Shown piece after piece: positions 1 to 64,000 of a stretch of 64,000 bases of DNA. The position numbers and the translations under genes were made by a program. This DNA is from Porpolomopsis calyptriformis (lineage: Eukaryota; Basidiomycota; Agaricomycetes; Agaricales; Hygrophoraceae). The stretch covers positions 124,001-188,000 of the forward strand of contig OX621163.1 of assembly GCA_951640195.1 (NCBI GenBank). Direction: 5' to 3'. Positions within the stretch are counted from its first letter, which is position 1; every line of letters begins with the position of its first letter. The notes below the pieces were generated by a model, which was given only the letters and a program-made list of their open reading frames with translations, did no database searches and was not told the origin of the DNA.

Positions 1-1212
1 TGGAAGGATGAAGGCATGCCTGCACCCTCTCTGGACGGTGAGTGTAATGAGATATTTATTCACGCTTCGATTTTAATTTTAATTGACACGCAGAGTGGGA
101 AAGGGCTTTAAAAACCCCCAGTGTCCAGCTTTATCTGCCCAGGTGGCTAGAAATTTCAAAAGACCACCTAGGCTTCCCAGAGAAAAAGACAAGACTTTAC
201 GCCTGGCAATTCCATGTGTTTTTGCGAGCATGCCCAAGCAGTACTATTGCAGCTGGTAAGACATTGCGTTTTCTCTGCTTGTTGAAGACTAACTATTTGG
301 TGTAAAAGAGGCAAACAAACCATTGAAATTTGTCGACACCCCGATCTATGCCTTTTTCTCCAAGGAAGAGCGTTCCACGATGCCTTGGATACGTCTGCTT
401 GCAGACCCATCCTTGGTATGCCCACGCTCCACCTCCCTCGTTGACCACAAAGCTCTACAAAAGCTTAACCCAGGCGCCGAATTGGATGACTCTATCCTAG
501 GCTCATACATCGATCTCTGTCGGGCTCAGAATAAGGATAAAGAAGTAAAACTGATATTGACATATTTCTGGCCTCAGGTATCAAACCTAGACCACAAGGA
601 TTATGGTGGCGCAACAAGGTTGCTCTCTGCAGAGTTGGTAAGCCCTTTTCCCAAACGTTTCCTTCCTTCCATCGATCTGACAGGTTACCAAGAATGGCCA
701 AAAGGTCAAACGTGGATGGTATGCAGCTGCTTTGTCCTCCATCAACGAGACGTTGGAAACCTTGAAGTCCCTTTATATCCCCGTAAACCAAAACCAAAAT
801 CACTGGCTGCTGCTGAGGATGAACTTCACGGATCGACGCTGGGAGTTCTATGATAGTATGACTGCATGCGGAAATGCGAAGACCCGGGCAGGCATTATTA
901 AAGTGAGATTTTCAAGCCACAGAGTTCCTGATTAAATGCTGACAGGTGTCGAAAAAGGCTGTCAGCGATTATCTCACCACTGAGGTGAATTATAATCTCT
1001 CTGGGTGGAATTGCGAAACAGATATGTCTGTGCCGCAACAAAAAGGGTCCACAGATTGCGGGGTGTATACCTGTCAATATCTCAAGTGGCTGGTCAACGG
1101 TATGGCTATACCTTCAGTTTTGGAAGAGGCTGATGTTGCTGATTTTCGGAATATGATGATCATGGAGCTGGTTTCTGGGAAGCTTAGGATTGGCGATCGC
1201 AAGGAATCTTAA
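1..1212 (+). CDS. Ulp1/C48-family SUMO-type cysteine protease, copy A (5' end cut by window)
   Basis: Ulp1-type (C48) peptidases process or remove SUMO-like modifiers. The spliced reading frame shows the family's catalytic signature in order: His in NHWLLL (about 800-820), Asp in EFYDSM (about 845-857), Gln in VPQQ and Cys in STDCGVYTC (about 1030-1070). All four residues are present. Visible introns start at GTGAGT (about 40), GTAAGC (about 637-682) and GTGAGA (about 903-945). The stop is TAA at 1210-1212. The first exon lies partly before the window; copy B gives the full start. The AT-hook gene converges on it, ending 134 bp away. Ulp1 proteases are common cargo of KDZ and other large basidiomycete DNA transposons (family knowledge), so this may be element cargo rather than a housekeeping gene. 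Confidence 0.85.
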
Positions 1213-1346
1213 TATACACTCACTGTACTATTCACCTGGTTTTTGTCTGAAGATGGGGTAGCTTTATTAGCTGTAATAGCATTCAGCATTCGTTCAGCAT
1301 TCGTTCATTCAGCCATTCTATTCATTTGTGCATCGCAACCTTGTCT

Positions 1347-3377
1347 TCATTTCATCATTTCCTCAACATACTTATGAAAGTTGTGCATGGCACCTTTGGC
1401 AATGAGGGCGTGTATGCCTTTGAACGTTCTCTTCATGAAAACCAACTCGTCGTTGTCCTCAAACATAGTGAAATTTGCCAAGTCTTGTCGCTTTTTCCAC
1501 TCCATCACCAGATTCTTGATCTAGTCAGAAAAATGGATGGATACAATACCCCCATATTCGACAGAAAGACATACCATGTCTACATCAAAGTGTGACAAAT
1601 CGACCCATATGCCTTTCTTGTCGTATCCTTTCGTTGCATCCGATAGATCAAGGAGGTGGGTTGCGAGGTCATCTGCATTACCGCTGAGTGGCTGAAGGAG
1701 CAATTTCACCCAACGTGGGATGGGTTCTGGTTCTAGCTTATCGTGACCATCATCCATGACCTAGAAGAAAAAGGATGGCTACCGTCACCATCCATCTGGA
1801 CTTGTACTCCGAATGACTCGAATGCAAGCCTGATACCCACCAGAGTGGTGTCTGTAGCGCGCCCCTTCCCCTTCGTATCCTAGGAGACATACATATAAGC
1901 ATACACGAGGCACATGATGGGGAAAATACTATACCCTTTTCCTTTTCTCAACCTCTATTTCTAGATCCAGACCTACAAGCAGGCTTTCGGATAGATTTCG
2001 ATTTCGATTTTTCTGGACGAATTCTTGGATAAATCGCCATTGCTTCTGACTAGGTATGAAGAAGATAAGACCCACCTGCTGAGGGTGATTCACAGATGGT
2101 ATAGCTGAGGAGGGTATACGCCTTGCCAATGAGGGCTGCTTAGGGCGTCTTACCTGTACAAATCATTCAAATACAAACATAAAACTACAAACAAACCTGG
2201 AAGTCCTTGCCAGGAGAAGCAGGTAGTGACTTTGCTGAGACGCCTGCTTCTGCTTCTGGTTTTGTATTCGCTTGAATTCTCTGTGTATGGTGAATATGAC
2301 GCCATTGAAAAATAACATAGTTGGTACCTTTCTCATGGCCTTTTTTCTGGGGACATCACCCCCCGTTAATGCAGGGAGGGTCTGAAAGAAATCCATAGGG
2401 CAAGATGCAACCCTCTCTCCACTCCTCAGAATCCGTGCTTTGGGGAAATCATTAGATAATTCAACATGCTTGTCCTTGCGTGGGCGTCCTCGCTTCCTTT
2501 TTGGAGCTCATGAAATTAATTGAATGATAAGTACTTAACAAGCTATCGAATTGACATCAGGATCACACACCTTCACCTTCACCCTCACCTTGATCGTTAT
2601 CATCTTGTTCATATTCGTGTTCGTGTTCATACCCAGGTCCAAGTTCAAGCTCAGGTACACGCTCAAGTTCCACGGAGGAGATCGCGACAGCCTCCAAACG
2701 ATTGGTGAACCCAAATAAGATGCAGTCTGCTTCGAAACCGTCAAGCCAGGTGGTGCAATTCGATCGGTCACTGAAAGGATCAACGGATTTTAGGACTTGG
2801 GGAAGCCAGTAGAATTCTTTGCTCTGCTTCCAGGATAAAAGGTCTGGGTATACAAGCATTTATTACTCAAGCCTAGCCTTGAAAATATCGATATCTTACC
2901 ATACCACCAGTGTTGTCTGGAAGAATAATGGCTTCTAAGCTCGGCTTCGAATGCTTTGAGTTTTTTGGGCTGGTGGGCCTTCCCTAGCTCCAGTCGAACA
3001 CAGAACCGATGAACGACATCAGGAATCCAAAGACTGCCAGACGCAGGCTTTTCTCTTTGCGCTTCCTTTATGATATACGTCCTAAGCATGTCATACCATA
3101 CCATCAACTTTCCAAGATGACTCCCTCCATCCTCTTTTTGAAATTGCAGCTGAAGCTGGCACAAGTCAATGACGGTGAATATTGGCCTCCACTTTATCGG
3201 GAGAGAACAAATATGTTGGGCCGCTTGGACTGACATGAGTCCATCCTGGGTGGTGTTTTTGATATAGCATCGTGAGGATAGCGGAACCGTGGCCTGCGGG
3301 ACCTTTCCAACAGGCCACCAGCTAGTTTCGAGAGCATGCAAATCAGTCTCCATGGATTTTATCAAGAGATTTAGCAA
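1347..3377 (-). CDS. AT-hook protein of unknown family, copy A
   Basis: A multi-exon gene read right to left. Exon 1 (3377 to about 2900) joins exon 2 (about 2849-2574) across a GTAAGA intron, keeping W-Y-D-L-L-S-W in frame. Exon 2 ends in an acidic E/G/H/Y-rich tract. The next exon begins with a clear AT-hook, KRKRGRPRKDK (plus-strand about 2470-2513), a motif that binds the minor groove of AT-rich DNA. The last intron (GTATGT...CTGACTAG, about 1575-1522) removes an apparent stop and lets the frame run to TGA at 1349-1347. I do not recognise the remaining domains. The first in-frame ATG is at 3353, and the true start may be further upstream. The AT-hook suggests a nuclear, DNA-binding role (inference). 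Confidence 0.6.
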
Positions 3378-3584
3378 GATGCACTAAAGTGATCGGGGCA
3401 AGTATGGTTTGTTTGTCGAGATTTATCAGCTACGCCTGCTATACTTCACTGCATATACCGTATTGAGTCGATGGAGCTGTAGATTGAGCTAAAAAGTAGA
3501 GGACAACTGTGGAATAACACTGCGCCATTCGATCCTGATCCTGCCACCTTCTTCTACCTGCCCTTCTCCCTTGCGTTCACTTAG

Positions 3585-3910
3585 AGGCCTGGCTGAAATA
3601 AATGCATTCCGTTTGAAGCAAAGGTTGGAGAGCAGTCTAACAGAGTTTCAGTGTACTCCTCTGAACCGAACCGCTCTGTTCCGAACAGAGTGTACTTGGT
3701 TAAAAGGTGGTGATACATTGTGGTGCAGTGAAGCTAAGAGGCAAGAACCAGGCCGACCGAAGGTGAATGGTAACATAGCGCTGTGTAGCACTGACTAACT
3801 GCATGACGCATGCAGCGTTCGCTGACAGGACATGAACCTACCGCGGTCTGAGAATTAAGGGGTGAGAAAACCAAGCCAATCGACAGTGAGCGTGGGCAGA
3901 GCTCGTTTGC
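3585..3910 (-). repeat. Dispersed repeat related to the 39.6-42.06 kb array
   Basis: On the minus strand this matches the right edge of the big tandem array (about 41640-42055). Both carry the 17-bp near-perfect palindrome CTCTGTTCCGAACAGAG (3673-3689 here), a stretch ending in TTTCAGCC, and a segment resembling one array monomer (TTGGCTTGGTTTTCTC, about 3865-3885). It sits just upstream of the F-box promoter. No transposase is present, so it would be a non-autonomous or satellite-like repeat. Confidence 0.65.
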
Positions 3911-3940
3911 CACAAGCTACAATAATCGTGGCATCCACAC

Positions 3941-3947
3941 TATAAAA
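3941..3947 (+). promoter_or_regulatory. TATA box of F-box gene
   Basis: TATAAAA lies 65 bp before the ATG at 4012, with a C/T-rich leader between. The same is seen in copy B at 55957-55963. Confidence 0.5.
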
Positions 3948-4011
3948 TCCCCTCATTTTTTCTCGACCCCAATTCTCCACTTTCTCCCTAAGCCACCACC
4001 CACCATCCATC

Positions 4012-4755
4012 ATGATCCTCCTTCCCCTAGAGCTGTGGTTCAAAATAATCTCCCACATTCAGGACAGGCCCAGGGATCTACTCGCACTATCCCTAGTGAA
4101 TAGGGATGTTTCCTCCGCTGTGTTGCCCTCCCTGGCCCAATATGCCATCGTCAATCCATTGCCACAGCCGCGACACCCTATCCACCTTGTTGAGTTCACC
4201 GCCATTTCGGAGTGGGGCGGCGATTTGGTTCAGGAACATCTGGAGATGGCCGGGAGTAACCTGTGGGTCGCCAGGTTGGGATTCGATGCCTCCGGATGTC
4301 AGTGTTTTAGTTTATTCCTATATGTCTGGGCTTTATCACTAATCCCGCATAAAGATGACTGCCTAGAACTCGAGCGGTTAAGCTTTTCCCGCAACTTATA
4401 CCTCAGGGAAGTTACCCTCTCTGGATTACGACTAAAAATGCCGGGTCACTACGACACAATCGATATCTCGAGAATATTTGCTGGATGTCTGATGAGTGCT
4501 TTGACCAAGTTCACTCTGGATCTTACACGGGCCAACCTGGATAACTGCGTCAACGTCAATTGGGCCCTCCTCGATGCATATCTTTCCTCGAGACCTTCCC
4601 TTCAATCTGTGCACATTTTAGGCCCTCTGTTTGTGATAGAGGTCAACGATATCATGCCACTGATTGGCACCAAGGGCATCCTTAGGGTGACATCCATGCC
4701 AACCCTGCCGGAACCATCGGTACCATGGCCATCCCTATCGTGGGTGGGTATGTAA
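4012..4755 (+). CDS. F-box-like protein, copy A, forward arm
   Basis: A 247-residue single-exon frame beginning M-I-L-L-P-L-E-L-W-F-K-I-I, followed by ..DLLALSLVNRD. This is the L-P-x-E-[LI] start and L..L..VN.. pattern of fungal F-box proteins, which bring substrates to SCF ubiquitin ligases through Skp1. The rest has leucine-rich, LRR-like spacing (LREVTLSGLRL; SLQSVHILGPL) but no clear repeat count. Its paralogue at 5532-6335 faces it tail to tail as an inverted duplication. The start is supported by the TATA box 65 bp upstream. Substrate unknown. Confidence 0.7.
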   Translation: MILLPLELWFKIISHIQDRPRDLLALSLVNRDVSSAVLPSLAQYAIVNPLPQPRHPIHLVEFTAISEWGGDLVQEHLEMAGSNLWVARLGFDASGCQCFSLFLYVWALSLIPHKDDCLELERLSFSRNLYLREVTLSGLRLKMPGHYDTIDISRIFAGCLMSALTKFTLDLTRANLDNCVNVNWALLDAYLSSRPSLQSVHILGPLFVIEVNDIMPLIGTKGILRVTSMPTLPEPSVPWPSLSWVGM

Positions 4756-5149
4756 GCGAGGCAGGAAGAAGTTTTGAAGAAGGAAGGGTAGTGGAAGGGG
4801 GCAGGATACGGGTTGAATGGGAATGTGGTGACGTTATCCTGTAGCCATCTGTTGCAATGGATCGCGTATGATGACCCTGCCTGATACTGATGAGTCTGGA
4901 TTGGAAGATATCGTCCTCTTGAGACGACCCAAGCCCAAGGCGGAGAACACAGAGAGAGATCGTTGTCATTGTTGCTGCATCTGTGTCTACTTTTTATATG
5001 TATACGACATCGAAGGGGTCTAACCTACAAAGCGAAGCGCTTTGTGATCCTTTGATAGCACGATATTACTGAGAAGAAAGATTGTTGGATTGCGCAGCGG
5101 CTGCAAGTAATATCGAACTGTTGCTTTTGTCACCCACGCAGATTCGCCC

Positions 5150-5324
5150 TGCCATTTCCCATCGGAGAGATCCCTAAAGCTAAATATGTAGCAACTCGTG
5201 CTGCAAAGGAAGCCTTATGGCTCCGCACCTTTATTGGTGAAGTATTTGGCCCAATCCCGTCTCAACTATCTTTTCAAACAACCAATCGGCTATCGTGCTA
5301 TCAAAGGATCACAAAGCCCTGACC
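5150..5324 (+). mobile_element. Ty1/copia RNase H fragment, copy A
   Basis: The plus-strand frame reads AKYVATRAAKEALWLRTFIG and then GEVFGPI, followed, with a gap, by TNRLSCYQRITK. This resembles the end of copia RNase H (E-x-E-Y-x-A..A..E..WLR). Only this scrap remains, in the centre of the F-box inverted repeat, and the last part has shifted frame. Confidence 0.7.
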
Positions 5325-5531
5325 CCTTTGATGTCGCATACATATAAAAAGTAGACACAGATGCAAATGTATGTAGTAACAATGACAACGATCTCTCTCT
5401 GTGTTCTCTGACTTCGGCTTGGGTAGCCTCAAGAGGACAATATCTTCCACTTCGGACTGGTCAGTATCAGCCAGGGTCATAACGGATCCATTTCAACAGA
5501 TTGTTACAGGATAACATTGCCCCGTTCCTAT

Positions 5532-6335
5532 TCAACCTGTATCCTGCCCCGTTCCACTCCCCTTCCTTCTTCGAAACTTCCTCCTACGTATCCGCCCAGA
5601 TATAGATGGCCATGGTACCAATGGTACCGATGGTTCTGGCAAAGTTGGCCTGAACGTGACATCAAGGATGCCCTTCGCGGTGACCAGTGGCATGATATCG
5701 CTGACCTCCATCACAGACAGAGGGCCTAAAATGTGCACAGATTGAAGGGAAGGTCTCGAGGAAAGATATGCGTCGAGGAGGGCCCAATTGACTTTGATGC
5801 AGTTATCCCAGTTGGCCCGTGTAAGATCGAGAGTGAACTTGGTCAAATCTTCCATAGAACATCCAGCAAATATCCTCGAGATATCGATTAGGTTGACGTT
5901 ACCCGGCTGTCTTAGTCGTAATCCAGAGAGGGTAACTTCCCTGAGCCACACGTTGTGGAAAAAGTTTAGGTGCGTGAGTTCGACGCAGTCATCTTCATGC
6001 GGGGTTAGCGATAAAACCCAGACACATAGGAATAACCTGAAACACTGATAACCGGATGTATTGAATCCCAACCTGGTGACCCTCAGGTTGCTCCCAGCCC
6101 TCTTCAAATTTTGCTGAACCCAACCGCCGTGCCAATTCCTGATGGAGGTGAATTCAAGGAAACGAATCGGGTGTTGCGGCTTTGGCATTGGATCGACAAG
6201 CATGTATCGGGCCAGGAATGGAAACACAACGGAGGCAAAGTTCCTGTTTACTAGTGCCAGTGCGAGCAGATCTTGGGACGAGTTCTGAATGTAGGGGATA
6301 ATTTTGAGCCACAGATCTATGGGAAGGGAAATCAT
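5532..6335 (-). CDS. F-box-like protein, copy A, reverse arm
   Basis: 267 residues from the ATG at 6335, chosen because it aligns with the ATG of the forward-arm paralogue (M-I-S-L-P-I-D-L-W-L-K-I-I). The reading frame is open further upstream but has no family match there. It has the same layout as 4012-4755: an N-terminal F-box-like segment, then LRR-like leucine spacing. A TATATAG sequence lies about 35-45 bp upstream. The C-terminus differs: it ends in a basic R-R-R-K-F-R-R-R-K stretch. Substrate unknown. Confidence 0.68.
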   Translation of the reverse strand: MISLPIDLWLKIIPYIQNSSQDLLALALVNRNFASVVFPFLARYMLVDPMPKPQHPIRFLEFTSIRNWHGGWVQQNLKRAGSNLRVTRLGFNTSGYQCFRLFLCVWVLSLTPHEDDCVELTHLNFFHNVWLREVTLSGLRLRQPGNVNLIDISRIFAGCSMEDLTKFTLDLTRANWDNCIKVNWALLDAYLSSRPSLQSVHILGPLSVMEVSDIMPLVTAKGILDVTFRPTLPEPSVPLVPWPSISGRIRRRKFRRRKGSGTGQDTG

Positions 6336-6450
6336 GATGGATGATGGTGGTTTTGGGAGACTTTCGGCTGCTCTATATACTAAGTCGACCTCGACGCTTT
6401 GACTCACTCTCAACTAAAATCGATTATTCACGTGGCTAGGGTTGCTTAAA

Positions 6451-7016
6451 ATGCCACAGTTTGACAGGGTGAACCTGAACGGTCCTCTACTACGACCATC
6501 TCCAGCAGTCTTCTTCATGACTGTGTCCGCGTCGCCTCACTTGGCCACTAGATCTCAATCTCAGAGGGTTACGACCTCAGACCAGATGGAGGGTGAGGGA
6601 AACCCCATGGGACCAGGATCTGCGGGGAATCAAAGTCACGCTGCCCAACATCACCAGGTGAGCTTGCTCTTTTCCTTTTTTTCAGGTTGACAGAGGGGAC
6701 GTGTTAGGCGAATGAGATGAACATCCCCAAAGCTGTCAGCCCGAGAAGAAGAAAGCAATGGAAGGCCAAATTTTTGTCGGATGAGGAAACTGAAGAAACA
6801 CTACCGACCGTCTATGTCAATTCAAAGAACACGAAGATGACAACCATAGCAGAGCCGTCGGTAAACACCCAGTCGACAACGGATGGCGATGGCAAGATAG
6901 CCGAAGAGATCCAGCAAACAATCCACTGTGGGATCGTCACTGCGCCAACCCAGCCGGGGACTGATAATGACCCCATTGGACCACAGTCGACGGAGAGCCA
7001 TGGGATTGATGGTTAG
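6451..7016 (+). CDS. Small basic hypothetical protein, copy A
   Basis: Two exons: 6451-6657, ending HAAQHHQ before GTGAGC, and 6717-7016, beginning MNIPKAVSPRRRKQWK. The join is in phase 0 and gives about 168 residues. It is rich in S/T/Q/G with one basic patch (SPRRRKQWKAK) that could be a nuclear signal (inference). No domain recognised. The frame is preserved in both copies, a mild sign that it is real. Confidence 0.45.
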
Positions 7017-8254
7017 GGGTCAGAGAGATCAAAACGATTTCAAACGGTTACGGCGAGAGGATGGAAATGCTGAGGTTGGGATCGAACGGTAAGGCTTTCA
7101 TTAAAAAATCTGAATATCAGGCCCCTGTGTTGAATAATATGGTTATCAAGATTCGGCACGCAATCTCTCGGATGCAGTAGAGAAGCATGGATGGTGACCC
7201 TTGCCATCCCTCCCGTCTGTAGATTCCACCTTGTTCTCCCTTAGCCAACTTCCTCTTTACCTTCTTCTCAGGGTGGCCCTCGTACCCATTCTCACTCCCG
7301 CACTCTCTTTTCCTACATTTCATCTGCTCACGCACGTCGGATATTCCCTATGAATTGAATTTTCATTATGACCTTTTGTGTTGGTATCCAGATGACCACT
7401 CACCAAGGTGCAAACCATTCACCGCTTCTCCAACATCATCAAGGATGGCAGTCACGCTCCATTACAAAGTGAGAAATAAGTGATTCTGAGTCGTCTGAAG
7501 AAGCACAAAGATGTCTTTCAGCCGTACTTTAATCTTATGTTGCTATACTAGGTGTACCCGAGGCCCTTTACCTCGGCATGTCGTAGATTGATGGCATTTA
7601 AAGTTTTCTTAGCAGGCAAGTATTGCGTTCCATAATACAGGCTATCGATAAGGTTGAAGACATTAGCAAACCTTTGCCAAAATGAGACTGTTGGAAGGAA
7701 GGGAAGGGAAATCAACGAAAAACAGTAACTAAATCACTCAATCACCCCCTCACATCTTTTCAGTGATGAAAATTTCTAGTTACTGAAAAACAATACCACA
7801 GAGTAGGTTTGTAGGTGCGGATCATTAGCAAATTGGAAAACTTACATTTAGCTAAGGCGGCAGCTGACTAGTCTACATTAAATTGACTTCACCATGCCCA
7901 AAGTACATCTAATCATTGCATGATCACCACGAATCAGTGCCAGTTGATCTGTTTATCAGTAAATTTCAGTTACGAATGCTGTAATACAATGAGAAAGTCG
8001 CTACTATTCAAACGAGAAAAAGAGACCTTCGGTGATAAAATTTCATCGATTTTAGTTCCAATGGAGATGACCTCAACATCTCACTTGATTTTATGGTTCA
8101 TCCTTCTTTTATAATTACACTCACGATTGTCCAAACTGCCTCTTTTGAAGTGCGCAGCCAAGCATAAGTTATGCTGGGCTCGATTTGAACACCTACCAAA
8201 TATAGGATTAACAAACATTCACAAGTTCCAAAAGCACTACCGAATCCGAATCCA
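7017..8254. other. Intergenic stretch, copy A
   Basis: No convincing gene. It holds a pyrimidine-rich segment (about 7195-7330), the dispersed repeat at 7551-7640, and AT-rich DNA from 7650 to the WAVR gene. The open frame at 7920-8114 has no family match. Confidence 0.5.
7551..7640. repeat. Dispersed repeat of about 90 bp (copy 1 of 3)
   Basis: Begins GTGTACCCGAGGCCCTTTAC and includes GGCATTTAAAGTTTTCTTAG. It recurs at 59567-59656 (inside copy B) and at about 44585-44675 beside the TET gene, where it has a short extra segment (ACAGGTTG). No ORF. It may be the end of a mobile element. Confidence 0.7.
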
Positions 8255-9689
8255 ATGGCAAATCTCGATTTTATTCTCAACGATACCCATAGATGGCAGG
8301 ATGGCATCTCAGAGGTTCAACCAAGCAGCTGGCTGTGTCTATTTGAATTGGAGAATTCAAAGAACTACCTGTTCAAACCGATGGGTTCCGATACAAAGAT
8401 ACGCTGGAAGTATTTTCCATTGGAATTCATTGCCTTTAATATCATCACGAATCAGTCTCGCCACTTTTCCTTGCCATTCATGCTGTGCCAACAGGTTGCG
8501 TTTCTTGATCTTCAATATTGGGCTAGCCTGGTTTCTGGAGATAAATCGATGTCGCGCTATTTAGAGCTGCTAAGGGATGACCTCCTTGAAGAATTCTTCG
8601 CAATGGAACCCCCTTCCAGCTTTAATGAACAACCTTGGAGTACCCGGCCTTGGGCCGTTCGAACGATGCACTCCTTTGGCCACTCGAAGCCTGACCGTGA
8701 CGCTTATCTCACCACATGCAGAGAACAGGGCTGGGAGAGTTATATGCATGGCGACCCATTGGAATATCATACGTGATGAATCGCTCCCAAAGTCCTGATG
8801 GTTTATACTACGTTCTATAATAGGATGGACAGATATTTTCAACAAATATAAAAAACAAAATACCTGGATGAATTCGGGTCATCATATTATAGACAGCCTT
8901 GCAAGCGCACTGAACAAAGCGAGGGAACATATCTCTGTGGGCCCTTCAAACGTTTTACTCTCTGCAGCCGACCTTCTCGACAAAGGCGACACCTGTTTGG
9001 CACAACAAGCTGGTGTGTGAATGGGATCCATCGCTCTCATGCTACATCAGATATCCTGACTAAACGATCAGCCACAGTCAAGATCCCTGAGTTCGATATA
9101 AGTATCGACCCAACACATGTGGATAAATCACCATTGGATGTCGCATTGGCACATTCTACCTCAAAAGCTGGTACGTGAATGGGATCTATGGGTCTCATGC
9201 CACACCAGATATCAAATATCTAGACTGATGATGATGATCAGCCACAGAGGAGATTTCTTCTTCATTCGCAGGCGAAATCGAACAGAGGCTTAGGGCTCCG
9301 TTGCCAACATGCATCGTGCAGCCAAACAAGTTAGTTCATTCAGCCGCTCGATAACTTAGCATCCTTTGACTACTGTATAGCAGACAATCATCTACACGTG
9401 TGGCCATGGTACGAACCTCGGAACCTCCAAGTAGGCAGGCTACTCAACGTGAATTTATTTATTGCGTATTGATTTATTAACTTATTCTTATTCTTATTTC
9501 TCTCCCACTTCAACAGCACAGGTTGAACGAGGGAAAAACTACAAACAAAACAAGTGGAAGCGGAATAAAAAGAAGAAAATGAAGGCAGCTCTATTACGAG
9601 AGACAGAGGCTGAGTTAGCTGCGCGCAACCCACCCAGCCAACCAATGCGACCCAACCATTCAACCACACGGGTGAACCGAGGGAGATAA
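8255..9689 (+). CDS. WAVR-domain protein with basic C-terminus, copy A (splice donor damaged)
   Basis: Exon 1 (8255 to about 8768) encodes about 170 residues ending in W-A-V-R-T-M-H-S-F-G-H-S, then C-R-E-Q-G-W and G-D-P-L-E-Y. The same block ends the first exon of the JmjC gene and of the gene at 13762-14274. Later exons: 8893-9012, 9078-9170, 9248-9329, then about 9380-9446 and about 9521-9689. They give a Ser/Ala-rich middle and a very basic tail (K-W-K-R-N-K-K-K-K-M-K). Domain unknown to me. In copy B the exon 1 donor is GTACGT; here it is ATACGT (8769 G to A), which would block that splice and end the protein four bases later. Confidence 0.6.
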
Positions 9690-10022
9690 TAGCTTCAAGG
9701 GTGTAGCGCATCTGCTGGGCCAAACACTAACCGCAAGTACAACGTGGGGCTCTATCTCCCTAAGGGATAGGGAGTCCAGAAGCTGCCACCTTTCTGTATA
9801 TGTAAATAAAGCAGATTGTGTTCGGCATATCTACTAGGTTACATGAGGTTGTAATTGGTTTCATCGCAGGCAAGGTAATGTATGTATTCATGTATGTTTT
9901 TTTTTTTTTTTCATGTGAGACATGAGCATCAAAGTCCAACTCAATTGTATCGATTGTAAAACTGTAACAAAGTACAGGCATATGATAGCAGCACATCAAT
10001 AGATAATGAATAGAAACTGTCC

Positions 10023-12702
10023 CTATGGCGGTGGAAGAAAAAGTTCGGTGGATAAACATTTTTCTTCACTGAGCGCCATCCAATGCTCTCCACTGACGAG
10101 TACTTCTGACTCCATAGCTGTCAGGCTGATTCCTGCCCTTTCTAGTATCGCCTTGATCTGTTTCTGGGCCTCGTTGATTTCTCCTTCTTCCTCCTGAAAA
10201 AGGACATCCCACTCGGTCATCGGAAGGTCTGGCCTTTTCTGCTCACCCGGCAAAAGGTACTCATTCGATTTGAGAATCATTCTGGCCAGCGCCAAGAATG
10301 GCCGTCGATATATTTCTGGAAAGCTAGCTTTTAAACAAAAATGAGGGGATATCATTCATTCACGTGCTCACTTCGACTTTTGGCGACATGTGGAAGCACT
10401 AAAACCATGCGAGAAAGCAACCTTGAGACGTGGTGATTTGCATTTGTTGAAAAATGACCATGCATATGGTCGAAGTCCCGCGATTGTTCAGTGAGGTGAA
10501 GCGTCTCATAGGTATAAAAGTGACCTCCCGAACAATAGCTTGGCGTGGGGGTGTATACGGCATGCCAAATGCCAGGAGGCATAATTCTGACACATAGAAT
10601 CAATATATGAGCATGAGTAATCAATTTTTAGAGCGTTAATAATATAAAAACTTACAGAATCTCCCCTGCAGAAAGAAACGTCGTGAAAATCTGAGCATGT
10701 TGATTCAGTTGGTGTAGTTGACTGAAGCAAATATCCTTGTGCAGGCTGCGCAACTTGTTCCGGGAGTTGTGACTTTTTGTGTATCTAGGTCGAATAATGG
10801 CCCAAATTTTTATCCCGGCGTGCGCATAGATCCAGGTACACAAGCCGTTAGCATCCTTGTGGGGGAATGTTACGAAGCCAGCATGCGTCAGCAGGTTCCA
10901 CTGCATCATTTGCCAGGTGCACATCCGAATAACCTGTGGCCCTGGAAGGACTAGTTCTTGTCGAGTATTCGGCATCTTGTGATGCTTCGACTTGTCCTTT
11001 GGAGGGTGCTTCCAAAACTTCGCGAATGATTCATGTTTTGTGAGCTGGAATGCGAGTGCTTCGTCACTTATTCGACTGTTAAGGTTACTTGTTGAAATAA
11101 GCCAATGTACAAGCTCTCAGCACTCTTACCATATAATAGAGGGGGCGGCATTTCTCAGTGAAGGGGCATCCAGGATATTTCCACAGATGTCTACACCCTC
11201 AGATGCCTCGATAAACTCCCCCAGGGAAGAGTGGCTGTGGATGATGCCATCTGACTCCTTCTTGGACCTACCGACTGCACGCAATCTTGCGTCTATACAA
11301 TATTAAACCACAGTAATCGTAGAGATGGATTTTACGTACCATGCCACTGAACTGGCTGGCTTAATGGACCCCTTGCTGCCTCGATCTCCTCCTTACAAAA
11401 CGTCTCCGGACCTTCAAGATGTTGACCCTGTAATATAATGCATCGCTGATTAGCGAGATGGAGTCGCACGGCTTCATCGATGGCATGAAGTGGTTGGGAA
11501 GGTTCTCTTGGTGGGATAACGACATAGTTAGTTTCATCCAAGTCCCAGTTGTTTATCGAATGGGTTGCAGATGAACCATCAGGTGATTTGGCAAGCACCT
11601 CAACTAATTTAGCGTCCTTAACAAAGCTTCAGTTAGCTGATCAAGAACGAGCACAAAATGATGGACGGACTGCATTTTGATGGCCCGGAACGTGAACCCA
11701 TGGAAGTACGGTTTGCGACCCATTGGCCCATTGAATCGAGGATGCGTCCTGGGGAAAGTTCACTCCCCTCAATGAAGTAAAGTAGTCGTGCTTATTCTGG
11801 GTGAGGGGTGCTGATGTTATGCGTTATCTTCTTCTTCATAAGGATGATGCGATGCGAATAACTTCACATACCAGATATCATAGCTGGTTGATGTTTTTTT
11901 CGACTTGTGGGTTCTTCATCATCGGACAAAGATCGTTTTTGGGGAAGACTAGCGGCGCTCACTCCTTGGCCCAGTTCATTGGGATGGTTGATGAATCCGA
12001 TCGCAATAAGATATTGCAGCGAGTCAGATTTCTCTTGAGCGGCATCGCTTGAAGTGCCAGCCGTCGCTGGAGAGTCTGACCAAGTGTCGGTCGCAAGCAT
12101 CTCGTTCCCAAATGACACGACCCTGGATATGTGACTCTTCCAATCTTCAGTGAGCGATTTAATATCAGCTGTTGCACCCAATATTGATAAGATTACTCAC
12201 CATATTGAGTCGGATCGTCATCTTCATAAGGCAGACGGTTCTCGTTTTTGCAACGATCGGCATAGAGTTGGCGACCTGTTTGAGAGTGTCCAAATGAATG
12301 GTAGACTCTGACGGCCCATTGCTTCACCGTCTTCAATCGCAATGATGCTTGAGTGAGCAGTTTACGATCCTCAAACCACAACTCATGCTGCACGGCCAAA
12401 CAGAGGTTCTGGAGGTACTGTTTGATTCGTCCTGCATGTCGTACCTGGTTCTCTGCTTCAAGGCAGCTGTGGCGATGACTCAGGTCAAGGAAAGCAAGGA
12501 TAGAGCGGTAATGGATGTGTATTTCGCGAGATCGCAGTGAGTTGTTGTGGTAGAAAAAGAGCTTGAATGTTGTTTGGGTTGATAATTCTGAGAAGCGCCA
12601 GAAATTGGACGGTTTATTCAAGAGGGTGGATGTCTTGGCTGGCCATAAAGCCTCATCATCAAATAGCTCTCCTTCTTTGTTGGCTATCGGTTGGGTGGCC
12701 AT
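10023..12702 (-). CDS. JmjC-domain oxygenase with N-terminal WAVR domain
   Basis: JmjC proteins are Fe(II)/2-oxoglutarate oxygenases, many of them histone demethylases. Exon 1 (12702-12201) holds the WAVR domain (W-A-V-R-V-Y-H-S-F-G-H-S ... D-P-T-Q-Y). A GTGAGT intron of about 56 bp, ending at CTGAAG, joins it to DWKSHISRVVSFG. Further exons lie at about 11790-11660, 11616-11335 and 11290-11150. The JmjC core is near 11080-10520: F-P-H-K-D (HxD metal pair), G-I-K-I-W, then L-P-P-G-I-W-H-A-V-Y-T-P (distal His) and G-G-H-F. All three metal ligands are present. The KDM2/PHF8-like P-P-G-I-W-H pattern suggests a demethylase (inference). The last exon (10355-10023) is acidic. It converges with the WAVR gene, which ends at 9689. 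Confidence 0.7.
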
Positions 12703-13329
12703 GATAATGAACGTATGTGTGGGGGTCACGTGGGTATTTATTCGATTAAAGAGTTTGAAAGCTACAAAGACGATATGATTCTATCCAGGACTTGGATTAG
12801 ATCATGTGCTATAAATGAATGCCATATTCTCAAGTTTGAGGGTGACAAAGAAGCCCTGACGTTTTCTTTGCCATTTGATTCATTCCACTACTCCTTCATC
12901 TGGTTGAAGGAGTTATAAATATTACGGTGAAAACCATCATCCTCATTATAATTTATTGAAGTGAAGGATACAGATTGTGGAGGTGTGAGGTATACCGCTA
13001 AGGAAAGGTGGTTACAATGATCTGTAAGTCCCATGGTAACTTGCAGCTGCTGTTCGCATGTAAAAAAACAAAAAACATCAAGAAACTTTCATTATCATCT
13101 TCGTCTTCATCTTCGTCTTCATCTTCCTTTCGAATCGTGGAGGAATGGTAACACTGTTATCGGAGAATTGAGGCTGCCCCCCCTCTATCTCAGCTTGGAT
13201 CTTGGATCAGTATCAGCTTGGTAAATTCATCTGAATGAAATGCACCATGGGATCCCACTGGCTGATCATTATCAGCTGAAAGATTCATTGCTAGCTGTGA
13301 AATACTAAATGATCACAATGAGTGAATGT

Positions 13330-14274
13330 GAACCATGTGTGTCTTACAGACCTACCCAAGATCAGCCTCATGGGTAGGTGATGATGTATTTACACCGTAT
13401 CCATGGGAATCTGGGTTGATATTCTTCTCCTGAACATCGTTAGCCCACTGTTGGGCTGTATTTTCATTGATGCCAGTAGCAAAGAGAAGCATATAGCATT
13501 AGAGCATCCCTAAGCCAAGATGTTGATTTCATTTACTCTCACCGTTAACTCCAAGGAACAAAGCAAGCGCACAGGTCACAGAGTGCCCTCTGTCAAACCG
13601 GGGAGGTTTCGTGTGTGATTCTAGCTGCTGGAGACATAGCTGGAACCCCCTGCTTAGCCAGTTTGTATGGGTTTCGAATAAAGTATGCCATTCTATGTAG
13701 TTTGAATTGGAAAGCATGATGAGATAAGGGAAGCTTGTGTATGCAGAAGCTGCCTCTTACGGTATAAGGTTGGGTCTTCATGGGTGTATGGAGTCCACCC
13801 ATTTGCCTTGCATTTCTGAAGGTACTCCCGTCTGCCGAAGAAAGAGTGGCCAAAAAAGTGATTCATTCTAACTGCCCACGGTATTGTCGTTTTAGGTTGG
13901 AAGCTAGAGCCAAAGCTGCCATGGTTTTGTGATAACTCAACCCAGAGATCAGACCTGAGCCTTTCCAGGTAACGTGTGATACGATTTGCACTGGGATGAG
14001 GGTTAGCAACATTCGCCCAGTATTCAAGGTCAAGAAGAGCGATCTGAAGTGTGGTCGATAGAGGGAGAGTGTAGTGTCGATGTTTGTTTCTGCTTTTGCA
14101 AAAAGCATGTAAAATGATCTGCTTTTGCTGGTTCAATTTGAGGGTCAAGTCAGGTTGTGTGAAAGGGTGGCTGATTTCCTCAAAGAGCCAGATGGTGTCG
14201 CTTGGTGGAACAGGAGAGCGATCGTTCGACCACCGATTATTATCCGCATCCAAGCATCGAGAAGAACACATCAT
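13330..14274 (-). CDS. Third WAVR-domain gene, later exons uncertain
   Basis: Exon 1 runs from the ATG at 14274 to 13761, where the donor GTAAGAGG follows D-P-T-L-Y. It contains W-A-V-R-M-N-H-F-F-G-H-S, C-K-A-N-G-W-T-P-Y and E-D-P-T-L-Y, so it is homologous to the JmjC N-terminus and to 8255-8768. Earlier residues share the L-D-L-E-Y-W-A pattern. Coding-like pieces follow at about 13690-13500 and 13480-13360, but I cannot join them with confidence and see no JmjC core. It may be a truncated paralogue of the JmjC gene. It lies outside the duplicated block as far as the window shows. Confidence 0.5.
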
Positions 14275-14808
14275 TTGGTTCCAAGGGTAGTTACATTTGG
14301 GGGTGGGTGGATAACTGCATGAAAACAAGATAATCAGCATAAAATTTATCTAGATGTGGTGAAAAAATAAGCATTCATTCAATCGCATGCGTATAGCCAT
14401 TGTGGTGCTGGAAGTAGTTTCGTGTGTGAGTCACAGCTCTTGATCACTACTTAGGCTCCTCACACATCACTTCATAGCACATCACTTCATAAGTACATAA
14501 CAGCTAGTTGATATTCACGCATACACAGACAAGATAGCTGGGAGTTAATCAATACAGTATCAAAGCAACTTGATATGTTATGCGTGACATCACATTTGCA
14601 TACCAAAATGGGATGGGAGTGGCGCATGTGAACTTGCTAATTTACACCTGCACACAGCTCAACATGTCTACACAGGTTTAGCACAAATCGTATGTAGTAG
14701 ACTTATATAGTAACTAGCTTGGAATGCAGCAATACAAGTTGATTAATATTTGTGGAAAGTTTGATGCGACATGCATGCAGCGTAATAGATGCTAATTCAG
14801 TAATTTTA
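14275..14808. other. Intergenic stretch
   Basis: No gene seen. There is a short direct repeat of CACATCACTTCATA at about 14463-14490. The rest is AT-rich. Confidence 0.5.
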
Positions 14809-15959
14809 TCAAGACCATAACCTCCATGATGGTCTGTAGTTAAGCTTTCTGTCTCCATAGAGAACCTGAACCTGAGTGTGGTTGCTTTCGAGCATTTCAC
14901 CTGATGCAATCATCTCCTCCATCCTTTTCAATGCCAACCGTGCAAACTCTTCACAGTCCATGTCTATCCAAGCGTCGAATATACCAGCCCACGTAGCTGT
15001 GTTTGTAAAGGTATTATTGAGATATATAACTTGAGGCGATGCTTGTAAACTGGATTTGGGGGAATTTTTTGCTAAGATTCTAGCGGACTGCTTGATAAAG
15101 TCAGTAGTACCCTTCACTTTCAAGCTAGTGCCAACCACAAGGAGAAGATCTAGTTGGCGACTGGGGGTGGTAGTTAACCCAAGATCATTTTGCTGCACGT
15201 TTGCTATTTCTTCTCCTCGAGGATGTGGTTCTCCGTAAAGAATGATATTGGGTCGGAGTCGAGGCACAGTCGTTCTGCGTTTGCCCTGCTCTACCCTCTT
15301 TTCCATATTGATTTGACATTCAGTGCATTCTGGTAGTTGGCCCTCTTTCAAAGAGGGGTAGTATGGTTCGAGGATAAAAATGGAGGAGCAGCCAGGGCAT
15401 CGTAGTTCCTCTAGGGATCCATGCAATGGAATGCATCGGGCTGGTCCATCACTGGGGTGAATTTCTGAGGACATATGTAACCCAGCCTTGAGCTCCAAAC
15501 CATCGATATTTTGAGTGTAAACACGGAGTAACACTCCTTGGAGGTCTAGAGCACGAAGGAAATGGTGGAAGGCAGTGGGTTGTGCGATCGCCGCTTTCTC
15601 AGCAAGGGTGGCAATGAGCTGACAATGCAGTGATTGTTGCTTTTGGGTCTAGAACATTAACTTGGTCAACTAATCCTCACTTGAACATATATTTCTCACT
15701 ACGAGGGATGAGCTAGTAAGCAGATCAGTCAGGTTGACTCCGGTAAATCCAGATAGTGCGTTGCCAGTATATAAGCCGTCTGGTCCTCTAAAACATGGAA
15801 TACCTGCAGCCACGGATATTCCTGCTCCTAGAGAGTAGGTAAGTATTTGAATGAAACATGATGATGGGTCGATTTACCACAGAGCACGACGATTCTCTTT
15901 GCTTTCAGTATTCCATCCATTAGATCTGTTGCACTTTGTTTTATAGTGGAGGGGAACAT
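14809..15959 (-). CDS. Sirtuin (SIR2-family NAD-dependent deacylase), Hst3/4-like
   Basis: Three exons (15959-15878, 15827-15703, 15648-14809) join in frame to 348 residues. Motifs in order: G-A-G-I-S-V-A-A-G-I-P-C-F-R-G-P-D-G-L-Y (NAD site), T-Q-N-I-D, catalytic H-G in LHGSLEELRC, zinc pairs C-P-G-C and C-T-E-C, L-Y-G-E, and V-V-G-T-S-L. The G-I-S-V-A-A-G-I-P form is typical of the Hst3/Hst4 branch, which acts on histone H3 (inference). The family's conserved GIPDFR Asp is Cys here (codon at 15793-15795), which may weaken NAD binding or catalysis. It lies 72 bp downstream of the BAH-PHD gene on the same strand, so the two may share regulation. Confidence 0.85.
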
Positions 15960-16031
15960 AATAGCTGAGTTTTTAGCAGTAACACGGTGAAGGATAGTAG
16001 GTATTAGATAAGCTAGAAGAATGGTAAGGTA

Positions 16032-17397
16032 TCAAATAAGCAAATCTGAGCTACACCGAGGGCAAGTATAGTATGTTTGGTCTGTAACAACTAATGGCTC
16101 ATAAGAGTCTGTGTTATCTATGCCGAATTCTGCCTCAAGCCAGTTTTCCCAGTCAGTGTCTATCATATTTAACCGAGACTCCTCAATGAGGTGAGCAGCT
16201 ATCCATCCAGAGGCTTGGACGACACTGCGTTCCTGTGAAGAAAGCAACTTTCTAGCCTTGTTCACGATCCTAATATTTCCGGCTGTAAAATAAGTGAGAC
16301 CTCCCCTAGCTGTGGGTTGGAAAGCAACTTGAAGTATAATTTTTGGGGTGTCGGCAAACTTCTCTATAGCATAGAGATTGTTAAGATACTGCTGCTGGGT
16401 AATGTTGGCAGGGGTTCCTAGGCAAGTAAGATGGGACCATCTTTTGCAGGACCAGCAGTAGCATTGTTCCTCTGTATCGGGGGACCAAAGTGAATAACAG
16501 TGAGTTGCGCCACATATTTCTGGCTCGCCCTACCACCCAATAGATTACTACAGGGTATATGTTTAGTTCAATGAATGCACCTTCAATGCCTGCCTATGCC
16601 CATCCCAGAAGTATCTAATAGAAATTTTAGTATAATAGATGGGTTGGTATTATCGTCAAGCTTACCGCATGTAATACGCGGTTACTGGAGGTTGATCTTC
16701 AATCTGATTTTTAATAATAACAATGTCGATTGTATCTACAGTTTAATTTTCAGTTCAGTTCAGTTCATTCTTTTATATCTGCTTCTCGATATAATAACCC
16801 TCACCTTCCAAGGCTTGCGCATCAATGATATCTGTAGAATCAGAGCCACACAGCTCTTGCTTTCCAAATGTGTTTATATACCTGTCAAGAGTAAGAAGAA
16901 CATAGAGTGACAGGAGAAGGAGTAGGTTTTGAGATGCAACCTTTTAGTATCAGCCTTAACATCACTTCTCTCCAACAACTGCTTGGCTGTATACATCCAT
17001 GAAACCTTAGCAAGATACTTGTTCTAAAGCACATTGTCAACATTGGGTAGGGTAGCTTGAGCAGGTGTATCACCTTAGTAGTTTTTCTTATTTGTAGGAT
17101 CAAACCTTTCCAGTAGTCGTCCATTATAATATTATTTTCTTCCTTTGCATGGAGGCCAAGGTGACGGATGAGGCAGCTGTGTTTGAGGGAAATAATCAAA
17201 TGACTACTATTCAAGCATTATCGATAAACACTTACAAGTCATTCTTAACGAATTTGCAAGGAGAGCCTATAAAGTTTTGATTCGGAACAAATAGAACAAG
17301 GCATAGGTGATATCTCACCATCATTTGGATTAGGAACCTCGAGGTATTCTACGACTTTTGCAGATTTCCATTGTTTTTCCTCGGTTGTAGGTGCCAT
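16032..17397 (-). CDS. BAH-PHD chromatin reader
   Basis: Exon 1 starts at the ATG at 17397 (MAPTTEEKQW) and ends at a GTGAGA donor near 17318. The next exons read S-P-C-K-F-V-K-N-D-F and D-D-Y-W-K-G-L-I-L-Q-I-R. Then come A-K-V-S-W-M-Y and F-G-K-Q-E-L-C-G-S-D-S-T-D-I-I-D, the end pattern of a BAH domain. A PHD-like finger follows: C-G-A-T-H-C, C-Y-C-W-S-C-K-R-W-S-H-L-T-C. About 100 residues later comes Y-Y-T-C-P-R-C near the stop at 16032, which would be the last zinc pair after a long insert. BAH and PHD domains read nucleosomes and histone tails. The gene diverges from the large gene at 17527 and precedes the sirtuin. Exon borders in the middle are not firm. Confidence 0.6.
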
Positions 17398-17526
17398 AAT
17401 AATAAATCTACGGACCAATGTTGATTATTCGTATTATATTCCCACAGCTATATATATGTCACGTGAATGTAGATACACTTTGTCTCGACTATTGCACAAA
17501 CATAGCTCTCGATCTTAACCTCCAAT
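17398..17526. promoter_or_regulatory. Bidirectional promoter region (129 bp)
   Basis: Only 129 bp separate the start of the BAH-PHD gene (minus) from the start of the large gene (plus). It contains TATATATATG (about 17450) and CACGTG (about 17460). Shared control is likely from the spacing alone. Confidence 0.45.
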
Positions 17527-20500
17527 ATGGCAAACCAGGCAAATGAAGGTGCAGATTATGACAGTGATATAGATAGGATCATAGCTATGTCCTCACTAGC
17601 CAAGGTAAGCCTATCCCTAGTAGTTATGTATCTAATTCGATTCACACAATTAAATCATTACGAGGCTAATAAAACCATAATAAACCAGGAAGGGGATTCG
17701 ACTTCTAGTGGTTCAGATGATAGTGATATACGTAATATCCTGAATATGCCTTGTGCAGAGAAGATGCCAATGCCAATACCGATGCTAGGAGAAAAACATA
17801 TGCCTTCCAAAAAACATATATTAATCAACAAAAAGCCAGTATACTCAGTAAGTGTATATCTGTTTTCAAGGTTAAAGTGCTCACATTATTACAGACAACG
17901 TTAATTAGCCTAAATCATCTTAACATCCAGAATTCGGATCAGCAATATATATCGATACCTCCATTGGCTCCCTTAGGTCCCCAGCCAGGTCCTTCAAGGG
18001 TCCAAAACGCAATAAGTAGAAAGGATAATGACGCTGTATGTCTCAATTAACCTATGACAATAATAACTTACATTTATTTATTTTCCAGGTGGCGAAAGCA
18101 TGGTATGTATTTTAAGAGAAATCATAAGATACTTGCGTATTAATACTGGTTAGGTTTAGTGATTATAGCTCTCCTTCAGAGCCTTCGGTGGATATTAGAA
18201 GGAACAACTCGCGATTTGAAACCAGACACCGGTGAATAAATCTATCATTCGAAATGTTAGGTTAAATACTAAACTTTTAGAAGCTCAACAAGCCGATCAT
18301 CATCGCCAGCTAGCAATAACGGATCAGATTTCATTGGATCCAGTGAAAGTGACAGTGCTCATTCTCATTTACTAGCAAAAAATGCCATTCAATTGAATCT
18401 ACCACGATCTGAGCAAGAGCTTTTTATAGGTATGTTCTTATATTATTGGTAGTGATTAGACTCATTAAGGATATTAGACACGAAGCTAGCAGATCCAAGG
18501 ATATGGGCTTCAGCTTGTCAATCATTGGGATCTGCTAAGCCTGGAAACCACCTGGATCACGCGGTCATAGAAATTTACCTTTTGAAATCATGGTATATGT
18601 CCATTCAACCCCAGATGCCATCTCAGAGATATTCCTACTATCTAGACTCGGAAACGGTGAGCAGGGTAATAAGAGAAGAAGAAGACATCCTGTCTACCGA
18701 AATCCATAAAACTCTCCTTCTTCCACCTCACGTTGCTATCCCGAAAAAGCCTGTGTTATTTTTCCCTCCACTATCATGGCAATCTTCTGCAACCCAAAGG
18801 CTAGCTTTATTTGATTACCAGCAGGAGAAGGTTCTTGTTTTTAGCCATGGAGCTCCACTCGAAACCAATATGTACTCAGATTGGACGGAGTGGAATGGCA
18901 ACTACTATTGGAGGGCTATTGCTAATGTGTTTGGGTGGATCCTGGGTAGTGAGTTGGATGAGCGAGGTCCCCAAGTAATCGAACCGAATTGGAATACGGT
19001 GAAAATCTCGTTTCTATACAGAAGAAGCATATTCATATACATATTTCAACAGAGTGAGGCCGACACTGGTTCCTGGATGGCATCGCTTTGCCAAGAAATC
19101 TTTGATAATGGTTGGATGTATTCCACAGACATTAACCAACACCCACTTGCACCCAAATTGCAATGTGTTCATGCGATGCGAGAGAGAATATTTCTCACTG
19201 CGCTTCAAACTGTACAAAAATCATATGACTTCTGGAACAAGACTCAGACCCTGCTTCGGTATTCCATGGAACCCAATTCTGAGGTTGTGAATGATATGAA
19301 GGCTGGGCTTTTAAAATTCAAGCGTTTCGAGGTAATAGCACTTGCGCTTGCAACTGCTCGTATGAAGTGTGAGTATTATCTCATTCCGATTACCTGTGAT
19401 AATCAATCTAAAGAGGCTACCTATATTAATCAACTAGGCCATCTTCTGGATAGTCACGACAAGGATGGCAATGCCAGCAATGACGACAACAATCACAATG
19501 ATGATGACAATGACAATGACAATGATGACAACGATGATGATTCCATTGTAATCAACCTACCACCTCAGCCTTCCAGAAGGTCTCTACCTGAAATCCAACT
19601 TCCAGAGGTTGAGCTAAATGGGAATGGGGGTGAAGAAGCATTAGCAACAAGCGTTGATGAGCGGCCTTTTGATGACTACGAATCAGCTATGTTGGTTTGC
19701 TCTGAGGATCAAGCTGATATCATTCCAAACACGTGGACCTTTGACACCAATGGAATGCTTGTATTGGGCAAGCACTGGAGTATCTGGAGGGATAGAGGCT
19801 ATAGGTTGCAGGCCGATTTTTTCTCTATGTTCAATAACCAGGAACCGGTTCTCCTCAATGACCACCTTCTTCCACACTGGGATTCAAGTGATCAAGCAAG
19901 TGGATGTTTACCATCATCTCCAGTTGCATACCCATCCTCGTTATCTTCTCATTCTTCTGAGGTGCTGAATTCCCTACCAGCTATGGACAACCCAGATGTG
20001 ACTGTGATGGGTGCTCAGGATATGTTGGATGAGGCGGGAGGGGTGGAAGGGACATCAGAGAGCCAGGGTGTGTTTGTAAAAGGTAAAGCACGCAACAACA
20101 AATTCATCTACTTCGACTTGGAGAAGGATAGAGTAAACCTGGACGATGAAGAAGTGTCAGTGTCGGTGGATATCGACAGCGTCATATGGGTCACGCATAA
20201 ACCACAGTTCATTGGTCCAATCAATATTCACCTTCTTCCACTGTTAGACGACAAACCTCCATTCTCTATCAACAATCATGTCTATGTCCAGGTTCTACAA
20301 CCACCTACCACTCGAAATCCTAGGCAGAGGTCTAAAAGGTATCCACTTAGTGCCTTGCCACATACCCATTTCGGGCAGATGGGTCAAGGATCAGGCCAAT
20401 TTAACACCTACGTCTTCTTCCCTCGTATGATTAGGAAAGACCCAGGAACGCATAGAATGACTACTCTGATGCCAAGGGAGGTACAGGAGTTGTGGTTCTC

Positions 20501-22894
20501 ACAAGTGATCATGCCTGCTCTGCCAGTGGTTTTAGCCAACTACACCGGAATTATGGAGTATCTTCCTACAAGCGTCAGTAATCTCCAATGGAAAATAGGG
20601 ACAAGACGTACGACCAAGACCATTCCCCTCACACCTGAAGCATTTTCTTCCATGCGAACCACTCTCTGCGACATCATAAATAACCAGCCCGATCTCCTAG
20701 GCCGATTCGGGTCCTTTTTCTTTGTTGTAGATGCTCGAGGTATCAAACTGCTCTCTAAGCAGCACCACCCAACCGAGAATATATATCAGGCACTCTGTTC
20801 GATGATTCCTAACATGGACTGGGATTATATGAAGGACCGATCGCATGGAGAACTCTTGCTTGATCTTGGGATTTCATACCATCCTCCTTCTAGGGAGGAT
20901 CAGGAGCCATTGGTAGGGCTGTGGAGGTTAGATAGGATCGACGACTCGTACGACCTTATGGGGATGAAAAAAGGAATGACCCATTATACTGCCATGTTTG
21001 GAGCTTATGGAGGGAGACAGGCTGAAACCAAGTTGAAGAAAAGTCGGCTTGTACACCTTTGCTTCCGATCCAGCTACAACCTTTGCTTTGAGGTGGTGCG
21101 ACTTCCTGGCCAAACGAACTACCTATGTGATGACTGTGATGCAGTCAAGACAAATGACCGATTCATGACTAGCTGTGATCACTGGAAAAAGCTGTTTCAA
21201 TCTTCTCAAATCCAGTCATTCGGCGTTAGAGAAGAAGTTAGAGGGAGTGGGTTAGCCATTATAAAGCTTCTTGATGTAGCATCTGAAAAGGTAAGCAGCG
21301 AAATAACTGCAAACTAGAAATGTCTAATGATTGCCAGGCACAAGACTATATGTCGTCTGACCCTATCATTTGGATCAAGTCGAGCCTCTTTTTCAAGTTG
21401 TTGGCAAGAAGGCTAGCAGAGTTTCAAAACGTCCAACTACACCTTTCACGAAATCGACCAAGCAACTATGGGATGATGGCTACGCTTATCATCCACCTGA
21501 TTAAGCACACCATGGTCACGCCAAGGATAAAGCACACATTCTTGAATGATGTGTTGCGAGACCTTCGTTTCAGTTCGATAATGTGGAGGTTCGGAATGTT
21601 CTTTCTTCACGACCTCAAGTTGAAGAAAGGAGTGCTATCTCTAAGAGAACTACCGGAGGAGGATCCAGCTGAGGTTATCCAAGCGTATGGACAGTCCTTG
21701 AAGAAGCCACAGGCAACTCAAGCCAACCAGCCATATCACCTTATTCAAATGTATCAGCAAGATGCGTGCCCTTGGGGTCCTGATCCATCTTGGTCAAGAA
21801 TTCAGAAACTGTTGGAAACCGAGCCAGAGATTTTCCTTAGGGAATGGAGGTTGGATGATGACTGGGAAGCTCCTGAACTGCTTTACACAAAGCTGTTGTT
21901 TGTTGAGTTCACGCATCAGCTGTGGCTAAGTCTGGCAGAGCAGTTTGCATCAGCAGGTGTTTTACCCAAGCCAACCACAGTTCAGGAAGCAATGGAGACT
22001 TGGACGGTACCTGCGATTCAGCATATCATAGGCATTGACCATTGCCGATTCCTTCCTTCGAGCTGTGGCCTTAAAGGAAAGCTTCCTTTGAGTCACTCCC
22101 ATGATCTATCATTTTCAGCATGTCGGGCAACCTTCTTCCCTGAACAAACTATCCAGATCCCAGAGAATTCAGTCTGGAAACCATACACCCAGCCTGGAGG
22201 ATATATCTCCACTTACCACCAATATCTTGTGGATTGGGATATGGATGAAGGTGATCAGCTCTGCCGTGAATTGGACAATATATTTGGCCAGTTACAATGC
22301 CTTCCTGTAGGTGGCCTATCGAATAAAAAGGGGAAACAAGTCATATGGGGGATGAAATCAGGCAAGATCAACTTTATTTCGAATTCAAAGTTCTATCGGA
22401 TTGAAGAAATTGGGAAAGAGGTGGCTGCGCGTCCACGAACTCAGGTCCTAAAAAGGCCTCATGCTTCAAAGAATATACTTCAGAGACGACTAGATGAAAC
22501 CTTGGGGAGATCGATAAAACCACCTATTCGGAGCCGAAAGTCTGCCAAAATCTACCAAAAACGAAAGCCTCCTGTGAGACAGAAAGCAGACAACAATCCT
22601 TCAGGTTCAGAGAGCGGGAAAGAGCAACAGGTTAGGGTTACTCGCTCAAAGGCCAAGGCTGCCCAGAAAGACGAGGGAAGAAAGGGGGTGAGTGGTGTGC
22701 GGATAACTCGGTCAAGAATGAACGCTGCTAGGAAAGATGCGGAGAGAGAAGATTCAGGTTCAGGAAGACATATAGTAGGTAGATCTCAGTCAAGAGTCAA
22801 GGCTGCTAGGGAACGGGCAGATTTAGAGTCTGATTCCGATTCCGATTCATTAGAGTACACAGATGAGCCAGGATCAGAGCAATCTAGTAGCTAA
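17527..22894 (+). CDS. Very large protein with degenerate Ulp1-like domain and basic C-terminus
   Basis: Exons: 17527-17604, 17689-17847, about 17895-18038, a tiny exon V-A-K-A-W near 18090, about 18153-18231, about 18281-18430, 18478-21290 (with an internal 54-bp intron at 18999-19052), and 21338-22894. Junction phases agree; about 1,600 residues. The N-terminus is Ser/Asp-rich. Near 18770-19070 the layout is that of C48 proteases, but His becomes Gln (T-Q-R-L-A-L-F-D-Y), Asp is lost (V-F-S-H-G) and the Cys motif reads A-D-T-G-S-W, so no catalysis is expected. A D/N-rich tract (19450-19545) and two long conserved-looking regions of unknown fold follow. The tail has three basic repeats (T-R-S-K-A-K-A-A; T-R-S-R-M-N-A-A; S-Q-S-R-V-K-A-A) and an acidic end. 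A SUMO-binding scaffold is a guess. Confidence 0.65.
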
Positions 22895-22959
22895 TGTATC
22901 GATTTGAAGATTATATATTCACAGGTCTATTCTACCTATATGTGTTACACTGCTCATTG

Positions 22960-24800
22960 TGGTACCCCAATCAGTCTGCCCATGGGGATGTGGTTATTCT
23001 GGGATGTTATCACACTAATGCTATTGATTGAACATAACATGCTGATGGTTAGAGAGCTCGGTGAGAAGTTGAAGGTATAACCTCTGATACCTCTTGCATG
23101 CTAATTACGGTACCCCAATTATTCCACACATGAGGATTGGACTACTCCTGATGTTTGTAGCACCAATGCTATTGATTGAACATAAAATCCTGATGCTTAG
23201 AGGGCTCTCTGATAAGTTGAAGGTATACCCTCCCATACCTGTTGTATACTTATTGCGGCACCCTAGTTAATCCACACATGATGATTGAACTATTCCTAAC
23301 CTTTGTAATACTCATGCTATTGATTGAACATAAAATCCTGATACTCGGAGAGCTCTGTGATAAGTTGAAGGTATATCATCCGATACTTCTTACATACTAT
23401 ACCCCAATCATTCCACACATGAGGATTAGACTACTCCTGACCTTTGTAACACTAATGCTGTTGATTTAACATAAAATCCCGATGCTTAGAGAGCTCTCTG
23501 ATAAGTTAAAGGTATACCACCCCATGATATCTTATATACTTATTGCGGCACCCTAGTCAATCCATACACGAGGATTAGACTATTCCCAATGTTTATAACA
23601 CTAATGCTATTGATTGAACATGAAATCCTGATGCTCAGAGAGCTCTGTGATAACTTGAAGGTATACCCCCCCCTACCTCCTGTATACTTCTTGCGGCACC
23701 CCAGTCTATCTACACATGATGATTGGACTATTCCCAATGTTTGTAACACAGGTGCTATTGATTGAACATGAAATCCTGATGCTCAGAGAGCTCTGTGATA
23801 AGTTAGAGATATACCCCCCTATACCCCTTATATAGCTTATTGCAGTGCCTCATTCTGTCCATATATTGTCATTCCGAGCATCTGTAACACTGGTGCTATT
23901 GATTGAACATGAAATTGTGATGTTTAAAGAGGTCTGTGATAAGTTGGAGATATACTCCCCCATACCCCTTATATAGCTTATTGCAGTACCTCATTCTGAC
24001 CATATATTGTTATTCCGAGCATCTATAACACTGGTGCTATTGATTGAACATGAAATTGTGATGTTTAAAGAGGTCTGTGATAAGTTGGAGATATACTCCC
24101 TCATACCCTTTATATACCTTATTGGAGTGCCTTATTCTACCCATATATTGTTATTCCGAGCATCTATGACACTAGTGCTATTGATTGAACATGAAATTAT
24201 GATGTTTAAAGATGTCTGTAATAAGTTGGAGATATACCCCCCCATACCCCTTATATAACTGATTGCGGTACCCCAAATGGTCTATAACTTAGGATTTTTG
24301 TATTCCCCACCTCTATGACACTGGGGCTATTGATTGAATATAAAACCCAGGTTTTTAAAGACCTCTGTAATAAGTTGGAGATATACCCCCCCATACCCCT
24401 TATATAGCTTATTGCGGTACCCCAAATGGTCTATAAATCAGGATTTTTGTATTCCCAGTATCTATGACACTAGTGCTATCGATTGAACATAAAATCCTGA
24501 TTTTTAAAGAGCTCTGTGATAAGTTGGAGATATACCCCCCCATACCCCTTATATCACTGATTGCGGTACCCCAAATGGTCCATAAATCGGGATTTTTGTA
24601 TTCCCCACCTCTATGACACTGGGGCTATCGATTGAATATGAAACCCCGATTTTTAGAGCAGTCTATAGCTACTTATACTTATGCCTCCTCCTAAAACCTT
24701 ACTATCTTCCACCACGACATACCAAATGCTCTAAAAATCGGAATTTTCTGTGGGCCCACCATTAGTTCACTGTGCCTATCGAATGGACATGAAATTGTGA
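22960..24800. repeat. Tandem array, about 13 units of 141-151 bp
   Basis: Anchor CTATTGATTGAACAT (or close variants) starts at 23021, 23169, 23317, 23459, 23607, 23755, 23896, 24037, 24178, 24327, 24476, 24625 and 24776. Spacings are 148, 148, 142, 148, 148, 141, 141, 141, 149, 149, 149 and 151. Each unit also has GCGGTACCCCA-like and ATACCCC-rich parts. Unit lengths are not all multiples of three, so the open frames within it are not genes. It begins 66 bp after the large gene. Confidence 0.95.
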
Positions 24801-25160
24801 TTTATAGAGTGCAATACAATAGCTGGGCTGCATAATGGTATAAATGGAGTGTTTTACATATATCTCAAGAATGGGACCGCCGATTTTTTTAATTTATGGC
24901 TTAAACTGATTGTATTGGGATGCCCTAACGATCCCCCAAAGAATTTTGAATTAATTTTGTGCCAGCATTTTGGTCATTTTGTTGATAATGGGTCCCTGAA
25001 GTACTGAGAGGGACCGCCGACAATAGAGCTAACCGTTACCCTTCAGCCAGCTCGTGCCTAAAACCAGCCGCCAGCTAGACCGAGACCGAGCTGTCAGCTA
25101 GTACGAGAACCAGCCCACAAAGGAAGGAAGTAAAGTAAAGCCAGCTAGTGCCGAAAACCA
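24801..25160. other. Intergenic stretch with short AGCCAGCT-type repeats
   Basis: No gene. Around 25049-25150 short motifs such as CCAGCTAG and CCAGCC recur. It separates the tandem array from copia remains. Confidence 0.5.
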
Positions 25161-25960
25161 CCCGTCGACTTGTATGAGAACAAGTTCACCCACCATCCCC
25201 GACATACTATACTATTCAAAAAACTGAAAATAAACATCAAAGCTTTACTCGTGGAGAAACACTTATGGGAAGTCACGTCAGGCAACCAGCTTGCCCCCTC
25301 GTCCCCTCCCAACTCAAAACCGATCAAAGCTTTCCTCCGAAACCAACGTCTTGCCTGTGCCAAAATCATACTGCACATCGACAATCCCCAGCTCCTCCAC
25401 GTACAAAGATCTCATCTGATCTGGGACAATCTCGAACTTGTCCATCGCTCCTGAGGTTTCGGAATCCTTTTATCCATCCGCCGCCGCTTCTTCACCATGC
25501 TCAAACAAGACACCCAATCCATGCAAGCCTGGATCGCTAGTATCCCACATGTTGCCTTCGAACTTGAACCTGCCAACTTTAAAGTGCACCACATCGATCT
25601 CATCACCATGCTCACACAGGGTCTCCCTGTTTCGTACTCATCGTTTATCCTTTCTCTTGACGCTACCTCACCAGACCAACTTGAGGTCAACACAGTAATT
25701 ACCTGAGGAAGAATACCGTCACGAAATCTGACCCGTCCTCACATGCCGAACGCGTCCTTCTCTATGCTTCCTCCCAACGAAGCCGCCATGGATGAAAAGA
25801 GCGGAGACACAATATGGACGCCCGCTACTACAACCGTCAAGGCTATGGACACATTGCACGAAACTGTCCATCCCCACGAATGAACAACCTTGCCGCCGTA
25901 GCCAAAGACGACGATTCCGACCGAACCATCCAACTTTAAACGCCCCGCCGTCAAAAGGCA
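25160..25960 (+). mobile_element. Degenerate copia gag (plus strand)
   Basis: Broken frames on the plus strand resemble copia GAG: K-I-N-I-K-A-L-L-V-E-K-H-L-W-E-V-T (about 25225-25275), W-D-N-L-E-L-V-H-R-S (about 25420), M-Q-A-W-I-A-S-I-P (about 25520) and, near 25830, G-Y-G-H-I-A-R-N-C as part of a zinc knuckle. Several frame changes mean it is dead. Its 3' side meets the opposite-strand copia remains near 26000. Confidence 0.75.
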
Positions 25961-26049
25961 ATGGCCGCCCGTCACCTCTTTTCCTTCTTACTTGAAGGGA
26001 AGGGGGTGTAGATATCTTGCCGAGCGCCTACCGCTCAAGGGCCCCCTCA

Positions 26050-27980
26050 CACCAAATAGTCGGCCCATCAATTGGGTATTGGGGTCAGCTTTCCCTCATC
26101 AAAAATCACACTACGTTCGACCGTCACTGTTCATTTATCTCGCCAGAACACAGGCCTTTGGCCTTTACAAGCTTCATCAAAGAAGAAGCCTATCCAGTAG
26201 CCTTCTTTGGCTTGCTTGTCCACTTTGATAAACGCTTGTCGGCAATCCACACACGACATCCCCATTCCCTGAGCCATGAAAGCTTGGGTTTCTGACCATC
26301 ACCAACCTCAATGTGAGTCTGCCTATCGAGGGCTTTCATACAAGTTCACTTTTTTAGCCATACAACATCTCGGATAGCTCCTTCCCATAGCAATTTCGCA
26401 ATTTCCGCACGGCGCTAGCATGGAGAATCCCATGGACTCTCCCCAGTAGCATTCCATTCAGCCACTCCGTTTTCCTTTGGTGTATCATACCATGGACGGT
26501 AAGTTTTCGTTTCGTTCCATGATCATGATCAACAAGATGCCTAGTGAATTCATCCCTCATGAATTCTCCTCCTCGCTCAGAGCCAAGTATCTTCATTGGA
26601 TTGGGTTGGATTGGCGCGTTCAAGTGGGCCAACAGGTATGCTTTGCTTTATACTGCTTGTAAGCACGAAACATTTCAGCTTTCTCACGCAACAGGTCCAT
26701 GTGCGATGTGCGTTTCGCGAGTAGTCATCTGTGAATGTTACAAACCACCGTCATCCACCACCAGTTTTTATTATGGACGGTCCCCGATGACCCATGCGCC
26801 GATGAAGAAGAAGGTCTATAACACTGAGCTTACCGTGAGCTTCTCCACTACACTGTTGGCAAACACATCAGGTCCACGAACGACTCAATATAGTCCATTC
26901 GTCTTCGGCATTCATCCAATCAGGCATCCAGAGCCATCGCGAATCTCACAGTGACCACTCCAAAGGTTGTCGTGTATCCCCCATCATCGATTCGTCTAAC
27001 AGAGATTACAGTGAAAGCGAAAGCGATATCAGGGGTGTATAAAACCTCGGTAAGTTGCAGCTTCGAGGTATGATCATGTCACCTGTTCCATAGGCATTGA
27101 ACTTTTCGCAGCGTTGATCGCCTTCGGGGCCATCTCCCGATAGGTAGTAAACCTCTCCCAGTATGGTGACAGATGTCGATGTCGATGTCGGGTTGATCTA
27201 GAATCATAGAGTTCAACAACTCCATCATCATCAGGTACGGATCCAACTCCACAGTTCCAACATACAACACCAGACAACTGTGATCTCGTATCACTGCCTT
27301 GGTTTTGACTACTTGCGCTTTTCTTTCTTTCTCGGGGGTGGTTTGCCACTCAGGTAGCTAGCCAGTGCCACATCATTTTCCTTGTGGGCTTGTCATGTTG
27401 TCCCACAATTTTCTGATGATCATATTCCTGCTGAACGTACACTGTCGGGGTATCGGGATCAGCATGGATCAAGCTCCATGGATCAAGCTCCGTCTTGAGG
27501 AGGTGCCCAGACATAGATAAGTGGGAGATGTAGGTGGCGTAATTTGGGGGAAGAGAGGCAATGATGATCACTGTGGAATATTCTTCATCGCTCAAATCGA
27601 TACCAACAGCTGACAGTCCCTCCCACAGCTCCCGCATTTTGTCCAGGTGCACACGCAGGTTCCCCTTTTCAGTGCAACGAGTAGTCATAAGCTTTAATCG
27701 AAGGTTAGCCTGCACTAGGCTAGTTTTCGATTTGAATTCCTTGACTATTGCTGACCACATTCGAGCCACAGTATCCTTTCGAAGGATGACACGGATGATT
27801 GATGATTGAATCCGCTAAACGCTGTCCAACTAAGTGACGAGCAAGGTGTTCATTCATCTTGAGCCCGCTGCTCGAGAGCTTCCTGATGATGATGCTATTT
27901 TCTGTGATGGATAGGAATACGATGGAATCGAGCACTACTAGCACACTCAGTGGACCCGTGGCAAGGTAGGTCATCGTCCA
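26050..27980 (-). mobile_element. Degenerate copia gag-protease-integrase (minus strand)
   Basis: Reading right to left: GAG (about 27960-27350; L-Q-A-N-L-R-L-K-L-M-like and L-R-V-H-L-D-K-M-R-E-L-W), a damaged protease (about 27260-27100; ELYDSRSTRH), then integrase (26632-26354; LGSERGGEF and H-G-M-I-H-Q-R-K-T-E-W-L-N). The integrase C-terminus (about 26290-26060) reads G-Y-W-I-G-F-F-F and V-E-R-S-V-I-F-D-E. Many stops and frame shifts. No LTRs identified. Reverse transcriptase and RNase H are missing. Confidence 0.8.
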
Positions 27981-28320
27981 CTCGTCCTGAAACTCTCTTA
28001 TACTATCTCCTCAGGTATTCTTGGACTACGTCGATATCGATATCATGACCTGACTCCCCGAATTATTAATAATTGCAGAAAGAGATAAGGACACAGGATG
28101 CGGTGCCCAACGAGGTACAAACATCGGAATTCAAAGAGCTCCTTGATAGTTGAGAACATCATCTACGCGCGAGGGAAAAATACCCCCCTTCCTTCCAAGT
28201 CTTGACCGTCCCGAGAGTCGGCGGTATCTATTTCGGGGGCGGATGTTGTCGGAGGTTTAGAGTCTGGAGTGACATGGAAGATAGCCCACTCACCAGTGAG
28301 GGGGCAGCGAGGTTACATCA
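27981..28320. other. Intergenic stretch
   Basis: No gene or clear repeat seen between the copia remains and the NTPase gene. Confidence 0.5.
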
Positions 28321-31300
28321 CTAATCTCCTTGAATACGTTTTCGCTTCAAATTTGGTTGAATTCTTTTCGTCAGACGGCTAGCCGAGATCTCAGCCCCCA
28401 GTGCTGTGAATATACCAGAGGAATCTAGCCGCGAGAAAACAGTCATATCCAATGACGCCAAAGCATGAGAATCGGGATCTGGGTCTGTGAGATCATCCTT
28501 GATAGTGGCACGAGCAGGGTAAGCAGCAACAACACGCAAAAGGTTGTATTTTCCTTTTATATTATTTGAGCGAGGGATGGCAGCAAGACACCGCTTCAGT
28601 TTGGGCACAAGTTGGGGACGCGAAGAGAAGGAGAATGGCTCTCCGTTCTGGCAAGCCAAGTTCAGAGGGTCATCCACACCAGGATAGAGGTTCTCGCTCA
28701 CTTTATTTATATAAAATTTGTTGGGCGAAGTAGCCTTGATGGCACCTTCCACGACCTTCGGTTTGAGGTTTTCCCACAGGTAGGCTTTCACTTGGATCAC
28801 CACCCACACCAGAGTGTTGTCTGCCAACTTCAGAAGGCAAACAATATCTGGCCCCATGTTGTTATCAGGAAAAAGGAAGGTTAGACAACGAGCATCCTGA
28901 AACCAGTGCAGAGTTTCTTCTGGAGTCGTCGCATCGAACCCCAAACATGTGTTAGCCACTTGATACGATGGTTGGTCGGTAGGAAAGACTTGAATCATTC
29001 CGTCGCTACCAAGAGTCCAAGCCACGACCTCAGCCGTCTGCTTCACGAAATCGGGCATGTCACGCATTATCAACAGCTTGTCCAAAGTCCCTACTTCTTT
29101 CAATGCTCGGCTGAAGTTCCAAGCAATGTAGTCTTCGAGACCTACTGGTCGCGTTTCATTGTTACGAAGTTGGCCGTCAAGATAATGTCGTGCGTCGAAC
29201 CCCGAAGAACTCAACCAGTTCGCGGCAGCAAGAATAACCAATGGTTCGTCGGCCTTGATTTCTGAGTGTACAAAACGAGCGAATCCAAGTTCAATGAGTT
29301 CCCTCTCTTCCTCGGTCAGCAGAGGTACATTGCGGCGGATGATGTATCGAAAAACGACGCCCGATATAGTTTCTTTCAAGGCTGGCTCTATGACAGTTTC
29401 ATGGGTTAAATAAATCGAAAGGGGACGTTGTACAAAGCAAAACATACTATTGTGAAGTTTCTCAAAATCGAACCGGCCAAAAGTCATTTTGTTGTGAATG
29501 ACATCAGGGTGGACCTCGGGCTCAGCAGCGGCACACGCTGGGAAATCGGTGGGCGTGAAAGTCGTACATGCATCAATATATGCATTTAGCAACCGATGGG
29601 GTGAATGATACGCGTATTGCAACAGATGGCTGATGTATGTAGCTGTGAAACGGTACCTGTGCAATAATGGTGAGCCTAAACGAATATTGAACATGCTGCA
29701 AAAAGAAGTGCAAGCACCTTCCTTGCAGCCAATGCCAGATCCGACTAAGAAACTCTTCACGAGTATCGTTTTCCCAGGAATCTAAAGGCAAATACCTTCG
29801 CACGTACTCTTCCTGAGCCTGACGGGTATCGAAAGATCCCGTGTCGGTAAATAATTCAAAGGACCTGTGCTCCTTGAGGATACCCGATGACAACGATTCG
29901 TTGACAACCTTGATTGACATTCCTGTCCCTGAAACAATAAACGTAGCCTGAGGAAGCACCTCATGCCACACCCGCACGACCTCTCGCAGGACTGGGCGTT
30001 TCTTGGGAGTCCGCGAAGATTGATTAGTTTCGCCATCGCCATCTTCACGAGAATTCTCTTCTTCATACTTATCTTTAGATACAAACGCACCCATATGTCG
30101 AGTGGCAGCGAACTGGGCTTCTTCATCTATAGCACAAAAAAACCCCTCGGATGATGCCGACTCGGATATTAGTGCCATGATGCGGCTAAAGACAGTCTGG
30201 ATCATCCCCAGAACCTCGTTGGGAGCCCGCCTCAAACCGACTGCCGCAAATTCGTGAAAAATATCCCGTGAACATATGGCGGTGGGAGTCACTTGTAACA
30301 GTAGCTAGAGACGTTGATGATTCTGCGTTAATGTTGAGTCTATTTCATAGGCCAGTGCGAGGAACCTCTCCATGATTAGCAAACGGCTCAGTAGGACCTG
30401 TTCGAACCGGCGTTTGGCCACGACTTCATTGTGATCGCGTGCGTCGCGAAATCTTTTAGAATCACCACCGAGAAAGAAAGGTAGCAGTGAGTGAAAGCCG
30501 CTGGTGTGTTCAAGAGTGTCAGAGATGATATTTGTCACGTCCTTAGAACCAATGGTGGACTGATCGGCAACGCATGTGAAGTAAAGGCCCCAACGATGAG
30601 ATAGACCTTCAAGAATCAACCTTGTCTTGCCCGAGCCTGAAGTATTGCAGAGTAGGCTGGAAAATGCTGTCAATTATAATACATCGAAAGGAGTCTTGAC
30701 TGACATGTTTCTATTCTTCCTGAACATTCTGTCAATTCGGCCTGAAATTTCATGCTTGCCACTAGACCATCTACCAAGATCATGCAGCAGTAAGCTCGGC
30801 GAACCGTCGATCGAGGGGATCGCTAGATCTTTGAAATGAAGATCCCGGGACCAATCGAATGAGTCATCGGGGGTCCACAGGGGTAGCTTACGCTGCCCTA
30901 AAAGGTACTCCCGCAATTCTGACTCAATCTCCTCCAGAAATCCAACAATCCGCTGTTTGGTTATTGGTGACCTTTCGGGCGACGACGGTGCCTCAGGCAG
31001 ATCATCGGGTAGAAATTGCGCATTAGTCGGGGTTGTCATCTTTTTGAGCAAATCTGCAAGAGATATGGAGTCAACACAGGTCGCGGTAACAGGGTTGGTG
31101 CATACGGTGGTTACGGATTTTCTGGTATTTCTTCATTAAATGGGCTTCTTTGAGCATTATGAGAAGCTCTGGGTTGTCCGCAAGGAGGTTCTTGCAAGCC
31201 GAAGTATCCAAGTATGTCTGATCCAACGGTTGATCGTGCGCAGCATAGATATTGCGCGCATTAAGAACGACAACGGCTAGAAGATCGGCAGCGGTTTTCT

Positions 31301-31391
31301 CATCTTCCAGCTGTTCGACACTTGTATTGTACCACGGGGTAGGCAGAGATTTATCAAGCTGAGCTTGTTCCCGGTCAGTGACGTTTGTCAT
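28321..31391 (-). pseudogene. Crinkler-type P-loop NTPase fused to PD-(D/E)xK nuclease, with in-frame stop
   Basis: This belongs to the Crinkler/CR effector-like NTPase-nuclease proteins known from fungi and oomycetes, thought to derive from transposons and to act in conflict or in the nucleus. Seen: exon 1 from ATG 31391, a GTAACC intron near 31112-31051, an intron near 30700-30665, Walker A (G-S-G-K-T-R-L, about 30620), Walker B-like C-A-I-D-E-E-A-Q-F-A (about 30130), and an intron near 29715-29655. The C-terminal domain has M-G-P-D-I-V and V-V-I-Q-V-K (about 28860-28770), a restriction-endonuclease-like core. A TAG at 30307-30305 interrupts the NTPase; the frame continues unchanged on both sides and no intron of normal size removes it. 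Otherwise the coding sequence looks intact, so the stop seems recent. I do not write a restored protein. Confidence 0.72.
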
Positions 31392-31911
31392 GGGTGTCGC
31401 TAGTTAAGGAGATGACTGTTGTAGCTGTTTGAATTGCTCACGCTTTGACGTCACCGCCACAGAGTCACAGAGCAAGATCGAAAGAAGAGAATCCAACGAT
31501 CATCAACGCTGCTTCGACCTGCACTGCTCCACCCTTAAAATATGTTCACCTACTTAGGCTGCAACTTTCAAAGAGAGATAGCGGCAGTTCCTGGGCATGA
31601 AAAGGACAGACCAATATGCAGAAAATACCATACGGCGAAGGCTCGGAGCCGAAAATGTACCAACGTCCACAGAACGTCCACAGAAAGATCCAACATGTGA
31701 TGTGGCATCGTTACTAATTTAAGCGTTCGGATGGTGGCTTTGGCACGGCGAGTGACTATAAAACCAAGGCTACCGTCTGAGCATTGCGATTTAGAACTTT
31801 CTCTTCCCCGTCACTTACTCAACAAAAAATCAAAGGTGACTGTCAGTTGTTTTATCCCGCAACTATAAAACTCCTCTTACACACTCTTTCAACCAGAAAG
31901 TACTTTGCAAC
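31392..31911. promoter_or_regulatory. Divergent intergenic region
   Basis: 520 bp between the NTPase gene (minus) and the gene at 31912 (plus). TATAAAA at 31757-31763 precedes the plus-strand gene. Nothing else recognised. Confidence 0.4.
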
Positions 31912-33044
31912 ATGTCCGCACAACATGATGTTCCAGGACGAACGAGATGTTACAATGGGGATATTGATATTGTTGGGCAGCTTTGGTGGCAAGTCTGGGA
32001 GACTCACGCCTATCAAATGAGAGTTCGCCCTAACATGTATGTCTTTATTCCTCGCTCCAAGTGTCTGTCCGTTGATCTGTACTTCAGCAGCCGCACTAAA
32101 CCTGTCCGCTTGCGGGTGACAGATGCAAGCGTACAATTCTTTGCCCATTCGACCTGCCTCCGCCTCCCTGTGAAAAATGCATCACCTCTGTGGGATCAGG
32201 TTTGTTTTGCTCTTTGTCTTGTCTTACTGTGCTGATCTTCATTGTTCATGTGCGCCATAGTTTCTCCATTTCATTGGGGAATCGGTGCAGCTACCTGAGG
32301 CTGAAGGGTCACAGATTATGGCACAGAAAAACGATTCCTTTCTAGCCGATCTAGAAACAAACGTCAAAATATTCTTGATTGCTTGTGCGAGAGTTAATTG
32401 GCAAGCATGGTTTATACTAACTTCTTATTTCTACTAACTATGTTCTCTACGGCAGCGGACGCGAGTGCGACATGCTCCTGCGCCTAGTGTGGTTGTTCCT
32501 CCGGTTCCTTCTAAAACACCGCGTGCTCCATAAAACACCCCGCGAATCCAGCCTTAATCGTGCATATTACATTGCCAACATTGCTGTAGAAGCTCCCGCT
32601 TTGGTTGGAGCGATTATGACGGGGGGGGGCATTCTGTGTCAAGCGGACCATTTATTCCACAAACGCTTGACGTCATCCACCTCTGGGGGATCCTTTATGC
32701 TGGTCAAATCAATCACTCCGCTCGACATCTCTGACTTCAACCAGCGACATGATGGACAAGATCTTCCCAGTGCATTGTTTGGCGGCTCCTTCAGCAAAGT
32801 GGCACTTGACCTCTGCAGGGACCGGCAAGATACCTGGTTCTACCCCACTCTCTCGAAGGACAGTGCCACAGGTGCGTCTACAACAGACACCAGCGACGAA
32901 ATCACAATGCTCCTGGAGTCGTGCGTAGCAGCCACTCTGCATGAGGGAATGGGCATTACCGCCAAATGGGTCTACTGGGGACAGATGGCCATACTCGAAA
33001 GCTGGTGGGTGGAGGAGGAACGGGGCCTTTCGCCTAGTTATTAA
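31912..33044 (+). CDS. Hypothetical multi-exon protein
   Basis: Exon 1 starts at ATG 31912 (MSAQHDVPGR) and ends near 32199 at L-W-D-Q before GTTTGT. A second exon (about 32263-32420) continues with F-L-H-F-I-G-E-S. A third begins after CGGCAG near 32457. Its frame is unclear: one frame is Leu-rich, the other Pro-rich (A-P-A-P-S-V-V-V-P-P-V-P). The last frame ends at 33044. No domain recognised. The TATA box about 150 bp upstream supports the first exon. The later part may be a different gene. Confidence 0.4.
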
Positions 33045-33179
33045 GCCGTATAAACAAAGGATCGACCGGACCCTTTCTTTTGTACATTCCTTTTGGTGTG
33101 TGCCCTTTGTCTTTCTGCTGTAGCTACAGAGTAATCCCACATGCTACCGGATCACCGCTCACGGATGAGTTTCATGAAT

Positions 33180-33962
33180 TCAGCAGCAAATAGCCAGCCA
33201 CATAAACTTGGATGGGTGATTGACGCCAAGATGTTCCTCGCAGCCAGCTGGTGCCCACTTGAAGAGTGCCTTAGCCCTGTCGTGTGGTTCTTGTGAATTG
33301 CAAACAAATGCGAGGTTGTTCAGTGATAGCGATGTAAGTGTGTCTGGGTGGTCAGCATCCAGATAACGCTTGGAGCCAACTAATGCCTGCCTGTGGAGGG
33401 TCTTAGCCTTGTCATATTGTCGCTATGAGTTGTTCACCAACGCAAGCGTGGATGGGTGGTCGGCACCCAGGTGTTCCTCGGAGGCAGCTAACGCCCGCTT
33501 GTAAAGGGTCTCAGCCTTGTCATATTGTCCTTGCGACTCGTAAATAAATGCAAGATTGATTACCAGCGTAAGCGCGGAGGGGTCAGCACCCAGATGTTTC
33601 TCACAGCCAGTTAGCATGATAACCAGTAGATGAATCACCCCCGGCCAATGGTACTCCAAAAGATGAAGATTGACCAGATGCGGTAGGGGAGAGGTATTGA
33701 GGTTGAGATCGACTTCGGTCCCATTGAAGGAATGACAATGGAGGCAAGTCGGTGAATGAGCTGTGTCAACAATATCTATTCTAAAATGTGTAGCCCCTCT
33801 CACAACCTCCCCTTTTACCTTCACCATTTTCACCCTGTGCATCTCTTTCGCTTTTTCGTTGATCTCCGACACCTCTTGCGTATTCAAGAATCCAATATTC
33901 CAATACCCTAGTGTCGTGCGCGCACCATCTGCATCTATGTGCCCGCTGGCGTCCCTCATCAA
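33180..33962 (-). pseudogene. TPR (kinesin-light-chain type) repeat remnant
   Basis: Two to three 42-residue TPR units of the kind found in fungal NLR-like and KLC proteins: Y-E-S-Q-G-Q-Y-D-K-A-E-T-L-Y-K-R-A-L, then E-E-H-L-G-A-D-H-P-S-T-L-A-L-V-N-N, then the same pattern again (Y-D-K-A-K-T-L-H-R-Q-A-L; D-A-D-H-P-D-T-L). A TAG at 33425-33423 stops the frame between units, which resumes in the same frame to 33180. The N-terminal part has no match and no NB-ARC or NACHT is seen, so it is a 3' remnant. Confidence 0.7.
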
Positions 33963-34304
33963 ACTCCGTATTTGTATCTACGTCCATTAGAGCAATGGCA
34001 GCGAGGCCGCGATGCTGACACCGTCATACAGGTGACGGCGAGCGCGAGCGTCAAAGTGGAGGCTGTAATCTATCTGGAAGGGTCCCAATGGCTTCGTAAT
34101 ACTTCAGATCGATTAATTCAACAGCTGCAATGAAATGGTAAGGCGGAAGCACCCACGTCACGGCAGCTCTTGCAATCTCCCGCATCCATTTTCTGTCGGT
34201 CTTCCTTCCCTCTCACAACTTCCTCGTACGCAAAGTCACACCCTTCGTTGTGAGCAGGATCTATAGTGTAAAGGGTGTTTATCGTGGTTTTGGTACGACA
34301 TAGT

Positions 34305-34900
34305 TTATGTTGAATGCTGGTCAAAGAACAACACAAGAGACAAGACGCACTTGGAAACTTGCTGAGCGTACCTTCCATGACCCTTGTAAGCTGAATGGTC
34401 ATTTAAAACCCTATTGGTGGGCTCAGTGGCCACAGGCACTCGCAAAGCTGTGGATTGCATAGGTTCCAGATCATTCTTGTCCTCTTTCTCACGGAGTTTC
34501 CTATGAGTATGTGCTTTCTCTCCCTTCAAGAGATTTGCATGACCAGAATCTGAATTCTCGGGCAGAGACCTCGAGTCTTCCTTAACACAGATTCCCAAGT
34601 TGTAGTCCGTATTGGGAGGCATCCGAGGATGTCGTGCCAGATGTTGGCCTGGTGAACCAATATTGATAGCAGGTTTCATCCTGATAGCATTGGACTGGGC
34701 AGAAACAGATGGGGAGGGATCGGGATATACTGGATCTGGGGCTGGGCATAATGCGGGATGTGTGGAGAAAGACAACGTTCTAGACCAAAATCCAAAATCA
34801 CAGATGATGGATCCAGGGGTCGTTGAGGCCCTTAGCGCAAACAAACGCAGTAACACCCTCCCAATAACCTGATAATTTAGTTGGCTCGACCCCTTCGCCT
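34305..34900 (-). CDS. Hypothetical polar protein fragment
   Basis: A long open frame, rich in S, P, N, K and E (for example K-L-R-E-K-E-D-K-N-D-L-E). No domain recognised. GT and AG signals suggest it could be an exon, but I cannot place a start. It may belong with neighbouring minus-strand coding pieces. Confidence 0.25.
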
Positions 34901-34998
34901 GTTCATTGTCTTGCGCTACCCATATCCAAATCCAAATCCAAATCCTACATCCTACATTTACATCGCTGTACAAATACACCATCTCTGTATACATACAC

Positions 34999-35728
34999 CT
35001 AATCCTCACCCCCGTCCTCTTTGCACATCATCGCTACCTTGTTGATCTCCTTCACAAACATCCCGTCATACAAACTATACCACTTCGAAGGTTTCGTAAA
35101 CGCGATCGACCCACCCTGCCTCCGTGGCCGACTAAAACAAACCTCGGTTCCCAGTATCGCCACACCAAGCACACTTTTTGCCCATCGCGCACCCTCTTCC
35201 CCGAGAATCACCATGTAATCGTGTAATTGCTTTTGAATTTCGTCTTTCGCCTTCTCCGATGATTCTCCTTCTCGCTTGTAAACCAAGCCGATTTCAATAA
35301 TCAGCCGAACCTTGTCGTATTTCTCCTCATCGTTGTAATAGCTTGTCACGATAAAATCCGGGTACCGTTTTTGCTCCCGTTTCGAGACATATTGTCCTGC
35401 AGAGCTCTTTAATCAGAGCCATCCACATCTTCTGAGCCAACATACCTGTCGAATCAACACTCATCATACTCGTGTTACCGACATCCAACAGCCCATCCTC
35501 CTCTACCAAGCCCTCCATCCCCACCACCATCTCCACCTCCTCTTCTGACATTATCTGCCGAATCAGCCCCTGGGGCTTCACCATCTCATCTGGGAACTTG
35601 AGGTTCAAGTACTTGTCTATCGGCCCATACTGTGAGCGCTGCAGCCTAGGCACCTTTGTGGCCCAGCTTGCGATTCTATTTCGAAGTTTCTGTGGAATCC
35701 TGCTATCCTCTGGGTCGAAATCAACCAT
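34999..35728 (-). CDS. Possible PD-(D/E)xK-like protein
   Basis: Exon 1 (35728 to about 35410) starts MVDFDPEDSRIPQKLRNR. After an intron of about 50 bp (35410-35360) the next exon has Y-P-D-F-I-V-T-S-Y-Y, then V-R-L-I-I-E-I-G, K-D-E-I-Q-K-Q-L, and ends V-K-E-I-N-K-V-A-M-M-C near the stop at 34999. The P-D ... I-I-E-I-G spacing recalls the PD-(D/E)xK nuclease fold, but the final Lys of the motif is Gly, so activity is doubtful. Proteins with this ending are common and uncharacterised in agaricomycetes (recollection, not checked). Confidence 0.5.
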
Positions 35729-35841
35729 CTGTAGACAACAATCATCCTTTGAAGTAGCAGCAGAACAAGAGGAAGAAGACAGAATACTACCTACCGTTAC
35801 CGTCTGTCCCCGTCAGCCCAAATAAAGCTGATCTCGTTTAT

Positions 35842-36446
35842 TTGCAGATGTTAGGCTACTTCCTCTTTCCCAACGACCTCCACCCACCTACACACCCCAG
35901 CAATACTCACTACCGAGGTTTGTACACTGGAAAGCATAGTATTTCATCTCAATCTCACATCTTACATCTATTTGGACAAAGCATGGTCAGAATTTTCGCA
36001 GGATACACAATTGACCAGGATGAACTTGTCCGTTTCCTCAATGCCCAAGGCTTGGGCCCTGCCCCTGGAGAACCCCAGTTAACTGTTACCGAAGCCTGGA
36101 TGAATTTCATGAGCTGGCGAGCCCTAAAGCCACGACGTGGAGATTTAAAAACGTTGCTTCCATGGCCCCAATGTCCCTCACATTTTCCTCCACCTCTCCC
36201 ACATGCTCACATTCAATTCCCAATGCAGACTGGTATGATCAGGGTGGAAATCATGTCCATGCCTTCATCACAAGGCGTACCAATGACATCAACAACCCGA
36301 ACCTTCGCTTCAAGGAGATGCCAATAGATCTCGAGATCCGGGACAGGTTCATTGCCAACACGGGCAATATCCTGGACCCAAGCAAGATGAAGTTTTGGAG
36401 CTTGCCCGAGGACGTTTTGCGTGTCCCCTTAGGCCTTCCCTTCTAG
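35842..36446 (+). CDS. Hypothetical small protein (two or more exons)
   Basis: One exon carries M-V-R-I-F-A-G-Y-T-I-D-Q-D-E-L-V-R-F-L (about 35984 on) and W-M-N-F-M-S-W-R. After an intron ending CCAATGCAG at about 36231, the last exon reads D-W-Y-D-Q-G-G-N-H-V-H-A-F-I and stops at 36446 after V-L-R-V-P-L-G-L-P-F. The start is most likely the ATG at about 35984. No domain recognised. Confidence 0.45.
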
Positions 36447-37304
36447 GTTCGTTTTCTAATACAGCGACCTATAATCGCCAATTTGTAATATATTTCCCCC
36501 ATAACCACTTCCCAAGACAGGTCAATATTGTTGCACACATCCATGGCTGATGTGGGCGAAAGATCCTGCTGCAGAAGCTGAAATCAGCCACTTGTTGACC
36601 CCTCTTCGCCAGCGGGAAGCTTGCAGCTGCCAAATCTCCTAGGGTCGTTTCACAATTTGAAAAGCAAAGCAGTGGATATTCTCTGTTACTTCTCGACATC
36701 ATCATACACTTCAACATCTTCTTCTTCTTCTTCAACCACCCGACACTGATACATAACAACTAATTTTCGATATCGATATCCCTTTTAACGGCGTCAGCCA
36801 TCATCTGGGTGTTCGGCTGGAAAAGTTAACAAAAGTAAAAGGATATCAACAAATGAGTGATAGCTAACCCTGTCCATCGTTACGATCGGCGAACTGCAGG
36901 TGGTTGAAGTTATCGTGAGTGGTAGACAGATCGACACCTGCGGTTCAAGGTTTTGCTGGTCACGGAAATCTTCTCGTGCCATTATACTTGGTGGAAGGAG
37001 ATGAGCTTTGGGTCCAAATCTATTATCGCTTAACTCACCCCGCCATTAAGGAAATGAAGTACACTATGGGATCCATTTTTCGCAGACAATCTCGCAAGAT
37101 ATAAAGCATACGCACGTTTGTTTTGAGCAACAAGGCCAGGCCAGCAATCGAAGTTGTTAGCGTGTTGGAACTGTCGAAGGTATTAATCATTTAACACAAT
37201 CGAGCAGAGAAATCTCCCTACAAATGCGAACGAGATCAGCGAAGCAATGCTATATTTTAAACCGCTTGGTTCATCAAATCAGAACTGATCTAATCAGAAA
37301 CTTC

Positions 37305-38869
37305 TTACCAGACGAGTACAGCTGCAATAAGCAACAGTGAACCACTGGCAGAAATCATGTACATTAGCTCTGCGTACTGGTATTCACGGTGTAAACCATC
37401 AAAACCCGAAGGATTGTGTCCATCCTGAAGGTAGATTATCAGGTGCGTAACGCTCGAACAATAAAATCGGCGCAGCGCACCGCCTAAACCCAGTTCTTGA
37501 TTTGTACAGATAGTAGCACAGCGCAATAGCGAGGCTTATGTCTGCCACCAACAAGGAAGTTTGACCCGCAATCGCAAGGTTATAAAACTCCTGGAGAAGA
37601 AGGTGAATTTATTAATAAGTTAGAAGGGCGCACAGTGGTCATCTTGGAATCGTCCTAGACCTGCTGCTTACTTTGGGGTACGACACAAGGGTCCAGAAAC
37701 CAAAGCTAGATGGAAATTAATCATCACGACATGGATCCATCAAGAACATTTTCCGAAACAAACAGCTGCACAGTGATGGCTGCCACTCCTATTAGATTCC
37801 TATCATATCAATTTGAGAGTGGAACGTACTTGTCCCGATCGCTGCAAAGAAACCTGCTCGTTAGGTGTCGTGGCTCTTGTTAACCCTAACGTCTCACCGA
37901 ACTCGGCTAACGACCAGGCTACCTAAACAGGCATGAGCAACGTCTCGATGAGAAGAACTGGTGAATTTACAATCCACGCTGTTAAAACTATGCTCCCTTT
38001 GCTCACTATCATTTTAACATCAGCGGAAGGAGTAGGTGGGCTTATAGAGGCCCACTTGCTGATGAACAGTCGACGCAAGAACATGCTGCCATCGCAAAGT
38101 GAGTAACGAGGACATTTTCAACCATGTATTGCGCACCATCGTGTGCAAAACATCTGAAGTTCCTACCCATTAATCCCATTCAAGTAAATATCAACGGCAT
38201 GGCCAGGATCACGGAAGTACCCACCCTCACAGCATATATCACCTGTGGGACCATCGATTTAAAGTGCAAAGTAATAAAATAAAATAATAATGAAGCAGAC
38301 TATCACCTACATCGAAACTCCTATCGAATCATCAATCGGAGTTATGGAGAATTGTGAATGCTGAGGGCGTAGATCATACCAGAATGGCGTAGCAAGGGCC
38401 GCAGGGTCTCCAAAGTTTGTAACGAGAAAGGTGTAGCCCACATGGGCGATTGCAGCAGTAATCACGCATTCAAGACACCTAGGAGGGTGTAAGCTCGACC
38501 GTCATACTCAAGGCATTACTTTCCATTGAAATCCCACCTGAAAATGAGCAATTATCAGGGGAGACATGACGAGGTGATCACTCACCAGGAACTTCATGTG
38601 GAAGGGATCTTTAACCAGTCCTCTAGTCGAAAAGAAGTACTGATACACTTGGAGATATATTATGCCAAACAGACTGTTATATTGTGTCCAATCAAAAAGT
38701 GTGTTCAAATCGGAATGGTCAGACGCACGCAAAAGTGAAGTACTCTTCGTCCCCACACAATTAGCACCAGACGAGAGGCGGATGGGTTAAGTCACAAACC
38801 CGCAATGAGAATCGGGCCGTAAAATTGATTTTCGATTGCTTTGAGCTCGCCAACATCAGCGGTAGCCAT
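37305..38869 (-). CDS. DUF6534-type multi-pass membrane protein (possibly decayed)
   Basis: Starts at ATG 38869 (MATADVGELKAIENQFYGPI), with a GT donor soon after. Later pieces carry the family's pattern: Y-N-S-L-F-G-I-I-Y-L-Q-V-Y-Q-Y-F (about 38690-38640), T-N-F-G-D-P-A-A-L (about 38420), T-L-V-S-Y-P (about 37690) and an Y-N-L-A-I-A-G-Q-T-S-L segment (about 37590). DUF6534 proteins are seven-helix membrane proteins of unknown role, expanded in mushrooms. I could not join all exons without stops (for example near 37790), so it may be a pseudogene. The 3' end is not placed; coding-like traces continue to about 36800. Confidence 0.5.
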
Positions 38870-39590
38870 GATTTCAATGTGAACTTTGCAACTCTGTAAG
38901 TGTATCCGATCTTTGAAAGTTGAGAAGATATACCCATCGCTGAAATTTCAAATCAAGATGGCCCCACGATTAATATTAAATCAGTGTTTCTGATCCATTA
39001 AACTAATCGGCGATTACATCCATCTCTCCGCGATTCTCGGTTGAGTTTGAGTTCAGCGTTGTGAACCACCTTGAGTCCTCTGACCCCTCTAGGAGGTGGA
39101 GAGGGGTAGGAGTATCGGCGGATAAGGGGGTCGGTTGCAGCAGGCTGCCTCAAATGATAGACACGCCCTAAGGCCTGCTCATTTAGTGCCCTCTCGCGTT
39201 ACCGCTGAGGCTGCTCGGTGGAGAGGTGGTGGCTGACAGCAAGAAGCTGCGGGAGATATACTGCCCCTTTCACGCTCTACGAAAATGGAATGATTCGTAA
39301 ACAAGATAATACAAAGCATTTTGTCCCGGCGGCTGAGTTCGAAAAAATTTCGACTCTGTTTATGCCCTCCCGATTCTTACTGAATGCGAGATGCAGACAG
39401 TCCAGTCAGGAGGCGCTCCTCTGGCTCTGGGTTCAACCACTGCGCGAATACTCGCGCCCGGGAATATGCAAGCAGTGCCTACCCATCCTCAGGAAACACA
39501 GATTGGCCAGCGGGTTGGGGATGCAGGTGGTGAGTGTGCGGCGTTATACAACTGTTCGTTCACCCGTCAGTTTCTGACATCTTGATTTGT
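38870..39590. other. Intergenic stretch before the 220-bp array
   Basis: An imperfect palindromic C/T-G/A stretch at 39070-39105 (CCTCTGACCCCTCTAGGAGG then GGAGAGGGG). No gene that I can support. Confidence 0.4.
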
Positions 39591-39599
39591 AGACTGATG

Positions 39600-41770
39600 T
39601 ACATTCATTTCCTCTCGATGAACACTGATAACTGCGTTATGCAATCAGTGGGTTTACGCGGCGTCATGCCATCGTTTGCTCGTCAATTGGGTTGAATGTC
39701 TGGCTTGTTGGTTTCTGACCTCGGTAAGTTCATATTCTGTCGGCGGACACTGAATGCGCTATGCACTCAGTCGGTGTTGCACCGTTCACTGTCTGACATC
39801 TTGATTCGCAGACCGGTGTCATTCATCTCCTCTCAATGAAACACTGATAACTGCGTTATGCAATCAGTGGGTTCGACGCGGCGTCATGCCATCGTTGGAT
39901 CGTCAATTGGGTTGAATGTCTGGCTTGTTGGTTTCTGACCTCGGTGAGTTCATATTCTGTCGGCGGACACTGAATGCGTTCTGTAGTCAACAGGTGTTGC
40001 ACCGCTCACTTGTCGATTGGCTTGCCGACCGGTGTACATTCATCTCCTCTCGATGAACACTGATAACTGCGTTATGCAATCAGTGGGTTCGACGCGGTGT
40101 CATGCCATTGTTTGCTCGTCAATTGGGTTGAATGTCTGGCTTGTTGGTTTCTGACCTGGGTAAGTTCATATTCTGTCGGCGGACACTGAATGCGCTATGC
40201 ACTCAGTCGGTGTTGCACCGTTCACTGTCTGACATCTTGATTCGCAGACCGGTGTACATTCATCTCCTCTCGATGAACACTGATAACTGCGTTATGCAAT
40301 CAGTGGGTTCGACGCGGCGTCATGCCATCGTTGAATCGTCAATTGGGTTGAATGTCTGGCTTGTTGGTTTCTGACCTCGGTAAGTTCATATTCTGTCGGC
40401 GGACACTGAATGCGCCATGCACTCAGTCGGTATTGCACCGTTCACTGTCTGACATCCTGATTCGCAGACCGGTGTACATTCATCTCCTCTCAATGAAACA
40501 CTGATAACTGCGTTATGCAATCAGTGGGTTCGACGCGGCGTCATGCCATCGTTGGATCGTCAATTGGGTTGAATGTCTGGCTTGTTGGTTTCTGACCTCG
40601 GTGAGTTCATATTCTGTCGGCGGACACTGAATGCGTTCTGTAGTCAACGGGTGTTGCATCGCTCACTTGTCGATTGGCTTGCCGACCGGTGTACATTCAT
40701 CTCCTCTCAATGAACACTGATAACTGCGTTATGCAATCAGTGGGTTCGACGCGGCGTCATGCCATCGTTGGATCGTCAATTGGGTTGAATGTCTGGCTTG
40801 TTGGTTTCTGACTTCGGTAAGTTCATATTCTGTCGGCGGACACTGAATGCGCTATGCACTCAGTCGGTGTTGCACCGCTCACTGTCTGACATCTTGATTC
40901 GCAGACCGGTGTACATTCATCTCCTCTCAATGAACACTGATAACTGCGTTATGCAATCAGTGGGTTCGACGCGGCGTCATGCCATCGTTGGATCGTCAAT
41001 TGGGTTGAATGTCTGGCTTGTTGGTTTCTGACTTCGGTAAGTTCATATTCTGTCGGCGGACACCGAATGCGCTATGCACTCAGTCGGTGTTGCACCGTTC
41101 ACTGTCTGACATCTTGATTCGCAGACCGGTGTACATTCATCTCCTCTCGATGAACACTGATAACTGCGTTATGCAATCAGTGGGTTCGACGCGGCGTCAT
41201 GCTATCGTTGGCCGTCGATTGGGTTGAATGTCTGGCTTTTTGGTTTCTGACCTCGGTAAGTTCATATCCTGTCGGCGCTATGCACTCAGCTGGTGTTGCA
41301 CCGTTCAGTTGTTGATTGGCTTGGTTTTCTCGCCTCCTAGTTTATAGACCGCTCACGTGCTGTCGGCGAACACTGACTCTTATGTACTCAGTGTGTGTTA
41401 CTGACCTGTTAGTTTCAGACTGCGGTAAGTTCATGTCCTGTTGGCTAACACTGAATAAATGCGTGATGCAATCAGTGGGTGTAACACGTCTTATGCCGCC
41501 GTTCATCACTCGATTTTTTGGCTTGTTGATTTACTTCACACGGGTAGGTTCACATTCCGTAGGTGAACACCGAATGAATGGCGAATGGCGAATGCGCTAT
41601 GCAGTCAGCAGATGTAACGTGGCATTATGCTACATTCACCTGTTGGTTGGCTTGGTTTTCTTTCCTCTTAGTTTTCAGACTGGGGTCATGTCCCGTCAGC
41701 GAACACCGAGTGCTATGCAACCACTGGGTGTTGCATAGTGCTATACTACCATTCACCGTCGATTGGCTTG
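39600..41770. repeat. Tandem array of about 216-221-bp units, each two related halves
   Basis: Anchor GTTGAATGTCTGGCTTGTT (or one-base variants) starts at about 39691, 39911, 40127, 40347, 40568, 40784, 41004 and 41223. The 216-bp spacings mark units with a variant half (TTCTGTAGTCAAC instead of GCTATGCACTCAG). Each unit has two diverged halves of about 110 bp (GAACACTGATAACTGCG and GGACACTGAATGCGCTATGC). From 41260 to 41770 the units are more diverged. Repeated ORFs inside come from the repeat, not from genes. Confidence 0.95.
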
Positions 41771-42060
41771 GTTCTGGCCACGCTACCTTACTGCCTTGAG
41801 GCCTAGACAGTAAGGTAGCGTGGCTAACTTTGCCAGCGTAAAAGTGTAGCAGACTGCGCCAGCTTAACTGGTATTGCTAAGCTGCTTCACCGCACCACAA
41901 AGAGCACAATTGTGGCTGTACAAGGAACCGAACCACATTTTGGTCAAGTCCACTCTGTTCGGAACAGAGGGGTTCAGAAGGAGTTCACTGAAACTGTGTA
42001 GACCCCTCTCCCACACTAACTTCCAACAGAATTCGTTCATTTCAGCCATGGCTCAGTAAC
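41771..42060 (+). repeat. Array edge / dispersed repeat with 17-bp palindrome
   Basis: Contains CTCTGTTCGGAACAGAG (41951-41967) and matches, in reverse, 3585-3730 and 55601-55746. An inverted repeat CCACGCTACCTTACTG ... CAGTAAGGTAGCGTGG lies at 41778-41823, a hairpin with a 14-bp loop. Confidence 0.75.
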
Positions 42061-42386
42061 TTGATGGTGATTCCCATTCCCCCTGTTCACCGCAAGGAGA
42101 CAGGTGCTGAATATCCGCTGATACTTGATCATTATTGAGGTTGGAAGGGTGATGGCCACAGTGGAGTTGTGAACCACGCATAACGCTGGTAGGGCATAGG
42201 CAGGGCATCATCACAGTGAATGAAGCTAGCGTCGGGAGGTAATACTTGCCCGGTGGAGTGAGACATGAGCATCGCTGAATACATGACTATCCCTCGCATC
42301 CCGTCCCGGGAGAGATAATTGGACTGGAGGTCGGGCCATGCTGTAAGAGTCCTATGGCCGCATGCTTACGGTCTCGTTGCGACAGT

Positions 42387-42393
42387 TATAAAA
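42387..42393 (+). promoter_or_regulatory. TATA box of alpha-kinase gene
   Basis: TATAAAA, 46 bp before the ATG at 42433; it supports that start over any upstream one. Confidence 0.5.
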
Positions 42394-42432
42394 GAACCCC
42401 CCATTCGAGCTACAATCACATTCAATCCAAAG

Positions 42433-43392
42433 ATGAAACCAAAGGCCGGTGCCTTCAAAGTTGCACACATCGGTCATACCAATATCCCTATCTTCCAGTC
42501 GACTTCATCCTCCACAAAAGTGTGCGTCAAGCAATGCTTTTATCATGATGCTGATGGGGCGCTCGGTCGTGCACCATCCTGCATTGTTTATAATAGCCAT
42601 ACCCAATTAAAGAAGTTGATGGTAGAGTCGTACTGTGCGACATGGGGTGCAGCTTTGATGCAACTCGCGTATGACTTTGTGGAGCAGGAGAATGCACAAC
42701 GCGGTCCTCCATCGTTCCCGATTCCTCGATTGCGTTTCGTTCGGGTAGCCCTAGCCGTTGCAGATGATAAAGAGCGGCATACTTTCTTGATTGAGGAGTG
42801 TATTGATGAGGACACCGACGGCGAGTTTCTCAAGTACATCAATAACGACCGTAGCTCTCCTCTTTCCCACCCCAACAACCTTGAGCGACAACAGATAGGC
42901 GAATTTCTCGCCTTCGCTCAGCATGTTCAATATGTGAAGACTCAAAAGTTGGCTTTCGTTTCAGATGTTCAAGGTTTGTTTTCGCATTTAACTGATTCCG
43001 CATTCTGATTATTTCCTGAGAATAGGTGGTACATCACTACTTTCTGATCCCCAAATCATAACAGCCCCGTAAATTTTGTTGCATGCTCACACATCAATTT
43101 TACTCATGGAATGATATTTAGTGAACTCTCCGGAAACCTCTTCGCTGGTGGCAACATAGGGGCCTGTTTTCAACATTTCACCGATGATCACCTTTGCAAT
43201 AGATTCTGTCGCTACTACATTCCGGAAGGTCTCCCCAAGGCAAAAGCTGGTAAGGCACCCCGCTTTGGTGTATCGCTTGAACAGATGCTGCGGGAAGCCG
43301 AAGACGAAAAAGCGGCAGCAAAAGCAGCAGCGATGAACGATGACCGCGAGCTCACTAATATGAGCATCTCCTTGACGTCTCTCGGACTGTAA
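42433..43392 (+). CDS. Alpha-kinase (MHCK/EF2K type)
   Basis: Three exons (42433-42973, 43026-43068, 43122-43392) join in phase to 284 residues. Alpha-kinases are atypical Ser/Thr kinases. Seen: V-C-V-K-Q-C-F near the N-terminus (candidate ATP-site Lys), F-L-I-E-E-C-I, then F-V-S-D-V-Q-G-G-T-S-L-L-S-D-P-Q-I, the D-x-Q-G ... L-x-D-P-Q-I core of the family. It ends with a zinc-site pattern H ... D-H-L-C-N-R-F-C. The small middle exon carries the D-P-Q-I motif. The C-terminus is Ala/Glu/Lys-rich. At 284 residues the domain is compact and its N-lobe may be short. These genes are widely expanded in agaricomycetes; the target is unknown. Confidence 0.82.
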
Positions 43393-44743
43393 TCCCAATC
43401 CGCATGTATGTCCTTTGAATAATTGCTCTCGTACATATGCTCTCACATCCACAGCTCTTTTACATATGCTTTCATACGCACGGCGCTCCTCGCACATACG
43501 TTCTCCTAGATACACTCTCGCACACTCAATCATACTCATGCACGTATACTCTCGTACGCTTTCATTCCCTTTATTTAATTCAGATACCTCACTTTAATCT
43601 CCAAATTTAATTTCTTTTCGTTGTAATGGTTATTTGAGCTTGAGTTGCAGATTGCTATTGAATTAGCCTTGCATGGTGAACCAACCAATCTCTAGGTTAA
43701 CCTGGAGGTCTCTCAGTGAGTTTCGAAGCCGATACTTGTGAGCTGGATGGTCGTTCAATTGCTGCTTTGTGTTGAAGTGGGCACAAGTGAATGACTAAGT
43801 CAGGAAACTTCAACCAGCACCCTGATTGCAGTGAAACGCACTAAAGAATGGCTACAACTCTAACTTCTAGGCATCGAGTCATTCGTCAACCCTTCGTGCT
43901 CATGCTGATCACTGTGTAAAGTGCAGACACTACAGCCAAGGAACCTACTTGGCTAACAGAATCAGACACTTTCCTCCTCAACTACAAGCTGTATGGGACA
44001 TAACAGGCTCAAGTTTATCAAGGGAGTATTAGGATGAGAATATCACTACCTCAATGAAACTCGAAGTGCATACATTCATACAATGCAGGGACATTGCAAA
44101 GAGTACAGCGAGCAAGTCTTTGTTTTTCTATTACACACCACCTTTCTTTCTTGCGCTGCCCTATCCCGCTTCACCACCGCCATGTCCGCCATTCAGTTCA
44201 ATCAATGCAACCTCTACTTAGCTGGAGGTGACATTCTTAACATCCATCTCCCGGAGCATCCCCCCGAGCCATTTGTCACGCGTAAAAATCCTTCGGACCC
44301 AGCCCATTTCCTCAAAACACTCACCGTCCGTGCCGCGCGATTTTTTATCCGCGTTTCCCGCAAATTCTTCCAGTGAGTTTTTTTTAAACGTGGGATTCTC
44401 CTTCGCGCTAACTTTCCCGCAAAGTTTCGTCACCGATATGGTCAGAAACGAAAGGAGCGGGTTCAGCTCAATCGTTTGATCGGGGCGCGTCTCTCATACT
44501 CGCGTGAGCGCGAAGGTGTAGGTTTTTTTTTTTTCTGTTCGGATTGTCATGTATTACTATACTTCAAACAGTAAATATCATACAGTGTACCCAAGGTCCT
44601 TTACCTCGGCATGTCATAGATTGACAGGTTGACGGCATTTAAAGTTTTCTTAGCAGGCAAATCTTGCATTCCATACTGTATACAACGAAGAAGTAGCTTT
44701 GTAAAAAATCAAAATCTAAACATATTTCACTGCGACATAGCCT
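43393..44743. other. Intergenic stretch
   Basis: No recognised gene. An ORF at 44083-44376 has no family match. There is a T run at 44523-44536 and the third copy of the 90-bp dispersed repeat at about 44585-44675, just past the 3' end of the TET gene. A run of CTCTCGTACRY-like short repeats lies at 43424-43565. Confidence 0.45.
44585..44675. repeat. Dispersed repeat of about 90 bp (copy 3)
   Basis: TGTACCCAAGGTCCTTTACC through GGCATTTAAAGTTTTCTTAG, matching 7551-7640 and 59567-59656, with about 8 extra bases. Confidence 0.7.
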
Positions 44744-46600
44744 CTATACAGTAGACATGCTGCTATGAACCGGAGGGAGATTCCTGAAAAAGTTGTTGTT
44801 GGGTAACGGAGCCATGCAAGAGTCGCAGTATGGAAAGTTGCTTACCCCTCTTAGCTCTGAATAGGTAGAGAAAAGTTCCGATGCCCTCTTCCATCGTGGG
44901 GAGGATTGCAAGTCGCAGGCTAGTTTCCCAATCGGATCCTGCATCATGAAATCATTCGCTGTCCGATATCCATGCTCGACCCATCTGAACAGCCCTCCAG
45001 CTGCATACTGTGTACACGAAACACGGGTCTCGTGTGCCTGCACCTTGGTGTTGGAGTGACAGAATATTGCGGAAGGGATAAGCACCGTGGAACTGGGGGG
45101 AAACTCTATCGCCAACTTAATATCCCAAAGTAAAAGGTGGCCTCCTTTTTTCGGATCAAAGTCTCCTAACGCAGTAATAGCACACCACCCAAAGGCAAGG
45201 TTCGAGAAGTCGCGATGAGGCAGACATATCGTCTTAGGACCAAAGTTGAAGGTCATAGCACTCCAGACGCTATTTTTGAAGTTCATCCTAAGCTGTGGAT
45301 GGTGGCCTAGGAGCCCCGACATCGTGGTAGAGTAGTACTTGTACAGGCGTGGTGCCCAAGCTGCAAACAGCCCGTTCGAGAACCCTGCTATCCTTTGGAT
45401 GGCAGAGCATTGTATCAAATCCGTCATGACCGCGTGATTGTTGTGTGTAAGGCCAAGATTTCCTGGAACCTTTACGAAAATGTTCCAAGATCGTGATTAA
45501 AAAAACATAGCGGCAGAGGAAAAGTATACTGTACTTTTTGTCCTCCTCCGAATGAAAAACCGCAGGCGAGGGATGGAGAGCGGCACCGGCGGTGGGATGC
45601 ATCCTTTGCAGAAAATTCGCAAAGCCCCCGAGCTTCTGAGATTCTTTGGGCAGCCTCATTGTGTATGATTTCCCATTCAGGAGACTGGGGACGTCCACCT
45701 AGAAGAGCTACCACACGCCCCTCAGAATCGAGGATTGGCGTCGCACGACTAGCAGTACATTTTCACCGAATCAGATCGAGAATCTTGTTTGATTGGGTAG
45801 AAATCGACCTACATGCCATCCCATTCCTGGATTCTAAACCCAAATTGGGGTGCGTTTCTCAACACATCCTCCAGAGAATACTCCTTTATCTCGATCCTCT
45901 TGCTCTTCTCTGACCGCAGAGCTGTGAACCCAGGGCCAGTCACAGGAAGGGTCTCCGTTGCTACCGTGGTCGATATTGGGATGGATGACGCGATGTGTTT
46001 CAGTCTGACGTTGGTAGGCTTGACGCATCCCACTTTTATCGTGTGGAGGGATGCTTCCTGCCGTCGCTCCCTGCGATGCTTGTGGCTTGATTTCTTTGAC
46101 CTCTTGACAGTTGAAGTTGTTCGAGGGTGACCTTTGACAGAGGGAATACTCTTCCTTACATGCAGGGGGGAAAGGGGCGGGTTTGGTCCCTTATTGGCCA
46201 GTATGTTCATACCTCTGATCATTGGTAAGAGGTTGGCTTTCTTTGTTCCCCAGCATGTATCTCCTGGATGTCCTGTATAGGAATGTTATGTTTTCATTTA
46301 ATAGTTACGATATTTCTGCCTTACCATCGAGATCGTTGGGTTCTATCATATATGACATATCCCCTACCGGAGGAGGCTGATTATAGGGCAAAAATGCCTG
46401 CCCTTCAGTCGGGTCATAGTCTGGATGCTGCTCGATGTCAATTGCAGCCTGGAGGCGAGGGAGGAGGAGGATGTTGGTCTGGATCGGTATACCAGAAGCT
46501 TCCAACAATGTGTTACTGCGTAGCAAATCCTTTAATGTTAGCCATGAGTCAATGCATTCGTTGTGGAACTTGTGGGGTTCCTCTCACAGGCATTTCACTT
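44744..46600 (-). CDS. TET/JBP-family 5-methylcytosine dioxygenase
   Basis: TET/JBP enzymes are Fe(II)/2-oxoglutarate oxygenases that oxidise 5-methylcytosine (or thymine) in DNA. Exons: upstream piece (about 46570-46323), about 46260-45813, about 45749-45535, and 45469-44744. Junctions hold frame, including G-G-G-Q-K|V-P-G-N-L. Seen: A-R-G-L-C-E-F-S-A ending in S-F-G-G-G-Q, R-I-A-G-F, F-N-F-G-P, metal site P-H-R-D-F-S-N (HxD), F-G-W-C-A-I-T-A-L-G-D-F, G-G-H-L-L-L-W-D, F-C-H-S-N (distal His), E-T-R-V-S (2OG Arg) and G-L-F-R-W-V. All key residues are present, so it may be active. The N-terminus is basic (K-R-S-K-K-S-S-H-K-H-R-R), fit for a nuclear protein. The 5' end is uncertain: a LINE sits about 70 bp upstream. 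Confidence 0.88.
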
Positions 46601-46657
46601 TAAGAATGGGTAGTACTTGACGACTTTGCAACTCACAGTGGGCTTCAACTTAGACTC

Positions 46658-47571
46658 ACGTGACACACATTTTTTTTTTTTTTTTTTGATTTCAGCATTT
46701 ATATACCGCAACAAGCAAGCGTACGTGCTAAGACGTGGTGGCTGGTTATCTATGACCAGCCCTGCTACTTTGTTTATATACATATGAGGGGGTCAATCCC
46801 TGGGGCTTTGGGTGACGCAGTGAGTCTCGTGATTTGTGGGTTGAGTTGGGTGTTTTCTTATTGTGCTGGAGTTGCACCGTTTTCGGCATTTGGGGGTGTG
46901 GCCATAGGTTGGCCTTCCTGGGCTAGGTTGCCCTCGGTTGTGTCGTCATCCTGTTGGACTGGGACTGTGGGTTCTTCATCGAACGTGGGGGATTTGGGTT
47001 TGGCATAGGGTCTGCCTGTCTTGGTGAACGCTCCAGGTTTGAGTATGAACGATCTCTGGCAGTGAGATATTTCTTGATGCTTTCCGGAGGAGGTTTTTGT
47101 GTTCGTCGTATTGCGGGCACTCTTGTATTATGTGTTCTCGCGTTTGTAACCCGTCTAAAGGGTCCCTTGTGGGCACCCTGAGTGCAGTAAGGCAATGCTT
47201 CTTGACGTGTGTGGCCCTCAGCGATGTAGCATCTCCCCTATAGGTGTACTACCTGGACCAGGTCGACATAAGTCTCCCTAATTGGTGTGGCAAAGAAACC
47301 AGCGGTCCAAAGACCTCCCAGCTAGGTACAGTCCAATAGCAGAGTTGGTCATTACGACCTCCCTAAAGGGTACAGGTGGGGATCACACCCAGCTGCACAC
47401 ACACACGGACACTAACCACTGCACCGACGTGGTAACAACATGGATGGGTACGCTCTGCCTTTCTCAGAGACCCACCGGCGATGGATTTTGACCTCTCGAG
47501 CCCAACCAGGGATTTTCTCCCTAGTTGGCTACGGCCCAGTGAATGACTCCAGGGCAACGTGACACACATTT
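46658..47571 (-). mobile_element. 5'-truncated Tad1-like LINE with 15-bp target-site duplication
   Basis: The poly(A) tail appears as T18 at 46670-46687 on the plus strand. The target-site duplication ACGTGACACACATTT is at 46658-46672 and 47557-47571. Minus-strand frames near 47195-46980 read T-R-E-H-I-I-Q-E-C-P-Q-Y and L-L-R-K-A-S-R-N-I-S-L-P-E-I, the C-terminal zinc-knuckle/RNase H-side region of Tad1-type elements, with frame shifts. About 0.9 kb in all; the reverse transcriptase core is gone. It sits just upstream of the TET/JBP gene. Confidence 0.88.
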
Positions 47572-48061
47572 CTGTAGAAAGGCTGTAGAAAGGAATGTTT
47601 CGATTAACGTTCCCTTCTTTCTTTGCCTCCAGTCACAGTTCAGTTCCAGTTCAGTTAATCAGTATCAATGACTTGGCCTACTAAGCTGCAGTAGCCGAGA
47701 ATACTATCCAAATACATGACGGGAGGGGAGAAAGATTGAGAAGGAGCAGGCAAGGCGAGGATCAGAGTCAACGGCGGGAATGAGGATGGGTGTGGGCGAA
47801 TAGGCAGGGCCTAATACTGTATTGCGAACAACATACCACCGATATATAAATACTAGATTTTGACCAATAAATGCTGGCCTCTGCCACACTGAACTTGGAA
47901 GAAGCTTGTAAAAGATGATGCTCAGACTTGCAACAAAGGAAGGTCTTATCTGTTGATCACACAGAGGATACTATCGAACACTGCCCCATGCTCAGGAGGC
48001 AACTTGTATCAAAGGAAGATGTGGTACAATATAGTCGTATACATGGGCAGGTCCACACCAC
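47572..48061. other. Intergenic stretch
   Basis: No gene seen. CAGTTCAGTTCCAGTTCAGT is repeated at about 47637-47657. It continues the pre-insertion sequence of the LINE site. Confidence 0.45.
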
Positions 48062-51000
48062 TCATGTTGATTGGGTTTCGCCCACCTTCTTCCTTCCACC
48101 TTCCTTCCACTTAGCGTGTGCCCAGGCGTCAGGTGGCACAGGGAACGGCAAAATACAGTACTTGTATGGCCGCAAGTGCTTTTTGTCACAGTCCTGTACA
48201 AAGTTAGGTCGACGAACCTTCTGCACACGCGACTTGCAGAATCCACATGAAAGGCGGCACCAATCGCCCTTCTTATCAAGCATGCTTGACGTTACAAAAC
48301 AGCCCACACCACATGTCGGACATGCCGGAGGATCCAATCCCCATGGGCAGTCCTCGTTGGAGAGCGCGAATTGCGTGACGGAAATGTCACCTCCTGATTC
48401 CGATTCCGATCCCTTCCATGCACGAATGAGCAGGACGGGTGTGTGTGAGAGGATGTCTACTCGGTCAAATGACCGATGCAGCGCTTCCTCCACATCCTGC
48501 ATGTTCTTCTCTTGCTGAAGGAATGCCAGCTCAACGAATAACGGCAATGCAGATGTGACTTTGATAGGCGATAACACCTTTGCGGAGAATCCAATGACCC
48601 AAGTGAAGATATTACTAGAAGGAGGGATAAAACGGTTTATTGATTGTTGGGCAGAAGTCGCAAAGGGGAAGGGGAAGAGGGAAATCCTGCATACCTTTCA
48701 ACCAGGGACTTCCACGACTGTAGACTTCCCTCGTGGTGAAATGTGTGCCCACAGCACAGGGCAATCAAGCCCTTGATTGATGGGTTCTGCATAAACACGG
48801 GATCGTATGCATCCTGCATAGTAGCGCGTAGAATCTGGGGAAACCGGTTCCGGTTCAGTTCCAGTTCGACGATAGCATCTTCTTATGAAGTCCTCCAACA
48901 ACTACTTACTTCGGTGATGTGGGCGTGGCGGTTGGTTTTGGCCCCTGGGAATGCGTAGACTAACTCCCCCGTTTGAACTGTAGTATGGCCTTCAAGGACG
49001 ACAAGGACTGCTGAGTTCGGGAATCACTTTATCCACTCCACCGCTTGTGAGCGCAATGCTTTGAGAGTGCGTCCATTATTCAAGTAAACGTATATAGTCT
49101 GGAGCTGTTTATAGAATACCATAAGCCTAAATCACTCGGTCATTCGAGGAAACGTCCCTCACCTGGTCATCCTGCTCGTGCTTGTAAAAGTCTTTCAATC
49201 GCCCTGCGATATTCGGGGCGGTTAGTGTCTCTTTGACCATTCTTGCCTCACATGTGTATATGTGGATGTAGAGGAGGGGGGTTATAACCCTCCCCCCGTG
49301 GAAGAATGATTTTATTCGTGAGTTGATTGTATACTGAAGAAGGAAAATCAGTGGTGTTGTCTTGCATGAAGTAGATCCAAACCTTGGGAAGTATTTTTTT
49401 GAGGCGACAATGCCTCAGGCAGTACCATGGAGTTCCCTCAGGAACATCCCACTGGACACACGCAGTCGAGTCCGAGGAAACACACAGCATGACACCACAC
49501 CCTGGTTCACTGCATACCACAAATGACCCACCATCACTACAATATTGGCAAAACTATCCAAAACATGCAGCATATTAGCGGGACTCGTAATAAATTATTT
49601 TTCCTCCCATCTTCTTACCATCTTTGCCGACCCCTTGCCTTGTGCTTCATCATCATCTTGAGATGATGATGCCGTTTCCGACGTCAGTTTATCCATGTTC
49701 TCCAATGAATGGAGAAAGTCTTCGCCAGGGTTTCCTGGCAGTGCATCCGTGATGCAGGTTGACGTGTGAAACCCATAGCGCCGTCGCTTCACTGCACGGC
49801 CACCTGCAGCAGCCTTCCTCTTCCTCTTCTCGGGCACACGGTTGGAAGTCTGTTTTTTCGTCGCTCCACTTGACGAACTCCTCCTCTCTGCACCCACATG
49901 CTTCGCATTGGGTTGAGATGGTGGATCCAGGGAGGGGGAGGATGCAGGCAACGGATGGTTGTTGATTGAAGATGATGCTGTGAGCATCGGATCAATGCCG
50001 AAGTTTTCATCCTGAAGTGGAGGTGATGTTGGCTTGCCTCCGCTCGAGCTGGTTGCTTTGTTTAAAAAGAGTGTGTAATGTCAACAACTGTTCATCAAAG
50101 AAACAATGTAGGATGATGTACATGGAATGTTTGCCAAGTCACCGAGGTCGAAATTGAACTCGGGCTGGTTCTCTGCTATACTGCCGCGCATCACAGCAGC
50201 AGGTTGATTAGCTGTATCCTTGGCTGGGGCGGCAGGGTTGGCAGGGGCGGCAGGTGTCGCAGGGGCGGTGGATTTGGCTGGGGGGGCGGATTTAGCTGGG
50301 GGGGCGGATTTGGCTGGGGGGGCGGATTTGGCTGGGGCAGCAGGGTTGGCGGTGGCGGCGGGTTTGGCTGGGGCAGTGGTTTGGGCTGGGGCGGCGGGTT
50401 TGGCAGGGGCGGTGGATTTGGCAGGGGCAGTGGGGTTGACAGTGGCGGATTTGGCTGGGGCAGCAGGGTTGGCGGTGGCGGCGGTTTTAGCTGGGGCGGT
50501 GGTTTGGGCTCGGGCGGCGGTTTTAGCTGGGGCGGTGGTTTGGGCTCGGGCGGCGGGTTTGGCAGGGGCGGTGGGTTTGGATGCAGGAATGGGCTGGGCT
50601 GGGGCGGTGGCTTGGTTGCCGGTATTTTCAAATGTTGCGAGCGTTAGTTTGTTTCCGACTTGCACCTGTTCCAATGCTGCCAACAATGGCTCTAGACTAC
50701 CACAGAATGTGGGTCATTATGCTATGCCACAGATCAGATCCAATACATACCTGTGTGAGTCGGCCTTGTCTTTCGTGAGATCGATGGGCCGAGATGTGGA
50801 GGTAGATGGAGATGGAGCCGACTGGTGGGTCTGTTCACCTACTTGGCGCTCTTGGCCAGGATCGGAAGGAGGCTGGGTGGCTTGGGTAAGGGGTGGTTGG
50901 TGGATGAGGGCATTTGGCTGCGTGCTAGTTGGTGATGATATGTTAATAAAGAGACATAAAGATATGTTTGTTTGTTTGTTCATACTCTATGCCGCGTGCA

Positions 51001-51212
51001 GAAATTTTGGGAGAAGGTGAGATGTTCAGGAAATCGTTGGGATTCCAACCACCTTCATTGGGTTCAGGGGTATAGCGTGGTGAAGGTTGATTGGTTGTGT
51101 GGCCTTGGGTCGGGGAGATATTCATCGGAGAGGGTGGGTTGCCTTGGGAGGAATCACTATCAGAGTAATCATCCCCATGAAAGTTGCTAGTCGCTGATTG
51201 TGTATGGGGCAT
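48062..51212 (-). pseudogene. Multi-exon nuclear-type protein with PHD-like finger and C-terminal zinc ribbon; one in-frame stop
   Basis: N-terminal exon (51212 to about 50990) starts MPHTQSATSN and is Pro/Ser/Asn-rich. A second exon (about 50928-50753) is Pro/Gln-rich. A third (about 50700-50125) holds a long Ala-Pro-Lys repeat (A-P-A-K-P-A-A). The next (about 50056-49600) has a strong nuclear signal: E-K-R-K-R-K, then A-V-K-R-R-R-Y. At about 49550-49430 comes a PHD-like start: C-S-E-P-G-C-G-V-M-L-C, then C-V-Q-W and C-L-R-H-C. The middle (about 49240-48690) reads T-I-Y-V-Y-L-N-N-G-R and A-L-C-C-G-H-T-F-H-H. The end (48577-48062) has C-P-T-C-G and C-R-L-S-C-G-F-C-K-S-R-V. A TGA at 49026-49024 breaks the middle exon while the frame continues, so it looks newly inactivated. 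Family unnamed to me. Confidence 0.55.
50220..50590. repeat. G-rich minisatellite inside coding sequence
   Basis: The plus strand is a series of GCTGGGGCGG and GGGGGGGCGGATTTGGCTGG-like units of 9-24 bp. On the coding (minus) strand it encodes Ala-Pro-Ala-Lys repeats. Many G3-G7 runs on one strand could form quadruplexes. Confidence 0.8.
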
Positions 51213-51269
51213 TGCAGCTAATCGTGTATGAAAAGTCTGTTGTAACGGCGCTAAGGAAAAAGAGACTCA

Positions 51270-51450
51270 CGTGATTTGATTTTTTTTTTTTTTTTTTGAA
51301 TTCAGCAAATGTATGCGCTAAGATGCACTAGTTAGTTCTATATTACTATACACAACCAACTCTGCAACTTTGTTCGCAGCCTTATAAGTGGGTTGTCCCA
51401 GGGCTTTGGCTCACGCAGTGAGTTTCATGAGTTGTGTCGTGATTTGATTT
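51270..51450 (-). mobile_element. Very short 5'-truncated LINE with 13-bp target-site duplication
   Basis: T run at 51281-51297, duplicated CGTGATTTGATTT at 51270-51282 and 51438-51450, and about 155 bp between. The body resembles the 3' end of the LINE at 46658-47571 (shared GGGCTTTGG and CACGCAGTGAGT-type segments), so both come from one family. Confidence 0.82.
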
Positions 51451-51620
51451 AATCGACAGGCAAACGAAGGCTGCAAGAAGTGAAGTAAAGTGAACTGGTG
51501 GCTAGTCCTATAAGGATTTCTAGGAAACCCCGAAGCCTCACATAGAGTCGCTTTGTGAGGTGAGTGTTTATGTGTGGGTTCCGTTAGTGTACGCGAATCA
51601 ACTTAAGCTGGAATTAAGGA

Positions 51621-53228
51621 ATGGCTGAAGTTTTCGCCAACGATGAAAGCCTCTGGAATCAGTCGACAACCCCCCCCGTTAGCAAGTTCACTAAATGGAC
51701 CTTTGGACGTAATTTCATCTGGATAGGCACGATATGCTGCGAATTGCATGATGATGGCCTCCCAGCATTCGAGCTTGCGCTCTTTGATGCGCACTACATG
51801 TATTGGCATACAAGTGCTACTGGCCAGTACAGCCATAACTACAACTACCACACTCGGTTGCGTGCTGCCATAGAGGACTACTTCAAGGGGGTGAAGGGGC
51901 ATAATTTGCGCTCGCCTGAAGTCCTCACCCCATGGCTATGGCGAACATTCTGTGGATGCACCCATATCCCAGAGGGCCGCAATGACTTTATGGAACTCAT
52001 TAAGAGATATGGTGCCTGGAAGGATGAAGGCATGCCTGCACCCTCTCTGGACGGTGAGTGTAATGAGATATTTATTCACACTTCGATTTTAATTTTAATT
52101 GACACGCAGAGTGGGAAAGGGCTTTAAAAACCCCCAGTGTCCAGCTTTATCTGCCCAGGTGGCTAGAAATTTCAAAAGACCACCTAGGCTTCCCAGAGAA
52201 AAAGACAAGACTTTACGCCTGGCAATTCCATGTGTTTTTGCGAGCATGCCCAGGCAGTACTATTGCAGCTGGTAAGACATTGCGTTTTCTCTGCTTGTTG
52301 AAGACTAACTATTTGGTGTAAAAGAGGCAAACAAACCATTGAAATTTGTCGACACCCCGATCTATGCCTTTTTCTCCAAGGAAGAGCGTTCCACGATGCC
52401 TTGGATACGTCTGCTTGCAGACCCATCCTTGGTATGCCCACGCTCCACCTCCCTCGTTGACCACAAAGCTCTACAAAAGCTTAACCCAGGCGCCGAATTG
52501 GATGACTCTATCCTAGGCTCATACATCGATCTCTGTCGGGCTCAGAATAAGGATAAAGAAGTAAAACTGATATCGACATATTTCTGGCCTCAGGTATCAA
52601 ACCTAGACCACAAGGATTATGGTGGCGCAACAAGGTTGCTCTCTGCAGAGTTGGTAAGCCCTTTTCCCAAACGTTTCCTTCCTTCCATCGATCTGACAGG
52701 TTACCAAGAATGGCCAAAAGGTCAAACGTGGATGGTATGCAGCTGCTTTGTCCTCCATCAACGAGACGTTGGAAACCTTGAAGTCCCTTTATATCCCCGT
52801 AAACCAAAACCAAAATCACTGGCTGCTGCTGAGGATGAACTTCACGGATCGACGCTGGGAGTTCTATGATAGTATGACTGCATGCGGAAATGCGAAGACC
52901 CGGGCAGGCATTATTAAAGTGAGATTTTCAAGCCACAGAGTTCCTGATTAAATGCTGACAGGTGTCGAAAAAGGCTGTCAGCGATTATCTCACCACTGAG
53001 GTGAATTATAATCTCTCTGGGTGGAATTGCGAAACAGATATGTCTGTGCCGCAACAAAAAGGGTCCACAGATTGCGGGGTGTATACCTGTCAATATCTCA
53101 AGTGGCTGGTCAACGGTATGGCTATACCTTCAGTTTTGGAAGAGGCTGATGTTGCTGATTTTCGGAATATGATGATCATGGAGCTGGTTTCTGGGAAGCT
53201 TAGGATTGGCGATCGCAAGGAATCTTAA
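51621..53228 (+). CDS. Ulp1/C48-family SUMO-type cysteine protease, copy B (complete)
   Basis: The full-length form of the gene cut at base 1. It starts at ATG 51621 (MAEVFANDESLW). Exon 1 ends at P-S-L-D-G before GTGAGT (about 52053). The next exons carry L-Y-L-P-R-W-L, then A-F-F-S-K-E-E-R. The last two hold the catalytic set N-H-W-L-L-L, F-Y-D-S-M, V-P-Q-Q and D-C-G-V-Y-T-C, to the stop at 53228. The fungal N-terminal extension of more than 200 residues has no recognised domain. All catalytic residues match copy A. Confidence 0.87.
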
Positions 53229-53362
53229 TATACACTCACTGTACTATTCACCTGGTTTTTGTCTGAAGATGGGGTAGCTTTATTAGCTGTAATAGCATTC
53301 AGCATTCGTTCAGCATTCGTTCATTCAGCCATTCTATTCATTTGTGCATCGCAACCTTGTCT

Positions 53363-55393
53363 TCATTTCATCATTTCCTCAACATACTTATGAAAGTTGT
53401 GCATGGCACCTTTGGCAATGAGGGCGTGTATGCCTTTGAACGTTCTCTTCATGAAAACCAACTCGTCGTTGTCCTCAAACATAGTGAAATTTGCCAAGTC
53501 TTGTCGCTTTTTCCACTCCATCACCAGATTCTTGATCTAGTCAGAAAAATGGATGGATGCAATACCCCCATATTCGACAGAAAGACATACCATGTCTACA
53601 TCAAAGTGTGACAAATCGACCCATATGCCTTTCTTGTCGTATCCTTTCGTTGCATCCGATAGATCAAGGAGGTGGGTTGCGAGGTCATCTGCATTACCGC
53701 TGAGTGGCTGAAGGAGCAATTTCACCCAACGTGGGATGGGTTCTGGTTCTAGCTTATCGTGACCATCATCCATGACCTAGAAGAAAAAGGATGGCTACCG
53801 TCACCATCCATCTGGACTTGTACTCCGAATGACTCGAATGCAAGCCTGATACCCACCAGAGTGGTGTCTGTAGCGCGCCCCTTCCCCTTCGTATCCTAGG
53901 AGACATACATATAAGCATACACGAGGCACATGATGGGGAAAATACTATACCCTTTTCCTTTTCTCAACCTCTATTTCTGGATCCAGACCTACAAGCAGGC
54001 TTTCGGATAGATTTCGATTTCGATTTTTCTGGACGAATTCTTGGATAAATCGCCATTGCTTCTGACTAGGTATGAAGAAGATAAGACCCACCTGCTGAGG
54101 GTGATTCACAGATGGTATAGCTGAGGAGGGTATACGCCTTGCCAATGAGGGCTGCTTAGGGCGTCTTACCTGTACAAATCATTCAAATACAAACATAAAA
54201 CTACAAACAAACCTGGAAGTCCTTGCCAGGAGAAGCAGGTAGTGACTTTGCTGAGACGCCTGCTTCTGCTTCTGGTTTTGTATTCGCTTGAATTCTCTGT
54301 GTATGGTGAATATGACGCCATTGAAAAATAACATAGTCGGTACCTTTCTCATGGCCTTTTTTCTGGGGACATCACCCCCCGTTAATGCAGGGAGGGTCTG
54401 AAAGAAATCCATAGGGCAAGATGCAACCCTCTCTCCACTCCTCAGAATCCGTGCTTTGGGGAAATCATTAGATAATTCAACATGCTTGTCCTTGCGTGGG
54501 CGTCCTCGCTTCCTTTTTGGAGCTCATGAAATTAATTGAATGATAAGTACTTAACAAGCTATCGAATTGACATCAGGATCACACACCTTCACCTTCACCC
54601 TCACCTTGATCGTTATCATCTTGTTCATATTCGTGTTCGTGTTCATACCCAGGTCCAAGTTCAAGCTCAGGTACACGCTCAAGTTCCACGGAGGAGATCG
54701 CGACAGCCTCCAAACGATTGGTGAACCCAAATAAGATGCAGTCTGCTTCGAAACCGTCAAGCCAGGTGGTGCAATTCGATCGGTCACTGAAAGGATCAAC
54801 GGATTTTAGGACTTGGGGAAGCCAGTAGAATTCTTTGCTCTGCTTCCAGGATAAAAGGTCTGGGTATACAAGCATTTATTACTCAAGCCTAGCCTTGAAA
54901 ATATCGATATCTTACCATACCACCAGTGTTGTCTGGAAGAATAATGGCTTCTAAGCTCGGCTTCGAATGCTTTGAGTTTTTTGGGCTGGTGGGCCTTCCC
55001 TAGCTCCAGTCGAACACAGAACCGATGAACGACATCAGGAATCCAAAGACTGCCAGACGCAGGCTTTTCTCTTTGCGCTTCCTTTATGATATACGTCCTA
55101 AGCATGTCATACCATACCATCAACTTTCCAAGATGACTCCCTCCATCCTCTTTTTGAAATTGCAGCTGAAGCTGGCACAAGTCAATGACGGTGAATATTG
55201 GCCTCCACTTTATCGGGAGAGAACAAATATGTTGGGCCGCTTGGACTGACATGAGTCCATCCTGGGTGGTGTTTTTGATATAGCATCGTGAGGATAGCGG
55301 AACCGTGGCCTGCGGGACCTTTCCAACAGGCCACCAGCTAGTTTCGAGAGCATGCAAATCAGTCTCCATGGATTTTATCAAGAGATTTAGCAA
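53363..55393 (-). CDS. AT-hook protein of unknown family, copy B
   Basis: Same exon plan as 1347-3377. The AT-hook K-R-G-R-P-R-K-D lies at about 54486-54529. Four transitions separate the copies, at 53559, 53979 and 54338 among others. Only 53559 falls in an intron I am sure of. Confidence 0.6.
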
Positions 55394-55600
55394 GATGCAC
55401 TAAAGTGATCGGGGCAAGTATGGTTTGTTTGTCGAGATTTATCAGCTACGCCTGCTATACTTCACTGCATATACCGTATTGAGTCGATGGAGCTGTAGAT
55501 TGAGCTAAAAAGTAGAGGACAACTGTGGAATAACACTGCGCCATTCGATCCTGATCCTGCCACCTTCTTCTACCTGCCCTTCTCCCTTGCGTTCACTTAG

Positions 55601-55926
55601 AGGCCTGGCTGAAATAAATGCATTCCGTTTGAAGCAAAGGTTGGAGAGCAGTCTAACAGAGTTTCAGTGTACTCCTCTGAACCGAACCGCTCTGTTCCGA
55701 ACAGAGTGTACTTGGTTAAAAGGTGGTGATACATTGTGGTGCAGTGAAGCTAAGAGGCAAGAACCAGGCCGACCGAAGGTGAATGGTAACATAGCGCTGT
55801 GTAGCACTGACTAACTGCATGACGCATGCAGCGTTCGCTGACAGGACATGAACCTACCGCGGTCTGAGAATTAAGGGGCGAGAAAACCAAGCCAATCGAC
55901 AGTGAGCGTGGGCAGAGCTCGTTTGC
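55601..55926 (-). repeat. Dispersed repeat with 17-bp palindrome, copy B
   Basis: Equivalent of 3585-3910. CTCTGTTCCGAACAGAG at 55689-55705. Confidence 0.65.
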
Positions 55927-56027
55927 CACAAGCCACAATAATCGTGGCATCCACACTATAAAATCCCCTCATTTTTTCTCGACCCCAATTCTCCACTTTC
56001 TCCCTAAGCCACCACCCACCATCCATC

Positions 56028-56771
56028 ATGATCCTCCTTCCCCTAGAGCTGTGGTTCAAAATAATCTCCCACATTCAGGACAGGCCCAGGGATCTACTCG
56101 CACTATCCCTAGTGAATAGGGATGTTTCCTCCGCTGTGTTGCCCTCCCTGGCCCAATATGCCATCGTCAATCCATTGCCACAGCCGCGACACCCTATCCA
56201 CCTTGTTGAGTTCACCGCCATTTCGGAGTGGGGCGGCGATTTGGTTCAGGAACATCTGGAGATGGCCGGGAGTAACCTGTGGGTCGCCAGGTTGGGATTC
56301 GATGCCTCCGGATGTCAGTGTTTTAGTTTATTCCTATATGTCTGGGCTTTATCACTAATCCCGCATAAAGATGACTGCCTAGAACTCGAGCGGTTAAGCT
56401 TTTCCCGCAACTTATACCTCAGGGAAGTTACCCTCTCTGGATTACGACTAAAAATGCCGGGTCACTACGACACAATCGATATCTCGAGAATATTTGCTGG
56501 ATGTCTGATGAGTGCTTTGACCAAGTTCACTCTGGATCTTACACGGGCCAACCTGGATAACTGCGTCAACGTCAATTGGGCCCTCCTCGACGCATATCTT
56601 TCCTCGAGACCTTCCCTTCAATCTGTGCACATTTTAGGCCCTCTGTTTGTGATAGAGGTCAACGATATCATGCCACTGATTGGCACCAAGGGCATCCTTA
56701 GGGTGACATCCATGCCAACCCTGCCGGAACCATCGGTACCATGGCCATCCCTATCGTGGGTGGGTATGTAA
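56028..56771 (+). CDS. F-box-like protein, copy B, forward arm
   Basis: Protein identical to copy A; the only change I found (4575/56591, T/C) is silent. The TATA box at 55957-55963 is retained. Confidence 0.7.
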   Translation: MILLPLELWFKIISHIQDRPRDLLALSLVNRDVSSAVLPSLAQYAIVNPLPQPRHPIHLVEFTAISEWGGDLVQEHLEMAGSNLWVARLGFDASGCQCFSLFLYVWALSLIPHKDDCLELERLSFSRNLYLREVTLSGLRLKMPGHYDTIDISRIFAGCLMSALTKFTLDLTRANLDNCVNVNWALLDAYLSSRPSLQSVHILGPLFVIEVNDIMPLIGTKGILRVTSMPTLPEPSVPWPSLSWVGM

Positions 56772-57165
56772 GCGAGGCAGGAAGAAGTTTTGAAGAAGGA
56801 AGGGTAGTGGAAGGGGGCAGGATACGGGTTGAATGGGAATGTGGTGACGTTATCCTGTAGCCATCTGTTGCAATGGATCGCGTATGATGACCCTGCCTGA
56901 TACTGATGAGTCTGGATTGGAAGATATCGTCCTCTTGAGACGACCCAAGCCCAAGGCGGAGAACACAGAGAGAGATCGTTGTCATTGTTGCTGCATCTGT
57001 GTCTACTTTTTATATGTATACGACATCGAAGGGGTCTAACCTACAAAGCGAAGCGCTTTGTGATCCTTTGATAGCACGATATTACTGAGAAGAAAGATTG
57101 TTGGATTGCGCAGCGGCTGCAAGTAATATCGAACTGTTGCTTTTGTCACCCACGCAGATTCGCCC

Positions 57166-57340
57166 TGCCATTTCCCATCGGAGAGATCCCTAAAGCTAAA
57201 TATGTAGCAACTCGTGCTGCAAAGGAAGCCTTATGGCTCCGCACCTTTATTGGTGAAGTATTTGGCCCAATCCCGTCTCAACTATCTTTTCAAACAACCA
57301 ATCGGCTATCGTGCTATCAAAGGATCACAAAGCCCTGACC
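57166..57340 (+). mobile_element. Ty1/copia RNase H fragment, copy B
   Basis: Same scrap as 5150-5324, centred between the inverted F-box genes at 56028-57091 and 57311-58351. Confidence 0.7.
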
Positions 57341-57547
57341 CCTTTGATGTCGCATACATATAAAAAGTAGACACAGATGCAAATGTATGTAGTAACAATG
57401 ACAACGATCTCTCTCTGTGTTCTCTGACTTCGGCTTGGGTAGTCTCAAGAGGACAATATCTTCCACTTCGGACTGGTCAGTATCAGCCAGGGTCATAACG
57501 GATCCATTTCAACAGATTGTTACAGGATAACATTGCCCCGTTCCTAT

Positions 57548-58351
57548 TCAACCTGTATCCTGCCCCGTTCCACTCCCCTTCCTTCTTCGAAACTTCCTCC
57601 TACGTATCCGCCCAGATATAGATGGCCATGGTACCAATGGTACCGATGGTTCCGGCAAAGTTGGCCTGAACGTGACATCAAGGATGCCCTTCGCGGTGAC
57701 CAGTGGCATGATATCGCTGACCTCCATCACAGACAGAGGGCCTAAAATGTGCACAGATTGAAGGGAAGGTCTCGAGGAAAGATATGCGTCGAGGAGGGCC
57801 CAATTGACTTTGATGCAGTTATCCCAGTTGGCCCGTGTAAGATCGAGAGTGAACTTGGTCAAATCTTCCATAGAACATCCAGCAAATATCCTCGAGATAT
57901 CGATTAGGTTGACGTTACCCGGCCGTCTTAGTCGTAATCCAGAGAGGGTAACTTCCCTGAGCCACACGTTGTGGAAAAAGTTTAGGTGCGTGAGTTCGAC
58001 GCAGTCATCTTCATGCGGGGTTAGCGATAAAACCCAGACACATAGGAATAACCTGAAACACTGACAACCGGACGTATTGAATCCCAACCTGGTGACCCTC
58101 AGGTTGCTCCCAGCCCTCTTCAAATTTTGCTGAACCCAACCGCCGTGCCAATTCCTGATGGAGGTGAATTCAAGGAAACGAATCGGGTGTTGCGGCTTTG
58201 GCATTGGATCGACAAGCATGTATCGGGCCAGGAATGGAAACACAACGGAGGCAAAGTTCCTGTTTACTAGTGCCAGTGCGAGCAGATCTTGGGACGAGTT
58301 CTGAATGTAGGGGATAATTTTGAGCCACAGATCTATGGGAAGGGAAATCAT
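57548..58351 (-). CDS. F-box-like protein, copy B, reverse arm
   Basis: Frame intact. It differs from copy A by transitions at 57653, 57924, 58065 and 58073. Two alter the protein: Gln to Arg (57924) and Tyr to Cys (58065). Confidence 0.68.
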   Translation of the reverse strand: MISLPIDLWLKIIPYIQNSSQDLLALALVNRNFASVVFPFLARYMLVDPMPKPQHPIRFLEFTSIRNWHGGWVQQNLKRAGSNLRVTRLGFNTSGCQCFRLFLCVWVLSLTPHEDDCVELTHLNFFHNVWLREVTLSGLRLRRPGNVNLIDISRIFAGCSMEDLTKFTLDLTRANWDNCIKVNWALLDAYLSSRPSLQSVHILGPLSVMEVSDIMPLVTAKGILDVTFRPTLPEPSVPLVPWPSISGRIRRRKFRRRKGSGTGQDTG

Positions 58352-58466
58352 GATGGATGATGGTGGTTTTGGGAGACTTTCGGCTGCTCTATATACTAAG
58401 TCGACCTCGACGCTTTGACTCACTCTCAACTAAAATCGATTATTCACGTGGCTAGGGTCGCTTAAA

Positions 58467-59032
58467 ATGCCACAGTTTGACAGGGTGAACCTGAACGGTC
58501 CTCTACTACGACCATCTCCAGCAGTCTTCTTCATGACTGTGTCCGCGTCGCCTCACTTGGCCACTAGATCTCAATCTCAGAGGGTTACGACCTCAGACCA
58601 GATGGAGGGTGAGGGAAACCCCATGGGACCAGGATCTGCGGGGAATCAAAGTCACGCTGCCCAACATCACCAGGTGAGCTTGCTCTTTTCCTTTTTTTCA
58701 GGTTGACAGAGGGGACGTGTTAGGCGAATGAGATGAACATCCCCAAAGCTGTCAGCCCGAGAAGAAGAAAGCAATGGAAGGCCAAATTTTTGTCGGATGA
58801 GGAAACTGAAGAAACACTACCGACCGTCTATGTCAATTCAAAGAACACGAAGATGACAACCATAGCAGAGCCGTCGGTAAACACCCAGTCGACAATGGAT
58901 GGCGATGGCAAGATAGCCGAAGAGATCCAGCAAACAATCCACTGTGGGATCGTCACTGCGCCAACCCAGCCGGGGACTGATAATGACCCCATTGGACCAC
59001 AGTCGACGGAGAGCCATGGGATTGATGGTTAG
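58467..59032 (+). CDS. Small basic hypothetical protein, copy B
   Basis: Same two-exon plan as 6451-7016. One CpG transition (6880/58896) changes Thr to Met. Confidence 0.45.
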
Positions 59033-60270
59033 GGGTCAGAGAGATCAAAACGATTTCAAACGGTTACGGCGAGAGGATGGAAATGCTGAGGTTGGGATCG
59101 AACGGTAAGGCTTTCATTAAAAAATCTGAATATCAGGCCCCTGTGTTGAATAATATGGTTATCAAGATTCGGCACGCAATCTCTCAGATGCAGTAGAGAA
59201 GCATGGATGGTGACCCTTGCCATCCCTCCCGTCTGTAGATTCCACCTTGTTCTCCCTTAGCCAACTTCCTCTTTACCTTCTTCTCAGGGTGGCCCTCGTA
59301 CCCATTCTCACTCCCGCACTCTCTTTTCCTACATTTCATCTGCTCACGCACGTCGGATATTCCCTATGAATTGAATTTTCATTATGACCTTTTGTGTTGG
59401 TATCCAGATGACCACTCACCAAGGTGCAAACCATTCACCGCTTCTCCAACATCATCAAGGATGGCAGTCACGCTCCATTACAAAGTGAGAAATAAGTGAT
59501 TCTGAGTCGTCTGAAGAAGCACAAAGATGTCTTTCAGCCGTACTTTAATCTTATGTTGCTATACTAGGTGTACCCGAGGCCCTTTACCTTGGCATGTCGT
59601 AGATTGACGGCATTTAAAGTTTTCTTAGCAGGCAAGTATTGCGTTCCATAATACAGGCTATCGATAAGGTTGAAGACATTAGCAAACCTTTGCCAAAATG
59701 AGACTGTTGGAAGGAAGGGAAGGGAAATCAACGAAAAACAGTAACTAAATCACTCAATCACCCCCTCACATCTTTTCAGTGATGAAAATTTCTAGTTACT
59801 GAAAAACAATACCACAGAGTAGGTTTGTAGGTGCGGATCATTAGCAAATTGGAAAACTTACATTTAGCTAAGGCGGCAGCTGACTAGTCTACATTAAATT
59901 GACTTCACCATGCCCAAAGTACATCTAATCATTGCATGATCACCACGAATCAGTGCCAGTTGATCTGTTTATCAGTAAATTTCAGTTACGAATGCTGTAA
60001 TACAATGAGAAAGTCGCTACTATTCAAACGAGAAAAAGAGACCTTCGGTGATAAAATTTCATCGATTTTAGTTCCAATGGAGATGACCTCAACATCTCAC
60101 TTGATTTTATGGTTCATCCTTCTTTTATAATTACACTCACGATTGTCCAAACTGCCTCTTTTGAAGTGCGCAGCCAAGCATAAGTTATGCTGGGCTCGAT
60201 TTGAACACCTACCAAATATAGGATTAACAAACATTCACAAGTTCCGAAAGCACTACCGAATCCGAATCCA
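59033..60270. other. Intergenic stretch, copy B
   Basis: As 7017-8254. Holds the 90-bp dispersed repeat at 59567-59656 and no gene that I can support. Confidence 0.5.
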
Positions 60271-61705
60271 ATGGCAGATCTCGATTTTATTCTCAACGAT
60301 ACCCATAGATGGCAGGATGGCATCTCAGAGGTTCAACCAAGCAGCTGGCTGTGTCTATTTGAATTGGAGAATTCAAAGAACTACCTGTTCAAACCGATGG
60401 GTTCCGACACAAAGATACGCTGGAAGTATTTTCCATTGGAATTCATTGCCTTTAATATCATCACGAATCAGTCTCGCCACTTTTCCTTGCCATTCATGCT
60501 GTGCCAACAGGTTGCGTTTCTTGATCTTCAATATTGGGCTAGCCTGGTTTCTGGAGATAAATCGATGTCGCGCTATTTAGAGCTGCTAAGGGATGACCTC
60601 CTTGAAGAATTCTTCGCAATGGAACCCCCTTCCAGCTTTAATGAACAACCTTGGAGTACCCGGCCTTGGGCCGTTCGAACGATGCACTCCTTTGGCCACT
60701 CAAAGCCTGACCGTGACGCTTATCTCACCACATGCAGAGAACAGGGCTGGGAGAGTTATATGCATGGCGACCCATTGGAATATCGTACGTGATGAATCGC
60801 TCCCAAAGTCCTGATGGTTTATACTACGTTCTATAATAGGATGGACAGATATTTTCAACAAATATAAAAAACAAAATACCTGGATGAATTCGGGTCATCG
60901 TATTATAGACAGCCTTGCAAGCGCACTGAACAAAGCGAGGGAACATATCTCTGTGGGCCCTTCAAACGTTTTACTCTCTGCAGCCGACCTTCTCGACAAA
61001 GGCGACACCTGTTTGGCACAACAAGCTGGTGTGTGAATGGGATCCATCGCTCTCATGCTACATCAGATATCCTGACTAAACGATCAGCCACAGTCAAGAT
61101 CCCTGAGTTCGATATAAGTATCGACCCAACACATGTGGATAAATCACCATTGGATGTCGCATTGGCACATTCTACCTCAAAAGCTGGTACGTGAATGGGA
61201 TCTATGGGTCTCATGCCACACCAGATATCAAATATCTAGACTGATGATGATGATCAGCCACAGAGGAGATTTCTTCTTCATTCGCAGGCGAAATCGAACA
61301 GAGGCTTAGGGCTCCATTGCCAACATGCATCGTGCAGCCAAACAAGTTAGTTCATTCAGCCGCTCGATAACTTAGCATCCTTTGACTACTGTATAGCAGA
61401 CAATCATCTACACGTGTGGCCGTGGTACGAACCTCGGAACCTCCAAGTAGGCAGGCTACTCAACGTGAATTTATTTATTGCGTATTGATTTATTAACTTA
61501 TTCTTATTCTTATTTCTCTCCCACTTCAACAGCACAGGTTGAACGAGGGAAAAACTACAAACAAAACAAGTGGAAGCGGAATAAAAAGAAGAAAATGAAG
61601 GCAGCTCTATTACGAGAGACAGAGGCTGAGTTAGCTGCACGCAACCCACCCAGCCAACCGACGCGACCCAACCATTCAACCACACGGGTGAACCGAGGGA
61701 GATAA
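60271..61705 (+). CDS. WAVR-domain protein with basic C-terminus, copy B
   Basis: Same exon plan as 8255-9689. Exon 1 ends at 60784 with an intact GTACGT donor and joins the exon at about 60909 (C|AC-AGC-CTT), which continues L-A-S-A-L-N-K-A-R-E-H. This is therefore the likely functional copy. The N-terminus starts MADLDF instead of MANLDF. Confidence 0.62.
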
Positions 61706-62036
61706 TAGCTTCAAGGGTGTAGCGCATCTGCTGGGCCAAACACTAACCGCAAGTACAACGTGGGGCTCTATCTCCCTAAGGGATAGGGAGTCCAGAAGCT
61801 GCCACCTTTCTGTATATGTAAATAAAGCAGATTGTGTTCGGCATATCTACTAGGTTACATGAGGTTGTAATTGGTTTCATCGCAGGCAAGGTAATGTATG
61901 TATTCATGTATGTTTTTTTTTTTTTCACGTGAGACATGAGCATCAAAGTCCAACTCAATTGTATCGATTGTAAAACTGTAACAAAGTACAGGCATATGAT
62001 AGCAGCACATCAATAGATAATGAATAGAAACTGTCC

Positions 62037-64000
62037 CTATGGCGGTGGAAGAAAAAGTTCGGTGGATAAACATTTTTCTTCACTGAGCGCCATCCAATGC
62101 TCTCCACTGACGAGTACTTCTGACTCCATAGCTGTCAGGCTGATTCCTGCCCTTTCTAGTATCGCCTTGATCTGTTTCTGGGCCTCGTTGATTTCTCCTT
62201 CTTCCTCCTGAAAAAGGACATCCCACTCGGTCATCGGAAGGTCTGGCCTTTTCTGCTCACCCGGCAAAAGGTACTCATTCGATTTGAGAATCATTCTGGC
62301 CAGCGCCAAGAATGGCCGTCGATATATTTCTGGAAAGCTAGCTTTTAAACAAAAATGAGGGGATATCATTCATTCATGTGCTCACTTCGACTTTTGGCGA
62401 CATGTGGAAGCGCTAAAACCATGCGAGAAAGCAACCTTGAGACGTGGTGATTTGCATTTGTTGAAAAATGACCATGCATATGGTCGAAGTCCCGCGATTG
62501 TTCAGTGAGGTGAAGCGTCTCATAGGTATAAAAGTGACCTCCCGAACAATAGCTTGGCGTGGGGGTGTATACGGCATGCCAAATGCCAGGAGGCATAATT
62601 CTGACACATAGAATCAATATATGAGCATGAGTAATCAATTTTTAGAGCGTTAATAATATAAAAACTTACAGAATCTCCCCTGCAGAAAGAAACATCGTGA
62701 AAATCTGAGCATGTTGATTCAGTTGGTGTAGTTGACTGAAGCAAATATCCTTGTGCAGGCTGCGCAACTTGTTCCGGGAGTTGTGACTTTTTGTGTATCT
62801 AGGTCGAATAATGGCCCAAATTTTTATCCCGGCGTGCGCATAGATCCAGGTACACAAGCCGTTAGCATCCTTGTGGGGGAATGTTACGAAGCCAGCATGC
62901 GTCAGCAGGTTCCACTGCATCATTTGCCAGGTGCACATCCGAATAACCTGTGGCCCTGGAAGGACTAGTTCTTGTCGAGTATTCGGCATCTTGTGATGCT
63001 TCGACTTGTCCTTTGGAGGGTGCTTCCAAAACTTCGCGAATGATTCATGTTTTGTGAGCTGGAATGCGAGTGCTTCGTCACTTATTCGACTGTTAAGGTT
63101 ACTTGTTGAAATAAGCCAATGTACAAGCTCTCAGCACTCTTACCATATAATAGAGGGGGCGGCATTTCTCAGTGAAGGGGCATCCAGGATATTTCCACAG
63201 ATGTCTACACCCTCAGATGCCTCGATAAACTCCCCCAGGGAAGAGTGGCTGTGGATGATGCCATCTGACTCCTTCTTGGACCTACCGACTGCACGCAATC
63301 TTGCATCTATACAATATTAAACCACAGTAATCGTAGAGATGGATTTTACGTACCATGCCACTGAACTGGCTGGCTTAATGGACCCCTTGCTGCCTCGATC
63401 TCCTCCTTACAAAACGTCTCCGGACCTTCAAGATGTTGACCCTGTAATATAATGCATCGCTGATTAGCGAGATGGAGTCGCACGGCTTCATCGATGGCAT
63501 GAAGTGGTTGGGAAGGTTCTCTTGGTGGGATAACGACATAGTTAGTTTCATCCAAGTCCCAGTTGTTTATCGAATGGGTTGCAGATGAACCATCAGGTGA
63601 TTTGGCAAGCACCTCAACTAATTTAGCGTCCTTAACAAAGCTTCAGTTAGCTGATCAAGAACGAGCACAAAATGATGGACGGACTGCATTTTGATGGCCC
63701 GGAACGTGAACCCATGGAAGTACGGTTTGCGACCCATTGGCCCATTGAATCGAGGATGCGTCCTGGGGAAAGTTCACTCCCCTCAACGAAGTAAAGTAGT
63801 CGTGCTTATTCTGGGTGAGGGGTGCTGATGTTATGCGTTATCTTCTTCTTCATAAGGATGATGCGATGCGAATAACTTCACATACCAGATATCGTAGCTG
63901 GTTGATGTTTTTTTCGACTCGTGGGTTCTTCATCATCGGACAAAGATCGTTTTTGGGGAAGACTAGCGGCGCTCACTCCTTGGCCCAGTTCATTGGGATG
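62037..64000 (-). CDS. JmjC-domain oxygenase, copy B (5' end beyond window)
   Basis: Matches 10023-11986 of copy A. The JmjC core with P-H-K-D and G-I-W-H-A-V-Y-T-P is complete. The WAVR domain exon would lie at about 64215-64716, outside the window. Small changes include Thr to Met (62694) and Val to Ala (62412). Confidence 0.68.

Follow-up and report, generated by a model that had tools for sequence, protein, structure and literature searches.

CpG-biased C-to-T mutation of repeats is already known in basidiomycetes, including a mushroom, and the locus described here is a clean new case. In the repeats of Tricholoma matsutake, C-to-T hypermutation is biased to CpG, and the authors leave its origin in RIP open (PMC6980582). 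The likeness to our locus lies in an Agaricomycete host and in C-to-T change of repeats with a CpG bias; the evidence there is a dinucleotide bias over repeat families (PMC6980582), whereas here polarised copies of one long repeat are compared, and these show almost no transversions, a measured second target at CpA, and a load of changes specific to the copy. Rhizoctonia solani AG8, likewise an Agaricomycete with CpG-biased C-to-T change, is described as showing it when nuclei are compared, both in repeats and in genes, at a CpG bias of about 40% (PMC4014442), and CpG-biased C-to-T change is also reported for Heterobasidion parviporum, with a transition/transversion ratio of 3.28 over all SNPs (PMC5870257). 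The TCG-type hypermutation that PMC12730594 cites for Pucciniomycotina resembles ours in affecting basidiomycete repeats at a CpG-containing target, but its TCG preference is not found here, TCG being the least-mutated NCG in nine copies.

With respect to methylation, published accounts describe CpG methylation in Agaricus bisporus as nearly confined to transposable elements (PMC7473861), and methylation in Marasmius oreades as differing between transposon copies, the low-methylation copies of one hAT family looking like sources of new insertions (PMC9674265). The reported order of 5mC in the CHH contexts of Zymoseptoria (PMC8016269) resembles the non-CpG order found here (CpA, CpC, CpT), and basidiomycetes are said to lack DIM-2 (PMC13297926). 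Among the papers listed, none showed by its title or the opening of its abstract a basidiomycete subtelomeric array of the kind described below.

A subtelomeric array of 52-kb units

The window (the whole 64,000-nucleotide stretch analysed, C1:124001-188000) comes from an assembly of 33.5 Mb in 17 contigs. The 12-kb blocks at its two ends are the heads of consecutive units of a subtelomeric tandem repeat of about 52 kb (Table 1), present in 40 or more copies, most of which lie close to the end of a contig. With window positions 1-3000 as query, 40 scored matches are listed out of 59 candidates, at 99-100% identity, and with positions 9000-12000, 40 out of 66; pooled, the matches listed fall on 15 of the 17 contigs. 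Among them, copies usually run forward at the left end of a contig and in reverse at the right end, as judged without the contig ends of C3, C12, C14 and C15; the opposite orientation occurs at C9:1848837, C9:1899445 and C13:1520497, and all copies listed on the 219-kb contig C16 are reversed. On C1, copies of positions 1-3000 start at 71989, 124001, 176017, 228600, 280649 and 328179, and the spacing of units runs from 52,012 to 52,583, once 47,530 (29,310 on C5, 49,281 on C16); these are thus tandem arrays of related units that differ in internal length.

Within C1:1-258000 the units are U1 (71989-124000), U2 (the window unit), U3 (176017-228599) and U4 (from 228600). U1, directly upstream of the window unit, aligns with it over 52,016 bp at 99.77% identity and is a mosaic, with 86 of its 114 differences from U2 lying within the first 12 kb. 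Over the whole unit outside two minisatellites, which were masked because copies can align out of register, transitions make up 111 of 114 differences from U2 in U1, 103 of 106 in U3 and 76 of 78 in U4, with three, three and two transversions respectively. The inter-unit transversions near 24.4 kb and at 40-41 kb were attributed to such misregister and masked with the minisatellites.

Table 1. Positions, strands and supporting evidence for features of the window.
Feature	Positions	Strand	Basis or remark
Complete subtelomeric tandem-repeat unit	1..52016	+	Copy starts on C1 and alignment with U1
First 12 kb of tandem unit (left copy)	1..11986	+	99.67% identical to 52017-64000
First 12 kb of next unit (right copy)	52017..64000	+	Unit runs on past the window end
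SIR2-family open frame	14812..15648	-	Pfam SIR2, E 1.3e-23
953-aa open frame	18456..21314	+	No Pfam match; six homologues listed
Minisatellite, period about 141-149 bp	23012..24655		Masked in whole-unit spectrum
Copia-type gag fragment	27353..27814	-	Pfam Retrotran_gag_2, E 1.2e-18
Tetratricopeptide-repeat open frame	33426..33977	-	Pfam TPR_10, E 3.2e-11
Minisatellite, period about 220 bp	39573..41277		Masked in whole-unit spectrum
Alpha-kinase open frame	42319..43005	+	Pfam Alpha_kinase, E 2.7e-8
TET/JBP-type 2OG-Fe(II) oxygenase frame, 250 aa	44747..45496	-	Pfam Tet_JBP, E 6.7e-6

Between the left and right 12-kb blocks there are 38 substitutions and a single indel, a 2-bp deletion in a T run at 9897-9898. 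All 38 are transitions and 30 lie in a CpG of one copy, exactly as the first-pass annotation had counted them, and alignment recovered all 15 of the coordinates that it listed. CpG occupies 892 of the 11986 positions (observed/expected, o/e, 0.70), and 30 or more of 38 changes in CpG is far above expectation (binomial P = 4e-27). The eight differences said to fall outside CpG do so: read on the strand of C, five are CpA, one CpC and two CpT, and they are not noise, because CpA is a real second target. The left copy carries T or A at 27 of the 38 sites and the right at 11; six other copies polarise the 31 differences within the first 10 kb as 19 C>T or G>A in the left copy, six such changes in the right and six in reverse, in agreement with the claim that both copies had lost sites. 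One-way C-to-T change after duplication, mostly at CpG, is thus upheld, but the picture of two copies gives way to a many-copy tandem array, and the TET/JBP enzyme placed at the same locus lies inside the unit but outside the 12-kb block.

Direction, context and load of change across copies

From at least 40 copies, nine were compared over the first 10 kb (U1-U4 plus single copies from C5, C2, C16, C9 and C8) and sixteen over 4.5 kb. Since the C8 and C9 copies were picked for low score in the 1-3000 search, and a copy at C2:600 kb (below) as the most divergent long match (93%), extremes of load are over-represented; the direction of change is unaffected. The nine copies vary at 202 sites, of which 199 are transitions (156 in CpG), two transversions and one multi-allelic, with three alleles; the sixteen give 78 transitions (54 in CpG), one transversion and one multi-allelic site. 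When singletons in the nine copies are polarised by majority, C>T (71) and G>A (68) stand against five T>C, one A>G and one C>A, the sole singleton transversion, and 110 of the 139 forward changes are in CpG. Classed by minor allele, the two-allele sites comprise 185 C>T or G>A, eight T>C, six A>G and two transversions. Change from A or T to G or C occurs at about 0.001 per site, against a CpG loss of 0.145. This one-way change, seen across nine and across sixteen copies, bears out the earlier view that random sequencing error does not fit.

The changes are strongly ordered by context. Per site, singleton rates in the nine copies are 110/760 (0.145) at CpG, 22/1446 (0.015) at CpA, 4/1170 (0.003) at CpC and 3/1253 (0.002) at CpT; the CpG rate is thus 42 times that of CpC and 60 times that of CpT, and the CpA rate 4.5 and 6.3 times (p = 5e-5 against both together). 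The misfit to classic CpA-directed RIP that had been noted from two copies is therefore plain in the rates at CpG and CpA. Within CpA, CAG (11/355) and CAT (11/394) exceed CAA (2/406) and CAC (2/292; p = 6e-4), and within NCG the rates fall from ACG (0.296) through CCG (0.204) and GCG (0.156) to TCG (0.149), with TCG (41/275) differing from ACG (56/189) at p = 2e-4. The two strands look independent, as CpG dinucleotides mutated on both number 13 where 15.8 are expected, and CpG is mutated about alike inside (66/282) and outside (90/490) the five long open reading frames (p = 0.09).

The scarcity of transversions is equally marked. Judged from singletons, with their one transversion, CpG transitions are about 1400 times as frequent per site as transversions, and on the same count CpC and CpT transitions lie some 30-fold above transversions; in the human germline the ratio for CpG transitions is some tens. 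Under the ratio of 3.28 for Heterobasidion parviporum, 199 or more transitions in 201 would have P = 1e-20. Transversions do build up over longer times, as the old inverted arms at 3983-5065 and 5291-6360 differ by 119 transitions and 78 transversions.

The target order recurs in a more decayed copy. For the 1.4-kb TET region of the unit, 40 of 97 candidates were scored, and at least 38 matches of at least 1091 bases stand among them, with identities of 93-100%. Some of these lie far from contig ends, and two such dispersed copies, C2:600 kb and C9:537 kb, were compared. The first is a relic with a CpG o/e of 0.10, against 0.79-0.81 in units, and no open stretch in it exceeds 103 aa, the frame of 250 aa found in other copies being broken. 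Scored wherever U1, U2, U3 and C9:537 kb have the same base, the relic carries 82 C>T or G>A changes, four in reverse and no transversion (pairwise it has two transversions against U2 and three against C9:537 kb). By context these are 56/111 at CpG, 22/184 at CpA, 3/164 at CpC and 1/175 at CpT (CpA against CpC and CpT, p = 1.5e-7), with ACG 14/21, CCG 14/23, GCG 9/26 and TCG 19/41; CAG and CAT (15/97) against CAA and CAC (7/87) lean the same way as in the units, not significantly (p = 0.17). The relic thus shows the end state of the decay, with the target order repeated in an independent copy. At C9:537 kb the 250-aa frame is intact and the CpG o/e is 0.74; between this copy and the window unit there are 22 transitions (13 in CpG) and five transversions. 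Lineages with fewer changes thus follow a more ordinary course of divergence. Polarising this last pair by the relic was dropped, the relic itself being full of C>T.

Load is very unequal between copies. At C/T and G/A sites over 10 kb, T or A is carried at 33 sites by U2, 18 by U3, 63 by U1, 19 by U4, 25 by the C5 copy, 19 by C2, 22 by C16, 67 by C9 (C9i, at 1.85 Mb) and 75 by C8 (C8r, at 2.03 Mb). Directional C>T changes set each heavy copy apart from C2, at 67:11 for C8 (p = 6e-11), 59:11 for C9 (p = 5e-9) and 56:12 for U1 (p = 6e-8), with U2 at 23:9 (p = 0.02); other pairs are level (C16:C2 9:6, C5:C2 14:8, U3:C2 5:6, C8:C9 64:56, C8:U1 63:52). As copies with a common root are of equal age, the rate of conversion presumably differed between lineages, and a single uniform, clock-like rate does not fit such loads.

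Probable methylation and decay, and the alternatives

We consider it probable, on the pattern of substitutions, that cytosines of individual copies were methylated and then converted to T; this would account for the one-way change and its contexts, for the relic and for the uneven load. In some copies of the repeat, CpG and to a lesser degree CpA would carry methylation; the methylated C would become T and the change be fixed, such copies losing CpG site by site. Copies unmethylated or only recently methylated would stay near-intact and would supply new ones through exchange and tandem amplification. We infer that the targeted cytosines carry 5mC, that load follows methylation and that C turns into T chemically by deamination, and we slightly prefer passive deamination as the mode of conversion. 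Like methyl-CpG deamination decay, the change here consists of an excess of CpG transitions, runs one way and treats the strands alike. The genome also has matches to a cytosine methyltransferase profile (PF00145), six of them at four loci (C5:1043 kb, C2:710-712 kb, C2:2963-2964 kb and C7:1696 kb); on the same strand as the one on C7, and 3.7 kb away from it, is a DNMT1-RFD match, and the two are taken as one gene.

Passive decay fits loads of 18-75 only if methylation differs between copies. With CpG lost at 0.145 per site, decay over a long time would strip away nearly all CpG, as it has in the relic, whereas the block stands at an o/e of 0.70; the low-load lineage may have escaped, or the process may have reached the units recently, and selection on coding DNA could also have kept some CpG. 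Decay of methyl-CpG would usually come with a higher share of transversions than is found here, and in our copies CpA and other C contexts are raised too. Transversions seem very few for ordinary methyl-CpG deamination, an observation that we count against the preferred reading.

The near lack of transversions would be explained more easily by an active, RIP-like step, in which repeats would be recognised, perhaps around meiosis, and C turned to T in some copies by a methyltransferase-linked process, at CpG first and CpA second. We think such a step unlikely, with evidence on both sides. As in Neurospora-type RIP, repeats undergo C>T with hardly any other change (only repeat copies being compared), loads depend on the copy and a relic is stripped of target sites; transversions are nearly absent in the nine copies and the relic, non-CpG C>T also exceeds them, and heavy copies outrun C2 severalfold. 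The 82 forward changes and no transversion of the relic, set beside 22 transitions and five transversions between the window unit and C9:537 kb, point the same way, and a block CpG o/e far above long-run expectation makes the onset look recent. However, the main target is CpG and not the CpA of Neurospora, and the heavy copies show no strand runs of changes (C8r p = 0.20, C9i 0.77, U1 0.43; elsewhere U2 p = 0.18 and C16, with nine such changes only, 0.026), which together with a dispersion of changes along the 10 kb of 0.7 to 1.4 argues against a processive enzyme working in bursts. The light copies of the 52-kb unit, many of which stand in tandem, are little mutated. A second repeat, at C1:50-67 kb, counts the same way: with a CpG o/e near 1, it was tried as a single-copy control but rejected as itself another repeat, since 14 of its 15 matches listed (query place included) span 1865-3000 of 3000 bases at 99-100%.

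A sequencing or assembly artefact, with base-calling errors at methylated CpG, is very improbable. Modified-base errors are mostly C/T and G/A, as are the changes here, but the noise floor is low, with one difference in 10 kb between U3 and U4 and three in 6 kb, all C/T or G/A, between two C5 copies. The minor base occurs in at least two copies at 55 variable sites, in exactly U1 and C9i at 24 of these, and both also have the T>G transversion at 6542; moreover, about half of the relic's CpG cytosines have changed and its frame is broken. Among pairs of shared-minor-base sites, 352 of 1485 are incompatible with one tree, which we read as exchange between copies and repeat hits. Failed uracil repair, leaving plain cytosine deamination unrepaired genome-wide, was raised by the lack of any match to the UDG profile PF03167 on the genome and is hardly credible, as the ung model TIGR00628 matches in three pieces at C8:651854-652734 (best E 5.9e-16, each below the curated cut-off) that are ordered as in an exon-split gene, which makes the PF03167 blank probably a miss of method, and as deamination of unmethylated cytosine gives no bias such as that of CpG over CpC and CpT.

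Returning to methylation and copy-by-copy conversion, a tandem array in which polarised C>T accounts for almost every difference between units offers a clean setting for comparing load with methylation per copy. If load tracked methylation, decay would probably be passive; a jump of load after meiosis would indicate a basidiomycete counterpart of RIP. In its broadest form, which we offer as speculation, mushroom-type fungi might have an active, repeat-triggered C-to-T mutator that takes CpG, then CpA (CAG and CAT before CAA and CAC), relies on a DNMT1-type methyltransferase and not on RID, and strikes some copies while sparing others that amplify at chromosome ends.

Nothing ties the putative TET/JBP-type gene of the unit to the C>T pattern. 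Its frame recurs in many units and at dispersed places, and as the region is dispersed it may be a transposon gene; a 250-aa frame at C8:2048623, with the heavy C8 copy about 6.5 kb away, gives no sign that TET protects neighbouring copies. The Tet_JBP score (25.9 bits) is below the curated cut-off of 34.9, and the product is at best a divergent member of the family; P0001, compared with the sequences of solved structures, gave chance matches only. In the TET-type protein, H94, D96 and R158 are invariant and H147 nearly so across 25 sequences, consistent with HxD...H...R, the iron and 2OG ligand pattern of TET/JBP dioxygenases. The 16 best PDB matches of its predicted fold (pLDDT 77.5) are chains of CcTet and NgTET1 (E 2.6e-7 to 2.6e-5, TM by query 0.38-0.53), and those named among the best 120 of 278 homologues, which point to an Agaricomycete host, belong to mushroom fungi and their relatives (Mycena, Marasmius and Trametes among them).

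Mosaic structure of the upstream unit

U1 (C1:71989-124000), the tandem unit preceding that of the window on contig C1 (OX621163.1), is a mosaic: most of its differences from the window unit are concentrated in its first 12 kb, where 24 variable sites are common to U1 and the copy on contig C9 alone, and beyond this stretch it is almost identical to the window unit. Among the nine copies compared over window 1-10000, mutation within the CpA class was approximately fivefold more frequent at CAG and CAT than at CAA and CAC.

Extent and internal features of the repeat unit

Tandem arrays of this one subtelomeric repeat unit, 29 to 52 kb in length, are found on contigs C1-C6 and C8-C16 of the assembly (GCA_951640195.1), close to many contig ends. 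With at least 40 copies, the repeat may, by a rough estimate, total more than 1 Mb of the 33.5-Mb genome. The unit in the window (1-64000) contains SIR2, TPR, alpha-kinase and TET-type frames.

Features of the window unit
Feature	Window position	Description
Inverted pair	3983-5065 / 5291-6360	Arms ~1.07 kb; 80% identity between arms
953-aa open frame	18456-21314	Pfam: no match found

The inverted arms differ from one another by an ordinary mixture of transitions and transversions, and a weak F-box-like match (window 5535-6413; E 0.0026) fell below the cut-off. Six homologues of the 953-aa frame occur among the matches listed.

Other repeats on C1

C1:50000-67000 is a separate repeat family (14 of the 15 matches listed for a 3-kb query span 1865 to 3000 bases at 99-100% identity) without CpG depletion (observed/expected ~1) despite its nearness to the array. 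At C1:17000-23000 and C1:34000-42000, which are in part tandem repeats, this ratio is 0.02-0.26.
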